From Natronogracilivirga saccharolytica (lineage in GTDB: Bacteria; Bacteroidota; Rhodothermia; Balneolales; Natronogracilivirgulaceae): 64,000 bases of DNA. Numbering within the stretch: position 1 is the stretch's first letter; every line of letters starts with the position of its first letter. The translations under genes and the position numbers were made by a program. The stretch spans positions 1 through 64,000 of the forward strand of contig NZ_JAFIDN010000005.1 in the NCBI RefSeq assembly GCF_017921895.1, read 5' to 3'. The notes under the pieces were generated by a model. The model saw only the letters and a list, made by a program, of their open reading frames with translations, had not been told where the DNA came from and did not search any database. Below are positions 1 through 64,000 of the stretch, piece by piece.

Positions 1-136
1 GCAGGCCCAGTGCCATGGCAAACCAGGGCTCATCGCGGTATTCGGCGATGGCGTCAAAAAATGGTTTTCCAAGACAGATCAGCCCGATCATGGCTTTGAC
101 GTTGTCCATGTCACTAACCAGTCCGCCTGAAAGCTT
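1..136 (-). pseudogene. IS1380-like transposase, downstream fragment (split by IS3; runs off window start)
   Basis: The minus strand from about 136 to 1 is an open frame ending at the window edge. Its residues (GLICLGKPFFDAIAEYRDE, then a PWFAMALGL-type stretch) resemble the conserved block of IS1380-like transposases that precedes the catalytic core. The matching N-terminal part lies at 1356-1500 on the same strand, on the other side of the IS3 element at 137-1355. The two halves do not rejoin cleanly in frame if one copy of the flanking AAGCTT is removed, so a one-base indel has probably also occurred. Family assignment is from motif memory and is moderate. Confidence 0.5.
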
Positions 137-1355
137 CCCTTAACTAGCTACGGTTAAAACTAAGGATTTATAAGAAAGATTTTCGTCTTTTTGCAGGGTT
201 GGAAAGTCGCCTGGGCCCAGGCGACTTTCCAAAAACCTGACCGGCGGCCGGTACCCCAGTGAACTGTGAGGACGCACGTTATTATAGATCCACATCCAGG
301 CCAGAGTCAGCATGCGCGCTTGATCCAGAGTCTCAAAAGCAAAATTATCCAACACCTCGGTGCGATAGGTCCGGTTGAACCGCTCAATATAGCCATTTTG
401 CGAGGGTTTACCCGCTTGAATATACACCAGCTCAATACCATGGTTCTCACCCCACTGCTGAAGTACGTCAGACAAAAATTCCGGACCATTGTCCACACGA
501 AGTCTTTCCGGCGTGCCCCGCCAGCCGATCAGCTTGTCCAGTTCGCGCTTTACGCGTTTGCCGTTAATGCTCGTGTCCAAAGTGATATTCAGAGACTCCC
601 GGTTGTAATCATCTATGATGTTGAAGGTTCGAAAACGGCGACCGCACTCAAGACCATCGCTCATGAAGTCCATGCTCCAGGTCATGTTTAGCTCTAACGG
701 CTGCACCAAGGGCTCTTTGATGCGCGCCGGGAGGCGTTTCTTGTACTTGCGACGCAGATTCAATCCCATCTCGGTGTAGATTCGGTATACCCGCTTATGA
801 TTCCAGCGATGATGATTTTCCCGTAAATGGTAGTGCATCATCCAGAAACCCCACTGGCTGTGAAGCTCGGCCAATTCTGCGAGTTTGTCTCGTATTTCAG
901 CGTCTTCAGGCTTGCGTTTGGCCTTGTAGTAATAAACCGAGGTGCTCAGGGCAAACAAAATGCACGCTTGCCGCAGGCTCATTTTGTGTTCGGTACGGGC
1001 GTAATCGACCAGCTCCCGTTTTTCAGCTGGTCTCAGAGCTTTTTTTCGATGACATACATCCTTGAGCACATGGTTCTGATGAGCCAGCTCGGCATACATC
1101 TTCTTGTACTGACTGAGCTCGTTTTCCATGTCTTTGAGCTTTTTGAGCTGATTGGGCTGCATGCCGCCATATTTGCTCTTCCAGTTGTAGAAGGCCGCCT
1201 GGCTGATCCCATGCTCACGGCACAAATCCGAGACCTTGCGGCCTTTCTCGTTCTCAGAGAGCATGTTGAGTATCTGAGTTTCGCTGTGTTTTGACTTTTT
1301 CATAGTACCCCAATGTACGGTTTTTTTCTATTTATGTGTGTTTCGATTATTGGGG
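137..1355 (-). mobile_element. IS3-family element (IS407-like) inserted in an IS1380-like gene
   Basis: The element is bounded approximately by AAGCTT copies at 131-136 and 1356-1361, which flank the insertion and may be or contain the target duplication. I could not define convincing terminal inverted repeats, so the ends are approximate. It carries one transposase gene. The insertion splits an older transposase gene, which gives the relative age of the two elements. Confidence 0.65.
140..1303 (-). CDS. IS3-family transposase, OrfA and OrfB fused in one frame
   Basis: DDE transposase of 387 residues. Residues 1-50 form the HTH_Tnp_1 DNA-binding domain, 50-85 a leucine-zipper-like coiled coil, and the rest the HTH_21 and rve integrase core. 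The catalytic triad is visible as D212 (SMDFMSDG), D271 (RVDNGPEF) and E307 (GYIERFNRTYR), the last typical of the IS407 group. IS3 elements normally make OrfAB by a -1 slip at an A-rich site. Here the A7 run at about 1037-1043 is still present, but a tandem ATGT duplication just before it (ATGTATGT on the minus strand) puts OrfA and OrfB in one frame. Removing four bases would restore a typical OrfA ending, VIEKKL-stop. The protein is probably made without frameshifting. Confidence 0.9.
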   Translation of the reverse strand: MKKSKHSETQILNMLSENEKGRKVSDLCREHGISQAAFYNWKSKYGGMQPNQLKKLKDMENELSQYKKMYAELAHQNHVLKDVCHRKKALRPAEKRELVDYARTEHKMSLRQACILFALSTSVYYYKAKRKPEDAEIRDKLAELAELHSQWGFWMMHYHLRENHHRWNHKRVYRIYTEMGLNLRRKYKKRLPARIKEPLVQPLELNMTWSMDFMSDGLECGRRFRTFNIIDDYNRESLNITLDTSINGKRVKRELDKLIGWRGTPERLRVDNGPEFLSDVLQQWGENHGIELVYIQAGKPSQNGYIERFNRTYRTEVLDNFAFETLDQARMLTLAWMWIYNNVRPHSSLGYRPPVRFLESRLGPGDFPTLQKDENLSYKSLVLTVAS

Positions 1356-1500
1356 AAGCTTTCACGCCGTTGCGTCGTTTTGGGCAGACGCTGGCCAGAT
1401 GATTGGCCAGCTTTTTCTCGTCAAGTGCCTGTCCGACAAAAGCAAGGCCGACATGGGAAGTGATGGGCGTGGAGGTAAGTTCAAAATGGAATTTGGACAT
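1356..1500 (-). pseudogene. IS1380-like transposase, N-terminal fragment
   Basis: The frame begins at an ATG at 1498-1500 and reads MSKFHFELTSTPITSHVGL then about 30 further residues before entering the IS3 element, where it continues to a chance stop at 1300. The start resembles the N-terminus of IS1380-type transposases (a short strand, then a helix that selects the left arm of the protein). It pairs with the fragment at 1-136. An in-frame codon 30 bases upstream (1530) is possible but adds a segment unlike the family. Confidence 0.5.
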
Positions 1501-1686
1501 GGCAATAGCGATTCTAGTCCGTGTTTTCACCCGTTAGGTGAAGATACGAATATCGCTAAACACATGGTATAATTGATTTTATGAATATTTTAAACCAACA
1601 ACTCACAGATTAAGGTATTATATATCATGGATATCTTATTGAATTCATAAGCTTAGCGGTCTTTTATATTTATATATAATTGGAAT

Positions 1687-3012
1687 CAGTAGTGTCCGGT
1701 TAAACTAATTTTATGTTCTTGTAAATTACTGCAGTACAATGGAATACATGCTGTTGAGATTTTTTTGGACTTGAACTCGTAGTTTGCTCGAGTCAATAAG
1801 GTCCAAAACAGATAAATACAACATAATTTATGTATTCCGGTAAAACAATCTTTGCTCAACTTATGGATGTTGTTCCCAAATACGAATTCCAGAAAATTGT
1901 GAAACGTCACAAAGGAAATAACCGTGTTCGTAAACTCACGTGTCGGGAACAATTCATCTGTATGTGTTTCGGTCAACTTACTTTCCGTGATAGTCTTCGC
2001 GACATAACGACGACATTGAATGCCCTTGATGGCAAGCGCTATCACATGGGTCTGAGCCATAAGGTCCCGCTGAGCACTCTTTCCGATGCCAATAGCAATC
2101 GGCCTTGGCAGATGTATCAGGATTTGGCGTTGGTACTCATAGAACATGCCCGCAAGCTGTACGGCAAAGATCAGCCTGGACTGGAAAAAGCCAAACAGGT
2201 TTTTGCCCTGGACTCCACAACCATCGATCTGTGTTTGTCGCTGTTTCCCTGGGCACAGTTCCACCATGGCAAAGGAGCTATTAAAATGCATGCACTCATG
2301 GACTTGCAGGGATCTATACCCGTATTCATTCACATTACTGACGGGCGGGTGCATGATGTGAATATCCTGGATGACATAGCGATTCAGCCCGGGGCTATCT
2401 ACATCATGGATCGGGGATACATAGACTTCACCCGCCTGTTCAAAATTCACCGGCAAGGTGGGAAGTTCGTCATCCGGGCTAAGAAAAATCTGAAATTTTA
2501 CCGTAAGAATTCCATTCCCGTTAAGATCCAACAAGGTCTGAAATGCGACCAATCTATTCGCCTGATCTCGCCCAAAACCAGAACAGAATATCCGGAGATC
2601 TTGCGCAGGGTACACGTGATCGACAAAGAGAACAATCAGGATATCGTCATACTTACCAACATAGAATCTGCTACTGCCGAACAGGTTGCCGCGTATTACA
2701 AACAACGCTGGCAGATCGAATTGTTCTTTAAATGGATCAAGCAGAACCTTCGAATTAAAGCCTTCTATGGGAACAGTATCAACGCCGTAAAGACCCAGAT
2801 CTGGACGGCCGTTTGTACCTATATGATCCTGATAATTATCCATAAAAGGTTTGAATTAAGCGTTACATTGCACACAATGATGCAAGTGCTGAGTGTTTCA
2901 TTATTGGAGTATATGACGTTTAAAGAGCTGTTTTTGAACCCCAAACTCACGGAAAGCATGGCATCAAATGCTAACCAATTGGGGCTCTTTGACTTTTAAC
3001 CGGACACTACTG
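1687..3012 (+). mobile_element. Complete IS4-family insertion sequence
   Basis: The ends are perfect 18-bp inverted repeats, CAGTAGTGTCCGGTTAAA at 1687-1704 and its complement at 2995-3012. Both sides carry an identical 9-bp direct repeat AATTGGAAT (1678-1686 and 3013-3021), read as the target-site duplication. The element is 1,326 bp with one intact transposase gene. Perfect ends and duplication suggest a recent insertion that may still be able to move. It sits in AT-rich intergenic DNA and breaks no recognisable gene. Confidence 0.93.
1830..2999 (+). CDS. IS4-family transposase
   Basis: DDE transposase of 389 residues, full length for its group. The catalytic residues appear as D128 (ALDSTTID), D194 (YIMDRGYIDF) and E297 in the IS4 signature Y-x2-R-x3-E-x6-K (Y290, R293, E297, K304). 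An N-terminal DUF4372-like region (about 1-80) precedes the core, which is typical of one IS4 subgroup. The stop codon lies four bases before the right inverted repeat. The long minus-strand frame 1686-2843 is its antisense shadow. Confidence 0.95.
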   Translation: MYSGKTIFAQLMDVVPKYEFQKIVKRHKGNNRVRKLTCREQFICMCFGQLTFRDSLRDITTTLNALDGKRYHMGLSHKVPLSTLSDANSNRPWQMYQDLALVLIEHARKLYGKDQPGLEKAKQVFALDSTTIDLCLSLFPWAQFHHGKGAIKMHALMDLQGSIPVFIHITDGRVHDVNILDDIAIQPGAIYIMDRGYIDFTRLFKIHRQGGKFVIRAKKNLKFYRKNSIPVKIQQGLKCDQSIRLISPKTRTEYPEILRRVHVIDKENNQDIVILTNIESATAEQVAAYYKQRWQIELFFKWIKQNLRIKAFYGNSINAVKTQIWTAVCTYMILIIIHKRFELSVTLHTMMQVLSVSLLEYMTFKELFLNPKLTESMASNANQLGLFDF

Positions 3013-3135
3013 AATTGGAATATAAGTTATATATGATTCTACAATTGTGACATGTTGTATTTATGATTTACATCATTAAATGAATGCATATATTCAGGTG
3101 GTCTAAATAAATCGCTTCCGTTACATTTAATATTT

Positions 3136-3561
3136 TTAATGATTTTCTTTAAGAGTATGCTGAAGCACTTTTCTTAATATTGTACTAGATGTGTTCTCTG
3201 TATATGGAAAATAAACAATTTCAACTCCTCGCTTAGCAAACTTATTTTCCAGATTATTCCATTTGTCAGTACCTTTCCAGTCACTACCAACAAACATTTT
3301 ATGAAATTTTATTTCTTCCCACGCTTTAAGCTTATCCATATTAACTTGAGCCACTACTTGGTCAACATGAGAAATGTTTTTTACAATCTCAAGTCTCTCT
3401 TCAAAGGGTATAACTGGTTTTTTCCCTTTGCGCTCTTTTGCAAGTCTATCCGTTGTAACTCCAACTACTAAATAATCACACTGAGATTTTGATTTTTTTA
3501 GGATGTTTAGATGACCAATATGAAAAAGATCAAAAACTCCAGTGGTATACCCTATTATCAT
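3136..3561 (-). CDS. Nucleotidyltransferase, glycerol-3-phosphate cytidylyltransferase (TagD)-like
   Basis: A 141-residue protein, the usual length of TagD/Gct-type cytidylyltransferases. The nucleotide-binding signature GVFDLFHIGHL (HxGH) is at residues 8-18, RLAKERKGKKP around 60-70, GSDWKG near 92 and the C-terminal STILRKV (equivalent to the family's STTxIR) near 125. The family joins CTP to a phosphoalcohol, for example glycerol-3-phosphate, to make an activated precursor for surface polymers; the substrate here cannot be read from sequence. It is AT-rich, flanked by insertion sequences, and likely belongs to the polysaccharide locus that resumes at 6028. An FAD-synthase-like or ribitol/ethanolamine-phosphate role is possible. 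Confidence 0.8.
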   Translation of the reverse strand: MIIGYTTGVFDLFHIGHLNILKKSKSQCDYLVVGVTTDRLAKERKGKKPVIPFEERLEIVKNISHVDQVVAQVNMDKLKAWEEIKFHKMFVGSDWKGTDKWNNLENKFAKRGVEIVYFPYTENTSSTILRKVLQHTLKENH

Positions 3562-3612
3562 AATGATTTTCTTTCAAGTTCTCGTTAATATCCTATATGT
3601 GAATCTTTCCTA

Positions 3613-3836
3613 GGGGCCTTTGAAAAACCCATGATTATTTTTGGTTTAAACTTCATTTAAAAATGGTTATTTCGTATCTTGTAAGTATAATAACACCAAT
3701 AAGATAACCATATAACAAGATGCAAAAACACAGCCAACTCAACCTTGCAGATCAGTTTTTTCACCCCGGTAAACAGAAAACCCGGACCGCTGAATTTTTG
3801 GATCGCATGAATCAGGTGATTGACTGGCAACGGCGA
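3613..3836 (+). pseudogene. IS5-family element, 5' fragment cut by IS30
   Basis: The left end GGGGCCTTTGAAAAACCC follows CTA and looks like an IS5-type terminal repeat at a CTAG-like target. A transposase frame opens with ATG at 3720 and reads MQKHSQLNLADQFFHP and about 23 more residues typical of the IS5 N-terminus, then runs into the IS30 terminal repeat at 3837. No downstream remainder of this transposase is present beyond the IS30 copy. Confidence 0.65.
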
Positions 3837-4884
3837 TCTCAAGTTTCTAACGCAACAAGTTCGGTGAAAGCTTCTTTTGGTGATTGAAAGTCGATTATCT
3901 TTCTCGGGCGTTCATTGAGTTCATTTTCTACATGCTCAAATACCCAGTCGGGTACGTTGTTGAAATCGGTACCTTTCGGGAAATACTGACGCAGAAGTCC
4001 GTTGGTGTTTTCGTTGGTACCACGTTGCCAGGGACTGTGAGGATCACAGAAATAGACATTGGCCCTGGATAAAGCAGAGAACGATTCATGGTGGGTCAAC
4101 TCTCTTCCCTGATCATAAGTCATCGATTTTCTGAGTCTCTCAGGCAAATTAGAAAGCCTGTTTGCAAAGCTCATGCATATATAATCGCTGCTATGGAAAT
4201 CCAAAGGTACAAGAAGTGTTAATCGTGTTTTGCGTTCTACCAGGGTTCCCAAAGCACTTTGATTGTTTTTACCCATCATCAGATCTCCTTCCCAATGACC
4301 GGGAATCTGACGACCTTCAATGTCCTGTGGACGGTCATGTATACTGACCATATTGGGAATTTTGTTTTGCCCGCCAGGCTCTGTATTGCGACGTCCTCTT
4401 TTGCTTTTTTGCTGCCTGAGGCATTTAAGCAATGATTTTTTGAGTTCACCTCTCGGCAGGATAAAGATGAAATGATAAATCGATTCGTGTGAGATCTGCA
4501 TATCCGGGCGGTGTGCGTAATTGCGGTTGAGGTACCCGCTTATTTGCTGAGGACTCCATTTCAATTTCAGCTTTTTCCGGACAACTTTCCATAGTTCAGG
4601 GTTCTTGCGAAGTTTATGTTGTTCTTTTCTTCTTCCAAGAGCTCGCTTCTGGCTGCTTCGCTGAGCATTATAGGCTGAATAACCGGTTTTCTTGCACTGA
4701 TTGTTTCGAATCTCACGTGTGATTACGCTGCGATGACGACAAAGTTTTTTTGCAATTTGTGCCGGCTTGTAGTCCAGAAGAAGCAACGATGCGATTCGTT
4801 CACGATCATAGTGGGTGAGTCGTTTGTGTGTTTCCATAGCGCAAGATCTCCATTTGTTGGAAATGTTGCGTTAGAAACTTGAGA
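3837..4884 (-). mobile_element. IS30-family insertion sequence
   Basis: Perfect 21-bp inverted repeats bound the element: TCTCAAGTTTCTAACGCAACA and, right of that, nothing further matches. Left copy 3837-3857, right copy 4864-4884. The element is 1,048 bp with one intact transposase. The bases outside the repeats (cga on the left, ccg on the right) do not form a clear target duplication, and the flanks belong to different elements (IS5 on the left, IS1595 on the right), so a rearrangement has used or followed this insertion. Confidence 0.92.
3839..4837 (-). CDS. IS30-family transposase
   Basis: Protein of 332 residues, full length for IS30. An N-terminal helix-turn-helix (about 5-45, LTHYDRERIASLL) precedes a long linker and the integrase core. 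Catalytic residues are D185 (HWEGDLMMG), D242 (TYDQGRE) and E276 (GTNENTNGLLRQYFPKG), matching the family. The stop codon lies inside the left inverted repeat. The element seems intact. Confidence 0.95.
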   Translation of the reverse strand: METHKRLTHYDRERIASLLLLDYKPAQIAKKLCRHRSVITREIRNNQCKKTGYSAYNAQRSSQKRALGRRKEQHKLRKNPELWKVVRKKLKLKWSPQQISGYLNRNYAHRPDMQISHESIYHFIFILPRGELKKSLLKCLRQQKSKRGRRNTEPGGQNKIPNMVSIHDRPQDIEGRQIPGHWEGDLMMGKNNQSALGTLVERKTRLTLLVPLDFHSSDYICMSFANRLSNLPERLRKSMTYDQGRELTHHESFSALSRANVYFCDPHSPWQRGTNENTNGLLRQYFPKGTDFNNVPDWVFEHVENELNERPRKIIDFQSPKEAFTELVALET

Positions 4885-5746
4885 CCGCCCTGCGATTAAA
4901 TTTCCAGCAGAATTCATTCAGATAGTTCTGAAGAAACGGTGAATGTACACTATGATGAATTCCCATTATCACACGCTTGGCATTACTGATGGCCGTATGG
5001 ACCCAGGGGAAGAGTTTACTGGTCCGTTTCGGATCATTGGATATGGTAACATGATGCCGGTCTACGTGTTGATCCAGTTTATTGTAACTCTTGTGGCCGT
5101 CAGTGTGTACCGTGGCCGCTGCATCTATTTTGGCAAGTGCCAGCGAGGCAACTTGTGCGGCGTTGATATTCGGAACTACATACATGGCCAGTTTACCGCA
5201 TTTGCGGCCCTCCTTGCGATTTTTTCTGCGAAACTGGTTCTCGGTAGGCTCCGATTCTACAGCCACCAGAACCCCGGCCTTGCCGGTAGATCCGCGGCCG
5301 GCTTTATTGGGCTTTTGATGCGGATCACCGATCTCAAAAAAAGCGTCATCCAATTCAATATATCCGGCAAGCTGGTATTTTGCGTCGCGTTTGCCCATGA
5401 CACTGCGGATTTTTTGAAGCATATACCAGACCGGTTCGTAACGGTTATGACCCAGTTGTCGTTGAAGTTCCAAAGCCGAAAAGCTTTTTTTGGTGGCCGT
5501 AACCAGATGGATGGTCATCAACCACATGCGGTAAGGCAGTTTGGACTGTTCCATGATCGTTCCGCTGCGCAGGCGCTGTCGCGCACCACATTGCTTGCAT
5601 TGAAACGATACAATGGTTCGCTGCCAATAATGGTCGTCATGTCCGCATTTGCGGCAAATGACACCCTGTTTTTCCCGAAGCTGTTTAACAGCCATCATAG
5701 CGCTGTGCTCGTCGGGGAATCGTTCATTAAATTCCATCAAATTCAT
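4885..5746 (-). pseudogene. IS1595-family transposase, C-terminus cut by IS30
   Basis: The frame starts with ATG at 5744-5746 (MNLMEFNERFPDEHSAMM); an upstream in-frame codon at 5800 adds an untypical segment. Residues 25-70 carry a zinc ribbon (CRKCG and CKQCG), followed by the ISXO2-like DDE core with YIELDDAFFE and TVHTDGHKSY. The frame runs into the IS30 right repeat after WKFNRR, so the last residues are replaced by a few codons of IS30 and a stop at 4871. Missing are roughly the last 20-30 residues of the family. The protein is probably inactive, but the catalytic region is nearly whole. Confidence 0.8.
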
Positions 5747-5829
5747 GATATGTGCCGATTTAATGTGAGTAATTGCAATAAATACACATATAACGCACAT
5801 ACATTCTGATTGTTATGGGTTACGGACAG

Positions 5830-6009
5830 TCATTTTTTGGAAAGTTTGGACAGCATTTTACTTTGCTTGCGTCGTGTATTGAGCAGTTGGTCGGCCAGAC
5901 CGAGTTGTTGTGAGTTTTTCATTTTACCGGCGTTATATTGCAATTACATTGAACACCAATAAGTTACGAATTTTACTGCTCTTAATCACGAACGAGGTTT
6001 TGCAAAGCC
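5830..6009 (-). pseudogene. IS5-like element, 5' remnant
   Basis: A 31-codon frame from ATG at 5920-5922 down to a stop at 5830 reads MKNSQQLGLADQLLNTRRKQ and more, resembling the N-terminus of DUF772/IS5-type transposases. It is not the same as the IS5 fragment at 3720. The upstream end (5994-6009, GGCTTTGCAAAACCTC on the minus strand) resembles an IS5 terminal repeat. The IS1595 element has replaced everything after about codon 29. Confidence 0.55.
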
Positions 6010-6027
6010 TTCATATACGGATCATTA

Positions 6028-7491
6028 TTATGCAATCTCCCCTTTTGTGAGGGCTGTTTTAATTTGTAATAAAGTTTCCCACGCAAAAAACCAGATCATT
6101 GAGACATACACCATTATGCCAATAGTAATAGATCCTACCAGCTGTATGGAACTACTCAGTACCATATTGCTTATAAGCTGAAAAACTAATACTACAATGA
6201 CCATAACACATGAAGATGCAGCAGGAGTAGAAACTGCACTTATATAACTGAAAATACTATCAGTTAGCTGTTTATTAGCATAGATCTGGAAAATTACAGA
6301 CTTATAAATTACATAACCTGAATAAGCTAGTAGTACTGCCAACATGCCTTCAGATGCGAACAAAAGCAATGTCAGAAAATAAATAGTATTTGTTGCTGCA
6401 TCCAAATAGAATACTTGGTCGGGCTTGTTAACTGCATAGAGCAAGGATGTTGACACTGCTGTGGTAAGAATTAATAAAGATACAGCCACAGAAAAAACCT
6501 GAAATATGATAATACTGTCATTCCATTGCTCACCAAATAAAACGGGCACAAAAAGGTGCGCTGTTACAGCTATGCCAGCAAAAACCGGAAAAGCTCCAAA
6601 TGCAATATATCTGCTAATTCTTTGGTAAGCAAAGCTCAGCTTTGGGGGTTGATTCTTTAGTTTAGTTAAAACTGGAAAAAGAACTTTTCCAAAAGACTGA
6701 GTCATTAAACTTCTAAACTTCTCCAACATATTCTTTCCAAAGTGGTAAATTCCTAATATTTCCGATGTTAGAAAATATCCTATCAGCACTTCATCCAGTC
6801 GTTTAGTTGCAAAACTCATAAGTTGCTTTGCCGAAACAAAAACTCCAAAACGCAAAAAGGGTATTAATTTTGAAGCTTTAAAATAAAAAGATATAGCAGC
6901 AGCTTTTAAGTAAATCGCTACGCCTGTAATAGCCAAGGTTGTCAGTGTTGCAGTCAAAATTTGAGCATAAATTACACCCAATACACCCCAATCTAAAACG
7001 AGGAAAAATGTGGTGAATCCCAAGTTCAACAGTGCTCTGGCAATTTCAATCAAAGACAAAAATTTGAAAAGCATCATTTTTTCCAAATAAGCACGAAACA
7101 ATAAAGATGGCCCAGTTACTAAGACAATGATACATACTACTCTGAGATACTCTTCAAGAATAGGTAATGAAAAAAAACTAGCTATCAAAGGGGAAAAAAA
7201 GTACAACAATGCAGCCATGAAAATGCTAAGTAGCATGTTGAAATAAAAAAGAGTGGAGCTTTCCTGTATTGTAACTTCATCCCTTTGGATAATTGCCTGA
7301 CTAATCCCAAAGCTTTCCATTAGTCTAAATAAACCGACAATGATGAGGATAACAGCAATGTAACCAAACTCCTCTGGAGAAAGAAAGCGAGCCTTGACTG
7401 TGAGTAAGGCCGGCCCGGTGATACCGACCAATACTGATTTCAAAGACGTCCATTTTACACTATTTATTACCTGTTTTTGTAATTGGGACAA
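6028..7491 (-). CDS. Polysaccharide flippase / O-antigen transporter (Wzx, MOP superfamily)
   Basis: A 487-residue integral membrane protein with about 12-14 hydrophobic segments spread along its length, and an N-terminus (VINSVKWTSLKSVLVGITGP) typical of the Polysacc_synt/MATE_Wzx-like lipopolysaccharide transporter family. Such proteins flip lipid-linked polysaccharide repeat units across the inner membrane. The gene follows the SLBB and Wzc-type genes on the same strand, as in Wzy-dependent export loci. Its composition is much more AT-rich than wzc next to it, which is common for serotype-specific flippases and suggests transfer. Glycosyltransferases and a polymerase expected downstream are not in the window; insertion sequences occupy that space. 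Confidence 0.88.
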   Translation of the reverse strand: MSQLQKQVINSVKWTSLKSVLVGITGPALLTVKARFLSPEEFGYIAVILIIVGLFRLMESFGISQAIIQRDEVTIQESSTLFYFNMLLSIFMAALLYFFSPLIASFFSLPILEEYLRVVCIIVLVTGPSLLFRAYLEKMMLFKFLSLIEIARALLNLGFTTFFLVLDWGVLGVIYAQILTATLTTLAITGVAIYLKAAAISFYFKASKLIPFLRFGVFVSAKQLMSFATKRLDEVLIGYFLTSEILGIYHFGKNMLEKFRSLMTQSFGKVLFPVLTKLKNQPPKLSFAYQRISRYIAFGAFPVFAGIAVTAHLFVPVLFGEQWNDSIIIFQVFSVAVSLLILTTAVSTSLLYAVNKPDQVFYLDAATNTIYFLTLLLFASEGMLAVLLAYSGYVIYKSVIFQIYANKQLTDSIFSYISAVSTPAASSCVMVIVVLVFQLISNMVLSSSIQLVGSITIGIMVYVSMIWFFAWETLLQIKTALTKGEIA

Positions 7492-7567
7492 ATTCTAGTC
7501 GTTTACTCTTTTAAATGATGGTAATTGGTAACTATACTTATTGACTATTATAGAACAATATTATAAA

Positions 7568-8143
7568 TCAATTCCCTCTCGCCCTATCGTAAAGCAAAAT
7601 CGCATTCAGTAGTAGCGACACCGCTGGTGCAACGACCTGCACATAATCGCGAAATATTGGCCGGCGGCGGACCTGAAGTGATACCATGTCGTCGCCCTGT
7701 AGCTTGAATCCGCGCATGTCGGCAGGCACCGGTTCGTTATACCGGTACCGGAAATTGGTCACTTCCTCTTCGCCTGTTTCGGGATTGACACGTGAAATGG
7801 CTACTTCCAGACGGACTTCGGACCAGTCCAGAGTAGTTTCACCTGTCCGAAGACTGATCGGCCCGCGGGCATAGGAGATCAGCTCATGCACCGTGGTACC
7901 TCGCGGAACAATGTAGCGTCCCGGCGCACTGACATCCCCCCACAGACTCAGGGTGTCGGCAATCTCGCCCGGTTCGGCGATGCGAACCACCCCTTCGCCC
8001 AGACGGAACATCTGACTGGTGGGAGTTTCACGATCTGCACGAATCTGGGATTCGGCGATGCCCGGAAGGACAAGGACAAAGATGACAACGGTGGCAAGGA
8101 TCTTGTTCATAAATGTATCGGATTGGGTATTTCGCTTTATCAC
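7568..8143 (-). CDS. SLBB-domain polysaccharide export-type protein
   Basis: A 191-residue protein with a signal peptide (MNKILATVVIFVLVLPGIAE), a central SLBB beta-grasp domain (about residues 65-165, containing DVSAPGRYIVPRGTTVHELI) and a C-terminal hydrophobic helix (about 168-186). SLBB domains occur in outer-membrane polysaccharide export proteins of the Wza type, but the canonical N-terminal Poly_export region is absent, so this is a small accessory version. The GTG at 8143 overlaps the stop of the upstream wzc-like gene as GTGA, which would couple translation; an ATG at 8110 starts exactly at the signal peptide and is equally plausible. Likely role: periplasmic partner of the Wzc-like protein in capsule or exopolysaccharide export. 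Confidence 0.8.
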   Translation of the reverse strand: MIKRNTQSDTFMNKILATVVIFVLVLPGIAESQIRADRETPTSQMFRLGEGVVRIAEPGEIADTLSLWGDVSAPGRYIVPRGTTVHELISYARGPISLRTGETTLDWSEVRLEVAISRVNPETGEEEVTNFRYRYNEPVPADMRGFKLQGDDMVSLQVRRRPIFRDYVQVVAPAVSLLLNAILLYDRARGN

Positions 8144-10536
8144 TGTTTTTCGTCTTCCACGTAGGCGTTGTAGCTGGTGTACGCGTATTTGTAATAGGTG
8201 CTGGTGTAGTAATAGCCCGATGCTTTTTTCGGATCAAAGGCCATCATGACCGTGCCGATAATGTTGGCACGGATGCTCTGCAGGTTTTCAATGGTCTGAT
8301 CGAAGTCGGCCAGGCGGGTCTGGTTGAACCGGGCCACCAGAATAATTCCGTCAACCTTGCTCATCAGCGGCGCTGCATCGGTAATGATGCCGTACGGCGG
8401 GGCATCTACCAGCACGTAGTCGTACCGGCTTTTCAGCGTGTCAATAAGGCCGGCAAGCTTGGCGCTGCGCGCCAGTCCGGACGGATTCGGCGTCTTCTTC
8501 CCGGCCGGCAGCACGTCGACCCCGTCTACCAAAGTCGGCTTGACAATCGTCTCCAACGGCTGCTCGTCGAACAGGTACTCCACCACACCCGGGCTGCCTT
8601 CCACCCCGTACTCACGGTGGATGCGCGGGCGACGGAAGTCGCAGTCGATCAGCACCACACTTTTGCCAGACTCGGCCAGGGTCACCGCCATGTTGGCCAT
8701 CACCGTGGTCTTGCCTTCGGACTTGTTGGCGCTGGAAACACAGACCACCCGGTAGGGGTTGTCGGGCTGCGAATAGATCAGGTTACTTTGCAAACGGCGG
8801 TAGGCCTCGCTGGTGGGCGAAATGGAGTCCAGCAGCGTCACCAGGTCGGTCGACACCGTGTGCTCGCCCACTTTGGTCAGCGGCTTGCCGTTGTAGTGTT
8901 TCTTGATGAGCGGACGGATATCCGGGATGACCGCCAGCAGCGGAAAACCACGGTCCTTGAGCTTGTCTATGCTGTTGATTTCGGTAATACTCATTTCGCG
9001 CAGGAAGGTGTAGCCCACACCGGCAATACCGCCGAGCATGAAACCGATGATTATCAATATGGGAGTGCGTGGACTGACCGGATAAAGAGGCAGAACCGAA
9101 TAGTCCACCACGCGGCCGAAGCCCATCTGGGTCTGCTCCCATACGCCAAGTTCGGCGGACTGCTGGGCGACGGTCAGAAAGAGCTGTTCGCTCACCTTCA
9201 TGTCGCGCTCCAGCCGGGCCATCTCCACCATATTGTCAGGTATGCGATCGAAAAACTGTTCCTCCTGGGTAATGCGCTCATCCAGCACCATGGCCTGGGC
9301 GTCGAGCTGGTTCTGCTCGATCTGCAGGGTCATCAGCTCCTGGCGCAGGTCGGTCAGGCGGCTGGTCAGCCCTCCGCCCTGGCTGTCCAGAAACCCGAGA
9401 AAACGCTCGTCCTGGTCGACCAGTTCGGTGGTGAGTGCGCGGATCTCGTCCTGCAGCTCGCGGGCCTGATCCCGGAGCCGGACGAACGAAGGCTCGCTTT
9501 CGGGCTCGTCACGCAGTCCCGGATTCTTCGAGACCATCAGCATTTTTTCGGTTTCCAGTTCTGCCAGCTGGAACTGCAGGCGGCTGAGCCGCTGCGAACG
9601 TCCGGCAGCGAACTGATCGGCCAGTCCGGGCCGGATTGCATCCAGCTCTGCCTCGTAGTTGTCAATAGCCGAATTCACCGCTACGCGCTCGATTTCCACC
9701 GACTTGCGCTCGCCTTCCAGTTCGGTGAGTGTATGCACCAGTCTTTCGGACTGTGCATCAAGTTTGACCACCCCTTCCCGGTTCATGAAATCGCGCAGCT
9801 GATTTTCGCTTTCCTTCAGCCGCTCTCTGAGCTGGCGCTCCTCCTGATCAAGAAATTCAATCGCCGAGCGCGCCTGGCGGCGGTTCTGACGTGTGGAAAA
9901 ATCGTAGTACTGATCCAGTATACTGTTGACCACATGCTTTGACTCCTCGCGCGAGGGGCTTTCAAAGGTGATCTGCACCACATCGGTGTCGCGGTCTTTA
10001 AGACCGGCTTCCATGCGCTCACGCATACGGTTGATCACGGTAAGGCGATCGGCGATGGTGTCGTCATCGGGGTACTCCTCCCAGAGCACGGGCCAGACGG
10101 TGCCGTCGGACTGGTGCGGCTCCTCGAGCAGTATGTCGGCAATCTCGCCGAGGAAGCGGCGCGAGCGGATCACTTCCAGCTCGTTGTGGACGCGGCTGCC
10201 CTGGCCGATGCCGAAGCTGGTGGAGAGCATTTCTCCCAGATCACCTCCTGCCGAGCCGATCCGTCCGCGGTCCTCGGAGATCATCATGCTGCCCTCGCCC
10301 CGGAAAATGGGGATCTGCGAGGCGGCGTAGAAATAACCTGCGGCGGTACCGGCGATCAGGCAGACCGCGATGATCCATTTGTAGCGCAGCAGGGTGACGA
10401 AAAGCTTTTTAAGATCAATTTCGTCGTCATCGGGAACCTGGCTGTGGTTATTTCCGTTCATGTTGGTGCCGGAAAACTCACCGCGGTAGTGTCCGTTGGA
10501 AAACGGGTTGTAATTGGGGTCGTTGTTGCTGCTCAT
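8140..10536 (-). CDS. Wzz/Wzc-type polysaccharide co-polymerase with tyrosine autokinase
   Basis: A 798-residue inner-membrane protein. Order: cytoplasmic N-terminus, Wzz domain beginning at DEIDLKKLFVTLLRYKW (about 37), first membrane helix (about 52-72), long periplasmic coiled-coil region with a GNVR-like end, second membrane helix (about 490-512), then a BY-kinase domain. Walker A (ANKSEGKTT) is at about 603-611, Walker A' DCDFRRP at 631, and VDAPPYG at 710. The C-terminal tail (775-792) holds nine tyrosines, the usual autophosphorylation cluster. Such proteins control chain length and export of polysaccharides through phosphorylation cycles. The gene precedes and overlaps the SLBB gene. 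The 609-residue plus-strand frame 8113-9942 is its antisense shadow. Confidence 0.95.
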   Translation of the reverse strand: MSSNNDPNYNPFSNGHYRGEFSGTNMNGNNHSQVPDDDEIDLKKLFVTLLRYKWIIAVCLIAGTAAGYFYAASQIPIFRGEGSMMISEDRGRIGSAGGDLGEMLSTSFGIGQGSRVHNELEVIRSRRFLGEIADILLEEPHQSDGTVWPVLWEEYPDDDTIADRLTVINRMRERMEAGLKDRDTDVVQITFESPSREESKHVVNSILDQYYDFSTRQNRRQARSAIEFLDQEERQLRERLKESENQLRDFMNREGVVKLDAQSERLVHTLTELEGERKSVEIERVAVNSAIDNYEAELDAIRPGLADQFAAGRSQRLSRLQFQLAELETEKMLMVSKNPGLRDEPESEPSFVRLRDQARELQDEIRALTTELVDQDERFLGFLDSQGGGLTSRLTDLRQELMTLQIEQNQLDAQAMVLDERITQEEQFFDRIPDNMVEMARLERDMKVSEQLFLTVAQQSAELGVWEQTQMGFGRVVDYSVLPLYPVSPRTPILIIIGFMLGGIAGVGYTFLREMSITEINSIDKLKDRGFPLLAVIPDIRPLIKKHYNGKPLTKVGEHTVSTDLVTLLDSISPTSEAYRRLQSNLIYSQPDNPYRVVCVSSANKSEGKTTVMANMAVTLAESGKSVVLIDCDFRRPRIHREYGVEGSPGVVEYLFDEQPLETIVKPTLVDGVDVLPAGKKTPNPSGLARSAKLAGLIDTLKSRYDYVLVDAPPYGIITDAAPLMSKVDGIILVARFNQTRLADFDQTIENLQSIRANIIGTVMMAFDPKKASGYYYTSTYYKYAYTSYNAYVEDEKQ

Positions 10537-10813
10537 GATGTCTTTGGTCGTATGTAACGGGTGCCGGAGAAAATCTCCGTGTTACGGGGTGCGCGTTCCG
10601 TCGGTCAGACCGATGGTGTCCGAACGGGTGCTGCCCCGGCTTCAGATGATAAAACGGGAAAATAGGAAAATTTGCTGCCTGAAAGAACCGGCAATTGCGG
10701 GAACCCGGGGGTATCCGACATTCCGGATGCCGGTGTTATCGGCCGGTATCCGAAAGAGTTAACCGGATTTGTATATGTCAGCGGTGCGGCGTGACCGCGC
10801 ATTGCGCCTGTGA
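10537..10813 (-). other. Leader between regulator gene and wzc
   Basis: A 277-bp stretch without a supported gene. On the minus strand it is the 5' region of the wzc-like gene. It holds a small hairpin, CGGAGA-AAA-TCTCCG (10565-10579), close to the wzc start, and GC-rich short repeats around 10690-10760. A regulatory leader is possible, but I see no known riboswitch pattern. Confidence 0.35.
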
Positions 10814-11341
10814 TCATCCCTGCCATAATACCAGCGCGTTCTCTTTGGTGAACCGGGCGGCGTATTTTTCATACTCGCCGGGTGTGAAAAGCAGGGTGCG
10901 GATTTTGCGCTCGATGGTCGTCTCGGCCTTCTCCACCAGCCGGCGCAGATAGTGCTCGTCCACGTCGCCCACGATGACCACATCGATGATGCCGGAATCG
11001 CGTCCGGATGCATAATCGCCGGTGATCAGCGCCTGCTCCACGTTGCCGAGGCGGGTCATCATGGATTCGATCTGATTGAATCCCAGCGATTTGCGGGTCA
11101 GGCTCTTCAGTTCCGGATAGAGCACGTGTTCGCGGTTGGCCTGGTAGTAGCGCTTGTTGCCGTTGTCGCTGGCGGTGATGAGTCCGGCCTCCTGGAGCCG
11201 CTTGAGCTCGATGCGGATCGCGTTGGTCGACTCGCCGAATTCATCGGCCAGTGAGCGCAGATACGCTGTGGTGCTGCTGTTCGAAAAAAACTTGAGCAGC
11301 AGCCGTACGCGGGTCCGTGATGTGATTAGAGCAGATAGCAA
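10814..11341 (-). CDS. Winged-helix regulator with degenerate nucleotidyltransferase-like domain
   Basis: A 175-residue protein. Residues 1-75 form a winged helix (RVRLLLKFFSNSSTTAYLRS, then LADEFGESTNAIRIELKRL as the recognition region). Residues 95-170 resemble the minimal nucleotidyltransferase fold, with ITGDYASGRDSGIIDVVIVG in place of the usual GS-x-D-x-D motif, so catalysis is doubtful. Proteins of this build are often found first in capsule or exopolysaccharide loci of Bacteroidota. It lies 277 bp upstream of the wzc-like gene on the same strand, and I infer it regulates this locus. No DNA target can be read from the sequence. Confidence 0.78.
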   Translation of the reverse strand: MLSALITSRTRVRLLLKFFSNSSTTAYLRSLADEFGESTNAIRIELKRLQEAGLITASDNGNKRYYQANREHVLYPELKSLTRKSLGFNQIESMMTRLGNVEQALITGDYASGRDSGIIDVVIVGDVDEHYLRRLVEKAETTIERKIRTLLFTPGEYEKYAARFTKENALVLWQG

Positions 11342-12120
11342 GATGGCAAGCGGAATAATACAGCTTTTGACAGCTCCGCCTTGTCAGTCCCACACAGGTC
11401 AGGAAGTTGCGTCCTCCTGATAATATGGACAAGGGCAGTTGATGTCGGAAATCCACGGCCGGCCTCCTTCGTGGCCCTCCTGCGGGATTTCGTATGGTCT
11501 AACGTGATGAATGCGCACCATCCGGAACCTTCGGATACATCAACAATAATTGCTCGTTTTCGGTAGCGTTTTGCTGTTCATCACGAAATTTAAGTGTCAA
11601 TGATAGGGCAGTTTATTTCGATATGCAAGTCCGTAAGCGTATAAATATTAACTTTTCATAATATTTCACCATTGCTTCCAGGGCCCTGGCAGAGCGTTTC
11701 CGATGTACTAATGCATTGATTTTTCCGGAAAAGCGTTTCCATACGCGGCATGATAACGGGGGTGCATCCCTGAGGGAAAATGAGCATAATTTTTAAACGA
11801 CACGGTTTGGCGGAGAGATTGCCTTCCCTGTTCTGCTGCGGGAACAGTGTGCCGCACGCGGCATTACGGGTGCGGAACATCATGCCGTTATATTAAAATT
11901 TCTTAATGCTTCCGGGAACACCCGTCATGCATCCTCACACAATCGTGTTCAGGTTGTCCTGAATGACACTCACGGACTATTATTATCGGTATCCATATCC
12001 CTCCGGGCAGCCACCGGCAACCTTTCGGGTTCCGGAGCCTGCTTTTTTGTATCATTCCGCTGACAAACCTTGCCTACAACCATAACCGTGCTGTCTTCCT
12101 GCAGGCGGACCGCGTACTTT
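11342..12120. other. Intergenic region, no gene recognised
   Basis: About 780 bp between divergent genes (regulator leftward, nhaC rightward). Short frames here have no coding character. It contains the 12-bp palindrome CCAGGGCCCTGG (11678-11689) and one copy of the 16-bp ATTARRATTTNTTAAT motif (11892-11907). Promoters for both flanking genes are expected here but none is clear. Confidence 0.4.
11892..11907. promoter_or_regulatory. 16-bp near-palindrome, copy 1
   Basis: ATTAAAATTTCTTAAT, one of four copies of ATTARRATTTNTTAAT in the window (others at 14218, 14751 and 62897). It lies 213 bp before the nhaC start codon. It could be an operator or an upstream promoter element; function is inferred from recurrence only. 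Confidence 0.4.
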
Positions 12121-13686
12121 ATGAACAAGGCCTTTACAGCCACAATTGAAAAATGGAGTGATCCCAAAACCCGCCGGCGGATCCTGTACAGCCTCTTTAT
12201 CGTTCTGGTGATCGGTGCGGCAATCCACTATCTGTCCGGCGAAACCTTGCCCGAACGCGACGGCCATTACGGATTCTGGTCGGTACTGCCGCCTCTGGTT
12301 GCCATCCTGCTTGCCTTCTGGACCCGCGAGGTGGTCACCGCACTGTTTACCGGGATCCTTTTGGGCGGATTCATTTCCGGCAAACCCAACATCGTCCGGG
12401 AGTTCCTGATCCCGTCCATCGGAACCGAAAGTTTTGCCCTCATCCTGCTGGTATACCTCTGGGCGCTGGGCGGTCTGATCGGCATCTGGACCTGCACCGG
12501 CGGCGCGGTTGCCTTTGCAAAAACTGCCAGCCGGCTGATGGTCCGGGGTCCCCGCTCGGCCAAATTTTTCACCTGGATCATGGGACTGATCTTTCATCAG
12601 GGCGGAACCATCAGCACCGTACTTACCGGAGCCACGGTGCGTCCGGTTGCCGACCGCCACAAGGTTTCCCACGAAGAGCTGTCCTACATGGTCGACAGCA
12701 CCGCCTCGCCCGCCGCCACCATCATCCCGTTCAATGTATGGCCGATTTACGTCAGCGGGCTGGTTCTGGGCACGGTAACAATCTTTGAGACCAGTCAGGA
12801 CGGCATTGCTTTCTTCTTCAGCAGTCTGCCGTTCAATTTCTACGCCATTTTCGCCCTGCTGATCACGTTGCTGTTTGCCGTTGAGAAACTTCCCTGGATT
12901 CCCGGGAAAAGCATGCGCGAGGCCATACAACGTTCGCGGTCCACCGGCAAACTCGACCGGCGCGATGCCGTGCCGATGGCCTCCGGCGAGCTCGTTGATT
13001 CGAAAGTGCCGGAAGGCTACCGCTCCGGGCTGATCGATTTCTTCGGTCCGATTGCCGTGCTGCTGGGCTTGGCTGTTCTGCCCTACATCTACACGTTCTT
13101 CATACTGGGCTCGGATGATCCGACGCTGCTGATCGCCGAGGCTTTTGTGCTGGCCGTGCTTGTGGGCATGGGCATCGCCATCATGAAAGGAATGACTTTG
13201 AAGGATGTGATCGGGGGCTTTATCGATGGCTGCAAGGGGGTTACCATCGGCGCCATCATCCTTGCGCTGGCCGTCACGCTCAAGGAGGTAGCCGAAGCCG
13301 TGGGAACCGCGGAATACGTAGTGGCCCTGACGCGTGAACTGATCCTGCCGGCGCTGCTGCCCGGCCTGCTGATGGCCATGTGCATGCTGATTGCATTTTC
13401 GACGGGAACCTCCTGGGGGACCTATGCGGTGGTCTTTCCCATTGCCATGCCGCTGGCCTGGGCGGTGGTTCCGGATGTGTTTTTCCTGCAGCTCTGTTTT
13501 GCCGCGGTGGTTGGCGGCAGCGTCTTCGGCGATCAGTGCTCGCCCATATCCGACACGACCATACTGAGTTCGCTGGCTACCGGCTGCGACCTGATGGACC
13601 ATGTCCGAACCCAGTTTCCCCTGGCCCTTTCGGCCGGATTGCTGGCGGCCATTGCATACGCCGCGATGGTTCTGGTTTTTGTGTGA
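12121..13686 (+). CDS. nhaC: Na+/H+ antiporter, NhaC family
   Basis: A 521-residue inner-membrane protein with about 11-12 hydrophobic segments. Family features include HYGFWSVLPPLVAILLAFWT near the N-terminus, the polar STASPAATIIPFNVWP loop about one third in, and GTSWGTYAVVFPIAMPL and GDQCSPISDTTILSS near the C-terminus, all characteristic of NhaC-type carriers that exchange external protons for internal sodium. I chose the ATG at 12121 (MNKAFTATIEKW) because the 17 extra residues from 12070 are untypical. It stands alone, with a decayed gene convergent downstream. It is consistent with sodium and pH homeostasis in a salty or alkaline habitat (inference). The 516-residue minus-strand frame is antisense shadow. 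Confidence 0.92.
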   Translation: MNKAFTATIEKWSDPKTRRRILYSLFIVLVIGAAIHYLSGETLPERDGHYGFWSVLPPLVAILLAFWTREVVTALFTGILLGGFISGKPNIVREFLIPSIGTESFALILLVYLWALGGLIGIWTCTGGAVAFAKTASRLMVRGPRSAKFFTWIMGLIFHQGGTISTVLTGATVRPVADRHKVSHEELSYMVDSTASPAATIIPFNVWPIYVSGLVLGTVTIFETSQDGIAFFFSSLPFNFYAIFALLITLLFAVEKLPWIPGKSMREAIQRSRSTGKLDRRDAVPMASGELVDSKVPEGYRSGLIDFFGPIAVLLGLAVLPYIYTFFILGSDDPTLLIAEAFVLAVLVGMGIAIMKGMTLKDVIGGFIDGCKGVTIGAIILALAVTLKEVAEAVGTAEYVVALTRELILPALLPGLLMAMCMLIAFSTGTSWGTYAVVFPIAMPLAWAVVPDVFFLQLCFAAVVGGSVFGDQCSPISDTTILSSLATGCDLMDHVRTQFPLALSAGLLAAIAYAAMVLVFV

Positions 13687-13689
13687 GAA

Positions 13690-14158
13690 ATTATCCGGGA
13701 TCCGTATCCCCCGGGAGCGTCATCGACCACACTCCGCTCCCCGGTGACCGCCACGATGTTGCCGGATTCCTCCTTCGCCGACGGATCGCAGGGTTTATCG
13801 GGATCATCGTTCAACCCGCCGAATGTCTCCGATGCGATGCCACTGTTACTGAAGAAAATTTTCCCTTTGGCCACGGCATCACGAACCGCATCGATCTGTT
13901 CCGGCAGTTCGTCTTTGATATTCACTTGATTTGAGGTCCCGTCCTTCTACGGCCCGATGCCGATGTAGAGATGCCGGTCGGCCAGTCGAGTGCCCAGTCG
14001 GTGGATATCCAGGCGCTTCGGAATTCATGTTTCGGACTGTCCGGTGTCCGGGCCTGCAACTGTGCACCGAGGGAAAATATATGTGTCAGAGTGATCAGTA
14101 ACGCAAGCGGCAATGATGGAAAACAGATTCTCCGGAACAGCCGGTTATTTCTCCGCAA
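13690..14158 (-). pseudogene. Glycosyl-hydrolase-like 10 family gene with internal deletion
   Basis: Two ends of one gene abut. From ATG 14158 the frame gives a signal peptide and PKHEFRSAWISTDWALDWPT, the conserved start of GHL10 (YngK-like) proteins. A few bases later another frame on the same strand reads HLYIGIGP-stop-KDGTSNQ and then ELPEQIDAVRDAVAKGKIFF, resembling the C-terminal end of the same family. Most of the roughly 400-residue enzyme is therefore missing. The junction near GACTGGCCGACCGGCATC (about 13972-13990) can be read in both frames, and a further stop (TAG where tyrosine is expected) follows it. It converges on nhaC. The product cannot be functional. Confidence 0.65.
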
Positions 14159-14217
14159 GATAACTTCTTAAGCACTTTATGAGCTCATCCATCCCGATCT
14201 ACATCACCTGTAACCTG

Positions 14218-14233
14218 ATTAGAATTTGTTAAT
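14218..14233. promoter_or_regulatory. 16-bp near-palindrome, copy 2
   Basis: ATTAGAATTTGTTAAT, 196 bp before the start of the first small zinc-ribbon-like gene. A second, imperfect inverted repeat (TTACATACA / TATGTGTAA) follows at about 14268-14289. The spacing to the gene resembles that of copy 3. Confidence 0.45.
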
Positions 14234-14429
14234 AACAAGCCTGTCCATTAGGAGTATTACTTCTGTTTACATACATTTTATGTGTAAGTAATCGTGCGTT
14301 GCATCAGTCATCCGGATATCCAAGAATGGCAAAGATTTTTTTGGGGTTTTGCGAGGATAACCGGAAACGCCGGACCGAATAATCGTATCCGTCTTTCACG
14401 TTCAAGACAACACTAACGGATAAGCAATT

Positions 14430-14645
14430 ATGGTACAACTGACTTCATCAAAAATCTGCCCCTCATGCGGCACCCGCATGGAACGCATCCGCCGGAAACC
14501 ATGGCACCGGCTGCTCAGCTATATCGTGCCGGTGATTCATGTCTCCTGCTGCAACAAAAATTACCTTGTTGTGTCCAGGCGCGGCAATGATGCCCGGGAA
14601 AACAATCAGGATTCGTTTGTACATATGGCCGGGGATCGCCGGTAA
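14430..14645 (+). CDS. Small zinc-ribbon-like protein, copy A
   Basis: A 71-residue basic protein: KICPSCGTRMERIRRKPWHR, then a short hydrophobic stretch and an adjacent CC pair (residues 48-49 approx.). The pattern recalls short proteins with a CPxCG ... CxxC zinc ribbon found widely in bacteria, but here the second knuckle is CC instead of CxxC. A close paralogue lies 330 bp downstream (14976-15191), about half identical, which argues that both are real genes. No partner gene is linked. Function unknown; a nucleic-acid-binding role would be a guess. Confidence 0.75.
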   Translation: MVQLTSSKICPSCGTRMERIRRKPWHRLLSYIVPVIHVSCCNKNYLVVSRRGNDARENNQDSFVHMAGDRR

Positions 14646-14975
14646 TTAAGAGCATCCCCATACAAACACAATACCTTTCCGCATAACCCATTGCTATAAT
14701 ATTATTTACGGCTACTGCGCCTGCGGACAATATCTTGCCGTAATTTATCCATTAGAATTTATTAATATTTGTACGAAAACACATTGCCTCCCAAAACTTT
14801 CCGTCTGATTTAATTATAATGTTCACTGAAGTACAAGCAGAGTGTTTTTTTATTGGGTAGTCATCCGGTTTTAAAGAACAGCTTCATCCGTTTTTAATCA
14901 TGTAAGAGGGTAACATAAACAGATGGATCAAAAACCGGATACATCATCAAGGTATTATCAAATCATTCCATATTC
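14646..14975. other. Spacer between the two small paralogous genes
   Basis: 330 bp, AT-rich, with no gene. It includes copy 3 of the 16-bp motif at 14751-14766. The duplication that produced the two 71-residue genes seems to have included this upstream motif. Confidence 0.4.
14751..14766. promoter_or_regulatory. 16-bp near-palindrome, copy 3
   Basis: ATTAGAATTTATTAAT, 209 bp before the second small zinc-ribbon-like gene. It differs from copy 2 at one base. Confidence 0.45.
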
Positions 14976-15191
14976 ATGTCAAAATTTACTTCATCACCAA
15001 TATGTCCGCAATGCGGCACCCGTATGGAACGAATCCGCCGAAAAACATGGCACAGACTTCTGAGCTTCTTCGTTCCGGTCAAACATGTATGGTGCTGCAA
15101 CAAAAGCTATCTGCTGGTCTGCAGTTCGGATAAAAATTCAGAGGACCATCAGAATACCGATTCCTTTATTCATATCAGGGAAAACGGCTGA
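14976..15191 (+). CDS. Small zinc-ribbon-like protein, copy B
   Basis: A 71-residue paralogue of the gene at 14430. Shared features are PICPQCGTRMERIRRKTWHR, a hydrophobic stretch with PV, the CCNKSYLLV segment and a DSF-I/V-H ending. Both proteins have the same length. Differences are spread along the protein and the motif residues are kept, which suggests selection on both copies. Function unknown. Confidence 0.75.
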   Translation: MSKFTSSPICPQCGTRMERIRRKTWHRLLSFFVPVKHVWCCNKSYLLVCSSDKNSEDHQNTDSFIHIRENG

Positions 15192-15503
15192 TATACTATT
15201 TCCGCGCCGGAGTCCTGTAACATTATTGATTGCTTTTCCCGGGTTGCCGCACTTGCATTTCCTGTATATTCTGCGGATACCGTTCCGGAGTTGAACCGTG
15301 CGGGATGGCAGCAGCCCATGGGATATAGCCGTGTCCTGTTAATCAAATATTCAGTAACTTTGCCGGCTGACGTTGAAAGAAATACGTCCGCTCCCCGTTA
15401 CATTGCACATAATCCGGAGCGGTTCCGGGCGGTTTCGGTCAGTTTCGGACCAGCACCGGATTTTTTGACATTATTATAACATCACCCATACCGGCAATAA
15501 CCC
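15192..15503. other. Intergenic region, nothing recognised
   Basis: 312 bp ahead of the metallophosphoesterase gene. Short frames here lack coding character, and I see no repeat or clear promoter. Confidence 0.35.
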
Positions 15504-16202
15504 ATGCGCATCGCTGTTCTATCTGACATTCACGGAAATCTTCCTGCTCTTCAGGCTTGTCTGAAGAAACTGGAGACCTTGCCGCACGACCGGGTCATCA
15601 GCCTCGGGGATCATGTGGGCTACGGCCCCTTTCCGGATGAGGTGATCACGATGCTGCGGGAAAGGGAGATCCCTTCTGTGCTCGGAAACCATGACGCCGG
15701 AGCCGCAGAGCGCATCCCGCTGGATATGTTCCGCGAACCCAACCGGTCGCTGCTCACACGGACGCGCGAAATCCTTTCTCCGGAAAACCGCAAGTACCTG
15801 GACGATGCACCGCTTGTTCTGGAGGGTGAGAACTGGATAGCCGCCCACGCCTCGCCGGTCCGGCCCGACCGCTGGGACTATCTTAATTCCGCTCCGGCCT
15901 GCCGGAACGTGCTTTCGCAAATCAGCCAGACCTTCTGCCTGGTCGGACACACCCACGTGTCCGGCATCGTGTCCGAACAGATTGGCGTGCTGCGCGTCAA
16001 ACCGGGCCACCGGTTTGTCATCAACCCCGGGAGTATCGGTCAGCCCCGCGACAGCACCCGCGATGCTTCCTTCGGCATCCTCGATACCGATGCGTTTACC
16101 TGGGAGCCGGTGCGTGTGTCATGGAAAATGAACGAGACCCTGGCGGGCTATGCACGGATCGGGATTGACGAGCAGACAGGCCGGATGCTGCTGGGGGTGT
16201 GA
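15504..16202 (+). CDS. Calcineurin-like metallophosphoesterase (YfcE/MPP-type)
   Basis: A 232-residue protein carrying the full set of metallophosphoesterase motifs: SDIHGN (residues 7-12), GDHVGYGP (near 36), GNHD (near 62), a histidine near 115 (AAHASP) and GHTHVSG (near 148), followed by NPGSIGQPRD. These bind two metal ions and hydrolyse phosphoesters; the substrate cannot be told. The short length without extra domains places it with YfcE-like phosphodiesterases. It is monocistronic, with a dead antitoxin gene convergent downstream. Confidence 0.9.
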   Translation: MRIAVLSDIHGNLPALQACLKKLETLPHDRVISLGDHVGYGPFPDEVITMLREREIPSVLGNHDAGAAERIPLDMFREPNRSLLTRTREILSPENRKYLDDAPLVLEGENWIAAHASPVRPDRWDYLNSAPACRNVLSQISQTFCLVGHTHVSGIVSEQIGVLRVKPGHRFVINPGSIGQPRDSTRDASFGILDTDAFTWEPVRVSWKMNETLAGYARIGIDEQTGRMLLGV

Positions 16203-16440
16203 GTTCGATTTTCAGCTGGAAAGTGACTCCGGGAGAGTATCTTTTCAGCAACTTTTAGCGGTACTTTTGCCGGACCATGCGGCTTTCTTTGAGCTTGCTC
16301 CCAATTACGAAGTGTTCCGAAGCTGATGCCAGGCAAAGCTGCAAACTCTTGTTGGTTCATCTTGAATTTTTTATGATCTGAGCCACGTCAGGATCCTCAA
16401 TGACGGTCCTTCCGGAGGCAGGTAACGGCCCTGCGTTTGT
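16203..16440 (-). pseudogene. HigA/NadS-type antitoxin, frameshifted
   Basis: One minus-strand frame reads VIEDPDVAQIIKN and hits a stop; the adjacent frame continues with KKFKMNQQEFAALPGIS and TLRNWEQAQRKPHGP, the helix-turn-helix of HigA/NadS-like antitoxins. The switch falls in a run of six A; one more A would restore a single frame. After LKVAEK the expected HPEA-type ending is also lost. No HigB-type toxin is seen beside it. The start of the original gene is unclear. Confidence 0.6.
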
Positions 16441-16526
16441 GCGGCGTGGCAATTACATAAGTGTAAAGGCAATAATATTTTACACGACCGCACGAATCGG
16501 GTGTTATGGGTGTATTACAAGCATTT

Positions 16527-16982
16527 TTATGATTCGCCTGCTTTTTGTAAAACACTTTGAATGATACTTGGTGAAATTCTGAAGTTAGTATGTTCGATTT
16601 TTTCGATAATTGCTTTTACTGATGATATATGGCCATTATTTTTCGCAATAATAACCACTCCAAGACTCCCGGTGACCGATAGACCCATTTTCTTTGCGAC
16701 TTTTCTACCTTTAGATTCGTCGATAATTAAAAGTGCATCGTGGAGTTCAGTGGCCAGTGTTATGGCAGAAGCCTCACCAGCGTCCAGAATATTTAATAGT
16801 CCTTTTTGAAGAAATGAATCTGTTGGACGAACCTCTATCCATTCGGGAATGGGATGGCCAAATTCTTCGGCAACGATATTGGTAATAAGAATTTTACCAA
16901 AAACCTGGCGTAACAGATCGAGACGGCTAATTTTGTTGAGTAAAATCAGGCAACTTGCGTCAGAGACTATATTTTTCGGCAT
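16527..16982 (-). CDS. PIN-like toxin, DUF3368 family
   Basis: A 151-residue protein with VSDASCLILLNKI at the N-terminus (first acidic residue of the PIN-like site), GEASAITLA in the middle (second acid) and DESKGRKVAKKMGL then TGSLGV, the DUF3368 signature. The family are predicted PIN-fold ribonucleases paired with UPF0175 antitoxins. Its start overlaps the end of the upstream UPF0175 gene by 23 bases, as expected of a toxin-antitoxin operon. Toxicity is inferred from the family, not shown. Confidence 0.85.
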   Translation of the reverse strand: MPKNIVSDASCLILLNKISRLDLLRQVFGKILITNIVAEEFGHPIPEWIEVRPTDSFLQKGLLNILDAGEASAITLATELHDALLIIDESKGRKVAKKMGLSVTGSLGVVIIAKNNGHISSVKAIIEKIEHTNFRISPSIIQSVLQKAGES

Positions 16983-17202
16983 TTTTTATGTCGTCATCAA
17001 GCTCTTCAGGAGAATAGTTGATCACAGCAACGCCATATTCAGCAAGTAATTCCATGAATGTTTCTTTGGAATAACCGGCAAGTAAGGCTGCTTGTCCCAG
17101 AGATAGTTTACCTCTTTCATAGAGTTTGGAAGCAAGCGCCATTTTGACTTCTTTGTCATCCAGGTCAAATGTATCCGGTATGTCGATGCTTAGCGTTTTC
17201 AT
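16960..17202 (-). CDS. UPF0175-family antitoxin
   Basis: An 80-residue protein starting MKTLSIDIPDTFDLDDKEVK, with ALASKLYERGKLSLGQAALL forming a predicted helix-turn-helix and a FMELLAEYGVAVINYS-type ending, all typical of UPF0175. It precedes and overlaps the DUF3368 toxin gene. It probably binds both the toxin and the promoter upstream of 17202. Confidence 0.87.
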   Translation of the reverse strand: MKTLSIDIPDTFDLDDKEVKMALASKLYERGKLSLGQAALLAGYSKETFMELLAEYGVAVINYSPEELDDDIKNAEKYSL

Positions 17203-17661
17203 AAAGGCAATTTACACATTTTCAAGAATAACGAAAATTCAGAGCTGATAGTTTTGAACAGGGAAGAGTATAGCTCGAAGAATCGTGTGAAACTTCATAA
17301 TAATTCAGTGTAAAAGTTTTTTTTATAAGGTAAGGTCGAAATCCTAAAGCCCATAACTACGTATTAAATAGAATATAATATCCTGATTACATCGGCATGA
17401 CCAGAGCCCGCATTGGGCACGCGGATGGACCCGGGAGCAGCTTGCCAGAGCCACAGGATCCAGTCAATCCCGCATAGCAAAACCGGAAGCAGTAGATCCG
17501 GCCTGACAGGCTGTCAAACGCACATAATAGAGAACGCCGGTAGTGTAAGTCCGGGCAGTTTACCTGCTCTTCGATAGTACCGGGCAACCGGGACTTTCTG
17601 TCCGCACTGTCGTCCGCATTCCGGACGGATGCGGGACTTCACACCAAACCACGATCTCATT
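17203..17661. other. Intergenic region, no gene recognised
   Basis: About 460 bp between the divergent toxin-antitoxin pair and the cohesin-domain gene. The left 170 bp are AT-rich and probably hold the antitoxin promoter. The right part is GC-rich with several small hairpins (for example around 17575-17640) that do not match a riboswitch I know. Confidence 0.35.
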
Positions 17662-20607
17662 ATGACTACTTCTTACCAGTTTTGCACCCGTGTCCGCGCT
17701 GCCGGACACAGTGCCGCTGCCCTTCCGGCACTCCTGAAAACGGCATTTCTGATCGTTGCCTTCTTTGTCCTGCCACCGCTTGTATTTCCGCACGGTGCCA
17801 TTGCCGCAGTTACGATTTCTGAAACCGGCACAGCGGGCTATGAGGTGGGCGTGCCGGCAATGGAAGCTGATGAACCGGCACCATCCTCCTCGCTTTCATA
17901 CGTCTGCGACGGCGCCTTCCTGCTTCCCGGCGTTGTATGCGAGCTGACCCTTTCGGTCACCGATGCCGCCAATCTTCAGTATGCCGGCCTGGAACTGGAC
18001 TATGATCCCGAACGGTTCGATTTTGAGCAGATTCTGCCCGGCGATTTGTTCGGTGCCGATGCTGTTGTCTTCGCCCGGCCTCTGCCGGACGGCTCGCTCG
18101 GCGCCTCGGTCAGCAGCACATCCGGCGAGCAGAGCGGCTCCGGAAGCCTGCTGCATCTGCAGTTCCGTATTCGCGACGGCGCAGATGCAGGAACGGCCGG
18201 TTTTGCTGTAAATGATATTGAATTTACTGACAGGGATGCCGTTCCGCTGGAGATTGCCGCTCCCGATCCAGTGGATATCGACATTCCGCCCTATCTGGCC
18301 GATGCCGGGCTGACAGCCCCCGGTCCGGTCACCATTGCACGCGGATCCGAACAGCTGTTCCGGTTCCGGCTTGCGGCATCCGGTATCACAGAAGAGGATA
18401 TTTCTGCCAGCGACCGGCTGGAGGCGGAGTTTGGGATCATCGCCAGCGACGCCTCGCTTCCGGATGCACCTGCCCCGGAGGCATGGGATGCGGCCGAATG
18501 GCTGCCGCTCACCCTTACCGAATTTTCGGACGGACATTTCCGCTTTGAAACCCTCTTCCCGATCGATCAGCCTGTCGGAAGCTGGCTGGTACTGGGGCGT
18601 TTTCAGCTGGATGATCAGCCGGAGTTGTACGCCGCTTACGGCAGTGACGGCGGCGGCATCTGGGACGGAGATCAGTTTACGGCCCCGGAGGTCACGGTCA
18701 CAACGCCCCGCGTCACCATTGCCGAATGGACCTTTGACGGCGAGCACTGGTCAGCTGACACCGGTCTCTATGCCAACCTGGATCCCGACTCGCCTGCAGT
18801 TGCAGCCCTGCACGGAGCACGATTTTCCGGCTGGACCGGCGGCAACACCGGCCGGGCTCCAAACTCCAACCAGTGGCATGTGGAGCAGAACAACGGCAGC
18901 GACAATAACGGGGGTACCGGTGACAACGGTGATAACGGCGGGACCGAAGACAACGGTGGCTCCGATGGCGGCAGCGATTCCGATGCCAACGGTGATTCCG
19001 GTGATAACGGTGGCGGATCCGACAACGGTACGGTATCCGGAGACCATCACCACAAATACTGGTCGGCCAGCCTCACCACGCAGGGACACGACCAGCTTGC
19101 CCTTCGGTTCTACATGAGCGGATCCGGTACAGGTCCGCGCGATTTCCGGCTTTATTTCCAGACGGATAACTCTGAAGGTGAATCCGGCAACGGCAGCGGG
19201 TCCGGCTCGCCCACCGAATGGACTCCTGTACCCGGCGGCGATATCCAGGTCGGCACTTCGTGGTCTGCATTTGACATTCCGCTTCCTGCAGACGCCTCTG
19301 ATGCCGGCCGGCTTAACCTGCGCTGGGTGCGCATCGACAGCACATCCATCAACGGGGATGTCATAGGCACTTCCGGCACCAACCGGATCGATGATATCCG
19401 GATAACAGGCGTCCCCCTTGAGCAGGAAGAAATGACCGTCTGGCCGGGCAATACCCGTGGTGAAGGCACCGTCTCCGAAGCCGACGTAATTAACCTTGCT
19501 CTGTACTGGATGGCGACCGGTCCGGCCCGGGTTCCGCAAAGCATTGAATGGGCACCGCAGCCGGTGACCCGATGGCTGCCCGCCCCCGTGGGACATGCCG
19601 ACACCAATGGCGACGGCCGTATCGATTACCGCGATCTTCTGGCCATCGGACGCAATTTCGGAGAAACAGCAGAAACGGGTGTCCAGCCAAAAGCCCTCAC
19701 CGACGCGGCAGAACAGCAAAAAACCGGTGATAATACCGCGCTTGCCGCATTCCATCTTCCCGGACTTTCCAAAAATGAAACCGTGCGTCTGGTTCTTTCG
19801 GCGCAAGATTTCAGCGAGCTGCTCGGACTCAGTGCCCGGTTTTCCATATCCGGAATAGATGCCGCGGACTGGGAGCTGCTCGATGTCCGGCCGGGTGACT
19901 GGGCCGAAAGCTGGTCGGATGCCTCCCGCCTGATCACCTTTCACCATGGCCGCTCACCGGCATCATTGTCAGCCAACCGGCACAAGCTTGCTCACTCGCC
20001 TGATGCGGATATCTCTGCCGGAACAGATTTGCATTCGTCACAATCCGGACGGGTGTATCTGACTGATGAAAGCCAAAGCAGCGTATCAGGTATTCCGGCC
20101 GGCTGGTCTTCGGCCTGGGCGCACAAGGGAATGGGCCGTCCGTCGTCACCATCAGAATCCGGGCTTGCCGTAATTGAGTTGCGGGCATTGTCCGACTGGA
20201 ATCAGGCACCGGTTCTTTCACTTGACCGCGCTTCCTTCACTACGGGTTCGGACGGCTTGCAGCAGCCCGCCCGCGGTGACTGGAAATTCCGGAAAGACGG
20301 CCGCGGGGTATTTACTGATCCGGATCCCGGAATACAGCTTCCGCAGGAAACCCGGCTGCATGCCAACTACCCGAATCCGTTCAATCCGGTCACTGCCGTT
20401 CCCTTTGACCTGCATCAGCCGGGACATGTGGCGATCACCGTTTATGACGCGCTCGGGCGCCGGGTGGATACCCTTATGGATGCCCGTATGGAGCCGGGTC
20501 GTCATGAAATTTCATGGGATGCCGGCAGGCTGGCCAGCGGCGTGTACCTGATCCGCATGGAGACCGGAACGTTGCAGCAAGTCCGGACCATGATGCTCGT
20601 TAAATAG
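17662..20607 (+). CDS. Secreted cohesin- and dockerin-domain protein with T9SS sorting domain
   Basis: A 981-residue protein. After a signal-like hydrophobic segment (about 20-50), residues 76-206 form a cohesin-type beta domain (LQYAGLELDYDPERFDFEQI). Residues 406-456 are an Asn/Gly/Asp-rich linker; 470-590 resemble a jelly-roll module. Residues 603-670 look like a dockerin, with calcium-loop sequence DTNGDGRIDYRDLLAIGRNF. Another beta domain follows, and 896-981 is a type A T9SS domain with NYPNPFNPVTAVPFDLHQPG and ending RTMMLVK. The ATG at 17662 (MTTSYQF) is preferred to 17629. The protein is probably exported and attached to the cell surface; a binding partner or enzyme activity is not evident. 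Confidence 0.85.
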   Translation: MTTSYQFCTRVRAAGHSAAALPALLKTAFLIVAFFVLPPLVFPHGAIAAVTISETGTAGYEVGVPAMEADEPAPSSSLSYVCDGAFLLPGVVCELTLSVTDAANLQYAGLELDYDPERFDFEQILPGDLFGADAVVFARPLPDGSLGASVSSTSGEQSGSGSLLHLQFRIRDGADAGTAGFAVNDIEFTDRDAVPLEIAAPDPVDIDIPPYLADAGLTAPGPVTIARGSEQLFRFRLAASGITEEDISASDRLEAEFGIIASDASLPDAPAPEAWDAAEWLPLTLTEFSDGHFRFETLFPIDQPVGSWLVLGRFQLDDQPELYAAYGSDGGGIWDGDQFTAPEVTVTTPRVTIAEWTFDGEHWSADTGLYANLDPDSPAVAALHGARFSGWTGGNTGRAPNSNQWHVEQNNGSDNNGGTGDNGDNGGTEDNGGSDGGSDSDANGDSGDNGGGSDNGTVSGDHHHKYWSASLTTQGHDQLALRFYMSGSGTGPRDFRLYFQTDNSEGESGNGSGSGSPTEWTPVPGGDIQVGTSWSAFDIPLPADASDAGRLNLRWVRIDSTSINGDVIGTSGTNRIDDIRITGVPLEQEEMTVWPGNTRGEGTVSEADVINLALYWMATGPARVPQSIEWAPQPVTRWLPAPVGHADTNGDGRIDYRDLLAIGRNFGETAETGVQPKALTDAAEQQKTGDNTALAAFHLPGLSKNETVRLVLSAQDFSELLGLSARFSISGIDAADWELLDVRPGDWAESWSDASRLITFHHGRSPASLSANRHKLAHSPDADISAGTDLHSSQSGRVYLTDESQSSVSGIPAGWSSAWAHKGMGRPSSPSESGLAVIELRALSDWNQAPVLSLDRASFTTGSDGLQQPARGDWKFRKDGRGVFTDPDPGIQLPQETRLHANYPNPFNPVTAVPFDLHQPGHVAITVYDALGRRVDTLMDARMEPGRHEISWDAGRLASGVYLIRMETGTLQQVRTMMLVK

Positions 20608-20661
20608 CCTGCTGAGCATGATTTGCTATAAGTTCGGAGTACGGTGCTCGTGAAGTAGCCT
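20594..20661 (+). repeat. Duplicated gene 3' end around a stop codon
   Basis: The last codons of the cohesin gene, TGCTCGTTAAATAGCCT (20594-20610, stop at 20605-20607), recur 51 bp later as TGCTCGTGAAGTAGCCT (20645-20661). A degenerate intermediate copy may lie between them. It resembles the stop-anchored repeats at 23628, 40034 and 62706. Confidence 0.5.
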
Positions 20662-20743
20662 CTTGTTACAGAGCCGCTGAAAGACCGGAGCCTGCCCCGT
20701 TCAGAAAGCGGTGGTGAAGCAGGCGATCTGTCACACAGTTGCG

Positions 20744-20786
20744 GAGAGTATGCCGGACCATTGCGTGTCCGGCTGCTCTCTTTAAA
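20744..20786. terminator. Bidirectional hairpin between convergent genes
   Basis: Stem GAGAG + GCCGGAC (20744-20758) pairs with GTCCGGC + CTCTC (20767-20780), with a small internal mismatch and an 8-base loop, followed by TTTAAAA. It lies between the cohesin gene and the histidine kinase gene, which converge here, and fits an intrinsic terminator. Confidence 0.7.
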
Positions 20787-22353
20787 ACCGGATATTCACT
20801 GTCAGGCCACCGCCATTGCTTTCAAAACTGATATCTCCCCGCAATTGCTGAACCAGTCCGTGAATGATCGTAGTGCCGAAAGAAACCGGATTATAAAGTT
20901 GATCCACATTATCAACTCCAACACCATCATCACTGATCTCGATCTCGTTTTTACCGTTAGCCCGCGAAAGCCGGACAAATATGGTTCCTTCCCCGTGGTT
21001 CCTGAAAGCGTGCCTGGCAGCGTTTGTGATCAGCTCATTAATCAGCAGAGTGCAGGGCACCGAGTGATTGAAATCCAGAATGATTTCCTCCAGATCCGTT
21101 TCGACCCTGATCCCCCTGGATTCCAGTCCGAACGAATTGGAAAGCAAGTCAACTATTCTGCTGATCAGCTTGGCGGCATTGATTTCCACAAAATCCGTCT
21201 GCTCATAGACGATTTCATGAACCAGCGCCATGGACCGGATGCGGTTTTCCGTGTCGCGAAAGATCGAACGGGCCTCTTCATTTGCAATATATTCAGACTG
21301 AAGCGAAAGCAGGCTCGAGATGATAGCCATATTGTTCTTTACCCGGTGATGGATTTCACTGAGGAGCACATCCTTTTCTCTGAGCGACCGCGCCAGTTTT
21401 TTCTGGGTTTCTTTCAGTTCGGTGATATTTCGTCCGATTCCGACAATTCCGATGATCTCTCCTTCCCGGTTGCGTATCGGTGATACTTTGGACTGGTATT
21501 TCACCATGCCGTCCGGGGCGGGTGTTTCCCATTCATAGACCACCACCTCGCCGGAGAGCGCCTTGCGATAGCATGTTTCGTACCACTGTCCCTCCTTTTC
21601 ACCAACGATGTCAGCGGCTCTTTTGCCAATAAAATCTTCCGGCTCCATGTTTATCCGTTTCATCCAGGTGCCATAGACACCCGTATGCCGCAAATCGGTG
21701 TCCATCGTAAAGATTACGTCATCCGAAGATTCGATGAGCAGCCGGAATTTCTCTTCACTCTGCTGCAGCTTGCCGACGTATTCCTTGCCGCGATGATGAT
21801 CATTAAGGACTTTACCAATGATGATGGTAATAAGCGGATAAATTACCACAAAACTGATCGCCACATTCTGAAACACATCGTCAGCGATGTTTTCTGGCAG
21901 AGCATGGACATAGAACGCCATCATAAGGTGCACCATCATGCTGTATACAAACAGTTGCGGCAGGGTTATCTGACCGTTATCGTTATTCTGTTTCACAACA
22001 TGGAACACCCAGCCCAGAACAAAAGCGGTCAGTGTTGTCATCATACCCATGATCACGCCGTCACCCCCGAGCCAGATGCGGAACAGGATCGTCATGATTA
22101 CGCTGATGGCACCGGTCAGTGGACCAAAAAATATGGTGGCAATTCCCACCACAATGGTGCGTCCGTCAAATATCACCCCCTCGACGAAGGTGAAGGGATA
22201 CGACATGCCCACTACGGCAATGGCCCCGAAAAGCACTCCCTGAGCCACCCGCCCTTTCCAAGATGCAGCATCAAACCGGTCGTTGAGCAGGTTGGAGACC
22301 AGCAGCAGGACACCAAGAAGTGAAAGATTGTAGATGATCTCCGGAACAATCAT
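20782..22353 (-). CDS. Sensor histidine kinase (5TM-LYT, PAS, HisKA_2/HWE type)
   Basis: A 523-residue protein. Residues 1-185 hold five to six membrane helices with features of 5TM receptor-LYT sensors (FVEGVIFDGRTIVVGIATIF). A PAS domain with PAC ending (about 205-325, IGIVGIGRNITELKETQ) follows. Near 335, LSEIHHRVKNNMAIISSLLS is the phospho-acceptor region of the HisKA_2 class. An HATPase_c domain (NELITNAARHAF, DDGVGV) ends the protein. The 9 codons upstream of ATG 22353 start with TTG and are less likely. No response regulator is adjacent, so its partner is unknown. The ligand of the membrane part is unknown. Confidence 0.9.
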   Translation of the reverse strand: MIVPEIIYNLSLLGVLLLVSNLLNDRFDAASWKGRVAQGVLFGAIAVVGMSYPFTFVEGVIFDGRTIVVGIATIFFGPLTGAISVIMTILFRIWLGGDGVIMGMMTTLTAFVLGWVFHVVKQNNDNGQITLPQLFVYSMMVHLMMAFYVHALPENIADDVFQNVAISFVVIYPLITIIIGKVLNDHHRGKEYVGKLQQSEEKFRLLIESSDDVIFTMDTDLRHTGVYGTWMKRINMEPEDFIGKRAADIVGEKEGQWYETCYRKALSGEVVVYEWETPAPDGMVKYQSKVSPIRNREGEIIGIVGIGRNITELKETQKKLARSLREKDVLLSEIHHRVKNNMAIISSLLSLQSEYIANEEARSIFRDTENRIRSMALVHEIVYEQTDFVEINAAKLISRIVDLLSNSFGLESRGIRVETDLEEIILDFNHSVPCTLLINELITNAARHAFRNHGEGTIFVRLSRANGKNEIEISDDGVGVDNVDQLYNPVSFGTTIIHGLVQQLRGDISFESNGGGLTVNIRF

Positions 22354-22495
22354 ATCCGTCAATGCCAAAAAATTTTGCAATTAATAACCGTCTGTACCGG
22401 CACGCTGCCATATTCATACCACTAATACAGGTGGGACAGCTCCGTTGACCATGCCGGTCAGATCATATACATCTGCAGGCCAGCCATACCCTCCG

Positions 22496-22529
22496 CCTCA
22501 GATCATGCACAGCCTCAGATCATGCACAG
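22496..22529. repeat. 17-bp tandem duplication with nearby hairpin
   Basis: CCTCAGATCATGCACAG occurs twice head to tail (22496-22512, 22513-22529). The second copy begins a possible stem, ATGCACAGC, that pairs with GCTGTGCAT about 14 bases later and is followed by TTTCCCC. It lies in the 300-bp gap between the divergent kinase and acyltransferase genes. Confidence 0.6.
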
Positions 22530-22656
22530 CCGCCGGTCATCGCATGCTGTGCATTTTCCCCTCAATTGTACGTTTTTTAGCATTGGAATCCAAAGTTTTG
22601 TAAACTTGATTAATTCGATTTTACATGTCAATCCTAACCAACCGGAGTCACCATAA

Positions 22657-23637
22657 GTGAAAAAAGAACGCCCCGCATTCATCAAGGACAAGGTATCTCC
22701 CGTTTTTTACCGGATGTTCTACTGGTATTCACTTACCCTCTTCCGGCGCCGTTTCCGCAGGGTCTGGATTGACGATTCTGTGCATCCGCCGGGTGGTACA
22801 TCCGTGCTGTTTGTGGGCACGCACAACTCCTGGTGGGACGGGATGATTCCGCTGCTCATGAACGAGGCCTCTTTCGGACTGGATGCGCGTGCCATCATGG
22901 ATGAGCAGCAGCTGCGCCGGTATCCGTTCTTTCGTTATCTCGGTGTCTACTCCATCAACCGTGACTATCCGCTCAGAGCCATGAAAAGCCTTGAATATAC
23001 CGTACGGCTGCTCAACAACAGCACAGAAGAGCATCCTGTCGGTATCTGGGCCTATCCGGAAGGAAAACTGGTCAACCCGCACAAGGCCGTCACCCTGGAA
23101 AGCGGCCTGGCTTGGCTGTCACGTCATATTGACCCGGAAAAATGCGAAATCATACCGTTCACCTCGCATATGCATACGATGAGAGGTGACAAGCCTGAAC
23201 TTTTTATCAAGCTCGGCAACCCCATTGGTCCCAAAATTTACCGCTCGGGTCATGTACTTGCGCATGTCACCTATACTCTGGAGGAGCTGCGCAAATCATG
23301 CCGTGAAACAAGCGGAAACTTCGACGAGGACGGGTATCCGCAGGGCGGGTTCCGTCTGCTGCTCGGACGTGAGCCGAAAGCGCCCGAAGCACCGCTGCCG
23401 GATCCGGATGAGATGACCGGAGACGGGCAGGATGCCATAAAATCGGATGAAAGCGACAGTTCCGGGCAAAAAGAGACCACAACCGGCAGTGAAAGTGATG
23501 CCGCTACCGGCGAGAGCGGAGATAAGCGGCCGGAGCCGAAAGGAATGGACGATCCGTCACCAGCCGGCAGCGCTGCTGACAAGGCCGAGCCTTCCGGACT
23601 TGATGACAGCACCAAAGGTAATCAGGGTTCGCGGTAA
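22657..23637 (+). CDS. Lysophospholipid acyltransferase-family protein (PlsC-like)
   Basis: A 326-residue protein with the 1-acylglycerol-phosphate acyltransferase motifs HNSWWD (HxxxxD, about residue 55) and IWAYPEGKL (about 128). Residues 235-326 are a low-complexity, Ser/Gly/Asp/Glu-rich tail. The start codon is GTG, with GGAG 11 bases upstream. The gene converges with a CrtC-like gene whose stop lies 60 bp away. PlsC-like genes occur in carotenoid clusters of Bacteroidota, where they acylate a carotenoid or its sugar, so such a role is plausible; a phospholipid role is the alternative. Its stop codon lies in the first unit of the 19-20-bp tandem repeat. Confidence 0.85.
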   Translation: MKKERPAFIKDKVSPVFYRMFYWYSLTLFRRRFRRVWIDDSVHPPGGTSVLFVGTHNSWWDGMIPLLMNEASFGLDARAIMDEQQLRRYPFFRYLGVYSINRDYPLRAMKSLEYTVRLLNNSTEEHPVGIWAYPEGKLVNPHKAVTLESGLAWLSRHIDPEKCEIIPFTSHMHTMRGDKPELFIKLGNPIGPKIYRSGHVLAHVTYTLEELRKSCRETSGNFDEDGYPQGGFRLLLGREPKAPEAPLPDPDEMTGDGQDAIKSDESDSSGQKETTTGSESDAATGESGDKRPEPKGMDDPSPAGSAADKAEPSGLDDSTKGNQGSR

Positions 23638-23723
23638 TTCGCCAGGTCCGCAGTGATTCACCAGGTTCAGCGGTATTTCACAAGATCCGCGGTGATTCAC
23701 CAGGTCCAGCGGTACAGCCGCGG
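23628..23723. repeat. 19-20-bp tandem repeat x5 spanning two convergent gene ends
   Basis: Units start at 23628, 23647, 23666, 23686 and 23705; a good copy is TCCGCGGTGATTCACCAGG. The first unit holds the stop of the acyltransferase gene (23635-23637), and the fourth and fifth hold the last codons and stop (23697-23699) of the crtC-like gene. Units diverge by a few bases. Confidence 0.8.
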
Positions 23724-25022
23724 CGATTTCTGCACCCAGTGGGGCTTGCTGTCCACATACCGCAGCCTCATGTGCACCAGCGGCCAGAAAATCCGGCGGT
23801 GGATACGGCCCGGACGGATATATTCTCCGATGCCTGTTCCGCTGACTTTTTCACCAATGGACGGATGTGTCAGGTGCGCTTCGGTGACATAACGGCAGTA
23901 AAACGGCCCGGAATCGGATACCTTTTTGTGCCGAATGACCACACCGAGCTCCTTGTCCTGAAACCGAAGCTCGCGTCCCGGTCGCAGCAGAAATCCGTTG
24001 AAGCGCCGCCGTCTGATGTTTTTCAGGTCGAGCGTGTACAGCAGCCGCCGGTTGTCGGAGCTGATCAGCCAGGCCCGGTAATCGGCGCCTGATTTTTTGT
24101 TCATCACATAGTAGACCAGCGTCGCCTCCTCAAAATGGACCCGCCCCCAGTACCAGTCGCGGAAGCTCTGGCGCATTGGCTCGGTACCCAGATTGTGATC
24201 GTGATAACCGATGCCGTCAAAAATCATTTCGCGTGAGACAATGCCGTTTTTCAGCAGGTTCATCCGGCACTGCATCTTCGCCCTGGGAAAGACCAGGTTC
24301 CAGAGATGCGTTTCACCATCGGGTCCGGTACCGTCCCGGGCAATCTGATCTGCATCAGCCGCATTTGAGTTGCTCCTATTCGGTGATGACCGTCGTCCGC
24401 CGGATTTCTTCGCCGTTCCGAACATCCTCTCATTCGGGACCATCCCGGTGAACGTAATGATTCCCTTGAGCTCATCCCCCGAAGGCAGCCGTTCGTTGAT
24501 GCGCAGGTCATAACCGGAAAAATCTTCGCTTCCGTGCTTTTCACGGACATCGCGGCGAAGGGAATTGCCGCCGATGGTCACCTCCGGCTTATCTTCGGAA
24601 AAGGAGCACTGATCCGGCGGATATTCACTCAGGCTGTAAAAGATGGGCTCCCCCTTGTGGTAAACCGAAATGCTGATGGCGGGATGCTGCCCGGCCAGCG
24701 CACCGGCCGCCTCAGCTGCTTTATTTTCCGGTGCGTTCTCTGCTGTGTCGGCCAGGGTATTTCCTGCTGCACCGGCGTCCGTATTGCCGCCAGTCCCACT
24801 GTCCGGTCCATCCCCCTTCATTCCGGATCCGTCTCCGGATTTATGACGAAACCGGTCCGCCTCCCGGACATACCTCGTGGAAAACGGGCAGCCGTCATAG
24901 TAAATAATCACAATCTGGTACTCCCCGTCATCGGAAATGCCGTCAAAATACCACCACTCATAGCTGCCAGGGCGGGTTTTCGGATGCCGCGCATCCCGGT
25001 TGCTGTCGGATATCAGCTGCAT
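23697..25022 (-). CDS. crtC: CrtC-like carotenoid 1,2-hydratase
   Basis: A 441-residue protein with the CrtC / hydroxyneurosporene synthase signature near the N-terminus (GSYEWWYFDGISDDG) and later DHNLGTEPMRQSFRDWYWGR. The family hydrates the terminal double bond of acyclic carotenoids. Two hydrophilic inserts break the conserved fold: a Gly/Ala/Asn-rich run about residues 65-115 and a Ser/Asn-rich run about 215-245; neither is usual. I prefer ATG 25022; the frame extends to a TTG at 25064 that lies inside a strong hairpin. It converges with an acyltransferase gene, which supports a carotenoid modification role, but no phytoene synthase or desaturase is in the window. Confidence 0.8.
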   Translation of the reverse strand: MQLISDSNRDARHPKTRPGSYEWWYFDGISDDGEYQIVIIYYDGCPFSTRYVREADRFRHKSGDGSGMKGDGPDSGTGGNTDAGAAGNTLADTAENAPENKAAEAAGALAGQHPAISISVYHKGEPIFYSLSEYPPDQCSFSEDKPEVTIGGNSLRRDVREKHGSEDFSGYDLRINERLPSGDELKGIITFTGMVPNERMFGTAKKSGGRRSSPNRSNSNAADADQIARDGTGPDGETHLWNLVFPRAKMQCRMNLLKNGIVSREMIFDGIGYHDHNLGTEPMRQSFRDWYWGRVHFEEATLVYYVMNKKSGADYRAWLISSDNRRLLYTLDLKNIRRRRFNGFLLRPGRELRFQDKELGVVIRHKKVSDSGPFYCRYVTEAHLTHPSIGEKVSGTGIGEYIRPGRIHRRIFWPLVHMRLRYVDSKPHWVQKSPRLYRWTW

Positions 25023-25038
25023 CGCCGGAAAATAATTT

Positions 25039-25074
25039 CTTTGGGGTTTTGAGTCACTTTTCAAAACCCCAAAG
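25039..25074 (-). terminator. Perfect 14-bp hairpin between SGNH gene and crtC
   Basis: CTTTGGGGTTTTGA (25039-25052) and its exact complement TCAAAACCCCAAAG (25061-25074) enclose an 8-base loop. On the minus strand it lies 24 bases after the stop of the SGNH gene and 17 bases before the crtC ATG, followed by AAATTATTTT. It may end the SGNH transcript or act as a leader structure for crtC. Confidence 0.65.
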
Positions 25075-25097
25075 ATAATGAATCAGCAAGTGGCAAC

Positions 25098-26486
25098 CTA
25101 CGGGAATCGCACACCTTCGTAGGCACTCACGTTAACGGGCGAGACGGTAGCGCCATAGGTTTCATTGATCTCTTCGATCACCATGTTGGTCACCATCGCG
25201 GCACCGCGCGGAGTCAGATGTATGCCGTCGAGTGAAAACACGCCGCCCTCGACAAATTCGGTGGTCAGCAGGATGGCATCGTACACAACCCCTTCCTGCG
25301 CCGCGGCTTCCAGTTCCGGATTGACATCCACAAAAACGAGACCGAGCTGCGATGCCGCGCCTTCAAGAATGTCATTGAAGGTGTCGGTCGCCAGCCGGAC
25401 ATTGCCGGCCTGCTCCGCGGTCAGTGTATACTGATCGGGAATGGGCGTGCTGCTGCCCCAACCGGCGCCTTCCGGCAGCGGCTGAAGGGAATCCTGAGGA
25501 ACCGAAAGCAAAATATGCTCACCCTGCTCGGCCATCCGGAAACCGGCCGGAGCGTCGCCGTCCTCAATCACAAATCCGTTGGCTCCTTCCTGGAAATCAG
25601 GGATAAGCTGCTCGGGAACACCCTCGGCCTCATATCCGGCCCGGAGCATCTGCGCCTGCTCGGCGGTCAGCGCCAGTCCGTCCCAGGGAACCGTATTGAA
25701 AAACGGAATGGTGGTCACATCCGGGATGCTCAGCACCGCACCCAGCGCCCCTTCACCGGCCAGTGTGCCGGCCAGCGCTTCGATGCTGCCCTCAAACACA
25801 TTCACCGGGGTAATGTCGTTGTCGCTCACCTGCGCAGGATCGCCCATCTCCTCAAGGCCCTGACCGGTACCGCCTGCCGTGGCATAGCCCAGCACATCGT
25901 TGTTGCCGGCCCAGAGTGTGAAGAACGTCGGCTCAGCCATCAGTGCATCGCCGAGAACCGTCGCCATGGGATCACTTTTAAAGCGGGCAAAAAATGGGTT
26001 GTAATTGCCTTCACCGGCTTCCGTGTTGCCGTATCCCTCCGCAACCAGATGGAAACTGCGCGCCCCGGGGACACCGACGTTGTGAAACGGTCCGGTCTGC
26101 TGCCGGCTGAAAATATCCTGTCCGCTTTCTGCGGCCGGAGCCGGAGACAGCGTCGGAGAGCCGTCCGGGCCGGTCGTAACCTGCAACACGAGCCGTGCTT
26201 CACCTTCGGCATTGGATCCGACACCGGGATTGACCAGCGGCTGGAGGAACTCCCCTCCGCCCGCCTGCTGCATCTGTCCGGCCAGAATGTTGGGAAAGGA
26301 GTTGATCTGCCCTTCCCGGTGCAGCGCATTATCGGAATAACCGGCCGTCAGCGAGTTGCCCACGGCCACATAGCTGGAAAAATCGGCCTGACCCGAGTCT
26401 GCCGTACGTTCACTGATGCTCGGGTCGCACTGGCTGAGCACCAGCATCGCCATCAGAAAAGAGAAAAGATGTGTTAACCGCTTCAT
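25098..26486 (-). CDS. SGNH/GDSL-type hydrolase lipoprotein
   Basis: A 462-residue protein with a lipoprotein signal (MKRLTHLFSFLMAMLVLSQC). VAVGNSLTAGYSD (about 35-47) is the GDSL block with the nucleophile serine; LWAGNNDVLG (about 185) matches the GxND block; DGIHLTPRGAAM near the C-terminus gives the Asp-His pair. These enzymes are esterases or lipases; the substrate is unknown. The ATG at 26486 starts the lipoprotein signal; one at 26498 is also possible. It follows the FadL-like gene at 114 bp on the same strand, with a terminator-like hairpin between, so joint action on lipids is a reasonable but unproven idea. Confidence 0.87.
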   Translation of the reverse strand: MKRLTHLFSFLMAMLVLSQCDPSISERTADSGQADFSSYVAVGNSLTAGYSDNALHREGQINSFPNILAGQMQQAGGGEFLQPLVNPGVGSNAEGEARLVLQVTTGPDGSPTLSPAPAAESGQDIFSRQQTGPFHNVGVPGARSFHLVAEGYGNTEAGEGNYNPFFARFKSDPMATVLGDALMAEPTFFTLWAGNNDVLGYATAGGTGQGLEEMGDPAQVSDNDITPVNVFEGSIEALAGTLAGEGALGAVLSIPDVTTIPFFNTVPWDGLALTAEQAQMLRAGYEAEGVPEQLIPDFQEGANGFVIEDGDAPAGFRMAEQGEHILLSVPQDSLQPLPEGAGWGSSTPIPDQYTLTAEQAGNVRLATDTFNDILEGAASQLGLVFVDVNPELEAAAQEGVVYDAILLTTEFVEGGVFSLDGIHLTPRGAAMVTNMVIEEINETYGATVSPVNVSAYEGVRFP

Positions 26487-26577
26487 AATGGAATTCATTT
26501 GAAAGTTTAAAATGGTGGCTTGATCCGGTCGGTTGCTGAACCGGCCGTCGTCCGGCACATTGCCGGGCCGCATCCGG

Positions 26578-26601
26578 AAAAACACCGGTTCCGGGACCGG
26601 T
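26578..26601 (-). terminator. Intrinsic terminator after fadL-like gene
   Basis: On the minus strand ACCGGT-CCCGGA-ACCGGT is followed by GTTTTT, starting in the stop codon of the fadL-like gene. The 6-bp stem is short but GC-rich. Confidence 0.55.
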
Positions 26602-27869
26602 CAGAATTTGTGATACAGGGATATGCCCGGCAGCCAGGCCCGTGTCTTGAACTCGCCTACCGGCACGGTGCCGAAGGTGCCCGCATCGATTGTATCCTCC
26701 AGGGACTGCTCCCGGGGACTGGATGTAATAAACAGAAGCGAGGCATTGACGCCCAGATCGGGAGTAAAGGCGTAGCCCACTCCTGCCGACATTCCGATCC
26801 GGTCGAGATCCGGTGTCTCGGGAGTTATGAAGCCCTCATCCACCGGGGACGGGTCAAAGTATCCGCCGAGACGCAGCTGCAGCGCTTCGGTCGCATCAAA
26901 TTCGCCGCCCAGACGGAAGATCCAGCGGTCATTGAAATTCCGGGGCTCGGTAATGTTCTGCAGCGCAGGTGTATTTTCCTCGAAAGCAAAATCCAGGCTC
27001 TCATAGGCACTCCAGAACGTCAGGTTGGCATCGATACCCACGCGCAGACGCTCGGTCGGGGTCAGCCCCACGCCGATGTTAAGCACGGCCGGCAGCGGCA
27101 GGGAAGCATCAAACCGGTTGCCTTCCGGAAAATTGCCCTGCAGCGACTGCGGAATGGTAAAATCGGCATCTCCGCCTTCCACTTCCATTTCAATCTCCGA
27201 GCGGTAGGAAACACCAAGCGAAACCAGGTCGGTCACATCCGCATAAATACCGGCGTTGAAGCCGATCGCGGTTGTCGATCCGTCAAGCTCGACAATTCCG
27301 GTATGTCCGTCCATGTCGCTGATGGGCAGATCGCGCTGCAGATTCACCATCCCGATGGCATAAATGAATCCGGCACCGACACCGATGTTGTCGGTAATCG
27401 CATAGCTGAGCGTGGGCTGCAGGTAAATGGATGTCAGGGAAATCTCGCGCAGCAGCGTGCGGTACTTCCACCCCTCTTCCCACTTCAGAGCGTTTCCGTA
27501 GGGAGTGTACACGGCAAAACCCGCCTTCAGGTTGTCCACCGGCGTGTCATAGCTGGCATAGATGCTGAACGGCGTTCGCACCCTGGAGTCGGTGTTGGCC
27601 TGATAGGTGGACGGCGCCGGCGCCCGGTAGGCGGTGCTGATGAACGTGGCGTTGGAACCCGCCATGACGGCATTTCCGTCCAGTGCGGAGAGTCCGCCCG
27701 GATTCATGGCTATGGTTGCAATGTCGAGCGGCATGCCGGTACCGACATGTCCCATCCCGATCTGTCTCTGTCCCAGCAGGTTGAGCTGATATCCGCCTGC
27801 CATTGCTGCACTTGCTGCAAGACATACGGCCAGCAGGCCTGCCGTCAAAACGGTAACAATATTTTTCAT
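26601..27869 (-). CDS. Outer-membrane transporter, OmpP1/FadL/TodX family
   Basis: A 422-residue protein with signal peptide (cleavage after about residue 24, AAMAGGYQLN), then GQRQIGMGHVGTGMP and IATIAMNPGGLSAL, the N-terminal hatch signature of FadL porins. Alternating beta-strand patterns fill the rest, and it ends in aromatic F (LYHKF), as outer-membrane barrels do. FadL proteins take up long-chain fatty acids or other hydrophobic compounds. The ATG at 27869 begins the signal peptide; the upstream in-frame residues to 27956 are untypical. It is probably transcribed ahead of the SGNH gene. Confidence 0.92.
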   Translation of the reverse strand: MKNIVTVLTAGLLAVCLAASAAMAGGYQLNLLGQRQIGMGHVGTGMPLDIATIAMNPGGLSALDGNAVMAGSNATFISTAYRAPAPSTYQANTDSRVRTPFSIYASYDTPVDNLKAGFAVYTPYGNALKWEEGWKYRTLLREISLTSIYLQPTLSYAITDNIGVGAGFIYAIGMVNLQRDLPISDMDGHTGIVELDGSTTAIGFNAGIYADVTDLVSLGVSYRSEIEMEVEGGDADFTIPQSLQGNFPEGNRFDASLPLPAVLNIGVGLTPTERLRVGIDANLTFWSAYESLDFAFEENTPALQNITEPRNFNDRWIFRLGGEFDATEALQLRLGGYFDPSPVDEGFITPETPDLDRIGMSAGVGYAFTPDLGVNASLLFITSSPREQSLEDTIDAGTFGTVPVGEFKTRAWLPGISLYHKF

Positions 27870-28084
27870 GAGTACTATCCGATTAGTGGCTTTTCGGTTG
27901 TCAATAATTCCTGATGAAAGCACGCATAACACTCCCGGATGCGCTGCACGAGGCATCGGGCAACAGGAGTATCAGCGCCGGCATAAACCCCATTTGTTCG
28001 TCAGTCCGCCCCATGCGGACCGTCCGGCTGCTTCAACAGACTGACCTAATTTAAAATTTTGAATCGGATATGCCAATTTTTGTT

Positions 28085-28783
28085 TCATGATGCTTCCGGA
28101 TGTTTCCGGACGATCTGCAGCCCGTCGCGCACCGGCAGCAGCACATTTTCGACCCGCGCATCAACCGAAATGAGCCGGTTCATCCGGTCGACGGCCTTAC
28201 CCTTGCGGTCGTCCGCCTCGCCGGCCGCATCGGCCCAGGCCTTGCCGCCCCAGAATGCATTGTCGATGACCATGACCCCGCCGGGCCGCAGCACCGGCAT
28301 CAGAACATCGTAATAGACCGGATAGCTTTCCTTGTCGGCATCGAGGAAAATGAGATCGGGTTTCGGTCCGGACTCCAGGATTTTCTGTTCGCGGATGGCA
28401 TCCAGCGCCATGCCGGTCAGCAGCTCAATGCGCGGCCCGGACGGCTGCTCTTTGTGAAACCGGTCGAAAAACCGCCGGGCGATGGCGGAATACTTGTCGT
28501 TGCCCTCGCAGGTGATGATGCGTCCGCCCGATGTCATTCCCGATGCGATCTGAAGCGTACCGTAGCCGGTGAAGGTGCCGATTTCCAGGACAAACCGGGC
28601 GGCTGTGAGCCCGGCCATCATCCGTAGCAGCGCGCCGACAAGCGGACCGCTGAGCATATCGTCATACCGGAGTTCGGCGGCCGTCGCCCGGCGCACATCC
28701 CGCAGCAGTGGTGATTCGGGCGATGAGTTTTTCACGGCATAGCTTTCTGCCTGTTGCAGGAAGGTTCGGGAGTCGTCTGGCAT
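28085..28783 (-). CDS. SAM-dependent O-methyltransferase (caffeoyl-CoA OMT-like)
   Basis: A 232-residue class I methyltransferase. VLEIGTFTGYGTLQIA (about 66-81) is the SAM-binding loop, DLIFLDADKESYPVYYD (about 145) the metal/substrate region and GGVMVIDNAFWGG the family's DN motif. The substrate is unknown; such enzymes methylate catechols and similar hydroxyl groups using a divalent metal. It lies 87 bp downstream of the STN gene on the same strand and could be the last gene of that sigma/anti-sigma group. Confidence 0.9.
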   Translation of the reverse strand: MPDDSRTFLQQAESYAVKNSSPESPLLRDVRRATAAELRYDDMLSGPLVGALLRMMAGLTAARFVLEIGTFTGYGTLQIASGMTSGGRIITCEGNDKYSAIARRFFDRFHKEQPSGPRIELLTGMALDAIREQKILESGPKPDLIFLDADKESYPVYYDVLMPVLRPGGVMVIDNAFWGGKAWADAAGEADDRKGKAVDRMNRLISVDARVENVLLPVRDGLQIVRKHPEAS

Positions 28784-28870
28784 GATGGAATTTTTGTTAT
28801 TTATATTGGCTTTTGAATGTGCTGCTGCTCAGGTGCCCTGCCGGGCAACCGGTGCTGTCCGGAAACAAAA

Positions 28871-29356
28871 TCACTCCGGCAACGACCGGCGAAGAATGAT
28901 TTCACTCAACGGTACAGGTTCGTCGAATGCAGCCGAAAAGGGTAACACAAGAGGCTGCATAGCTTCCGACCGCAGTGCATCCACCCTGCTGCCGGCCCCG
29001 GCCGGAACCTCCGCCAGCGGCCGGATATGCTGGCGCAGCGAATGCCTGATCACATAAATACCCGTCCGGATGCGCCTTGCCTCGAGCCCTTCCGGTTCCA
29101 GCAGCTCATCAAGTATATCGCGGAGCGGCTTCTCCCGGAAAACCGCCCGCACCATCACCCCGTCGGTCAGCTCCGATTCATAAAGAAAATCCGTTCCGGT
29201 TTTTTCGGATATGAGGTACAGCGCACGCTCGAGCGGCTCATCGTGAAATTCGAATGAGTAGACGGGATCACCGGATTGCATCACCGGCAGCATGGTCATA
29301 ACAGCAATGAGAAGTGCGCACATGGCACGGCAAGGTAATGAATGGTTAACTGACAC
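28871..29356 (-). CDS. Stand-alone STN-domain protein
   Basis: A 161-residue secreted protein. After a signal peptide (CALLIAVMTMLPVMQSG), residues 32-105 form a secretin/TonB short N-terminal domain (FHDEPLERALYLISEKTGTD, then RDILDELLEPEGLEARRI). Normally this domain heads a TonB-dependent receptor whose STN contacts a FecR anti-sigma factor. Here a stop comes 55 residues after the domain and no plug or barrel follows in any frame before the next gene. It lies just downstream of the fecR-like and sigma genes. The start is GTG 29356; ATG 29323 is the alternative. It may be a remnant or a dedicated signalling subunit. Confidence 0.8.
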   Translation of the reverse strand: MSVNHSLPCRAMCALLIAVMTMLPVMQSGDPVYSFEFHDEPLERALYLISEKTGTDFLYESELTDGVMVRAVFREKPLRDILDELLEPEGLEARRIRTGIYVIRHSLRQHIRPLAEVPAGAGSRVDALRSEAMQPLVLPFSAAFDEPVPLSEIILRRSLPE

Positions 29357-29400
29357 CGGCTGGACCGGCTGACCGGCTCACCGGCTTCAATATCACACTG

Positions 29401-30384
29401 TCAATATAACCGAATCCCGTCATCCGACCAACTGTAGCGGCAGTCGGTAACATGGCAGATGGAGGTGACAATCGACTCAAGATCGTCGGGTGACGGCAGA
29501 TAAAGCGTCAGACGGCGCTCCGACAGCGCTTCGTCTTCTATCTCGATTTCCGTATTGTAGCGCCGCTCCAGTTCGCCGGCCACTTCGCTCAGGGACAGTC
29601 CGGAGAAGTAGAAACCCTTGTCACGCCAGGCCAGCGCACGGCTGGTGTCTGCCGGCTCGGGCTTGTGCGGCGCATCCGCCTCGCTGTCCACCACGCTCGA
29701 GTGTCCGGGCTCGAGCTGCACCGCCTCTGCAGGCTGCATCAGTGAAGCCAGGCTGACCTCACCGTCGATGAGCGTCAGTTCGGTGCGCATTTGCGGACCG
29801 GAATCCCATGCGCGGACATTGAACCGGGTGCCTGTGACGGCGATACTGGCGTTGTGCGTGGTGACGGTAAAACTTTTTTCATCCGGCTGAACCTCGAAAT
29901 AGGCCTCTCCGTGCAGATTCAGCTCACGATGGCCGTTCCATGGCCTGCGATACCAGCTGATCGAAGATCCGCTGTTGAGTTCCACCTGCACTCCCTCTTC
30001 CCACTGCCAGCTTGTAAAGCTGCCGCGAGGCGCCTCGACGGTAACCGGCACAAAAAGGTACCAGTAGAAGAATCCTGCCAGCAGCAGTGCCGCCACTGCT
30101 GCGACGGCGGAGTAAAGCGATACGAGCGTCCCCGTCGGCCTTTTCTTGTCCGGCCTGCCGGCCCGTCCGACAGCTCCGGTTTTCTTTAGAGAAGCATCGG
30201 AGCGAATTCGTTTCTGCAGCCGGCGCCACTCTCTCTCTGCATCGGGGTATTCGGACGCATTGCCGGGACGTGTTACACGTTCGGGTCTGTTCCGGCCGGA
30301 CACCTCCCAGATGCGCGCAACATGCTCACGATCCGCATCACGGAACTTCTCAAAAATACTTGTATCCGGCTTCTTCCTGCTCAT
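29401..30384 (-). CDS. FecR-family anti-sigma factor
   Basis: A 327-residue protein. The N-terminal cytoplasmic part (1-85) precedes one membrane helix (about 100-120, SAVAAVAALLLAGFFYWYLF), then the periplasmic FecR domain (about 122-225, EAPRGSFTSWQWEEGVQVEL and HGEAYFEVQPDEKSFTVTTH) and a C-terminal DUF4974 domain (about 255-325, FSGLSLSEVAGELERRYNTE). The protein would hold the sigma factor at 30544 and release it on a signal from an STN-bearing partner. The frame extends upstream to a TTG at 30462, but ATG 30384 is more likely. It lies between the sigma and STN genes. Confidence 0.92.
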   Translation of the reverse strand: MSRKKPDTSIFEKFRDADREHVARIWEVSGRNRPERVTRPGNASEYPDAEREWRRLQKRIRSDASLKKTGAVGRAGRPDKKRPTGTLVSLYSAVAAVAALLLAGFFYWYLFVPVTVEAPRGSFTSWQWEEGVQVELNSGSSISWYRRPWNGHRELNLHGEAYFEVQPDEKSFTVTTHNASIAVTGTRFNVRAWDSGPQMRTELTLIDGEVSLASLMQPAEAVQLEPGHSSVVDSEADAPHKPEPADTSRALAWRDKGFYFSGLSLSEVAGELERRYNTEIEIEDEALSERRLTLYLPSPDDLESIVTSICHVTDCRYSWSDDGIRLY

Positions 30385-30543
30385 ATTATCTTTTTTCTGC
30401 GATTTCTGCTGTTTTCTGCTGCCTGACAGCCCGTTTTCCGGCCATCCGGCAATCCGGCTCAATCTCTGTGTTGTATCATTTTCTATCTGAAATACGGCCG
30501 GACAGCCGCATGTGACTACCCGAACCAGCCATGTTAAGCCATT

Positions 30544-31110
30544 TTAATCTTTCTTTTCCCACTCCTTCAGCCGGTCGCGCAGAGTACCCAGGGCGCTGAC
30601 AATGTGATTGTTTACGGTTCGCGGGGCACAATCCATCACTTTTGCGATTTCATGGTGGTCAAGTCCTTCGAACCGGCTGAGCTCGAACGCTTCACGCTGC
30701 CGCACCGGCAGCGATTCAATCCATTCGGTGATTTTTTTCATGAGTTCGCCGGATTCACTGCCGGCGTCATCCTCACCGGCCGGGATCAGCTCCTCAGCCG
30801 GAACATCGGCCGGACCCAGTTCATCGAGCCGCACCGACCGATGCATGCGAAGATAGTTGATGCCACGGTTGCGGGTCATCCGGTAGAGCAGCGCCTTGAG
30901 CGAGCGGTTTTCATCGACCCGGTCACGGATTTCCCACAAATGGGCGTAAACATCCTGAAGAATATCGGCCGCTGCATCCGGATCCCTGACAATGCTGTCC
31001 GCATAACGGATCAGCTGGTCATAGGAATCTGTAAAAATCTCACGAAACGCCGATTCATCAGAATTGCGCAGTCTTAGGGCCCATTCGTGATACTGCGTAG
31101 ATGCGGTCAT
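30544..31110 (-). CDS. ECF-type RNA polymerase sigma factor (FecI-like)
   Basis: A 188-residue sigma-70 family protein. Region 2 (about 20-90) contains AADILQDVYAHLWEIRDRVD, and region 4 (about 125-180) contains LPVRQREAFELSRFEGLDHH and APRTVNNHIVSALGTLRDRL. It matches the Bacteroidota sigma factors that pair with FecR. It is the first gene of sigma, fecR, STN, O-methyltransferase on the minus strand. Its regulon likely includes its own operon. Confidence 0.93.
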   Translation of the reverse strand: MTASTQYHEWALRLRNSDESAFREIFTDSYDQLIRYADSIVRDPDAAADILQDVYAHLWEIRDRVDENRSLKALLYRMTRNRGINYLRMHRSVRLDELGPADVPAEELIPAGEDDAGSESGELMKKITEWIESLPVRQREAFELSRFEGLDHHEIAKVMDCAPRTVNNHIVSALGTLRDRLKEWEKKD

Positions 31111-31378
31111 CCGTGCCCCTTTGATTCCTTTTGTTGATTACCGGATATGCTGTTGATTTCCGTAAATATTGCTTTCCGTCGTAACCTATGCAATAGCTCC
31201 AAATTTTCAAAGCACGGGTATGCGAATGGATGCTATTTCATGTATCTTTTGCGTTTCATTTTACTGACGGGTTCCGGATGCTGCTGAAGATGCATTGCAA
31301 CCTGAAGAATACCCTTTTACGGAAATCGTCCATGCAGCAATCGTCGGCCCGCAACCAAAATCGCAATCACCCCATTAT

Positions 31379-32047
31379 ATGCCGCACAAGATCATTCTGG
31401 CCTCCGCCAGTCCGCGCCGCAGTACCCTGCTCCGGCAAATCGGAATCCGTTTCGAGGTCATTCCTGCCGAAACGGACGAGCATATCCGGCCGGGTTACCA
31501 CCCCTCCGAAACCGTTGAGCAGCTGGCCCTGGAAAAGGCCGGGGATGTTGCGCGCCGGCATTCCGGCGCCCTGGTCATCGGTGCGGATACTGTCGTGGTG
31601 CTGGACAATGAGATTCTGGGCAAACCCGCAAATCCGGAAGAGGCGGCATCCATGCTGCGCACGCTGAGCGGACGAACCCATCAGGTCTACACCGGTGTGG
31701 CGCTTGTGCTTGCCGGGCAGGATGCAAACGATGGTTCACCCGCAGCATCCGCCCCGGAACATCCGCATTCGGTCACATTCCATGAGCGGACCGATGTCAC
31801 CTTCGGCGGGCTCTCCGATGACGAGATCCGGGCCTACATCAGCACCGGCAGTCCGATGGACAAAGCCGGTTCCTACGGCATCCAGGATGACCTCGGTGCC
31901 CTGTTTGTCCGCAAAATCGACGGCGATTATTACAATGTGGTCGGATTTCCGCTCTACCGTTTTCACCGCGAGGTCAATAAGCTGGCACCCGGCATCGTTA
32001 ATCCTTTCGAACGGCACCAACGGAAAAATCTGTTACGAAACACATGA
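31379..32047 (+). CDS. maf: Maf-family nucleoside triphosphate pyrophosphatase
   Basis: A 222-residue protein with the Maf signature at its start (KIILASASPRRSTLLRQIGI), GADTVVVLDNEILGKP (about 70) and GSYGIQDDLG (about 180). Maf proteins hydrolyse dTTP/UTP or modified nucleotides and influence septum formation in some bacteria. The ATG at 31379 matches the family N-terminus; the longer frame from 31295 is not supported. An unusual hydrophilic loop, DANDGSPAASAPEHPHS (about 118-134), is inserted before a conserved strand. It is first in a three-gene operon: the next gene overlaps by four bases (ATGA). Confidence 0.93.
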   Translation: MPHKIILASASPRRSTLLRQIGIRFEVIPAETDEHIRPGYHPSETVEQLALEKAGDVARRHSGALVIGADTVVVLDNEILGKPANPEEAASMLRTLSGRTHQVYTGVALVLAGQDANDGSPAASAPEHPHSVTFHERTDVTFGGLSDDEIRAYISTGSPMDKAGSYGIQDDLGALFVRKIDGDYYNVVGFPLYRFHREVNKLAPGIVNPFERHQRKNLLRNT

Positions 32048-34047
32048 ATACTTCGCGGATACGCCTGATAACCGGCATGATGCTTGCCCTGCTTGTACTG
32101 TTGCCCCCGTTGCTGCCTGACGAAACCGCTGCGGCCCAGTCGCGAAATGACTTCAATCTGGGCAACCAGCTGCTCCGCGACGGTGAATTCGAAGAAGCAT
32201 ACGAAGTGTTCCGGAAACTGATGGAGGAGAATCCCCGCTCCTTTGCCGTTTACGACCGCGCGGTTTCGGCCCTGATCAACCTCAAGCGCTACGAAGACGC
32301 CATCGCGATTACCGAAGATCGGCTCGAAAATTTTGCCACGGATGTCAACACCATGGTCCGGCTGGGAGAAATTTATCACATCCGGGGCGATAAAGATGAA
32401 GCCCGCGACATCTGGTACAATGTGCTTGACCGGCACTCCGACAACAACAATGCCTTCCGCAGGATTGCCGAAACGATGAACGACCACCGCCAGTACCGCG
32501 AGGCAATCGAGGTGTACAAAAAAGCCAGGGAGCAGTTCAACGACCCCGGCATGTTCGGTTTCGACATCGCGGACAACTACTTGGCGGTCAATGAATTTGA
32601 AAGCGCCATCGAAGAATATCTCGACATCCTCGCCGACGATGAGCGTCAGAAGAACCGAATCCAGCGCCAGCTGCTCAACTATGATGAACAGCAGCTCTAC
32701 GATACGGCCATCATGCTTGTTGAGGAGCGGCTTGACCAGCTTCAGGCCGGCAGCAGCCGCGACCTTGCCTACCGCGATTTTCTGGTCTGGCTGAACATGG
32801 AGCGCGGGTTTTACCGCCGTGCCCTGGCCGCGGCGCGCACGCTTGAGCGATACAGCGACAACGAGCGCCATGCCGTGTTCCGGGTTGGCCGGCAGCTTCG
32901 CAGTCATGACGAGTTTGAGCTGGCCGCAGATGCATTTTCCTACTATCAGGACCTTGAACGCCATCCGCTTAAAGCGCGCAGTCTCGAAGAACTGTCGCGG
33001 GCCTATCAGGACTGGGCTGCCCATCTGATAGACAACAATCTGGATTTCGGCGGCGGAGCCGATTCCCTGTACCGGAAAGCATTCCAGTCCGTCGAACGGC
33101 TCACCGAGCAGTTTCCGCAATATGACCGCCGGATGCAGACCCTGGTGATTCAGTCCGAGCTGGCCCTGGACCATCTCAAGGAGCCCGAACTCGCACGCTC
33201 CTACTTCGACAAGATGGAAAACGCGGTCAACGACACATCCGATGAGGCTCAAATGCACTACATCGAAGGCCGCCTGCTGCTCTATGAAGGTGATTTCCAG
33301 ATGGCACGCGTCTCGCTGACCCGAAGCAACCGCATCTCGGGCAGCGGCGATACTGCCGAGAAAAGCCGCTACTATCTGGGCCTGGGCGACTTTTACAACG
33401 GCGAATTTTCCTATTCGCGGATGCAGCTTCGATCCCTGGAGCGCGAGAACCACTCCTACTTTGCCAACAATGCGCTGCAGCTGCGTTATCTGATCCAGAA
33501 TGCGCACGATGAGGACGGAGAAAACCGAAGCCTGAAGCGCTATGCCAAAGCGCGTTACCTGTACGACACCGGGCGGTACAACGAATCAGCCGAACTGCTG
33601 GCTCCCATGCTGGAAGAGGCCGCCGAACATCCGTTGCAAAACGAGTCATCACTGCTTCTTGCCCGCTCGCTGCGCCAGATCCATCCCGAAATTGCCTTCC
33701 GGGTGATCGACCGGCACATGCGTCGTCCATCGGTTGCGCGGAATGCGGGTGAGCGGATGCTCTGGGAGCGCGCCCGGCTGGCCGAACTGGTGTTCGTGAT
33801 GCAGCAGCGCGCAACTGGGGATGAATCGGGCTTCGAATGGCAGGCACCGGCCGGCTTGCTCGACACCTCCATGTTTTCCGGCGAACAGCTCAGCGGGGCG
33901 CTTTCCGGTGAAACATCCCTGCTCACCCTTGCCGGGGTTGTCGATTACTACGAAGAGCTGCTGATCAGATATCCGGACGGATATTACTCCGACCTCACCC
34001 GTGACCGGATCAGAAAACTGGAACGTCGTGAACATCGTGAACTTTAA
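32044..34047 (+). CDS. Secreted tetratricopeptide-repeat protein
   Basis: A 667-residue protein with signal peptide (TGMMLALLVLLPPLLPDETA) and many TPR-like helical pairs from about residue 35 to 480 (for example LLRDGEFEEAYEVFRKLMEE). The C-terminal third is also helical. It has no catalytic motif. Its ATG overlaps the maf stop, and the next gene begins 12 bases after its end, so the three are co-transcribed. It probably acts as a periplasmic scaffold; the partner is not evident, but the neighbour at 34060 is a candidate. Confidence 0.85.
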   Translation: MNTSRIRLITGMMLALLVLLPPLLPDETAAAQSRNDFNLGNQLLRDGEFEEAYEVFRKLMEENPRSFAVYDRAVSALINLKRYEDAIAITEDRLENFATDVNTMVRLGEIYHIRGDKDEARDIWYNVLDRHSDNNNAFRRIAETMNDHRQYREAIEVYKKAREQFNDPGMFGFDIADNYLAVNEFESAIEEYLDILADDERQKNRIQRQLLNYDEQQLYDTAIMLVEERLDQLQAGSSRDLAYRDFLVWLNMERGFYRRALAAARTLERYSDNERHAVFRVGRQLRSHDEFELAADAFSYYQDLERHPLKARSLEELSRAYQDWAAHLIDNNLDFGGGADSLYRKAFQSVERLTEQFPQYDRRMQTLVIQSELALDHLKEPELARSYFDKMENAVNDTSDEAQMHYIEGRLLLYEGDFQMARVSLTRSNRISGSGDTAEKSRYYLGLGDFYNGEFSYSRMQLRSLERENHSYFANNALQLRYLIQNAHDEDGENRSLKRYAKARYLYDTGRYNESAELLAPMLEEAAEHPLQNESSLLLARSLRQIHPEIAFRVIDRHMRRPSVARNAGERMLWERARLAELVFVMQQRATGDESGFEWQAPAGLLDTSMFSGEQLSGALSGETSLLTLAGVVDYYEELLIRYPDGYYSDLTRDRIRKLERREHREL

Positions 34048-34059
34048 TAAGCAATACCC

Positions 34060-35421
34060 ATGACTCCCAAAAAAATTACCGGAATGATTCCCTTTGTGTT
34101 GCTGCTGGCCATGGCACTGACCGCAGCGGTACCGGCGCTGTCGCCTCAGGCAGAATCGCGAGCGCAGTCCGGCTATGTGCTGATTCCCATGGATGACGGC
34201 CAGCGCAATCACCTCAAGGCATACGGGATCATGTTTCAGCACCTCGAAGACGGTCACACCGGCAAATGGCTGCTCAACTACCGCGGCGGGAGTTTCCTTA
34301 CACCCCGGACCGAGGAAATTGTGCGCCGCAGCCGGGTTCGCGGGGTTTCGGTCGAAGAAATTTCATCAGCACGTGCAGAGCAGATCATTGAGGAAGTGGA
34401 ACGTCCGAATGTGAACATGGCGGTCATGGAGCTTGAAAAAGCCCCGAAAATCGCGGTTTACACGCCCGATCATGCCCTGCCGTGGGACGATGCGGTGACC
34501 CTGGCGCTGACCTACGCCGAAGTTCCCTACGAGACCATTTACAACGAAGAAGTACTTGCCGGCGAACTGGATGAGTACGACTGGCTGCACCTGCATCACG
34601 AGGATTTCACCGGTCAGCACGGCAAATTCTGGGCCGCTTACCGCAACGAACCGTGGTACATCCGCCAGGTCCGCGATCTGGAAGAGATGGCAGCCGACCT
34701 GGGCTACGACAAGGTCCCGGACATGAAAAAGTCGGTGGTATGGACCATCCGTGAATACATCGAGCAGGGCGGATTTCTCTTTGCGATGTGCTCGGGAACC
34801 GATACCTTCGACATCGCCCTGGCAGCAATGGAGGTGGATATCGTACCGACCGAGCTGGACGGCGACCCTGCCGATCCGGATGCCAACGAGCGCCTCGATT
34901 TTTCGAACACACTTGCGTTCAAGGATTTCGAAGTCACCCTGGACCCCGCCGAATACCGCCACGGCAACATCGACATTCTGGATGTGCAGCAGCGCATGGC
35001 CGAGGTGGATGAAGAGATGGACTACTTTACGCTTTTCAATTTTTCAGCCAAGTGGGACCCCGTTCCTTCGATGCTCACGCAGAACCATGTCAGCAGCATC
35101 AGGGGTTTTTACGGGCAGACGACGGCTTTCCGCAAGGAGACCGTCAAAAACAACGTGGTGGTCATGGCTGAAACCCCGGGAAGGGATGAAGCCAAGTATA
35201 TCCATGGAAACCTGGGCGAGGGCTTTTTCACCTTTTACGGCGGACACGATCCCGAAGACTACACCCATCGCGTCGGTGACCCGCCGACTGAACTGGACCT
35301 GTTCCCGAACAGCCCCGGTTACCGTCTGATTCTCAACAACATATTGTTCCCGGCAGCTCAGCAGAAAGAGATGCAGACCATGCGGCTGATGGAGCATTTC
35401 GACGGATTTGTGCAGCGCTGA
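34060..35421 (+). CDS. Secreted class I glutamine-amidotransferase-like protein of unknown role
   Basis: A 453-residue protein with signal peptide (residues 1-33). Conserved features are YVLIPMDDGQRNHLKAYGIM near the start, an alpha/beta domain from about 130, GGFLFAMCSGTDTFDIAL (a cysteine in a nucleophile-elbow-like position, about 245) and GEGFFTFYGGHDPEDYTH near the end. Relatives in Bacteroidota are often labelled asparagine synthetase B, but neither an N-terminal Cys-glutaminase nor the ATP-pyrophosphatase motif is present, so that name seems wrong. It is third in the maf-TPR operon. Its stop lies in a 16-bp duplicated unit. Confidence 0.75.
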   Translation: MTPKKITGMIPFVLLLAMALTAAVPALSPQAESRAQSGYVLIPMDDGQRNHLKAYGIMFQHLEDGHTGKWLLNYRGGSFLTPRTEEIVRRSRVRGVSVEEISSARAEQIIEEVERPNVNMAVMELEKAPKIAVYTPDHALPWDDAVTLALTYAEVPYETIYNEEVLAGELDEYDWLHLHHEDFTGQHGKFWAAYRNEPWYIRQVRDLEEMAADLGYDKVPDMKKSVVWTIREYIEQGGFLFAMCSGTDTFDIALAAMEVDIVPTELDGDPADPDANERLDFSNTLAFKDFEVTLDPAEYRHGNIDILDVQQRMAEVDEEMDYFTLFNFSAKWDPVPSMLTQNHVSSIRGFYGQTTAFRKETVKNNVVVMAETPGRDEAKYIHGNLGEGFFTFYGGHDPEDYTHRVGDPPTELDLFPNSPGYRLILNNILFPAAQQKEMQTMRLMEHFDGFVQR

Positions 35422-35441
35422 GCTCGTGCAGCACTGAGACG
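35410..35441 (+). repeat. 16-bp tandem duplication on a stop codon
   Basis: GTGCAGCGCTGAGCTC (35410-35425, containing the TGA stop of the preceding gene) is followed directly by GTGCAGCACTGAGACG (35426-35441). Confidence 0.7.
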
Positions 35442-35460
35442 ATACCAGCCTCACTTTCGG

Positions 35461-35490
35461 GACTTGCCGCTAATTGCCGCTATTTTCCGC
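35461..35490 (-). repeat. 10-bp repeat x3 on the mazG stop codon
   Basis: On the minus strand GCGGAAAATA, GCGGCAATTA and GCGGCAAGTC follow each other. The first carries the mazG stop (35480-35482). Confidence 0.65.
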
Positions 35491-36283
35491 TGCCTTTTTT
35501 GCTTTTTGACTTGCCCTTGGCGGCATCCCAGATCCGGTCCATCTCTTCCAGGGAGGTATCCCTCATATTTTTACCCTCCCCGTTGATCACTTTCTCGATA
35601 TGCTGAAACCGGTATTTGAACTTTCGGTTGGTCATCCGAAGCGCATCCTCGGCGTTGATACCCATCAGGCGTCCCACATTTACCATTGAAAAAAGCAGAT
35701 CGCCGAATTCTTCGTTCCGCTCCTCTTCGCTGCCCTTTTCGGCCGCCTGACGGAACTCTTCAATCTCCTCCTGCAGCTTGGGCCAGGCGAGCTTCCAGCT
35801 TTTCCAGTCAAATCCGACCCCGGCGGCCTTATCCTGCATGCGGTAAGCCTTGATTAGCGCGGGAAGGGTGTCGGGAACGCCCTGCAGGACCGACTTTCGC
35901 TCGCCTTCCTTCATTTTGAGGTCTTCCCAGTTGCGCTTGACGGTTTCTGAGTCGGCGGCATCCGTATCCTCAAAAACATGCGGGTGACGGCGTATGAGCT
36001 TTTCCTGGATGGTCCAGATGACGTCTCCGATGTCGAAACGGCCGGATTCCCGGGCAATTTCGGTTTGAAAGACAACGTGGAGGAGCAGATCCCCGAGCTC
36101 TTTTCGCAGCTCATCGGGATCGTTATCATCTATGGCTTCAATTGCCTCATAGATTTCTTCGACCATCAGATCCTTGATCGACTCGTGGGTTTGCTTTCGG
36201 TCCCACGGACACTCCTTGCGGAGGATGGTCATTATTTCAACAAGATCGGAAAAATTTCGTGTCGGTTTTCGGTTTTCGGCCAT
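35480..36283 (-). CDS. mazG: Nucleoside triphosphate pyrophosphohydrolase MazG
   Basis: A 267-residue two-domain MazG. The first domain carries CPWDRKQTHESIKDLMVEEI, YEAIEAIDDND and ELGDLLLHVVF (the EExxE and ExxD metal-binding motifs); the second repeats them as KLQEEIEEFR and EEFGDLLFSMVNVGRLMGI. MazG removes non-canonical or excess NTPs. The ATG at 36283 (MAENRK) matches the family; a start at 36316 would overlap the upstream gene. It follows the RraB-like gene by eight bases. A lysine-rich tail ends the protein inside a short tandem repeat. Confidence 0.95.
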   Translation of the reverse strand: MAENRKPTRNFSDLVEIMTILRKECPWDRKQTHESIKDLMVEEIYEAIEAIDDNDPDELRKELGDLLLHVVFQTEIARESGRFDIGDVIWTIQEKLIRRHPHVFEDTDAADSETVKRNWEDLKMKEGERKSVLQGVPDTLPALIKAYRMQDKAAGVGFDWKSWKLAWPKLQEEIEEFRQAAEKGSEEERNEEFGDLLFSMVNVGRLMGINAEDALRMTNRKFKYRFQHIEKVINGEGKNMRDTSLEEMDRIWDAAKGKSKSKKGSGK

Positions 36284-36291
36284 GAAACGGA

Positions 36292-36630
36292 TTAGTGGTA
36301 TGTGTCCAGCTCCCACCGCTTGAAAGATCCGCCATAGAACTCCGAAAGATCGGACAGATAATCACACAGATCGGTAATGGTCTGGTGATCCGGTGTAAGG
36401 ACCGCTTTGGCAAGCAGCACCCAGCTGGAACCTGTGGGCATTACATGTACATCCCAATGCTCTTTCTGCAATCGGGCTGCCAGGTAATATGCGGAACTTT
36501 CCCCATACAGTTCAATATAAAACACGATCATTTTTTCAGCTGACGGACCGCCATAGATAAAATGTGCTCCGTGCTGACGAACAGTGCCGGTCTCTTCCGG
36601 ATGTTTTATTTTTGCTCTCATTTTCCCCAT
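36292..36630 (-). CDS. RraB-like (RNase E inhibitor domain) protein
   Basis: A 112-residue protein with the RraB fold pattern: YLAARLQKEHWDVHVMPTGS, a central TITDLCDYLSDLSEF helix and GGSFKRWEL matching the family's GGxxDGWE ending. RraB in enterobacteria binds RNase E. Here the domain stands alone and precedes mazG by eight bases, so both are probably co-transcribed. Whether it acts on an RNase in this lineage is unknown. Confidence 0.7.
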   Translation of the reverse strand: MGKMRAKIKHPEETGTVRQHGAHFIYGGPSAEKMIVFYIELYGESSAYYLAARLQKEHWDVHVMPTGSSWVLLAKAVLTPDHQTITDLCDYLSDLSEFYGGSFKRWELDTYH

Positions 36631-37307
36631 AAGATTATCTCCTTTTTTTGTGTTGCTTCAAATTAAAGATGTTAGGTTCTTCATTCAAAATTAATATTTT
36701 TTATTAAGCCCATTCACCCGGTGGTATCAGGGTGACCCGGCTGTAAATCATTGGCACAGCAATCAAAAGGTTTTACATTCACCGGCGTTTGCATTCCTGC
36801 GGAAGCGCCGGCAACTTTACATATTGAAGACCATAGTTATCCATAACCTTAAAAAATACAGTACTCACGGCAACATGTGAAAGTTTCAGCATTTATGTGT
36901 ATCATCATGTCAGCACAGCCGGACAACGGCGGAACGCAATTATATTCAATCAGCGTTTGAAGTAGGACAAAACATAATTTCGTTCGTATCGCGTTCCAGT
37001 ACATGCAGATAGTGTAAGGAAACGGGGGCGGACAGAGTCCAGGGGTTGCCGGCGATGAGCCGGACCAGGGGATTCATGAGATTCATTGTACGTTTCATCT
37101 GTTTAAAATTTCTGATTTATAATGTCAGATAGAATGACATGACCGTTTTTAATCATGCTCATGCGTGTTCGGATTTCAGCCGGTCATGATCATTTCATGT
37201 TGTCTGCCGGCCAGGCCGATCGGGAACATCATGAGATGGATGGTATTTTCCCCGAAGCAGGCTTATGAAACAAAAACCAATAATCATTAGTGAAACACGG
37301 AGTTATT
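36631..37307. other. Intergenic region, no gene recognised
   Basis: 677 bp between the divergent RraB-like gene and gltA. The left 70 bp are very AT-rich, with ATTAATATTTTTTATTAAG (about 36689-36707) resembling a longer variant of the 16-bp motif. Near 37050-37090 is a small hairpin GCCGG-CGATGA-GCCGG and a repeated ATTCAT. I see no RNA gene. Confidence 0.35.
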
Positions 37308-38468
37308 ATGACCAAGCAAGCTCATGCCAACATTGACACCGACAAGTATCCGCATATTAACCGGGGACTCGACGGAATCATCGCTTTTTCATCCACAAAA
37401 AGTGCCATTGACGGCGAAAAAGGCGAACTGAACTATGCCGGATACAACATCGATACCCTGGCAGAGAACGCCAGCTTCGAGGAGGTCGCATTTCTTCTCT
37501 GGAATGACCGCCTGCCCAAGGCTGACGAACTGGAAGAGCTGAACAAGCAGCTCAGAGCCGAAAGGGATCTTCCGGAGCCCGTGCTTGAATACATCCGCAC
37601 TACCGACAAGAATGCCGAGCCGATGTCCGTGCTTCGCACAGCCACTTCCATGCTGGCCGATTTCGATGATGAAGCCACTGACAACAGTCCCGAAGCCAAC
37701 ATGCGCAAATCCATCCGCATGACCGCCAGAATGCCGGCTATCATCGCCGCGTTCTCAAGAGTGCGCGACGGCAAAGAGATTGTAGCTCCGTTGAAAGAAG
37801 GCAGCATTGCCTACGATTTTCTGTATATGCTCAACGGTGAACGTCCGGGAGAGAAAGCCGAAAAGGTGATGGATATCTGCCTGATTCTCCATGCCGAGCA
37901 CGGCATGAATGCATCGACATTCGTCTGCCGGGCTATCTGTTCCACCGAATCCGAAATTTATTCCGGTGTAACCGGAGCATGCGGCTCCCTGAAAGGTCCC
38001 CTTCACGGCGGCGCCAACACCGCGGTTATGAACATGCTGCTCAATCTTGACAAAGACGCCGATGTGGAAGCGTTCATCAGGGAGCGGCTGGCCGAGCGAA
38101 AAAAAGTCATGGGATTCGGCCACCGGGTCTACCGCACGATCGATCCGCGGGCCAAACATCTTCAGAAAATGTCCAAACAGCTGGCCGAAGAGACCGACAC
38201 CGTTTATCTCTATGAATGGTCGGACAAGATCCAGCAGGTTATGAAGGATGAGAAAAACATTGATCCCAACGTCGATTTCTTCTCGGCAACGGTTTACTAC
38301 TCGATGGGCATCAAACCGGATCTGTTTACCTGTATCTTTGCCATGAGCCGCGTGACCGGCTGGACGGCCCACTTCATGGAGCAGGCTGAAAACAACCGGC
38401 TGATCCGTCCGCGGCAGCTGTATGTCGGCGAAAAGAACCAGCCCTGGACTCCCATAGAAAAAAGGTAA
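37308..38468 (+). CDS. gltA: Citrate synthase
   Basis: A 386-residue type I/II short citrate synthase. Signatures are GELNYAGYNIDTLAENASFE near the start, CGSLKGPLHGGANTAVMNML (catalytic His), VMGFGHRVYRTIDPRAKHL (second His) and FFSATVYYSMGI (catalytic Asp). It condenses oxaloacetate and acetyl-CoA, the entry of the TCA cycle. The ATG at 37308 is preceded by GGAG seven bases upstream and fits the family. A clear terminator follows at 38484, so it is probably monocistronic. Confidence 0.96.
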   Translation: MTKQAHANIDTDKYPHINRGLDGIIAFSSTKSAIDGEKGELNYAGYNIDTLAENASFEEVAFLLWNDRLPKADELEELNKQLRAERDLPEPVLEYIRTTDKNAEPMSVLRTATSMLADFDDEATDNSPEANMRKSIRMTARMPAIIAAFSRVRDGKEIVAPLKEGSIAYDFLYMLNGERPGEKAEKVMDICLILHAEHGMNASTFVCRAICSTESEIYSGVTGACGSLKGPLHGGANTAVMNMLLNLDKDADVEAFIRERLAERKKVMGFGHRVYRTIDPRAKHLQKMSKQLAEETDTVYLYEWSDKIQQVMKDEKNIDPNVDFFSATVYYSMGIKPDLFTCIFAMSRVTGWTAHFMEQAENNRLIRPRQLYVGEKNQPWTPIEKR

Positions 38469-38483
38469 GACAACACACCTGCC

Positions 38484-38532
38484 GGACGTTATGTCAGGAC
38501 GCAACCTGATCTAACGTCCATTACTTTTTTTT
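38484..38532 (+). terminator. Intrinsic terminator after gltA
   Basis: GGACGTTA..TCAGG (38484-38498) pairs with CCTGA..TAACGTCC (38505-38519), with a 2x2 internal loop and a 6-base loop, followed by ATTAC and a run of eight T. Confidence 0.85.
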
Positions 38533-38553
38533 AAAACCCCTTTTATCCTCACA

Positions 38554-40041
38554 ATGCCATCTAACGTTGAATCGGCGCAAAAGAAAGAACTGGCCGGACT
38601 CCTGAAAAAAGGCTCACGAACCGAGTACGGAAAACGCTTCGGATTCTCTGATATCGATGATTTTGAAGCATTTGCCGACAAGGTTCCCATGTCCACCTAT
38701 GACGACATCGAGCCGTACATTGAACGGATGAAAAAAGGGGGAAAAAACCTGATCTGGCCCGGCCGCATACACAACTTTGCCGTCTCGGCCGGAACCACGG
38801 GCAAGGGCAAGCATATTCCGCTCAGCGAAGACCGCTTGCGCAGCGATCAGCGGTTCATGCGAAAGGTGATGTTTTCCTACATGAGTCAGCGTCCGAACAT
38901 GCTGCCGTTTTTCATGGGCAGCCATGTCAGCCTTCCCGGCAATATCGAACGGCTCGACCCCGGCTCTAATGTCCGGCTCGGTGAAATCAGTGCCTATCTG
39001 GCCAAGCTCTCACCGGGATGGCTCTCCCTGTTCCAGGTGCGCTCGCCCCAGACGATGATCCGCGAGGAGTGGACTTCCAAATTTGACCGTACCCTGGAAA
39101 AAGCTGTCAGGTCGGATGTGCGCAAGATGGTCGCCATCCCCTCGTGGGCATTGCGGTTCTTTCAGCGCGCCCTTGAACTGACCGGGAAAAAGTACATCCG
39201 TGAAATATGGCCCAACTTCCGGCTGCTGATCTGCGGCGGCGAGGCTTTGAATACCTATCGGCCCCATTTCAACCAGCTTCTCGAAGGGCTGAATATGGAC
39301 TACATCGAAAACTACGGTGCCTCCGAATCCTATTTTGCCTTCAGTGACGATCTCAATCGGTCGGATTTGCTGCTGACCGTGGACAACGGGGTGTTCTACG
39401 AATGGATTCCCAATCCGAAAGAGACCAAAGATAACCTCCTGCAGCAAAAAACGGTACCCACCTGGGAGGTCGAAAAAGGCGTGCCGTACGCCCTGGTGGT
39501 CAGCAGCAACTCCGGACTCTGGCGATATCTGATCAACGATGTGATTGAGTTTACCGATACCGGACAGCCGCGCATCCAGGTGGTCGGACGGGTATCCGAG
39601 ATTTTTGACAAATTCGGCGAGGCCGTGGAGTCGCATGAGGCGCAGTCGGCCCTTGAAAAATCGGCAGAACAGACCGGCGCCACATTTTCGGTCTTTACGA
39701 TGGGCGGGCTGATTGATCCCGAAATCGGCGCCCCTCGCCATTTCTGGTTTGTTCAGTGGGTCGACCAGCCGGATGATCCCGAAAAGTTTACCAAACTCCT
39801 CGATGAAAACCTCGGTGAGATCAACCGGCACTACTACAACCGCCGGACCAGCATGGGTATTCATCCGCCGGTGATCCTGGACCTGACCAAAAATGCCATG
39901 TACAAATGGCGGGAAAAGCATCAGGAGCTGCACGCACAGACCAAAATGCCCCGCATCATCAACGATGAGGACAAGATAAAGGATATGATCGCGCTGTGCC
40001 GCGCGACCGATCAGGACAAGGTCAGGCCCGATCAGACGTGA
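38554..40041 (+). CDS. GH3-family acyl-adenylating protein
   Basis: A 495-residue protein of the GH3 auxin-responsive-promoter family, a branch of the ANL superfamily that adenylates carboxylates and often joins them to amines. Motifs are FAVSAGTTGKGKHIPLSEDR (ATP-binding loop, about 85), CGGEALNTYRPHFNQLL (about 235) and ENYGASESYFAF (about 260). Bacterial GH3 proteins are widespread in Bacteroidota, with substrate unknown. It follows gltA beyond a terminator and converges with leuS; its stop lies in the first unit of the 17-bp repeat. Confidence 0.9.
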   Translation: MPSNVESAQKKELAGLLKKGSRTEYGKRFGFSDIDDFEAFADKVPMSTYDDIEPYIERMKKGGKNLIWPGRIHNFAVSAGTTGKGKHIPLSEDRLRSDQRFMRKVMFSYMSQRPNMLPFFMGSHVSLPGNIERLDPGSNVRLGEISAYLAKLSPGWLSLFQVRSPQTMIREEWTSKFDRTLEKAVRSDVRKMVAIPSWALRFFQRALELTGKKYIREIWPNFRLLICGGEALNTYRPHFNQLLEGLNMDYIENYGASESYFAFSDDLNRSDLLLTVDNGVFYEWIPNPKETKDNLLQQKTVPTWEVEKGVPYALVVSSNSGLWRYLINDVIEFTDTGQPRIQVVGRVSEIFDKFGEAVESHEAQSALEKSAEQTGATFSVFTMGGLIDPEIGAPRHFWFVQWVDQPDDPEKFTKLLDENLGEINRHYYNRRTSMGIHPPVILDLTKNAMYKWREKHQELHAQTKMPRIINDEDKIKDMIALCRATDQDKVRPDQT

Positions 40042-40135
40042 TTACTTCTCGGACGTGACTACTTCTCAGGCGCAGCTATTTCACAGACGTAATTAATTAA
40101 CAGATGCAGTTATTTCTCAGAGGTCATTATTTCAC
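40034..40135. repeat. 17-bp tandem repeat x6 linking two gene ends
   Basis: Six contiguous 17-bp units, starting at 40034, 40051, 40068, 40085, 40102 and 40119. Typical plus-strand unit: AGACGTGATTACTTCTC. Unit 1 contains the stop of the GH3 gene (40039-40041) and unit 6 the stop of leuS (40127-40129). Units share about 11-15 of 17 bases. The whole intergenic space is made of the repeat. Confidence 0.85.
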
Positions 40136-42853
40136 CACGAAATTGATGATCTTGCCGGGAACAAAAATCTCTTTGACAACCCTGCCCTTCGAAAGATGTT
40201 TGGCCACCCCGTTTTCGGCACGGGCCTTGTCCAGCACATAATCCTTCTCATTCGCCTTGTCGGATGGCACCTGAATCTGTCCGCGCACCTTGCCGTTCAC
40301 CTGTACGGCATAGGTTTTGGAATCAGCCTTGAGATACTCTTCGTTGTACGACGGCCAGGGCTCGTAGGCCAGTGTTGCGGAGCCGGCGGACTGTCCTGAT
40401 GCGGCCTGTTCTGCCGCGGCCTGCTTTCCGGCTGATACGGGGTCCAGCTGCTCCCAGAGCTCTTCCGCCAGGTGCGGGGCAAACGGCGAAAGCAAAAGCA
40501 CAAACGTCCTGAGCACACTTGCCGGACGCGCCTCCCACTTCATGGCCTCGTTGGTGAAGATCATCAGCGCAGAGATTGCCGTATTAAAGCGATGCCCCTC
40601 AATGTCTTCGGTGACTTTTTTGATGGTTTCGTGCAGTCTCTTGAGCTGCTCGCGGGTCGGTTCGATGGCTTCGGAGCCGTCCTCATTGACGGTCCGCGCA
40701 ACGGCGGGATGCAACCCGGCAGCTCCGCCGGACTCCCCGTCATCCATAACAAGCCGCCAGACCCGGTTCAGAAAGCGGTACACCCCTTCCACGCCCTGCA
40801 TGCTCCAGGGTTTGACCTGTTCAAGCGGGCCCATGAACATCTCGTAAAGCCTGAGCGCATCGGCGCCGTACTGCTCAACCACATCATCCGGATTGATCAC
40901 ATTTCCGCGCGACTTGGACATTTTGTGCGCCCGGGCATCGACGGCCGTGTCGGTCCCCTTGATCACAAAACGGTCGCCGCGCTTCTCGACCTCCTTTTCG
41001 GACAGCTGAACCCGTTCAAGATCATCCACCGTACCGGCGCGGTCTGCAGGGATGTAGTCACCGTTCTTGTCCTTGTAGGCGACAAATTCCATTTCGCCGA
41101 GGATCATCCCCTGATTGACCAGCCGCTGAAACGGCTCTTTGGTCGATACCACCCCGATATCATACAGCACCTTGTGCCAGAAACGGGCATAAAGCAGGTG
41201 AAGGACGGCATGTTCGGCACCGCCCACGTACAGATCGACCGGCATCCAGTAATTTTCCTTATCCGGGTCGACCGGTCCTTTTTCATATTCCGGGCTGATG
41301 TATCGCAGATAGTACCAGCAGGATCCGGCCCATTGCGGCATGGTATTGGTCTCGCGTACAGCCGGCTGCCCGGTTTCGGGATCGGTCGTGTTGACCCACT
41401 CCCCGGCTTTGGCCAGCGGCGGCTCACCGCTGCTGGTCGGCTGAAAATCATCCATCTCCGGAAGCGTGATTGGCAGATGGTCCTCGGGGAGCGGCTTCGG
41501 CTCGCCATCCACATGGATAACCGGAAACGGCTCGCCCCAGTAGCGCTGGCGCGAAAACAGCCAGTCACGCAGCTTGTAGGTGACCGCATAGGAGCCGTAT
41601 CCCTTCTCTTCGAGCCATTTTGTGATTTTTACTTTCGATTCGGCGACGGGCAGACCGTTCAGGGAGATCTCGTCGTTGGCCGAGTTGACCGAAATACCCT
41701 CTTCGGTATCGACATATGCTTCCTTTTCGATGTCGCCCCCCTTGACCACCTCAACGATGGGCAGCTCATATTTGCGGGCAAATTCCCAGTCGCGCTCGTC
41801 GTGCCCCGGCACGGCCATAATCGCGCCCGTCCCGTAGGTCATCATCACATAATCGGCAATCCACACCGGTATCTCCTCACCGTTGACCGGATTGACCGCA
41901 TGGGCGCCGGTAAATACGCCGGTCTTGTCCTTGTTCAGATCGGTGCGGTCCAGGTCCGATTTGTTTGCCGCCGTCTTACGGTACTCAGCTACCGCCTTTT
42001 TTTGCTCTTCCGTGGTGATGCGGTCCACCAGCGGATGTTCGGGGGCAAGCACCATGTAGGTGGAACCGAAAAGCGTATCAGGCCGGGTGGTAAACACTTC
42101 GATCACATCATCACCGCCGTTTTGTCCGGCTCCGCTTCCGGATTTCACCGGAAAGGTCACATTGGCCCCCTCGGACTTGCCGATCCAGTTGCGCTGCATT
42201 TCCTTGATGGAATCCGGCCAGTCCAGTTCCTCGAGATCATCCAGCAGCCGGTCGGCATATTCGGTGATCTTCAGCATCCACTGGCGCATCGGCTTGCGCT
42301 CCACCGGGAACCCGCCGACCTCGCTCTTGCCGTCGATCACCTCCTCGTTGGCCAGAACCGTTCCCAGCGCCGGACACCAGTTCACCGGCACGCTGGCCTG
42401 ATAGGCAAGCCCCTGCTCATACAGTTTCAGAAAAATCCACTGCGTCCAGCGGTAATAGGCCGGATCGGTGGTGTTCACCTCGCGGTCCCAGTCGTAGCTG
42501 AAGCCGAGCGACTGCAGCTGCCGCCGGAACCCGTCGATGTTGCGGTTGGTGGTTTCGCGCGGATGGGTCCCGGTTTTGATGGCGTACTGCTCCGCCGGCA
42601 GGCCGAATGCATCCCACCCGATGGGATGGAGCACGTTGAACCCGTTCATCCGCTTGTAGCGGGCCAGAATATCGGTAGCGGTGTACCCTTCGGGATGTCC
42701 GACATGCAGGCCTGAACTGCTGGGATACGGAAACATGTCCAGCACATAGTACTTGGGACGCTCGCGGTCTTCGTCATCGGTGCGGAAGGTCTTGTTCTTC
42801 AGCCAGTATTCCTGCCACTTCGGTTCAATTTTGTCGGGTCTGTATTCGCTCAT
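40127..42853 (-). CDS. leuS: Leucyl-tRNA synthetase
   Basis: A 908-residue class I synthetase. [20 protein letters not shown] (HIGH motif, about 42-60), an editing domain (about 220-420, with [20 protein letters not shown]) and [11 protein letters not shown] (KMSKS) near 640 are in the usual order. It ends with the tRNA-binding C-terminal domain. The ATG at 42853 ([18 protein letters not shown]) fits the family; the frame extends to 43018 without support. The 306-bp region upstream contains tandem repeats and a perfect hairpin. The 747-residue plus-strand frame is antisense shadow. Confidence 0.97.
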
Positions 42854-42972
42854 GTCGGTTCTGCCTGCTGTATGCTTTGGAATTATTTTGAAATATGGTG
42901 TACGGAGATGGTCAGCTTGTGAAGATAAGGCTTTTTTTCCGGTTATTGAAGGGATTCCGGCTGCGGTAATCT

Positions 42973-43102
42973 CCCGGTGCCAGAGTATGTGCCCAGGCTT
43001 CTGCACATACTCTGGCACCGGGACCTGCTCAGGGTCCAGGGGATGTACTCTGGTTTCCTGATCTACTCTGACTCCGGGTTGTACTCTGGCGCCGGGACCT
43101 GC
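42973..43102 (-). repeat. 18-bp repeat array ending in a perfect 20-bp hairpin, leuS leader
   Basis: CCCGGTGCCAGAGTATGTGC (42973-42992) and its exact complement (43003-43022) enclose a 10-base loop. Further right, about four diverged units of 18-20 bp repeat the theme CCCGGxGCCAGAGTA, and one half of the hairpin with its flank (ACTCTGGCxCCGGGACCTGC) recurs at about 43082-43101. The array lies between the luxC-like gene and leuS on the minus strand. It could terminate the luxC transcript or form a structured leuS leader. No T-run follows, and it does not look like a T-box. Confidence 0.7.
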
Positions 43103-43159
43103 TCTTTCTCCGGAATTTACCGAGGCACGTTATGCTGGATACTCCGGAATGCCTGTGAA

Positions 43160-44380
43160 TCACTCTGTAAGCCAGGAAAGCACATCGATGCCGTCCGGCT
43201 GCCAGTCTATCGGCGGCGCCTGCGCAACCGACAGCGGTTCCGGCCGGATTTCATCAACGCCACCGAGCGCAGCGGAAACGCCGGCATCATCCGGAAAATA
43301 CACGCTCTGCAGCTGCGGACCGAACCGCCGGGCCATCCGGATAAGCTCATTGTCATCCCCCTTCACCCAGCAGATGATCCCCTCACGACCCGTCATCTCC
43401 GGATCATCCACAACAATCTGCGTCCCGATGTCATGCACTTTTTTTCCCACGCTCCTGAGATAGCTGCGCCACCAGCGTACCACCGGCAGCCGCTCCCCTG
43501 CGGGGGGATTGTTCCTGAGAAATACTTTTGCCGCTTTCGAGAGCGGCTCAGCTGCGTCTTTAAGTTCCATATCCGACACCACGACCGCCACGGACCGGCA
43601 CCCGGCCCCCTCATAACGCAGCATCGCCTCAGCAAGGTCACTCCATACGGATGCCGAGCCGGTTTGTGCCTTTTGGATGCGGGCCATGGACAGCCGCGCA
43701 GTTCTGGGCAAAAAACGGGCATCCGGTCGGGCCAGATTCAGTTCACGGATTCGCTGACTGACCGTATCCACCGAAGCCTGAGAACCGGCAAACAGCACAT
43801 CATCAGCCTCCGCCGCCGGGAGGTTCTCCATATTCACCGCCCAGCCGCCGAATTGGCCGGGCAGCCGCTCCCGGAGAAGCCGCAGCAATCCGTCGAGAAG
43901 CCAGGGATCGTTTCGTGACAGTTTGCCATGGTAAATCCCGCCCGAAAGCAGCACGGCAATGACATCCTGCAGGCCCACCATCGGAAGGTTTCCGGCATGC
44001 AGGCAAAGAACCTTTTTTGCAGTCCCGCGCGGCGCATTGCGGAACTTCCGGTCCTGCTGAAGCTGCTGACCCTGTTGCTCCTGCTGCTGTTGTTGCTCCT
44101 GCTGCTGTTGTTGCTCCTGCTGCTGTTCCAGCTGATCCTGTTGATCCTGCTGTTCCTGCTGTTCCAGCCGCTCCAGCCGCTCCAGCCACTGCGTCAAAGC
44201 CGGTTCCGTCACCGTCTGCCGGATCTGCTCCACCATATGCAGCACATCATGACGCGGAAACAGCCCGTCCGCGACCGTGCTGTCGACAGACCTCTCCAGC
44301 AAATCGCCGTCATTGGCCAGCCAGGCCCGGACGCCATCGGCTATTTGTGATGCGCGGTTATGATTATCTGTCATGTGCAT
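43160..44380 (-). CDS. LuxC-like acyl-CoA/acyl-protein reductase
   Basis: A 406-residue protein of the LuxC family, which reduces activated fatty acids to aldehydes with NADPH. Matching features are VLCLHAGNLPMVGLQDVIAV (about 124-143), FGGWAVNMENLPAAEADDVL and GAGCRSVAVVV, where C261 is probably the catalytic cysteine. Residues about 70-110 are a glutamine-rich insert encoded by an 18-bp repeat (CTCCTGCTGCTGTTGTTG on the plus strand), unusual for the family. It lies 12 bases downstream of the LuxE-like gene. No luciferase (luxAB) is near, so the aldehyde serves another purpose. Confidence 0.85.
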   Translation of the reverse strand: MHMTDNHNRASQIADGVRAWLANDGDLLERSVDSTVADGLFPRHDVLHMVEQIRQTVTEPALTQWLERLERLEQQEQQDQQDQLEQQQEQQQQQEQQQQQEQQGQQLQQDRKFRNAPRGTAKKVLCLHAGNLPMVGLQDVIAVLLSGGIYHGKLSRNDPWLLDGLLRLLRERLPGQFGGWAVNMENLPAAEADDVLFAGSQASVDTVSQRIRELNLARPDARFLPRTARLSMARIQKAQTGSASVWSDLAEAMLRYEGAGCRSVAVVVSDMELKDAAEPLSKAAKVFLRNNPPAGERLPVVRWWRSYLRSVGKKVHDIGTQIVVDDPEMTGREGIICWVKGDDNELIRMARRFGPQLQSVYFPDDAGVSAALGGVDEIRPEPLSVAQAPPIDWQPDGIDVLSWLTE

Positions 44381-44392
44381 TTTCCGGTCCTG

Positions 44393-45505
44393 TCACTCCA
44401 TTAAAAAATTGCACCCGCGCAGCGCGGCATGATCCCACCGTCCGAGCACTTCAAAGGCACCGTCGCCATCCGCCACGCCGCGGTCCTGCGTCAGAAAAAA
44501 GGAGATGGAATGTACGTTGGCCAGATCCATCACCCCGATCAGCCCCTCTTCACCCGGAGGCTGCTCCTCCATGGGATTCCGGGGATTGCGGATGCTGATG
44601 CGAAGCCACGGCGGACACCGAAACCGTCCCTCGCCGGTGTCCCAGGCCTGACTGCACATTTCGGCCATGCCGTATTCGGAGTGGACCGATGATGCGGGCA
44701 GCCCGAACCCGTCCGCCAGCTGCCGGCGCAGCTCCTCTTTCGGCATCTCCCGGCGATGGGTCTTCATTCCGCCGGTCTCGACGACCACCGCATCGTGCGG
44801 AAGTGCGGCAGATCCCATGTCAATCAGATCCAGCAGCCCGAACGCCGCTCCGAACAGCATCACACGCCGGCCCCCTTTTTGTGCTTCGCGGATATCGTCA
44901 CCGGTCAGCGGACGATTCAACGGCAAAAAACAGCTCTTTCCGCTTGCATCCGACCTCACAAAATGGTCGATCATGGCAATCAGCGAAGATTGGGGATTGT
45001 CGCTGTATCCGGGCAGACAGGCCAGGATCGTAAACTCTGCCGGATCATAAAACAACGAAAATCCGCGGTAACACGATTCCTGATAAAGTGTCAGGTCGGC
45101 AATCTGATGGGTGCTCTGACGCGCGCCGGACGTGCCGCTGCTGCGGAACGTGACCTGCGGTTCGGACACATATCCGGCCCGGACCACCGCATCGCGGAAT
45201 ACCTGGATGGGAATCAGCGGAATTTCTGACGGAGACATTGCTCCGGAATTCTCCGAATCCGGATTCGTCTGTTGCCTTGCACCAGCCCCGGATTTCGCAT
45301 GCCAGGGATCCACCATTGCGGAATTGACAGCCCCCGGATTCGCCTGTTGCCCGGTTGCAGCTCCGGATTCGCTCAATTCCTCCACAAACTTCCGGTACTG
45401 CGGCTGGTGGGCGGCCTGATGCCGGAAAATAGCGTCCGCTTTTTCCCCGAACGGAATGTCCGTTTCGAACACATATCTGCGCCAGGATGCAAACGAGTGG
45501 TTCAT
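44393..45505 (-). CDS. LuxE-like acyl-protein synthetase
   Basis: A 370-residue protein of the LuxE family (ANL-type acyl activating enzymes). VTFRSSGTSGARQSTHQIAD (about 120) is the nucleotide-binding loop, VMLFGAAFGLLDLI lies near 215 and VHSEYGMAEMCSQAWDTGEG near 270. It would activate a fatty acid for the LuxC-like reductase encoded next. A low-complexity insert at about residues 40-90 contains two imperfect copies of a GAxxxQQxNPxxxNSxAM-like stretch, reflected in DNA repeats near 45259 and 45334. I chose ATG 45505 (MNHSFASWRRYVF). It follows the beta-propeller gene by 16 bases. Confidence 0.85.
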   Translation of the reverse strand: MNHSFASWRRYVFETDIPFGEKADAIFRHQAAHQPQYRKFVEELSESGAATGQQANPGAVNSAMVDPWHAKSGAGARQQTNPDSENSGAMSPSEIPLIPIQVFRDAVVRAGYVSEPQVTFRSSGTSGARQSTHQIADLTLYQESCYRGFSLFYDPAEFTILACLPGYSDNPQSSLIAMIDHFVRSDASGKSCFLPLNRPLTGDDIREAQKGGRRVMLFGAAFGLLDLIDMGSAALPHDAVVVETGGMKTHRREMPKEELRRQLADGFGLPASSVHSEYGMAEMCSQAWDTGEGRFRCPPWLRISIRNPRNPMEEQPPGEEGLIGVMDLANVHSISFFLTQDRGVADGDGAFEVLGRWDHAALRGCNFLME

Positions 45506-45521
45506 CGTCACAAATCGGGGG

Positions 45522-46379
45522 TTACTGTTCCATTGGGATACGGACCAGGCTCTGTGAACTGAGCAGATAGACATGTCCGGCCAGCAGCTCGAAACTTCTC
45601 CAGTTTTGCCCGCGGCCTCGGGCCTCCGGAAGGCCGATCGATTTCATCACATCACCGGTTCCGTCCAGCCGGAAAACGTGTTCCGTCCCGAGCATCCAGA
45701 GCTCTCCGCGTCTGGACCGGATGGATGTCACCGGCTCGGGAGTATAGATGAATCCGAGATACGATCCGCCGGAACTGAAACGGTGCAGCAGTTCGCCGCG
45801 CCTGCCGGCCACCCATAGCTCTTCATCGATCACCGCCATTGAAACGGGCCTGATCCGTTCCTCTTCGCTGAACAGGTCGAAATCCAGATCATACTGCCCG
45901 TTGCTGTCAAACCGGTAGACCACATTGCGTTCATCATCATAAAAGTAGAACCTGCCGATGGGGTCGGCGCTGATCAGTACCGGGCGATAGCTGGAGCCGA
46001 GGCCGGCACGGCGAGGGAGTCCGACAGTGGACAGATACTGCAGACGGCGGTCAAAGACCTGGATCCGCCGGTTATCGCGGTCGGCGACATAAATTTTTAG
46101 TTCGTTGGTCGGGTCGATGGCGACCGGCGTATCGAACTGATAGTCACCGCTGCCCAGGCGTCCGATCGAATCGCGCCGAACCCCTTCGTGATTAAGCTTG
46201 AGTATGCGGTTTTTGCCGGTTTCCACGACAAACAGATTGCCCAGTGTGGATGCGCGGACACTTCTGGCATCTTCAAGCGCGTCAAGCAGCACGGCGGGCC
46301 TTTCAGCAGGCCGGGCATTTGTGAACCCCGAAATGAAGATGAGGGCTGAAAAAATGAAGAGAAAATTTAAAATAATCAC
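45522..46379 (-). CDS. Secreted NHL/6-bladed beta-propeller protein
   Basis: A 285-residue protein with a hydrophobic signal sequence (MIILNFLFIFSALIFISGF) and about five to six blade-like repeats (GNLFVVETGKNRILKLN, LKIYVADRDNRRIQVFD, GRFYFYDDERNVVYRFD). Such propellers mediate binding; no catalytic residues are evident. The start is GTG 46379. It is directly ahead of the luxE-luxC-like genes, so a role with the lipid aldehyde pathway is conceivable but unsupported by sequence. Confidence 0.8.
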   Translation of the reverse strand: MIILNFLFIFSALIFISGFTNARPAERPAVLLDALEDARSVRASTLGNLFVVETGKNRILKLNHEGVRRDSIGRLGSGDYQFDTPVAIDPTNELKIYVADRDNRRIQVFDRRLQYLSTVGLPRRAGLGSSYRPVLISADPIGRFYFYDDERNVVYRFDSNGQYDLDFDLFSEEERIRPVSMAVIDEELWVAGRRGELLHRFSSGGSYLGFIYTPEPVTSIRSRRGELWMLGTEHVFRLDGTGDVMKSIGLPEARGRGQNWRSFELLAGHVYLLSSQSLVRIPMEQ

Positions 46380-46402
46380 TCAGTCACCTTTTGATATCAC
46401 CC

Positions 46403-46588
46403 TTATCTTTGCCATGAATGCATTCGACGTTTCATCTCTTCATCTGATATAACTCGTCCTTCGCGAGCATCTTCAATCCCTCTCTCAATCATGTTTACAA
46501 ATGCAAGTTCTCTGAGGATGTCATTATAAGAAGCATTCTCAGGCTGCGACTCAATGATTTTTTTCATTTTCATTTTTACTTCAGACAT
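46403..46588 (-). CDS. Orphan antitoxin-like small protein
   Basis: A 61-residue protein. MKKIIESQPENASYNDILRE followed by a helix and GRVISDEEMKRRMHSW matches short antitoxins that accompany RelE/ParE-type toxins in Bacteroidota, where the C-terminal segment wraps the toxin. No toxin gene follows: the next start on this strand, 23 bases downstream, is the beta-propeller. It is therefore an orphan or a solitary remnant. Its composition is more AT-rich than its neighbours. Confidence 0.7.
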   Translation of the reverse strand: MSEVKMKMKKIIESQPENASYNDILRELAFVNMIERGIEDAREGRVISDEEMKRRMHSWQR

Positions 46589-46735
46589 AAGCCGGCAAAG
46601 AGTTATGGGTGATTAAAAAATCAAAAAAAGTGATTGAATTGGATTTGATTATATACTTAAGACGACAATGCTGCAGATTTTCGTATTGATAAACTTTTTT
46701 ATCGTGGTATACATTTTTTGGCATGGTACCCCAAC

Positions 46736-48046
46736 CTACCGGTTAAGCCCCTTCTTCCCGATATCACGCCGGTAATACGCGCCGTCAAAGCTGATTTTTT
46801 CCACCTCCTTATAGCACCGGGATATGGCCCGCGTCAGATCCGGACCGGCGGCGACCACGCTCAGAACCCGTCCGCCGTTGGTCAGCAGCCGCCCGCCTTC
46901 CTCACGCGTACCGCTTTGGAATACCAGCGCATCTTCTGATACCTGCCCGATGCCGCTGATCTCCTTTCCTTTTTCGTAGGCGCCCGGATATCCGCCTGAT
47001 GCCATCACCACACAGCAGTAGTGATCGCGGGACATCCTTACCTCCGTCTCTTCCAGCTCAAAATTGACCGTCGCCAGCATCACTTCCAGCAGATCCGACT
47101 CCATTGCCGGCAGAAGCGCCTGACACTCCGGATCGCCGAAACGACAGTTGTACTCGACCACTTTCGGCCCCTCTTCTGTGATCATCAGCCCGAGGTAAAG
47201 CACCCCTCGGTAGGCATGTCCCTCCAGCTGCATCGCCCCGAGGGTCGGATACAGAATGGTATCCTCCACCAGCTTCAGTACGTAATCATCGACAACCGGA
47301 GCCGGAGCATAGGCGCCCATCCCGCCGGTGTTCAGGCCGGTGTCCCCCTCGCCGATGCGCTTGTGATCCTGGGCGGACAGCAGCAGCCGGGCATTTCGGC
47401 CATCGGTAATTGCAAAAACCGAGGCCTCCTCGCCCACCATGAACTCCTCAATAATCAGCCTGTCCGCAGCTTTCCGCAGCGAGGCATCTTCCCGTATCAG
47501 CCGGATGTGCTCCGCGGCCTCTTCGGCATCCGAGGAGATGAACACACCCTTGCCGGCAGCGAGGCCGTCCGCCTTGATGACGGCAGGCCATCTGCCATTA
47601 TCATACTTCAGCCAGGCTTCAGCGTCATCGAGCGCCGTTTCACCGGTGAATTCGATCGACTCGGCCGTCGGGATTTTGTACTTGTGCATCAGCCACTTGG
47701 CAAAGGTCTTGCTTCCCTCCAGCCGGGCGGCTCCTTTGGACGGACCGAACACTTTGCAGCCGCGCGCTTCCAGAAAATCGGTGATGCCGTCCACCAGCGG
47801 CTGCTCGGGCCCGACCACCGTCAGTCCGATCTGTTTCTCGCCGACGAGCGCTGCGACGGCTTCAAAGTAGGAAGCCGTGTCGCTGAAATCCCCGGGGGAC
47901 AGCGGAATATTTTCGCCCAGAGCGGCTGTTCCGGGGTTACCCGGGGCGATGAAGAGGTTTTCAAGCAGCGGAGACCGGCTGAGGGACCATGCCAGGGCAT
48001 GCTCCCTCCCTCCGGAACCGATGATCAGGACATTGTGCCGGGCCAT
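46736..48046 (-). CDS. purD: Phosphoribosylamine-glycine ligase
   Basis: A 436-residue GAR synthetase of the ATP-grasp superfamily: NVLIIGSGGREHALAWSLSR (N-domain), FAPGNPGTA-type loop, PAVIKADGLAAGKGVFIS (ATP-grasp), EEFMVGEEASVFAITDG and LNTGGMGAYAPAP. It performs the second step of purine synthesis. It begins 20 bases after the tpiA stop and is the last gene of the gatB-lipoprotein-tpiA-purD run. Confidence 0.97.
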   Translation of the reverse strand: MARHNVLIIGSGGREHALAWSLSRSPLLENLFIAPGNPGTAALGENIPLSPGDFSDTASYFEAVAALVGEKQIGLTVVGPEQPLVDGITDFLEARGCKVFGPSKGAARLEGSKTFAKWLMHKYKIPTAESIEFTGETALDDAEAWLKYDNGRWPAVIKADGLAAGKGVFISSDAEEAAEHIRLIREDASLRKAADRLIIEEFMVGEEASVFAITDGRNARLLLSAQDHKRIGEGDTGLNTGGMGAYAPAPVVDDYVLKLVEDTILYPTLGAMQLEGHAYRGVLYLGLMITEEGPKVVEYNCRFGDPECQALLPAMESDLLEVMLATVNFELEETEVRMSRDHYCCVVMASGGYPGAYEKGKEISGIGQVSEDALVFQSGTREEGGRLLTNGGRVLSVVAAGPDLTRAISRCYKEVEKISFDGAYYRRDIGKKGLNR

Positions 48047-48066
48047 AAATCAGTTTTTTAAGTGGA

Positions 48067-48843
48067 TTACTTCTGCTCAGCCGCGATGGCCACCAGTTTG
48101 GCGAAGTCGGCAGGTTTGAGGCTGGCACCGCCGATCAGCCCGCCGTCGACATCCGGCTTCTGAAGCAGCTCACCGGCATTGGCAGGTTTCATGCTTCCGC
48201 CATAAAGGATAAGCACTGTGTCTGCTGCCTCTTTGCCGAACAATTTTGCAAGCTCATCGCGAATAAATGCATGCATCTCCTGAGCCTGTTCCGGAGAGGC
48301 CGTTTCGCCGGTTCCGATGGCCCAGACCGGCTCATAAGCAATAACCACTTTCTCCAGCTCCGATGCCGAAAGTCCTTCAAGCGATCCTGCGGTCTGGGTT
48401 TTGACCACGTCGAAATGACGGTTCTGCTTGCGCTCATCCAGCACTTCACCGACGCAGACGATGGGGGTAATACCAGCTAACAGCGCCTTTTTGACTTTCT
48501 TGTTGATGATCGCATCGTCTTCACCGAAGTATTCGCGGCGCTCGGAGTGGCCCAGAATCACATAATCGCACCCGACTTCGGTAAGCATGCTGGTGCTGAT
48601 TTCCCCGGTGAACGCACCGTTGTCTTCAAAATGGACGTTTTGTGCTCCGATTTTTACGGCGCTGGCAGACTTGCGGGAATCGAAAGCCGTTGCGAGCGAT
48701 ACAAAAGGAGGACAAACGGCAGCTATCACACCGTCAATCTGCTTTTGGGATTCCGCATCCAGCTGCTCAAAAAAGTCAGCCGTGTCATTCGGACCCATAT
48801 TCATCTTCCAGTTGCCGGCAATAAGGATTGATCTTGTACTCAT
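48067..48843 (-). CDS. tpiA: Triosephosphate isomerase
   Basis: A 258-residue TIM barrel with AGNWKMN (residues 9-15, catalytic Lys), VILGHSERREYFGEDD (His), VIAYEPVWAIGTGETASPEQ (Glu) and LILYGGSMKPANA (phosphate loop). It interconverts dihydroxyacetone phosphate and glyceraldehyde 3-phosphate. Its ATG overlaps the stop of the upstream lipoprotein gene (ATGA), and purD follows at 20 bases. Confidence 0.97.
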   Translation of the reverse strand: MSTRSILIAGNWKMNMGPNDTADFFEQLDAESQKQIDGVIAAVCPPFVSLATAFDSRKSASAVKIGAQNVHFEDNGAFTGEISTSMLTEVGCDYVILGHSERREYFGEDDAIINKKVKKALLAGITPIVCVGEVLDERKQNRHFDVVKTQTAGSLEGLSASELEKVVIAYEPVWAIGTGETASPEQAQEMHAFIRDELAKLFGKEAADTVLILYGGSMKPANAGELLQKPDVDGGLIGGASLKPADFAKLVAIAAEQK

Positions 48844-50405
48844 AATATTTCTCCGTTGGTTAGTAATCTGTTGATTTGTATAAATAATTCGTTCACGCTG
48901 TGTCCGTGCAGTTTACGGACGATCCGGCCGTCACTGTCAAGCAGGAACCGCACCGGTTTGTCATAAATGTTCCACCGCTCTTCCAGGTCCGATGCGGCAT
49001 ACGCCCCGGCGCGGGCCACGGGCCAGTCCTGTCCGCGGTCATTGAAAAAAGCCCCGACGGTCACCGGGTTTTCCTCGACGGGAATGGTCAGAAACCGGAT
49101 TCCCTCGTCCTGAAAAATCATGTAATATGTGCGGAGCTGATTGTAGCTTGCCTGATAGCCGCGGTCGGTCAGGCTGACCACCTCAATCATTGCCGGTGAC
49201 CCGCGCAGCTCCTCCGGACCGATCGGCTGGGCCGGAAGCGCGCCAAAGTCGCCGAGCGGATCCGCACCGGGCAGGTCAAACGCATGAAACACATCCCCGC
49301 CCGTCAGCGACAGAAAATCCATCCGGAAATCGGGGATCGGATCGCCCGATGCCAGATGATCCACATCGTACCGGATCACATCAAGCCACCGTTCGGCATC
49401 GGGATCACCCTCAAAAGCCTGTTCATAATCACGCATGCGTGACCGCGCTTCTTCGGTCCGCGCACTGTCGTAAAGCACCTCAATCCGGTTCTGCGCAATC
49501 CGCCGGCGCGTCTGCTGCGATTCGGTGGCTGCTTCCAGAGAATCCAGCCACGCCAGCCCTGCATCCAGTCCGTAGCGCTGCATTTCCGTCACAAAACCGA
49601 ACCGCGCCGCAAGCAGCCGGATCCACTCATCGTCGCCGTGCTCGCGCAGCCGGCGCATCAGCTTGTCCGGATTTGCCTCCTGAAGCATTTGCAGCGACTC
49701 CCTGGCCGCCACATTGGCTGCCACCGTGCCGGTGTTTTCTTCATAAACCTGCCAGAAAATGTCGCTCCAGTTCTCCAGCACATCGGGAATGGTGTCCTGC
49801 GGAATGCCTCCGGCCGCGGCAATCTGCACAATGCGGTTGTACTGCCGCTCAAGGCGGTTCAGCGTACGCATTGCATCATTTTCTGTGGATGCGATGTGCG
49901 CCTGCCCGGAAAAATGCGGCAACATCCCTTCGATGCGGACCGTGTCCTGCGGGCCGAGCACAACCGTGGTATCATCCAGACGGTTGTCACTGCGATGCAC
50001 CTCCAGCAGATAAATGTCCGGCGTTGTGAAACGCGCCGTTCCTTCAAACCGGCCGTCCTGCTCCGTTGTCGAGCGGAACAGCGTATCGGGTCCGGCGGAC
50101 GGATCCAGAACCATCAGCGTAATGCCGCCGTAATCGCCGGTCGGATCAAGGGCTTCATCGACCGTCACCCTGCCATGAATGCGGGCCTCATGCTGTTCTG
50201 GCTGATCCGCGGCCACCTCCGCCCCCTGCTCCGTGTCATCGGACCGCCCGCAGCTCCACACTGCCGCCGATGAAAGCAGTACAGCGGCGAGCAGCAGCAT
50301 CCCGGCGCCCCGGCCCGAACAGGTTCGGCCGTCCACCGCACTGCCGTCCGTCACGCTTCCGCGGTCCGACCGGTTTTTGCTGTCCGGAGAATCACTCATA
50401 ATCAC
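48840..50405 (-). CDS. Lipoprotein with C-terminal thioredoxin-like fold lacking CxxC
   Basis: A 521-residue protein. A long hydrophilic N-terminus is followed by a lipoprotein signal (MLLLAAVLLSSAAVWSC, about 36-52), a carboxypeptidase-regulatory or DUF4369-like domain (about 70-170), a helical middle (180-370) and a TlpA-like C-terminal domain (about 375-515). In that last domain the CxxC position (after SPAMIEVVSLTDRGYQASYN) has no cysteines, so redox activity is unlikely. The first in-frame ATG overlaps the gatB end by 14 bases (50405) and a second is at 50399. Its stop overlaps the tpiA start. Confidence 0.75.
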   Translation of the reverse strand: MIMSDSPDSKNRSDRGSVTDGSAVDGRTCSGRGAGMLLLAAVLLSSAAVWSCGRSDDTEQGAEVAADQPEQHEARIHGRVTVDEALDPTGDYGGITLMVLDPSAGPDTLFRSTTEQDGRFEGTARFTTPDIYLLEVHRSDNRLDDTTVVLGPQDTVRIEGMLPHFSGQAHIASTENDAMRTLNRLERQYNRIVQIAAAGGIPQDTIPDVLENWSDIFWQVYEENTGTVAANVAARESLQMLQEANPDKLMRRLREHGDDEWIRLLAARFGFVTEMQRYGLDAGLAWLDSLEAATESQQTRRRIAQNRIEVLYDSARTEEARSRMRDYEQAFEGDPDAERWLDVIRYDVDHLASGDPIPDFRMDFLSLTGGDVFHAFDLPGADPLGDFGALPAQPIGPEELRGSPAMIEVVSLTDRGYQASYNQLRTYYMIFQDEGIRFLTIPVEENPVTVGAFFNDRGQDWPVARAGAYAASDLEERWNIYDKPVRFLLDSDGRIVRKLHGHSVNELFIQINRLLTNGEIL

Positions 50406-51843
50406 TGATCTTTTTCTGAATCATTTCACGCACCATGCCCGGATTGGCCTTGCCCCGGGACTGTTTCATAACCTGGCCGATGAAAAATCCGATCAGCCCC
50501 TGTTTCCCGCCAAGGTACCGCTTGACCTCTTCCGGATTGTCCTGCAGCACCTGATCCACGATCGGATCCAGAAAGCCGGTATCGGATACCTGCAGCAGAT
50601 TCTTCTCGCCGGCCAGCGTTTCGGCATCCTTGTCGGAGTCAAGCATCGCATCCAGCAATGTCTGCATCGCCGATGAGCTGATTTTATCGTCTTCACGCAG
50701 GCGGATCAGCCCGGCCAGCCGCTCCGGTCCGACCGGAAATTCGGCAATGGATATCCCCCGCTCGTTCATCACCCGGCGCAATTCGGTGATGATCAGGTTG
50801 GCCGCGGGCTTCGCAGGCACACCCTGCTCCAGCACCGCTTCGAAAAAATCGGCCAGCGGACGATCCTCGGTCAGTACCGCCGCATCAAAATCGGACAATT
50901 TGTACTCCGACATATAGCGCTTGCGCCGCGCTTCCGGCAGTTCGGGGATCTCCAGGCGGATCTCCTCGAGCATCTCCTCGCTCACCACCACCGGCGGGAT
51001 GTCCGGCTCGGGGAAATAGCGGTAATCGTGCGCTTCCTCTTTTGTGCGCATCTGCCGGGTCTTCATGTCGTTCGGATCCCACAGCAGCGTCTGCTGTACG
51101 ACCTCCCCGCCCGAGCGCACCACTTCTTTCTGCCGCTCAACCTCATACGCCAGCGCCCGTTCCACATTCCGGAACGAGTTGAGATTTTTGATCTCGGTCC
51201 GCGTCGAAAACTCTTTTTGTCCGGCCGGGCGGATGGAGACGTTGGCATCGCACCGCAGGCTGCCCTCCTCCATGTTGCCGTCGCAGACCCCCAGATAGCG
51301 CACCATCTGCCATATCTTGCGCATATACGCCCCTGCCTCTTCAGGCGACCGGATGTCCGGCTCGGATACAATCTCCAGCAGCGGGGTACCGGCACGGTTG
51401 AGGTCGATGAGCGTGTTGTGCGGATCCTGGTCGTGAATCGACTTCCCGGCATCTTCTTCCATGTGTATGCGGGTCAGCCCGATGCGCCGGGTGCTGCCGT
51501 CCTCGAGCTCCACATCCAGATGTCCGTCATAACAAATCGGCGTCTCGAACTGCGAGATCTGATACCCCTTGGGCATGTCGGGATAAAAATAGTTCTTGCG
51601 TGCGAAGATCGACTTCCGCGCGATGCTGCAGTTGGTCGCCAGCCCGAGCCGCACGGCATAGCGTATCAGATTTTCATTGGGGACCGGAAGCGTACCCGGA
51701 TGGCCCAGGCACAGCGGCGTTACATTGGTGTTGGGAGCCGATCCGAACCGGTTCGATACCGCGGCGAAAGCTTTGGACTCGGAGAGCAGCTGGGCATGGA
51801 CCTCAAGGCCGATCACCGTTTCAAATTGCGTATCTTCGCTCAT
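50392..51843 (-). CDS. gatB: Asp-tRNA(Asn)/Glu-tRNA(Gln) amidotransferase subunit B
   Basis: A 483-residue GatB. Signatures are FETVIGLEVHAQLLSESKAF at the start, LPVPNENLIRYAVRLGLATN, YFYPDMPKGYQISQFETPIC (the PET112 motif), and a C-terminal GatB/YqeY domain. The enzyme amidates misacylated Glu-tRNA(Gln) or Asp-tRNA(Asn) together with GatA and GatC, which are not in the window. It is the first gene of the operon with the lipoprotein, tpiA and purD. Confidence 0.97.
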   Translation of the reverse strand: MSEDTQFETVIGLEVHAQLLSESKAFAAVSNRFGSAPNTNVTPLCLGHPGTLPVPNENLIRYAVRLGLATNCSIARKSIFARKNYFYPDMPKGYQISQFETPICYDGHLDVELEDGSTRRIGLTRIHMEEDAGKSIHDQDPHNTLIDLNRAGTPLLEIVSEPDIRSPEEAGAYMRKIWQMVRYLGVCDGNMEEGSLRCDANVSIRPAGQKEFSTRTEIKNLNSFRNVERALAYEVERQKEVVRSGGEVVQQTLLWDPNDMKTRQMRTKEEAHDYRYFPEPDIPPVVVSEEMLEEIRLEIPELPEARRKRYMSEYKLSDFDAAVLTEDRPLADFFEAVLEQGVPAKPAANLIITELRRVMNERGISIAEFPVGPERLAGLIRLREDDKISSSAMQTLLDAMLDSDKDAETLAGEKNLLQVSDTGFLDPIVDQVLQDNPEEVKRYLGGKQGLIGFFIGQVMKQSRGKANPGMVREMIQKKISDYE

Positions 51844-52076
51844 AAATTGGAGTCAGAAAATTTTCGGTTAGCTGATCATTTCCGGACAAAACGGCGGCCG
51901 GAGTGCAACCGGGCACCCGTCATTCAATCCGCTCCGGGAACAGCGGAACAAAATACAAATTTTCTGACTACTTGGGCAGGCCAATTATCAGACGGTGCAA
52001 TGCATTTGCGGTCTGACCGGATATGTGGACACCCGCGTAACGGCCGGCACCCGTTCATCCGCCTCGCGTTTTCGGT

Positions 52077-52523
52077 TCATTTGAGACTTATATATTCCCT
52101 GCGGATCTGCACATGGCTGCCGTCATAATTGTACACGTTTTCAAAACCCTCCTCAAGCAGAATGCGTGATGCGGTACGGCTCCGGTTTCCCGAATTGCAG
52201 TAGACGAGATAATCCGCATCGGGGTCCAGCTCCCGGATTTGTTCGCGGAAATTCGGTGCCTGCAAGTTGATCAGCTCGGCGCTTTCGACATAACCGTTCT
52301 GCCACTCCGGCGGAGTCCGCACATCCAGGATAATCACATTGCGGTCCGACTTTTCACTGAGAAACGCCTCCAGTCCGCCCGGATCAATATCGGAAAAACC
52401 AGCCTGCCGGGCATCCGATGTGCAGAACGGCAGCAAAAAAAGCAGACCGATCAGGGCTGCGTTGCGGAATACATTGCGGATAAGCATTTTTTGGGCGAAA
52501 TCGGTGCGGTTGGAGTTGCTCAT
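52077..52523 (-). CDS. Rhodanese-domain lipoprotein
   Basis: A 148-residue protein with a probable lipoprotein signal (RNAALIGLLFLLPFCTSD) and one rhodanese domain (about 45-145): ILDVRTPPEWQNGYVESAEL and the active loop YLVYCNSGNRSRTASRILLE with the catalytic cysteine. It would act in the periplasm on sulfur transfer or as a sulfane-sulfur sensor; the partner is unknown. An alternative start is ATG 52487. It is separate from gatB (233 bp) and from aguA (68 bp). Confidence 0.87.
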   Translation of the reverse strand: MSNSNRTDFAQKMLIRNVFRNAALIGLLFLLPFCTSDARQAGFSDIDPGGLEAFLSEKSDRNVIILDVRTPPEWQNGYVESAELINLQAPNFREQIRELDPDADYLVYCNSGNRSRTASRILLEEGFENVYNYDGSHVQIRREYISLK

Positions 52524-52591
52524 GAGAAAAGCCGGTATGTCATTTATAGTTAATAGACTGCATTATAACGTTGCCGGGTATGATAATCGTT

Positions 52592-53794
52592 TCAGGCGGA
52601 GTCCGGCACCTGCTGGGTGATGCAGTGAATCGAACCCTGCCCCCAGACCAGGTCATTGGCCCGGATGCCGGTGACACTGCGTCCGGGAAACAGCTTGCGG
52701 AACGTCTCCAGCACCCGGTCATCATAGCGCTCATCGTACATCGGCACCAGCACGCATCCGTTGGCAATGTAAAAATTGGCATAGCTCGCAGGCACATGAG
52801 AAGAGCCGTCCACCGTAGTGCCCTGGATCCGCGTCTCCGGAAGCGGCAGCTCTATGATCCCGAACGGCTTGCCCGCCACATCGGTCGCCTGCTCCAGAAT
52901 CATGCGGTTTTCCCGAAGCACCTCATAGTTCGGATCTTCGGGATCCTCGCTCACCGAAGCCACAATCCGGCCGGGTGAAACAAAACGGGCCAGATCATCA
53001 ATATGTCCGTCGGTGTCATCTCCCCTGAGTCCCGATTTCAGCCAGATAACTTTGCTTATGCCCAGATAATCACGCAGTTTCTGTTCGATGTCTTCCCTGG
53101 ACAGATCCGGGTTGCGGTTGGGGTTCAGCAGCACGGACTCGGTCGTGAGCAGGCATCCCTCGCCGTTGACATCGACCGATCCGCCCTCCAGCACCATGCC
53201 CGGCGATGTCACCGGATACCCGAGCAGATCGGCCAGCTTTACCGGTATGGCATTGTCATCACCATAAGGCGGATACTTACCGCCCCAGGCATTGTACTCC
53301 CAGTCGAGCATGACCATTTTTTGCGGATTCGGTCCGGATGCGCTTGCCCCGGCTGGACTTCCACTGGATGCACTTTCCGCGAATGCACTCGCTGCGGTTG
53401 TACCCGTCGCCGCACTCCTTTCGGATGCAACCTCCCCGGCTGTAATCTCTTCGGCCGGCGGCGCGGAATCCGTATCCGCGAGGACCGTCATCGGGCCGTA
53501 GTCCCGTATCCACACATCATTTACCGGCAGGCGGACCATCCTCACGCGGCTCCAGTCCAATTTGCGGTTCTGGATCATGGATGCCGCGGCCTGATGCGCC
53601 TGCTCATTGGCCACAATAAGGACAACATCCTCATGGGACGTAAGCGCTTCAAGAATATCGGCATAGACATGCTCAGCGCGGTTGAGCTGCTCGCCGGGCC
53701 ATGTTTCGCGGTTGTCGGGCCAGACCATGAGGGTCATCCGGTGCGGTGCCCACTCCGGCGGCATACGGAAAGTGCTATGGGTGTTGTTGGTCAT
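52592..53794 (-). CDS. aguA: Agmatine deiminase
   Basis: A 400-residue protein of the peptidylarginine-deiminase-like family: MPPEWAPHRMTLMVWPDNRE at the start, VWIRDYGPMTVL (about 108), DDTDGHIDDLARFVSPG (catalytic His) and GQGSIHCITQQVP (catalytic Cys) at the end. It hydrolyses agmatine to N-carbamoylputrescine. An alanine/serine-rich insert (about 125-170) interrupts the fold and is encoded by short DNA repeats (near 53330-53400). Its ATG overlaps the stop of the dehydrogenase gene upstream, which suggests a polyamine-to-succinate route. Confidence 0.88.
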   Translation of the reverse strand: MTNNTHSTFRMPPEWAPHRMTLMVWPDNRETWPGEQLNRAEHVYADILEALTSHEDVVLIVANEQAHQAAASMIQNRKLDWSRVRMVRLPVNDVWIRDYGPMTVLADTDSAPPAEEITAGEVASERSAATGTTAASAFAESASSGSPAGASASGPNPQKMVMLDWEYNAWGGKYPPYGDDNAIPVKLADLLGYPVTSPGMVLEGGSVDVNGEGCLLTTESVLLNPNRNPDLSREDIEQKLRDYLGISKVIWLKSGLRGDDTDGHIDDLARFVSPGRIVASVSEDPEDPNYEVLRENRMILEQATDVAGKPFGIIELPLPETRIQGTTVDGSSHVPASYANFYIANGCVLVPMYDERYDDRVLETFRKLFPGRSVTGIRANDLVWGQGSIHCITQQVPDSA

Positions 53795-55158
53795 GCAACG
53801 TAAACGGTTTTGATGTTGGTAAATTCGCGGATGCCGGGGTAGGACAGCTCGCGTCCGTACCCGCTGGTCTTGATCCCGCCGAACGGCAGCCGCGGATCGG
53901 ATTTTACGAATTCATTGACAAAACAGCATCCGGCTTCGAGTTCTTCAGCAGCAATGCGCCGGCCCCGGGCTTCATCGCCGGTGAATACGGCCGCCCCCAG
54001 CCCGAACACCGAGTTGTTGGCCAGCGCTACCGCCTCGGATTCATCTTTGGCCGTTACAATGGCGGCAACAGGACCGAACAGTTCTTCATCAAATGCGGCC
54101 ATTCCGGGCCGAACGCCGGTCAGAACCGTAGGCGGATACCATGCTCCGCTGCGGTCGGGAACTTCCCCGCCAAGCAGGCAGCCGGCGCCCTGCCGGACCG
54201 ACCGGGTCACCTGCTCATGCAGCTCATCGCGTAAATCTTCACGGGCCATCGGGCCGAATGTCACACCATCAATCATCGGATCATCCATCACCGCCTCGCG
54301 CATGCCTTCCAGAAACCGTTCGGTGAACGCATCGGCCACCTCTTCGACTACAATGAAACGCTTGGCCGCTATACAGCTTTGTCCGCCGTTTATGAGCCGG
54401 CTGGTTACGCATGTCGATGCCGCCTGATCGAGATCGGCGTCCTCCAGAATCACATAGGGATCGCTTCCGCCAAGCTCAAGCACCGTTTTCTTGAGCATCT
54501 CGCCGGCCTTGGACGCCACGGCGCTTCCCGCGGGCGCGCTGCCGGTCAGTGTGGCCGCTTTCACCTTTTCGTGCTCCAGCAGCTTGCTCACCTGCGAGCC
54601 TTTGATGAGCAGCGTCCGGAAAGCATGTTCCGGAAACCCGGCATCGCGAAACACTTCTTCGATGGCCAGCGCCGATCCGGGTACGTTGCTGGCGTGCTTA
54701 AGCAGGCCCGTGTTGCCGGCCATCAGCGCCGGCGCCGCAAACCGGAACACCTGCCAGAAAGGAAAATTCCAGGGCATGACCGCAAGAACGACACCAATGG
54801 AATTGTATGTTATAAAGCTCCCGGATGCATCAGTTTCGATATGCTCTTCGGACAAGAATTCTTCCGCATTTTCTGCGTAATAATCGCACACCCAGGCACA
54901 TTTTTCCACCTCCGCAACGGCGGATTTCAATGTCTTGCCCATCTCCCCGGTAATCATCCGCCCGTAACGGTCCGAACGCTCGCGCAGAAGCTCCGCCGCC
55001 CGCCGCATCAGCCTGCTTCGCTCATCGAAACCGACCGTCCGCCACTCCAGCCATGCCGCATGAGTGCGGTCGAGCACCTGCATCATCACCTCATCGGACA
55101 TCACCTCATAACTTGCGGTTTTCTCACCGTTCACCGGGTTGATCACATCCATTTTCAT
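53791..55158 (-). CDS. NAD(P)-dependent succinate-semialdehyde dehydrogenase-like
   Basis: A 455-residue aldehyde dehydrogenase. MPWNFPFWQVFRFAAPALMA (about 125), LTGSAPAGSAVASKAGEMLK and ELGGSDPYVILEDADLD (catalytic Glu) precede NGGQSCIAAKRFIV (catalytic Cys). The sequence is closest to the succinate-semialdehyde dehydrogenase subfamily, which turns succinate semialdehyde into succinate. Substrate assignment is by family. It sits upstream of aguA with a four-base overlap. Agmatine to putrescine to GABA to succinate is a chemically coherent path, but the intermediate enzymes are not here. Confidence 0.85.
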   Translation of the reverse strand: MKMDVINPVNGEKTASYEVMSDEVMMQVLDRTHAAWLEWRTVGFDERSRLMRRAAELLRERSDRYGRMITGEMGKTLKSAVAEVEKCAWVCDYYAENAEEFLSEEHIETDASGSFITYNSIGVVLAVMPWNFPFWQVFRFAAPALMAGNTGLLKHASNVPGSALAIEEVFRDAGFPEHAFRTLLIKGSQVSKLLEHEKVKAATLTGSAPAGSAVASKAGEMLKKTVLELGGSDPYVILEDADLDQAASTCVTSRLINGGQSCIAAKRFIVVEEVADAFTERFLEGMREAVMDDPMIDGVTFGPMAREDLRDELHEQVTRSVRQGAGCLLGGEVPDRSGAWYPPTVLTGVRPGMAAFDEELFGPVAAIVTAKDESEAVALANNSVFGLGAAVFTGDEARGRRIAAEELEAGCCFVNEFVKSDPRLPFGGIKTSGYGRELSYPGIREFTNIKTVYVA

Positions 55159-55212
55159 AATCTTCCTCTCAGGTTTTCGTCATTTTCCCCGCTCCGTTTT
55201 CCGGCAGCAGCC

Positions 55213-55911
55213 TCACAACGCCTCAAGCATCCTCCGGAAATAATTGAGCTCGTCTTTATTGATGGTATGCCCGAGGCCTTCGTATATCTTTTTGGTCACA
55301 TCCGCCCCCAGGCGTTCAAACACTTCGGCCGATTCGTGCACCCTGTCTTCGGGAATGTGCGGATCGAAGTCGCTGCATCCCAGAAACACCGGCGTCTCTT
55401 CCATTGAACCCTGGTATTTGGCATCGTCGACAGTCTCGCCGATGAGCCCGCCGCTCAGCGCCAGAACCCCGCCATAGCGGCCCGGATTCCGCCCCGCATA
55501 CTCGAGTGACAGGCAGGCTCCCTGCGAAAAACCCGCAATCACCGTCTTTTCCCGGGGTATGCCGGCCGCGGACAGCCGCTCCAGAAGCTCCTCCACGATT
55601 TTAAGCGCCGATGTCAGTGACGGCTCGTTTTTCTCTTCGGGCTGGATGAAATGGTAGGGATACCAGGTATGATAATTGGCCTGCGGTGCCAGCCATGCCA
55701 GATCGCTGCGCACGGTATCCCGCAAGCTGCGTTCAAGGCTCAGAATACTTTCAGCCGAGGCCCCTCTTCCGTGCAGCAGGATGACTGCCGCGGCCGCATC
55801 TTCCGGCCGTCGTCCTTTCTCCAGCACCGGCTGGCCTTTATGGGGATGGTTGATATCTTCCAGTGTCATATATGTTCCGAAGTCTGTGTTCTGTTTGAAG
55901 TTTTGAAACAT
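55213..55911 (-). CDS. Phospholipase/carboxylesterase-family alpha/beta hydrolase
   Basis: A 232-residue protein with VILLHGRGASAESILSL (oxyanion region, about 42), VIAGFSQGACLSLEYAGRNP (nucleophile Ser, about 123) and VFLGCSDFDPHIPEDRV (Asp) and GLGHTINKDEL (His). This is the Abhydrolase_2 family. It lies 54 bp upstream of the dehydrogenase gene on the same strand; the substrate is unknown. Confidence 0.9.
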   Translation of the reverse strand: MFQNFKQNTDFGTYMTLEDINHPHKGQPVLEKGRRPEDAAAAVILLHGRGASAESILSLERSLRDTVRSDLAWLAPQANYHTWYPYHFIQPEEKNEPSLTSALKIVEELLERLSAAGIPREKTVIAGFSQGACLSLEYAGRNPGRYGGVLALSGGLIGETVDDAKYQGSMEETPVFLGCSDFDPHIPEDRVHESAEVFERLGADVTKKIYEGLGHTINKDELNYFRRMLEAL

Positions 55912-56152
55912 CGCCTGTCAGCTTATGATTCATCAATATATAATATCAGAATATAATATCAGACCATTAACCACACAGGCGCAAAAGGATTTTAATCACG
56001 CTTTTTCCGAATCGCAACGGTGCCGGTTTTGCCGCTATTCCGGTTAATGTTACTTTTGCTTATCATTAACACCATTCATCAGAGTGTCAATCATTAAAGC
56101 TCTATTTTCAATCTTATCGTTTCAACACTTGTCACATACCCTATCTGAAACT

Positions 56153-59137
56153 ATGAATCCAACCCGTACGCCACGACCGCTTTCTGCCGGAATGACCGGC
56201 CGCTGTTTCTCCAGTCTCTTCACCGCCGGAACAGCCGCACTGCTCATCGTCCTGATGTCGCTGATATATCCGTCCGAGGCCCGCGCAGGCAATGACCACT
56301 GGACCCCGTCCGATATTGTGTCGCAGGAATCGGCCAGCCAGTTCACTTTTTCGCCGGACGGCAACAAGGTCGCATGGGTAAAATCCCGGAACTCATCGGA
56401 AAAGGACCGGAATGTGACCGACCTGTACCTGACCCGGCTCGACCGTGAGGGCGATAACGACGAACCGTACCTCACCATCCGTCTTACCCGTTCGGAGGAA
56501 TCCGACCGCAATCCGGTATTCTCGAAGGACGGACGCAAACTCTATTTCACTTCCACCCGTGATGACGGCAACACGCTGTGGGCCCTGGACCTGCTCGGCG
56601 GCGAACCCTACGAGGTTCACGAATTTGACGAGGGCATCAGCAGCCTGCGCCAGCTGGACGACGGCACCATAACTTTCCTTTCCGAGGAGGGCGACCTGCT
56701 CATCGAACTGGAACGCAAGCAGGCCGAAGACAACACCCGCGTCATCGAAGACACCGTGACGTTCAAACCGCGCCGGCTGTTCTCCTTCGATCCCGGTTCC
56801 AAAGAGATCAACCGCCTGACCGACAATGAGCATCCCATATCCGCCTATGCTGTCTCCGGCGATGGCCGGTATGCGGTGACCGGACACCATCGCAGTCCGC
56901 ATTACGGCGCCGATGCCCAGCCGCCTCCATCCTACTACCTGCGCAACCTGGAATCCGGCAAGCGGATCCGCATCCTCAAAGGCATGCAGACGCCCGGCAG
57001 TTTTGAGTTCACCGATGACGACGACGGCATCTATTTTACGGCGGTGCACTCATCCGATCCCCGGTGGAGCGGCGCCGGTGTTTCAAAACTCTACTACCTC
57101 GACCTCCCCGGTACCGCTGAGCTGGATCAGATCTTTTCAGAACACGGCTCCGACAGCGATGACGATTTTGAAAGCCTCCCCAAAGACTCGCCTGATGAGT
57201 ATGAGTTCCTGCCGGCGGGCGAGACTCCGGACGGACCGCTGAGTGTCGTCCGGGTTCCCCTTGACTGGGACCGCGGACTGGGCTCGGGGTTCGAGGTCAC
57301 AGGGAATGACGTGCTGGCCTCGCTGGCCAATGGTCCGACACGCAAACTGGCTCATTACGAGCGGCGCGGCAACGGCGACTGGCGCAAGCGCGAAGTGGAT
57401 GCCGGCAAGCATGATGGCCGCGTTGCTGTGGCTGCACTTGCCGATGACGGTGAGCAGATGGTCTTCGTCCATTCCACCGCATCCACCATGCCGCAGTACC
57501 GGCTCGGCGAGCTGGACATCCGCCGCCGCAGCGCAAGATTATCGGAAGGCGAAGAACTGGCCAAACTCAACAGCGGACTGGCCGGCAAGCACCTGGCCGA
57601 ATCCGAAATTTTCCGCTGGACCGGGGCCGAAGACAGGGAGGTCAACGGCATCCTCTACTATCCCGAAGATTACGATCCCGACCGCCAGTATCCGCTGATG
57701 GTGGCCATTCGCGGCGGTCCCGCTGCAGTCACACTCGACTGGTGGAACATGTCCTGGGCCTACTTCCCGCACATCCTGTCGCAAAAAGAGGCGTTTGTGC
57801 TGATGCCGAATTATCACGGCTCGTCCGGACACGGACTGGAGTTTGTTGAATCCATCAAGGGCCGTTACTATGAACTGGAGCTGACCGATATCGTCAATGG
57901 AATCGAAGCCCTGGATGAAGCCGGCAAGATCGACACCGATTCGCTTGGGACGATGGGATGGTCGAACGGATCCATTCTGAGCATTGCCCTGTCGATTGAG
58001 TATCCGGATATGTTCCGCGTCATCGGCGCCGGAGCCGGAAATGTGAACTGGGTATCCGACTACGGCACCTGCCAGTTCGGTGTGCGCTTCGACCAGAGCT
58101 ACATCGGCGGGGCGCCATGGGACAGCACCGACGGCACCTTTTACAACCGCAGGTACATCGAAAAATCGCCCCTTTTCCGGATGGAGCAGGTGAAAGCGCC
58201 GACCATCATTTCGTTCGGCAGCGAAGACCGGGCCGTCCCGCGGGATCAGGGCTGGGAGCACTACCGCGCACTGCAGCAGATCGGCAAGGCACCCGTCCGG
58301 TTCCTCTGGTTCCCCGGCGAACCGCACAGCCTCGGGCAGCTGTCGCATCAGAAACGAAAGCTCGAAGAGGAGATCGACTGGTTTGACCGCTACCTTTTCG
58401 GCACCTACGAGGAGCCCAACCGCGCCTTCAAGGATGACAGCCCGCTTGCTGATATCATGAAACGCGACAGCCTGGAAAGCGATAACGGCTATTACGGCAT
58501 CCGCAACAGCGGCAAGCTCATCCCCGAAGTGGTACCGGTCGGCGATGATACCATCTCGGTGGGACGCTTTGTCGTGACCAACAAGCAGTTCCGGTCTTTT
58601 GATTCTACACACACCTTCCACCCCCTGCACGGCAATTATCCGGCCAGCGGAATTTCGCTCGATCAGGCCAGGGATTATGCCGGCTGGCTGAGCGGACACA
58701 CCGGGGATACCTACCGCCTTCCCGATGCCGGAGAAGCACAGGCCCTGCACCGGATCGCACGCCGCTCCGGAGCATCGCAAAACACCCTGAACCATCTGGC
58801 AGGTTACGACATCACCGTGGACGATGTGCGCCTGCTCCGGAACAAACTGGATAATCTGACGGCTGACCGGCTCATCCGTGAGGTCGGATCGTTTGATCCG
58901 GTTACCGCGGGCGATGCCGAGATCTACGACCTGGGCGGCAATGTGGCCGAGTGGTTCGATAATGGAGATGATGGAGATGATGCCGGCGGAAAACGGGGTG
59001 GTGATGGTGATAACGCCGGCGCTTCGCATCCCTACACCGTTTACGGATTCTCCGTGCTGGATTATGCGGACAGTCGCGACGATTCCCGTCCTGATCACAG
59101 ACTGGAGGTTACCGGGTTCCGGGTGATCCGCGAGTAG
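56153..59137 (+). CDS. S9-family peptidase fused to a formylglycine-generating-enzyme-like domain
   Basis: A 994-residue secreted protein. A signal peptide (about 20-45) leads to a WD40/DPP-IV-like beta-propeller (50-480) and a prolyl oligopeptidase catalytic domain. The triad is visible: Ser about 602 (GTMGWSNGSILS), Asp about 690 (GSEDRAVPRDQ) and His about 722 (FPGEPHSLGQ). Residues 785-992 resemble an FGE-sulfatase (SUMF1) domain: VTNKQFRSFDSTHTFHPLHG, then DLGGNVAEWFDNG and GFRVIRE at the end. A Gly/Asp-rich run breaks this domain. The ATG at 56153 begins the signal region. The fusion is unusual; whether the second domain is enzymatic or a substrate-binding module is unknown. Confidence 0.85.
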   Translation: MNPTRTPRPLSAGMTGRCFSSLFTAGTAALLIVLMSLIYPSEARAGNDHWTPSDIVSQESASQFTFSPDGNKVAWVKSRNSSEKDRNVTDLYLTRLDREGDNDEPYLTIRLTRSEESDRNPVFSKDGRKLYFTSTRDDGNTLWALDLLGGEPYEVHEFDEGISSLRQLDDGTITFLSEEGDLLIELERKQAEDNTRVIEDTVTFKPRRLFSFDPGSKEINRLTDNEHPISAYAVSGDGRYAVTGHHRSPHYGADAQPPPSYYLRNLESGKRIRILKGMQTPGSFEFTDDDDGIYFTAVHSSDPRWSGAGVSKLYYLDLPGTAELDQIFSEHGSDSDDDFESLPKDSPDEYEFLPAGETPDGPLSVVRVPLDWDRGLGSGFEVTGNDVLASLANGPTRKLAHYERRGNGDWRKREVDAGKHDGRVAVAALADDGEQMVFVHSTASTMPQYRLGELDIRRRSARLSEGEELAKLNSGLAGKHLAESEIFRWTGAEDREVNGILYYPEDYDPDRQYPLMVAIRGGPAAVTLDWWNMSWAYFPHILSQKEAFVLMPNYHGSSGHGLEFVESIKGRYYELELTDIVNGIEALDEAGKIDTDSLGTMGWSNGSILSIALSIEYPDMFRVIGAGAGNVNWVSDYGTCQFGVRFDQSYIGGAPWDSTDGTFYNRRYIEKSPLFRMEQVKAPTIISFGSEDRAVPRDQGWEHYRALQQIGKAPVRFLWFPGEPHSLGQLSHQKRKLEEEIDWFDRYLFGTYEEPNRAFKDDSPLADIMKRDSLESDNGYYGIRNSGKLIPEVVPVGDDTISVGRFVVTNKQFRSFDSTHTFHPLHGNYPASGISLDQARDYAGWLSGHTGDTYRLPDAGEAQALHRIARRSGASQNTLNHLAGYDITVDDVRLLRNKLDNLTADRLIREVGSFDPVTAGDAEIYDLGGNVAEWFDNGDDGDDAGGKRGGDGDNAGASHPYTVYGFSVLDYADSRDDSRPDHRLEVTGFRVIRE

Positions 59138-59345
59138 TGTGTTTTAACTGCGTTGACATCGCCATTTTGTTTGTTTATTTTCAGTTACTTAGGAATAAAT
59201 CAAACACAAACAAGGTCTCGCATCGGCCTCCTTTTAACTGTATCAAGATACTGCAACCGGAAGCCAGCGCCCGCTTTTTACGGTCTGAATGATCAGCATT
59301 CAGCTGATCTCCGGGTTTTTTGCGGGACCAAACTCGGGATTCAGC

Positions 59346-62300
59346 ATGCATACCTTTCTACGGAAAAAAGACCATATCCATCCAGCCACATCAGCCCTGA
59401 TAATTCTTGCCGCCGCAGGGCTTTTTTTCCTGTCTGCAGCAACAGCCGGAGCGCAGCAGCACATTCAGCCGGATGAACCGGCACCGGACTGTGACGCAAC
59501 GGTTGCAGAAGGGGAGTCTATCCAGAACGCCATTGATGCCGCATCCATTTTTGACCGGATCTGCCTGGAGGACGGTGTATATCAGGAAAGACTGTTTCTT
59601 TCTGACAGCCTTACTCTTGCCTCTGCAGACGGTGCATCTCCTGTTCTTGACGGAAACTCTGATTATGATACCGGTCTGACTATTTCCGGCAATCATGTGA
59701 CGGTGAGCGGACTGGAAATCCGGAACTTCACTGATGAAGGTATCTATGTCAGCAGAAATGAGGAAATCGTGATACGGGATAATGTCGTTGAAAACAACGG
59801 AAGCGGTATCCGTTTCAACCGCACCGACGGTGCCCTGATAACCAACAACGTGGTCAGCGAAAACGAGGAAGCCGGCATTTATCACAGTGACCTGCGCGCT
59901 ACGGGCAGCAATTTCACGGCCACCCACAACACCGTCACAGACAACGGTCAGCACGGAATTGACTTCCGCCGGTCATCCGATGTGCGCGTCGACTCCAATT
60001 ATGTCAGCGGCAACTCCCGGGGAATCCACCTTTCCGAGAACTCCGGTGTACAGGTCATCGGCAATGATGTCACCGGACGCGAAATCGGCACCGGTATCTG
60101 GTCACGGGAGCTGAACGACGTAACTATTTCGCAAAACACCGTCTCAGACCAGCAAAGCGGCATACTGGTATCTGCCGGCAGCGACAACATATTAATTGAA
60201 GATAACGACGTCACCGCCGATGATTATGACCTGACGGTATCCGCCTCAACCAATGCCACTGTGCAAAACAACAGCTTTACCACAGGCATGGTACTCAGCG
60301 GCAGGGTAAGTGATTTCGATCCGGATTATTTTCTGCAAGATATCTCCGGGAACACCATCAACGGTGCGCCCCTGGTCTATATCCGCGGGGATGAGAATAC
60401 CGACATCGATCCGGATGCTGCTCAGATTATCGCCGTGAATGTGTCCGACCTTGAAATCTCCGGATACACTTTTGATCAGGTTGCTTCAGGAATCCAGCTT
60501 GCGCACGGACAAAACGTAACCGTCACCGACATCCATGTGACGGATCATACCACCTCCACCCGCGGCGGAATCACACTGACCGAAACCTTTGACTCCAAAG
60601 TGGACAGCAGTTCGGTCACCGGCGGCGGTGAGGGCATTCTCGTTGAAGGCGGTGCACGGAATGTGATCAGTAACAACGAGGCAACCGGCAATGCAACTAT
60701 GGGAATCCTGATTGAGAATACAGGTACCGGCCATTTAGTGCAGGATAATGTTGCCACTCAGGCTGAAGAGGACGGCATTCATGTCCGCAGAAGCATGGAC
60801 AGCGTCACGGTTGCCGGGAATCATACCCACAATAACCAGCGTGACGGCATCCATGTCCGCTGGAACACCGAAAATACGACCCTGGAAGACAATATTATCG
60901 AAAACAACACGCGAAACGGTGTTTATGACGATGCTTCAAACACCGTCCTCCGTCAAAACAGTATTACCGGAAACAGTACCGGTGTCACTTCTTCCGGGGA
61001 CCTGGTTGACGCAAGAGAGAACTGGTGGGGTGCGTCTGACGGGCCGTCCGGTTTCGTCAGTGATCCCGAAACCGGCACTTCTTCTGACGGCAGCGGCGAT
61101 CAGGTTCATGCAAACATCCGGTTTGACCCCTGGCTGGAAACGGATCCGCATGGTGACGATGATGATGACCCGGACGACCCGAACGGCGAAGAAGACTTTG
61201 TGATCAGCGAATGCCGCGAGCTCAGCGAACCGGGGGAATATGAGATCAGCGGTGATCTTGAACCGGCCGAAGAGCATGATGACTGCATCACGATAACGGC
61301 CGGGGATGTTGAGATTGACGGAAACGACGCCACAATTTCAAGTTCCGGCAGCGGTACGGCCGTGCTGGCTGCCGATGCCGACAACCTTGCCGTTAAGAAT
61401 CTCACCATTCAAGAGTTCCGTTACGGCATCCAGTTTGAAAATGTCAGCGGCGTTCATATTGAAAATCTGACTGCCGAAACCATCGGCCAGGCCGGCGTCT
61501 GGCTCACCAACTCCACCGAAGGCCTGGTAACCGGCAGCAGCTTTATCGATAACCGGGATGGTGTGGTCGTCCGTGAAGGTGGCTCCGGAAACGTCATAGA
61601 AGACAATACCGCAGAGAATAACCGGCGCTACGGTTTCATATTCCGGGATACCGAAGAAAACCTCTTCCGGAACAACACAGCTGAAAATGTTGAAGACTAT
61701 GCATTCCGTGTGATCAGCGACGGTCATAACAACGTTCTTGAAGAAAACACGGCCATCGGATCCGGTGATGACAGCGAAACCGGCTTTGATATCCGCGGTG
61801 ACGGAAATGTGCTTGAGGACAATCATGCTGAAGGCAATGACCGGGAAGGGTTCCGCATTTCCGGCAGCGACAACCAGATCATTGGCAATACGGTGGCAGA
61901 CAACAACCGTGACGGTATCCGGATCGTTGACGGTACCGGAAACCTCGTCGAAAACAACGAAATATCCGGTAGTGGCAATCACGGCCTGAGGCTATGGGCA
62001 GCAAATGACAACACGCTGAAGAACAATGTTGTCACCGGCGGGGACGACAACGCTTTCAGAGCCCACGATGATGCCGAAGGCAATGAAATTTACCGGCTGC
62101 ATCTCGACAATGGTGCCATCCTGAGTACCCATCCGTTGAACTATTCGCTCGACCCGGTCCACGAAGCCCCGGAACCTTCAGATGAACTGCAGTCTCTCGG
62201 CGTTCATTTCGAGGCCATGCAGACCGGTGATGAATACAGCCTGGAGGTTTCCGTCCATTTTGATGATCTGGACATCGATTCCGGGGACCAGGAGCGGCTT

Positions 62301-62726
62301 TCTGTCCGTATTCGTGATGATGATCAGGACGCTTGGGTTTCAGCCGGCGAGGCGGACATTGACACAGAAAACGAAACCGTTACAATCACAACTGCCGAAG
62401 AGGGAGTATTCGGACTGTTTCTGGATGAAACAGGGACTCAGGCGGATCAGGACGAGCAGCCTGAACAGTTTGCACTTTCTCAGAACTACCCCAATCCTTT
62501 CAATCCCGAAACGCAGATTGCCTTTGAACTGCCGGAGCAGGCACATGTCACACTGGAGGTTTACAACTCACTCGGGGAGAAAGTCACCACACTGGTTAAC
62601 GAAACCCGTGAAGCCGGCAGGTTTGAAGTCGAATTCGATGCATCACATCTTTCAAGCGGAACCTATATCTATCGTATCCGTGCCGGTGATTTCACCAAAT
62701 CCCGAACCATGATGCTCGTCAAGTAA
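59346..62726 (+). CDS. Secreted right-handed parallel beta-helix protein with T9SS sorting domain
   Basis: A 1,126-residue protein. After the signal peptide (HPATSALIILAAAGLFFLSA), many parallel beta-helix (PbH1/NosD-like) repeats with N/D/G-rich turns (for example NNGSGIRFNRTDGALITNNV) run from about residue 60 to 560. A short Asp-rich linker (about 598-615) joins a second beta-helix (about 640-900), and then a beta-sandwich domain. Residues 1041-1126 form a T9SS type A domain (NYPNPFNPETQIAFELPEQA) ending RTMMLVK. Such proteins bind or cleave polysaccharides, but no catalytic motif is seen. The ATG at 59346 is the likely start. The stop falls in a 20-bp tandem repeat. Confidence 0.88.
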   Translation: MHTFLRKKDHIHPATSALIILAAAGLFFLSAATAGAQQHIQPDEPAPDCDATVAEGESIQNAIDAASIFDRICLEDGVYQERLFLSDSLTLASADGASPVLDGNSDYDTGLTISGNHVTVSGLEIRNFTDEGIYVSRNEEIVIRDNVVENNGSGIRFNRTDGALITNNVVSENEEAGIYHSDLRATGSNFTATHNTVTDNGQHGIDFRRSSDVRVDSNYVSGNSRGIHLSENSGVQVIGNDVTGREIGTGIWSRELNDVTISQNTVSDQQSGILVSAGSDNILIEDNDVTADDYDLTVSASTNATVQNNSFTTGMVLSGRVSDFDPDYFLQDISGNTINGAPLVYIRGDENTDIDPDAAQIIAVNVSDLEISGYTFDQVASGIQLAHGQNVTVTDIHVTDHTTSTRGGITLTETFDSKVDSSSVTGGGEGILVEGGARNVISNNEATGNATMGILIENTGTGHLVQDNVATQAEEDGIHVRRSMDSVTVAGNHTHNNQRDGIHVRWNTENTTLEDNIIENNTRNGVYDDASNTVLRQNSITGNSTGVTSSGDLVDARENWWGASDGPSGFVSDPETGTSSDGSGDQVHANIRFDPWLETDPHGDDDDDPDDPNGEEDFVISECRELSEPGEYEISGDLEPAEEHDDCITITAGDVEIDGNDATISSSGSGTAVLAADADNLAVKNLTIQEFRYGIQFENVSGVHIENLTAETIGQAGVWLTNSTEGLVTGSSFIDNRDGVVVREGGSGNVIEDNTAENNRRYGFIFRDTEENLFRNNTAENVEDYAFRVISDGHNNVLEENTAIGSGDDSETGFDIRGDGNVLEDNHAEGNDREGFRISGSDNQIIGNTVADNNRDGIRIVDGTGNLVENNEISGSGNHGLRLWAANDNTLKNNVVTGGDDNAFRAHDDAEGNEIYRLHLDNGAILSTHPLNYSLDPVHEAPEPSDELQSLGVHFEAMQTGDEYSLEVSVHFDDLDIDSGDQERLSVRIRDDDQDAWVSAGEADIDTENETVTITTAEEGVFGLFLDETGTQADQDEQPEQFALSQNYPNPFNPETQIAFELPEQAHVTLEVYNSLGEKVTTLVNETREAGRFEVEFDASHLSSGTYIYRIRAGDFTKSRTMMLVK

Positions 62727-62805
62727 CCATGATGCTCGTAAAGCAACCATGATGGTCATAAAGCAACCATGATGGTCATAAAGCAACCATGATGCTCGTC
62801 ACGTA
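62706..62805 (+). repeat. 20-bp tandem repeat x5 on a gene's last codons
   Basis: ACCATGATGCTCGTCAAGTA begins at 62706 and includes the last residues (TMMLVK) and stop (62724-62726). Four further units start at 62726, 62746, 62766 and 62786, differing at a few bases. Units 3 and 4 are identical. Confidence 0.93.
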
Positions 62806-62896
62806 ACTTGAAGGCCCGTTCATAGCGACCGATTAAATAGCAAAACGGATAATAAATACACGTTTGACTATATCTGTAGCATTGCGTATCGTAAAT

Positions 62897-62912
62897 ATTA
62901 AGATTTCTTAAT
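62897..62912. promoter_or_regulatory. 16-bp near-palindrome, copy 4
   Basis: ATTAAGATTTCTTAAT, 46 bp before the start of the last gene. A further CTTAAT follows at once (62914-62922). It fits the family of copies at 11892, 14218 and 14751, but lies closer to its gene. Confidence 0.45.
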
Positions 62913-62958
62913 CTTCTTAATCATCTACGACACTATTACACATCTCAAGGCTATTGGT

Positions 62959-64000
62959 ATGGAATATCGTGATACGACTGCCCTTTTGCGCAAATTTGTA
63001 CGGTTTTTCTGCATCCTGACCATCATTCTGCTCGCCGGCTCCCTGGTATCCCGGGCTCAGGTTTTCACCCACGACAGTGGTCCGCTTAACGATCCGGACA
63101 GCTGGTCGGGCGACCCCCAAAACTTCACCGATGACGGACAAACGTTCATCATTGAAGGTGAAGCCGCCACAGATGATGACTGGTTACTTTCCGGCGCCGG
63201 AACCCGCCTCATTATCGACACTGATGCTGATATCACCTTCCCGGCCGGCAATACCGTTACCTTCGACGGCATCACCATCGAATTCGGCGATCAGGCTGGC
63301 GGCACCCTGATTGCCAACAGCGATATTGTCGTGCAAAACGGCACAGAATGGGGGTATGAGCAACCCGAAGACGTCTGGTCCCTCATTTTCTGGCAGGATG
63401 GCAGCCAGTCCGTCACCGCCGGTGACCAGTCCGAATTCATGGCCTTTGATATTCAGGCGGATGCCACAGAGGGCACATTTGACCTCCTCGCACATGATGC
63501 CCCGACCGTCGTATTGCACGCACTGAACAACCTCGATCTGGATTTTACAGACAACGCCCTGTTCCGCGACAACGGAAATACAATCATGGCCGGCAGAAAT
63601 ATCTCACTTGACGGCGCTGCCGACTCCTACCAGCTCGCCGGAACGCTCACCCATCAGGTCTCCGGTGCAAGTGCCGATTATATTGCGGTCGCACCGCAGC
63701 TGAACAACCTTAATCTCATCGCACGGGGTGACGCCAATCCGCGTTTCCGGTCCGCGCAGAACCACGCCCGGGAAATATCCGTCAACGGTAATTTCACGGC
63801 TGATATCGAGAGCAGCTCTGACCTGGAATTCAACGATGTGGAACTGATCATCGGCGGCAACTTAACCCTGGACCATCACCGGCCCGAAGAATCGCCCGGG
63901 CAGGGCATTGCCGACTTCAGCGACGCAATTATTACAGTCGACAACGACCTGTACCTGAATGTATCCGGCCAGGAAGAAAGTCAGACGGCAGGCATCCTTG
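62959..64000 (+). CDS. Secreted beta-structured protein, N-terminal part (runs off window)
   Basis: An open frame of 347 codons from ATG 62959 (MEYRDTTALLRKF) to the window end without a stop. A signal peptide (FCILTIILLAGSLVSRAQVF) is cut before VFTHDSGPLNDPDSWSGDPQ. The rest is rich in Asp, Asn, Thr and Gly with alternating hydrophobics (LIIDTDADITFPAGNTVTFD, LNNLDLDFTDNALF), a pattern of beta-helix or adhesin-like surface proteins. It follows the beta-helix gene in the same direction. A T9SS domain is expected at its end beyond the window, but this is only inferred. Overlapping minus-strand frames are shadows. Confidence 0.8.
   Translation, partial: MEYRDTTALLRKFVRFFCILTIILLAGSLVSRAQVFTHDSGPLNDPDSWSGDPQNFTDDGQTFIIEGEAATDDDWLLSGAGTRLIIDTDADITFPAGNTVTFDGITIEFGDQAGGTLIANSDIVVQNGTEWGYEQPEDVWSLIFWQDGSQSVTAGDQSEFMAFDIQADATEGTFDLLAHDAPTVVLHALNNLDLDFTDNALFRDNGNTIMAGRNISLDGAADSYQLAGTLTHQVSGASADYIAVAPQLNNLNLIARGDANPRFRSAQNHAREISVNGNFTADIESSSDLEFNDVELIIGGNLTLDHHRPEESPGQGIADFSDAIITVDNDLYLNVSGQEESQTAGIL

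Follow-up and report, generated by a model that had tools for sequence, protein, structure and literature searches.

Several unrelated genes in one stretch of the genome of a soda-lake bacterium (a Balneolales MAG) run into short repeats whose first copy contains the stop codon. This raises the question of whether the stop codon anchors such repeats or whether ordinary duplications accumulate where genes end. The stretch, called the window here (G000:C5:1-64000), comprises 64,000 nucleotides and was analyzed together with 100 further stretches of 20 kb each, giving 2.06 Mb out of a genome of 3.75 Mb in 49 contigs. In these 2.06 Mb, 1,744 genes were called with our own hexamer model. Arrays were detected with TRF (score of at least 40 or at least 50) and by comparison with shuffled sequences. 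The nearest relatives available for comparison were other genera; the GH3 protein of the window matched Balneolales MAGs with 78 to 83% identity.

Repeat arrays at gene ends of the window

The earlier note listed six gene ends with stop-anchored repeats. Five of them (acyltransferase/crtC, the 453-aa gene, mazG, GH3/leuS, and the beta-helix gene) carry such repeats, with shuffle p values of 0.0005 to 0.005; the cohesin gene is followed by a lone diverged copy and has no tandem array. The positions are as follows.

7546-7572, minus strand: weak 13-bp repeat, 2.1 copies (TRF score, 40; p = 0.04), touching the stop of ORF 7568-8110; absent from the earlier note
20592-20661, plus strand: end region of the cohesin (T9SS-tail) gene (17629-20607), a single diverged, nonadjacent copy at a lag of 51
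23626-23714, minus strand: acyltransferase/crtC array, 39-bp unit (19 + 20 bp), 2.3 copies (TRF score, 129)
35410-35441, plus strand: repeat at the stop of the 453-aa gene, 16-bp direct repeat GTGCAGCGCTGAGCTC, 2 copies (shuffle p = 0.005)
35464-35491, minus strand: repeat at the mazG stop, 10-bp unit GCGGCAATTA, 2.8 copies (TRF score, 42; shuffle p = 0.0035)
40035-40135, minus strand: GH3/leuS array, 17-bp unit, about 6 degenerate copies (TRF scores, 59 and 60)
62705-62799, plus strand: array at the end of the beta-helix gene, 20-bp unit AACCATGATGCTCGTCAAGT, 4.8 copies (TRF score, 148)

The beta-helix gene (59289-62726; T9SS-tail, Por_Secre_tail domain) encodes a protein ending in RTMMLVK-stop. 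The first copy of its array consists of the terminal codons and the stop (offset 19 within this unit), and copies 2 to 4 contain CAA where copy 1 has TAA. Comparison of this array with plasmids yielded no match. Two arrays are located between convergent genes and contain both stops: the array at 23626-23714 lies between the acyltransferase gene (22657-23637, plus) and a crtC-like gene (23697-25022, minus), and the array at 40035-40135 fills the 85 bp separating GH3 (38554-40041, plus) from leuS (40127-42853, minus), with a shuffle p of 0.0005 at either end. The mazG gene (35480-36283, minus) and the 453-aa gene (34060-35421, plus) are likewise convergent; the 16-bp pair of the latter was read from the sequence and falls under the TRF threshold. 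The 453-aa gene had been labeled amidotransferase-like, a putative assignment for which searches of Pfam and NCBIfam returned no match. The copy at the cohesin gene end gave a p value of 0.002 in a 100-bp stretch and 0.18 in a 70-bp stretch. At a p value of <0.01, repeats were detected at 9 of 48 stops and 4 of 48 starts in the window. TRF and the shuffles together revealed adjacent head-to-tail copies above chance, as in minisatellites/VNTRs.

Distribution of arrays around stop and start codons

Noncoding arrays (TRF score of at least 50) reach a density of 28 per 100 kb of intergenic DNA in this genome, compared to 17 in a genome of the same family and 13 in each of two genomes of the same order; 31 kb of intergenic DNA from E. 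coli K-12 contained no array at this score. In the first 1.26 Mb (TRF score of at least 40), 17 arrays overlapped stops and 7 overlapped starts; the corresponding numbers in two shuffled versions of the sequence were 0 and 1. The window is an outlier, with 6 stop-overlapping arrays on 48 stops versus 18 on 1,541 in the remaining sample (Fisher p = 5e-5); it was chosen for its repeats, and arrays cluster (the variance is twice the mean per 20 kb, and stretches L036 and L168 resemble the window), both of which bear on this status.

The earlier note called for a genome-wide comparison of stops, starts, and intergenic DNA. Arrays overlapped stops more often than starts, at 24:6 overall (p = 0.001) and 18:5 outside the window (p = 0.01), start counts being less exact than stop counts since a simple gene caller sets the starts. 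Outside the window, uniform intergenic placement predicts 9.5 to 12.1 stop overlaps, depending on whether 21 to 30 bp of intrusion into the gene is allowed, so that the 18 seen represent a 1.5- to 2-fold excess (p = 0.006 to 0.06); the same placement predicts 10 to 12 start overlaps, and 5 were seen. Array coverage in the 2.06 Mb (TRF score of at least 40) reaches 1.4% at the stop codon itself, 2.0% over 0 to 10 bp, 2.6 to 2.9% at +10 to +75, and 2.5% at +75 to +100, so that the DNA immediately after the stop is covered at least as densely as the stop. Into the gene, coverage decays within about 30 bp and is 0.4 to 0.5% at 15 to 60 bp inside genes. Upstream of starts, it is 0.5 to 1.0% within 50 bp and climbs to 2.3% at 150 to 200 bp. 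These results indicate that arrays favor the 3' side of genes over the 5' side and that any extra excess at the stop itself is mild at most. The stop codon as a special anchor of repeats is thus not sharply supported.

What remains is the 1.5- to 2-fold excess, a peak of array edge density at -15 to 0 of the stop (0.76 per kb versus 0.35 to 0.56 at 0 to +60), and the higher coverage of convergent regions (2.8% versus 1.8% and 1.3%). All three would fit a process linked to gene ends, e.g., transcription termination or convergent transcription, that increases the local rate of tandem duplication. We consider such a process improbable, however, because selection against arrays near starts and promoters predicts the same pattern; moreover, the excess, which involves only 24 arrays, weakens to a p value of 0.06 outside the window when 30 bp of intrusion is allowed.

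Of the 25 stop cases sampled, 22 have the stop inside the first unit, compared to 9.7 expected at random phase (p = 5e-7). The named units do have lengths that are mostly not divisible by three, as the earlier note stated, but this does not extend to the 25 stop cases, in which 10, 7, and 8 periods equal 0, 1, and 2 modulo 3, respectively. Repeats within coding DNA have a period of 3n in 106 of 123 cases at a TRF score of at least 40, in 44 of 48 at a score of at least 50, and in all 28 of 28 in a stricter ungapped scan. A stop within the repeat and coding repeats of mostly 3n period are both in keeping with minisatellites/VNTRs.

Probable origin of the crtC and leuS arrays

The crtC-like protein ends in PHWVQKSPRLYRWTW followed by the stop, and the source of the array is the crtC tail TACCGCTGGACCTGGTGA (YRWTW-stop). 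In the window, TACCGCTGAACCTGGTGA and then more decayed copies come after the crtC codons TACCGCTGGACCTGGTGA. In three relatives, the crtC tail ends in PHWVQRSPMMYRWTW (G023), PHWVQRSAMLYRWTW (G026), or PHWVQNSSRLHRRTW (G003), each before the stop; YRWTW-stop is kept in two of them and HRRTW-stop is found in the third. In each, the tail is present as a single copy, the array is absent, and the acyltransferase gene is convergent nearby. One tail copy in three relatives makes a single copy most simply ancestral at crtC, and the array, an acquisition specific to this lineage, most simply expanded out of the conserved crtC end in the direction of the acyltransferase gene. The acyltransferase stop now falls in a decayed copy of the crtC-derived array. 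The acyltransferase (22657-23637) has about 80 additional C-terminal residues compared to its best-matching relatives, whose matches stop near residue 240, and it ends within the crtC-derived array.

The 17-bp units of the second convergent pair start at the leuS end (NFVVK-stop) and extend to the last GH3 codons. The readable GH3 ends of relatives showed no array and were followed by other sequence. GH3 is 495 aa long, versus 489 to 496 aa in most relatives, and in most relatives the leuS homologues align through its final residue (908). G011 and G012 likewise have GH3 and leuS in convergent orientation, about 1.4 to 1.5 kb apart and with a different sequence after GH3; here, the 85-bp array alone lies between them (40042-40126).

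Tandem duplication might start preferentially at last codons in this lineage and spread downstream, with arrays from conserved ends (crtC and leuS) invading convergent neighbors (the acyltransferase gene and GH3) and now supplying their last codons and stop. We regard this generalization as rather doubtful. If it is true, preferential duplication at gene ends would be a route for the turnover of C-terminal tails and stop codons.

Neutral duplication as the probable explanation, its alternatives, and known repeat systems

The best explanation, to which we assign a probability of about 0.8, is that the arrays are ordinary short tandem duplications, tolerated because copies spanning the stop leave the protein unchanged. 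Minisatellite-like duplications would appear throughout intergenic DNA through slippage or unequal recombination and later decay. A duplication spanning the stop, whatever its length, would not affect the upstream protein because the first copy retains the original codons and stop, whereas duplications over starts, or those of a non-3n length within genes, would be purged. Being protein neutral, stop-spanning duplications would therefore accumulate past genes and overrun stops; later copies would drift and shed the stop codon without constraint. Between convergent genes, an array born at one gene end could extend across the end of the neighbor. The stop-to-start ratio of 24:6 and the stop in the first unit are what selection preserving the protein predicts. 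Slippage as the mutational step and neutrality itself are what we infer from this pattern.

The possibility of neutral slippage tolerated only past the stop, raised in the earlier note, is supported by coverage that is flat from +10 to +100 and low both around starts and within genes, by the mostly 3n periods of coding repeats, by the position of the stop in the first unit, and by the free loss of the stop in later copies. Counter to it stand the stop excess, the edge peak at -15 to 0, and the folding of the crtC array, and some added tendency of arrays to begin at gene ends may operate beside it. Full neutrality is not assured, given that stop-overlapping VNTRs of Yersinia pestis vary less than expected (PMC3689786).

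The folding of the crtC array would suit a role of the arrays in terminating transcription or in structuring the 3' UTR. On both strands, folding of the crtC/acyltransferase array is better than that of shuffles (z = -2.8 and -3.6), and its unit includes the near-palindrome GGTGATTCACC. This role is nevertheless very unlikely, because the remaining arrays fold no better than shuffles (z = -0.6, -0.1, 1.4, 0.7, and -0.4) and none of the terminator-like sites in 20501-40500 lies inside an array; the arrays of that region showed no stable hairpin with a trailing T run of the kind that characterizes an intrinsic terminator. Backup termination, also proposed in the earlier note, by which extra copies would be retained since they place stop codons in other frames past the first stop, has next to nothing to recommend it: stop triplets in any frame are more numerous in the next 60 nt at gene ends with arrays (3.9 versus 2.6; p = 0.006) because the copied unit itself holds a stop, but the stop triplet survives intact in 48% of later copies, compared to 62% for the remaining triplets of these arrays (n = 21; p = 0.22), CAA occupies the stop position in beta-helix copies 2 to 4, the distance to the next in-frame stop is not reduced (median, 15.5 codons at gene ends with arrays versus 14 at other genes), and arrays occur as commonly downstream of the stop as over it.

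The idea of an undescribed repeat class defined by stop codons is not supported, since stop-overlapping repeats have been published (PMC3689786, PMC9879509, PMC4679880) and repeats here are no rarer immediately downstream of the stop than over it. Among 88 VNTRs of Y. pestis, 10 overlap stop codons and 6 overlap start codons, units are mostly 7 to 21 bp, VNTRs within ORFs are 3n, and the authors suggested that a copy change across the stop might affect the ORF less (PMC3689786). The arrays described here resemble them in overlapping stops and in being 3n inside ORFs; the Y. pestis VNTRs are polymorphic among strains, whereas these arrays often have diverged copies. Borg tandem repeats begin within gene ends and are 3n in ORFs and mostly non-3n in intergenic DNA (PMC9879509). 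Borg copies are perfect and A-rich, whereas in this bacterial genome most stop arrays have 55 to 94% copy identity; perfect, SNP-free repeats of the Borg type were not found, base identity to copy 1 being mostly 0.55 to 0.94. TAACTGA direct repeats occur in Beggiatoaceae, Cyanobacteria, and some Bacteroidetes, and in 13 sets the repeats run across the stop of the gene upstream (PMC4679880). They share short direct repeats and stop codons in the unit with these arrays but are one fixed heptamer located mostly just before start codons. The heptamer repeat TAACTGATAACTGA was absent from 202 of 202 loci searched. Degenerate TCAGTTA/TAACTGA-like heptad arrays are present near gene ends at L036:2147-2209 and 2679-2793; no exact tandem pair of TAACTGA occurred in the loci searched.

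MIRU elements of Mycobacterium tuberculosis are tandem intergenic units that meet gene ends, with longer units that form one dispersed family, whereas the arrays here each appear to be derived from their own locus. Enrichment of k-mers in intergenic DNA revealed no motif common to the arrays, and the candidate GTRATYAC (GTGATTAC/GTAATCAC) occurred at chance frequency in the window. Other repeats were observed in the sample. A dispersed repeat of about 100 bp (AAACACATGAA, CACACAGG, AGCATGATTA, and GGTCATGATCA) lies in upstream-type intergenic DNA at L057:13489-13694, L006:18353-18578, and approximately 37100-37200 (minus) of the window, is tandem at two places (94 and 99 bp; 2.2 to 2.3 copies), and is perhaps a promoter-linked element. 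A CRISPR-like repeat with the core GTTGTGGTTTGATTCAAAGATGGGATGACCGATATT had about 30 copies in the k-mer counts of L001-L060. An Rfam match to isrN (window 892-1034; 58.9 bits) lies antisense inside an IS3-type transposase gene (140-1303, minus) and probably reflects the transposase sequence, not an sRNA.

The loci are fresh examples of an already described kind, rather decayed and dense, and the striking pattern at gene ends is accounted for without invoking a new element. The crtC locus provides a clear before-and-after example, which suggests that the tail of a convergent neighbor can be replaced by arrays. For the birth and decay of bacterial minisatellites, this genome would serve as a fair model.

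Follow-up and report, generated by a model that had tools for sequence, protein, structure and literature searches.

The ECF sigma/FecR locus of Natronogracilivirga saccharolytica analysed here is likely to be a complete cell-surface-signalling module that works without a receptor, in which a free STN protein would bind and stabilise FecR, by analogy with the Fox and Pup systems. The exported-looking STN protein is made separately and is kept with the sigma factor and FecR across the family. Because it is a separate, conserved protein, it is probably functional, not a decayed remnant.

Organization of the locus

In the window (the whole stretch of 64,000 nucleotides that was analysed, C5:1-64000) the genes lie in line on the minus strand. 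The ECF sigma factor (31110-30544, 188 aa) has the Pfam domains Sigma70_r2 and Sigma70_r4_2 and matches NCBIfam TIGR02985, Bacteroidetes-type family 1 (130.1 bits against a cut-off of 126.4). It is followed by a FecR anti-sigma factor with a FecR_C domain (30384-29401, 327 aa; Pfam 52.5 and 42.3 bits) and, after a gap of 44 bases, by the stand-alone STN protein (29356-28871, 161 aa), identified by Pfam and by its AlphaFold fold. As in FecI/FecR systems, the ECF sigma gene stands next to a gene for a FecR-type membrane anti-sigma factor and an STN-domain partner is encoded alongside both; the plug-barrel TonB-dependent transducer of such systems was found neither at this locus nor at those 11 short STN genes of relatives whose stop lies within a contig. 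The 161-aa protein is STN only, with neither the plug nor the β-barrel of a TonB-dependent transducer. A Pfam Plug search of the whole genome returns 31 matches (29 over the cut-off), none of them in the window; since the search does find plug domains elsewhere in the genome, the lack of a receptor cannot be put down to poor detection. The two other FecR_C loci of the genome (C5:214846 and C1:552558) each adjoin a long STN-bearing frame (1150 aa and 959 aa), and two of the 31 plug matches sit in these frames. The original prediction of a sigma/FecR row with a small separate STN protein, lacking plug and barrel, is borne out.

The O-methyltransferase gene (Pfam Methyltransf_3; 28783-28085, minus strand) starts 87 bases after the STN stop. 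It had been placed within 28871-31110 and taken as the final gene, but it lies outside that interval and is followed on the same strand by a FadL-type outer-membrane transporter (27956-26601, identified by Pfam and by gene order in relatives, where it is a conserved neighbour), a GDSL esterase and a gene with a weak match to CrtC (carotenoid 1,2-hydratase; 39.9 bits, far below the cut-off of 400). The order O-methyltransferase, FadL, GDSL esterase, CrtC-like gene is kept in relatives.

A scan of 26400-31500 for sigma-70-type promoters gave one site against 3.3 expected, terminator-like sites in the same region number 10 against 5.1 expected, and Rfam has no match at its gathering threshold in 25000-33000. 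A AAAAATTCGTAT block, possibly a promoter or operator, lies ~40-50 bases upstream of the sigma start in 10 of 13 loci (L037, L039, L040, L042-L046, L116 and L121; it is absent from the window, L047 and L115). The FecR-STN gap of seven of the 12 loci examined (L037, L039, L040, L042-L045) contains a CTAAATT block and measures, by the starts used here, 106-472 bases. Elsewhere in the window, 17629-20607 encodes a 992-aa protein with a secretion-system C-terminal sorting tail, 20782-22380 a histidine kinase (5TM-LYT/PAS/HisKA_2) and 34060-35421 a conserved 453-aa protein of unknown kind (~83-87% identity in the relatives examined, no Pfam match).

Structure of the STN protein

The STN protein consists of a signal peptide (~1-27, assigned by eye), the STN fold (~31-105), a linker and a C-terminal peptide (~147-160). 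STN is its sole Pfam domain (residues 56-104, profile positions 2-50 of 52); the match is marginal, with 28.2 bits as a protein against a cut-off of 28.4 and 30.1 bits in the genome search, and the STN proteins of relatives tested in Pfam also score weakly (15.6 and 18.7 bits against 28.4). Although the Pfam score is marginal, the fold is supported by the AlphaFold model [13 sequences; mean pLDDT 78.2, pTM 0.54], in which the block pLDDT is 94-97 at residues 31-100 and 84 at 101-110, with a low-confidence linker and a weak helix (150-158) after the domain.

Foldseek with this model gives four matches at E ≤ 0.001: FoxA, two PupB chains (from the PupR complex) and one secretin N0 domain. In VIA-align 2 the top rank goes to the FoxA signalling domain (Z 11.8, rmsd 1.6, 77 aligned), followed by PupB from the PupR complex (Z 11.5, rmsd 1.8, 81 aligned) and then by secretin N0 domains (Z ~10) and phage baseplate domains (Z 8-10). 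Since secretin and phage baseplate domains have the same fold, the fold alone is not proof of signalling. Fold comparison was chosen because a sequence profile of the STN protein was uninformative against the sequences of solved structures, with no match at E 0.1; relaxing the cut-off to 10 brought up FecA and PupA (E 0.1-0.39) amid unrelated rows.

Distribution in relatives

The STN protein finds a match in 73 of 146 relatives. Of the family's 19 other genomes, 12 have a short STN frame (125-252 aa) as their best match; with the window this makes 13 of 20 genomes in five genera. Eleven of these 12 genes stop inside a contig and one (G016) is cut by a contig end. Ten loci extend far enough to show what directly precedes the short STN gene; in all of them it is FecR, and in nine the sigma gene precedes FecR. 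An O-methyltransferase follows in 10 of the 12 (not in G003; in G016 the contig ends), FadL is visible in eight, and the full run from sigma through FecR, STN, O-methyltransferase and FadL to the GDSL esterase is present in five relatives (L037, L039, L042, L043 and L045). Sigma orthologues (57-64% identical) occur in 13 other family genomes, nine of them in line with FecR and a short STN gene and four on contigs that end after or inside FecR, as in G004 and G013, where the contig ends just after or inside it. Among the family's 20 genomes, no module was found in G001, G005, G006 and G007, which are drafts (67-98% complete); G007 lacks it at the syntenic site.

STN matches outside the family, among the 146 relatives, lie in frames of at least 752 aa except in G075, G111 and G122. 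The short frames of these three and that of G008 (C172) were rejected as stand-alone cases, since each of the four is truncated by the end of its contig. When 395 genomes of the phylum were searched with a profile and no more than eight candidates per genome were scored, 36 gave matches; among the matches listed, the window's genome is the only family member and its own frame the only stand-alone one, the others being 832-1153 aa long with the exception of the contig-cut G075. A scan of a collection of 84,980 species genomes with the STN alignment, which depends on short peptide patterns being matched exactly and is not exhaustive, returned 12 loci, the same 12 as in the relatives already counted: 11 from 'Balneolales bacterium' isolates named CSSed and one from the 'Balneolaceae bacterium' DLM2.Bin66, names that we take to denote soda-lake sediments and mats.

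A second barrel-less STN-like protein (202 aa, L117:2555-3163) is present in G009, where it comes after a sigma-FecR pair and before an opposite-strand gene; it has no Pfam match and is labelled STN on the basis of a 23% match (E 4.6e-5). In G003 (L047) the module lies near a gene that resembles by eye a lycopene cyclase and converges on a pair resembling, also by eye, another sigma/anti-sigma.

Conservation and selection

An alignment of the 13 stand-alone STN proteins, one of them cut short, has 19 invariant columns, and the last STN hairpin (consensus GLEARRIRTG) is among their most conserved parts; the receptors of the order that were read have LDYxxLSSGT at this position. The STN domain is under purifying selection, the linker hardly and the C-terminal peptide partly. 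Mean pN/pS is 0.27 in the STN domain, 0.83 in the signal-peptide part, 0.84 in the linker and 0.40 in the tail [28 pairs of eight loci (L036-L040, L042, L043 and L045); the window, the divergent L041, L046 and L047 and the cut-short L044 were left out], and the four closest pairs have an STN-domain dN/dS of ~0.09-0.21.

The tail consensus, near PLREIIxQIVxP, is clear in nine of the 12 intact proteins, partial in two (L041 and L046) and absent in L047. Its dN/dS is uneven, at ~0.95 (near neutral) for L037/L038, 0.48 for L037/L039 and 0.20 for L037/L040. The STN stop overlaps the O-methyltransferase start by four bases in eight of the 11 loci that show both, though not in the window, and the last tail codons may be constrained for this reason; against this, the third bases of the tail differ among loci, and L046 keeps the end INDIVLP without an overlap.

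The FecR anti-sigma factor

FecR has N-terminal helices, a membrane helix (~85-111), the FecR (β) domain and a C-terminal STN-like domain. Its AlphaFold model (mean pLDDT 76.2, pTM 0.53) matches only two structures at E ≤ 0.001: the putative anti-sigma factor BDI_1681 (4m0h) and the periplasmic domain of PupR (6ovk_R). In a tree of 38 FecR proteins the 11 linked to a stand-alone STN gene and three from contig ends form one starred group of 14 (96/98), and 22 of the 23 receptor-linked proteins form another (96/96). The FecR of G009 adjoins the receptor-linked group (87/77), and its 202-aa neighbour may be an independent case because this FecR falls outside the stand-alone clade. The 23rd receptor-linked protein, L049 from the window's own genome, has a very long branch at the arbitrary root. 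By their sequences, the FecRs paired with a stand-alone STN protein are one clade, separate from the receptor-linked FecRs. Two of the contig-end proteins, L120 and L121, come from genomes (G018 and G012) in which the short STN gene opens another contig, and are probably the same module split across contigs.

The STN-like C-terminal domain contains Cys310-X4-Cys315 (last helix and strand). The pair is present in 10 of the 11 stand-alone-linked and two of the three contig-end FecRs; in the receptor-linked FecRs the second Cys occurs in none of 23 and the first, by our own count, in 17. The stand-alone-linked FecR that lacks the pair is that of L047, the locus without STN tail and without methyltransferase. 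The sequence pattern makes a disulfide or a redox input possible.

The O-methyltransferase and FadL neighbours

The O-methyltransferase is a separable neighbour of the module, which argues against the earlier view of it as part of the unit. It is found in 94 of the 128 genomes of the order, and 12 of its neighbourhoods outside module loci (L081-L092) contain no match to sigma, FecR or STN (in one, L082 of G003, only ~300 bases of sequence lie on the upstream side); as these 12 carry no module, the methyltransferase-STN coupling is a local arrangement. In G003 the module is on a different contig from the O-methyltransferase and FadL, and in G007 Maf, the O-methyltransferase and FadL adjoin without a module; the ten further neighbourhoods also lack one. 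In each of the 12 neighbourhoods the acyltransferase (22657-23637) or the CrtC-like gene (23697-25064) of the window, or both, has a relative. On these counts the switch was judged not to require the O-methyltransferase, and the case for FadL as an obligate partner is weakened by G003 and G007.

Alternative explanations

The original prediction had offered a cleanly lost receptor as one explanation. In the remnant reading, an STN-CarboxypepD-plug-barrel transducer would have been truncated and the STN piece would be decaying. STN matches outside the family do sit in receptor-length or contig-cut frames, which makes an ancient receptor origin plausible, and the barrel-less protein of G009 may be a second, independent truncation. 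The same architecture in 13 genomes, the strong purifying selection in the STN domain and the single clade of stand-alone-linked FecRs nevertheless make a decaying remnant improbable. An intact receptor sharing the STN sequence, which would have marked the gene as a remnant, was found in none of the 146 relatives and none of the 395 phylum genomes (no more than eight candidates scored in each of the latter), where the long frames are distant receptors. A very old receptor truncation may still be the ultimate origin of the STN gene. The other explanation then offered, a free periplasmic signal subunit, gains sequence-based support from the orthologues in 13 of 20 genomes, the selection on the STN domain and the FecR clade.

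Shortening of a receptor by an assembly error or frameshift has next to no probability: the relatives' genomes are mostly fragmented drafts, and contig ends cut four other short frames as well as the STN frame of G016, but 12 of the 13 stand-alone genes have their stop inside a contig, a methyltransferase follows in 10 relatives, and the relatives' assemblies carry different isolate names. A split transducer, in which the STN protein couples FecR to an outer-membrane partner (the downstream FadL-type channel or an STN-less TonB receptor), is somewhat less improbable than a remnant, though still unlikely. The whole run from sigma to the GDSL esterase in five relatives would fit it, as would the finding here of only two of the genome's 31 plug matches within STN-bearing frames; it is opposed by the separate contigs of G003, by the module-free Maf-O-methyltransferase-FadL arrangement of G007 and by the lack of a plug or barrel gene directly after the module.

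Proposed mechanism

In the receptor-free module that we favour, the free STN protein would dock on the periplasmic part of FecR and, if the Fox and Pup systems are a guide, keep FecR folded and shielded from C-terminal-processing proteases, so that sigma is held off. A signal that removes, binds or degrades the STN protein would then allow periplasmic and intramembrane proteases to cut FecR and release sigma. The input would not pass through TonB and a barrel but through the periplasm or envelope, where the hydrophobic C-terminal peptide of the STN protein may receive it. On the simplest reading the free STN protein would be a FecR cap from the outset, a state to which FoxA is proposed to come only once cleaved. 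Peptidases that could take the Prc/CtpA and RseP parts are encoded in the genome (three S41 and six M50 matches in four frames), so FecR could be processed. The opposite sign, with the STN protein as activator, would fit the older E. coli Fec mutants as retold in the accessible text of PMC11637429, where weaker FecA-FecR contact lowers sigma activity.

A more specific and speculative version, to which we give a low probability, is TonB-independent signalling in which the STN protein is a removable FecR cap and its C-terminal peptide an address read by an S41 protease or envelope factor; loss of the cap, not a transported ligand, would switch sigma on, and the clade-specific Cys-X4-Cys pair of FecR could add a redox input. 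If the receptor-free reading is true, FecR switches can operate uncoupled from outer-membrane uptake.

Comparison with known systems

The closest fold match is to the FoxI-FoxR-FoxA system of Pseudomonas aeruginosa, but the Fox signalling domain is part of a full TonB-dependent receptor (accessible text of PMC11637429), whereas the STN protein here is made free. The same text reports that without signal the periplasmic signalling domain binds and stabilises FoxR and that the overproduced domain blocks sigma activity; its authors propose cleavage of the domain from FoxA, and the role of STN, activating FecR or protecting it from proteolysis, is described as disputed. A free STN protein kept by selection without receptor or plug would offer a direct test of this dispute. 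In the PupR-PupB system of Pseudomonas capeferrum the solved complex pairs counterparts of both proteins, PupR resembling FecR in fold and the PupB signalling domain resembling the STN protein, and the periplasmic domain of PupR is unstable without that of PupB (accessible part of PMC7186176); PupB, however, has the plug and barrel that the STN protein lacks. The STN-CarboxypepD receptors of the same order (L122 and L125) share the gene order sigma-FecR-STN and have homologous FecRs, but their frames are 931 and 1038 aa long, the hairpin reads LDYxxLSSGT instead of GLEARRIRTG, and FecRs of this type are without the second Cys.

According to the part of PMC7186176 available, the STN domains found in SMART, in more than 8,000 proteins, are all N-terminal to other domains. 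In the literature covered, which is partial and leaves out most subscription papers, we found no barrel-less STN case besides VreA, none in Balneolales and nothing for 'Balneol' with FecR and sigma factor; the accessible text of PMC9249621 does not mention VreA.

VreA of the VreA-VreI-VreR (PUMA3) system of P. aeruginosa is, in the accessible text of PMC2729926, a barrel-less 'receptor' with a signal sequence and STN domain encoded beside an ECF sigma factor and a FecR-like regulator; it is described there as mostly soluble, partly membrane-associated and probably periplasmic. The STN protein likewise has a signal sequence (by eye) and STN without a barrel, and would be a soluble periplasmic protein. 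It differs in that VreA has a TolA/TonB-like C-terminal domain of ~106 residues (same text), whereas the ~56 residues after STN here have no Pfam match and are modelled as a low-confidence linker and one short helix. The gene order also differs, vreA appearing to form an operon with vreI and vreR a separate unit (same text), whereas here sigma, FecR and STN are in line. Barrel-less signalling itself is known from VreA; the present locus is a smaller variant, and as such new.
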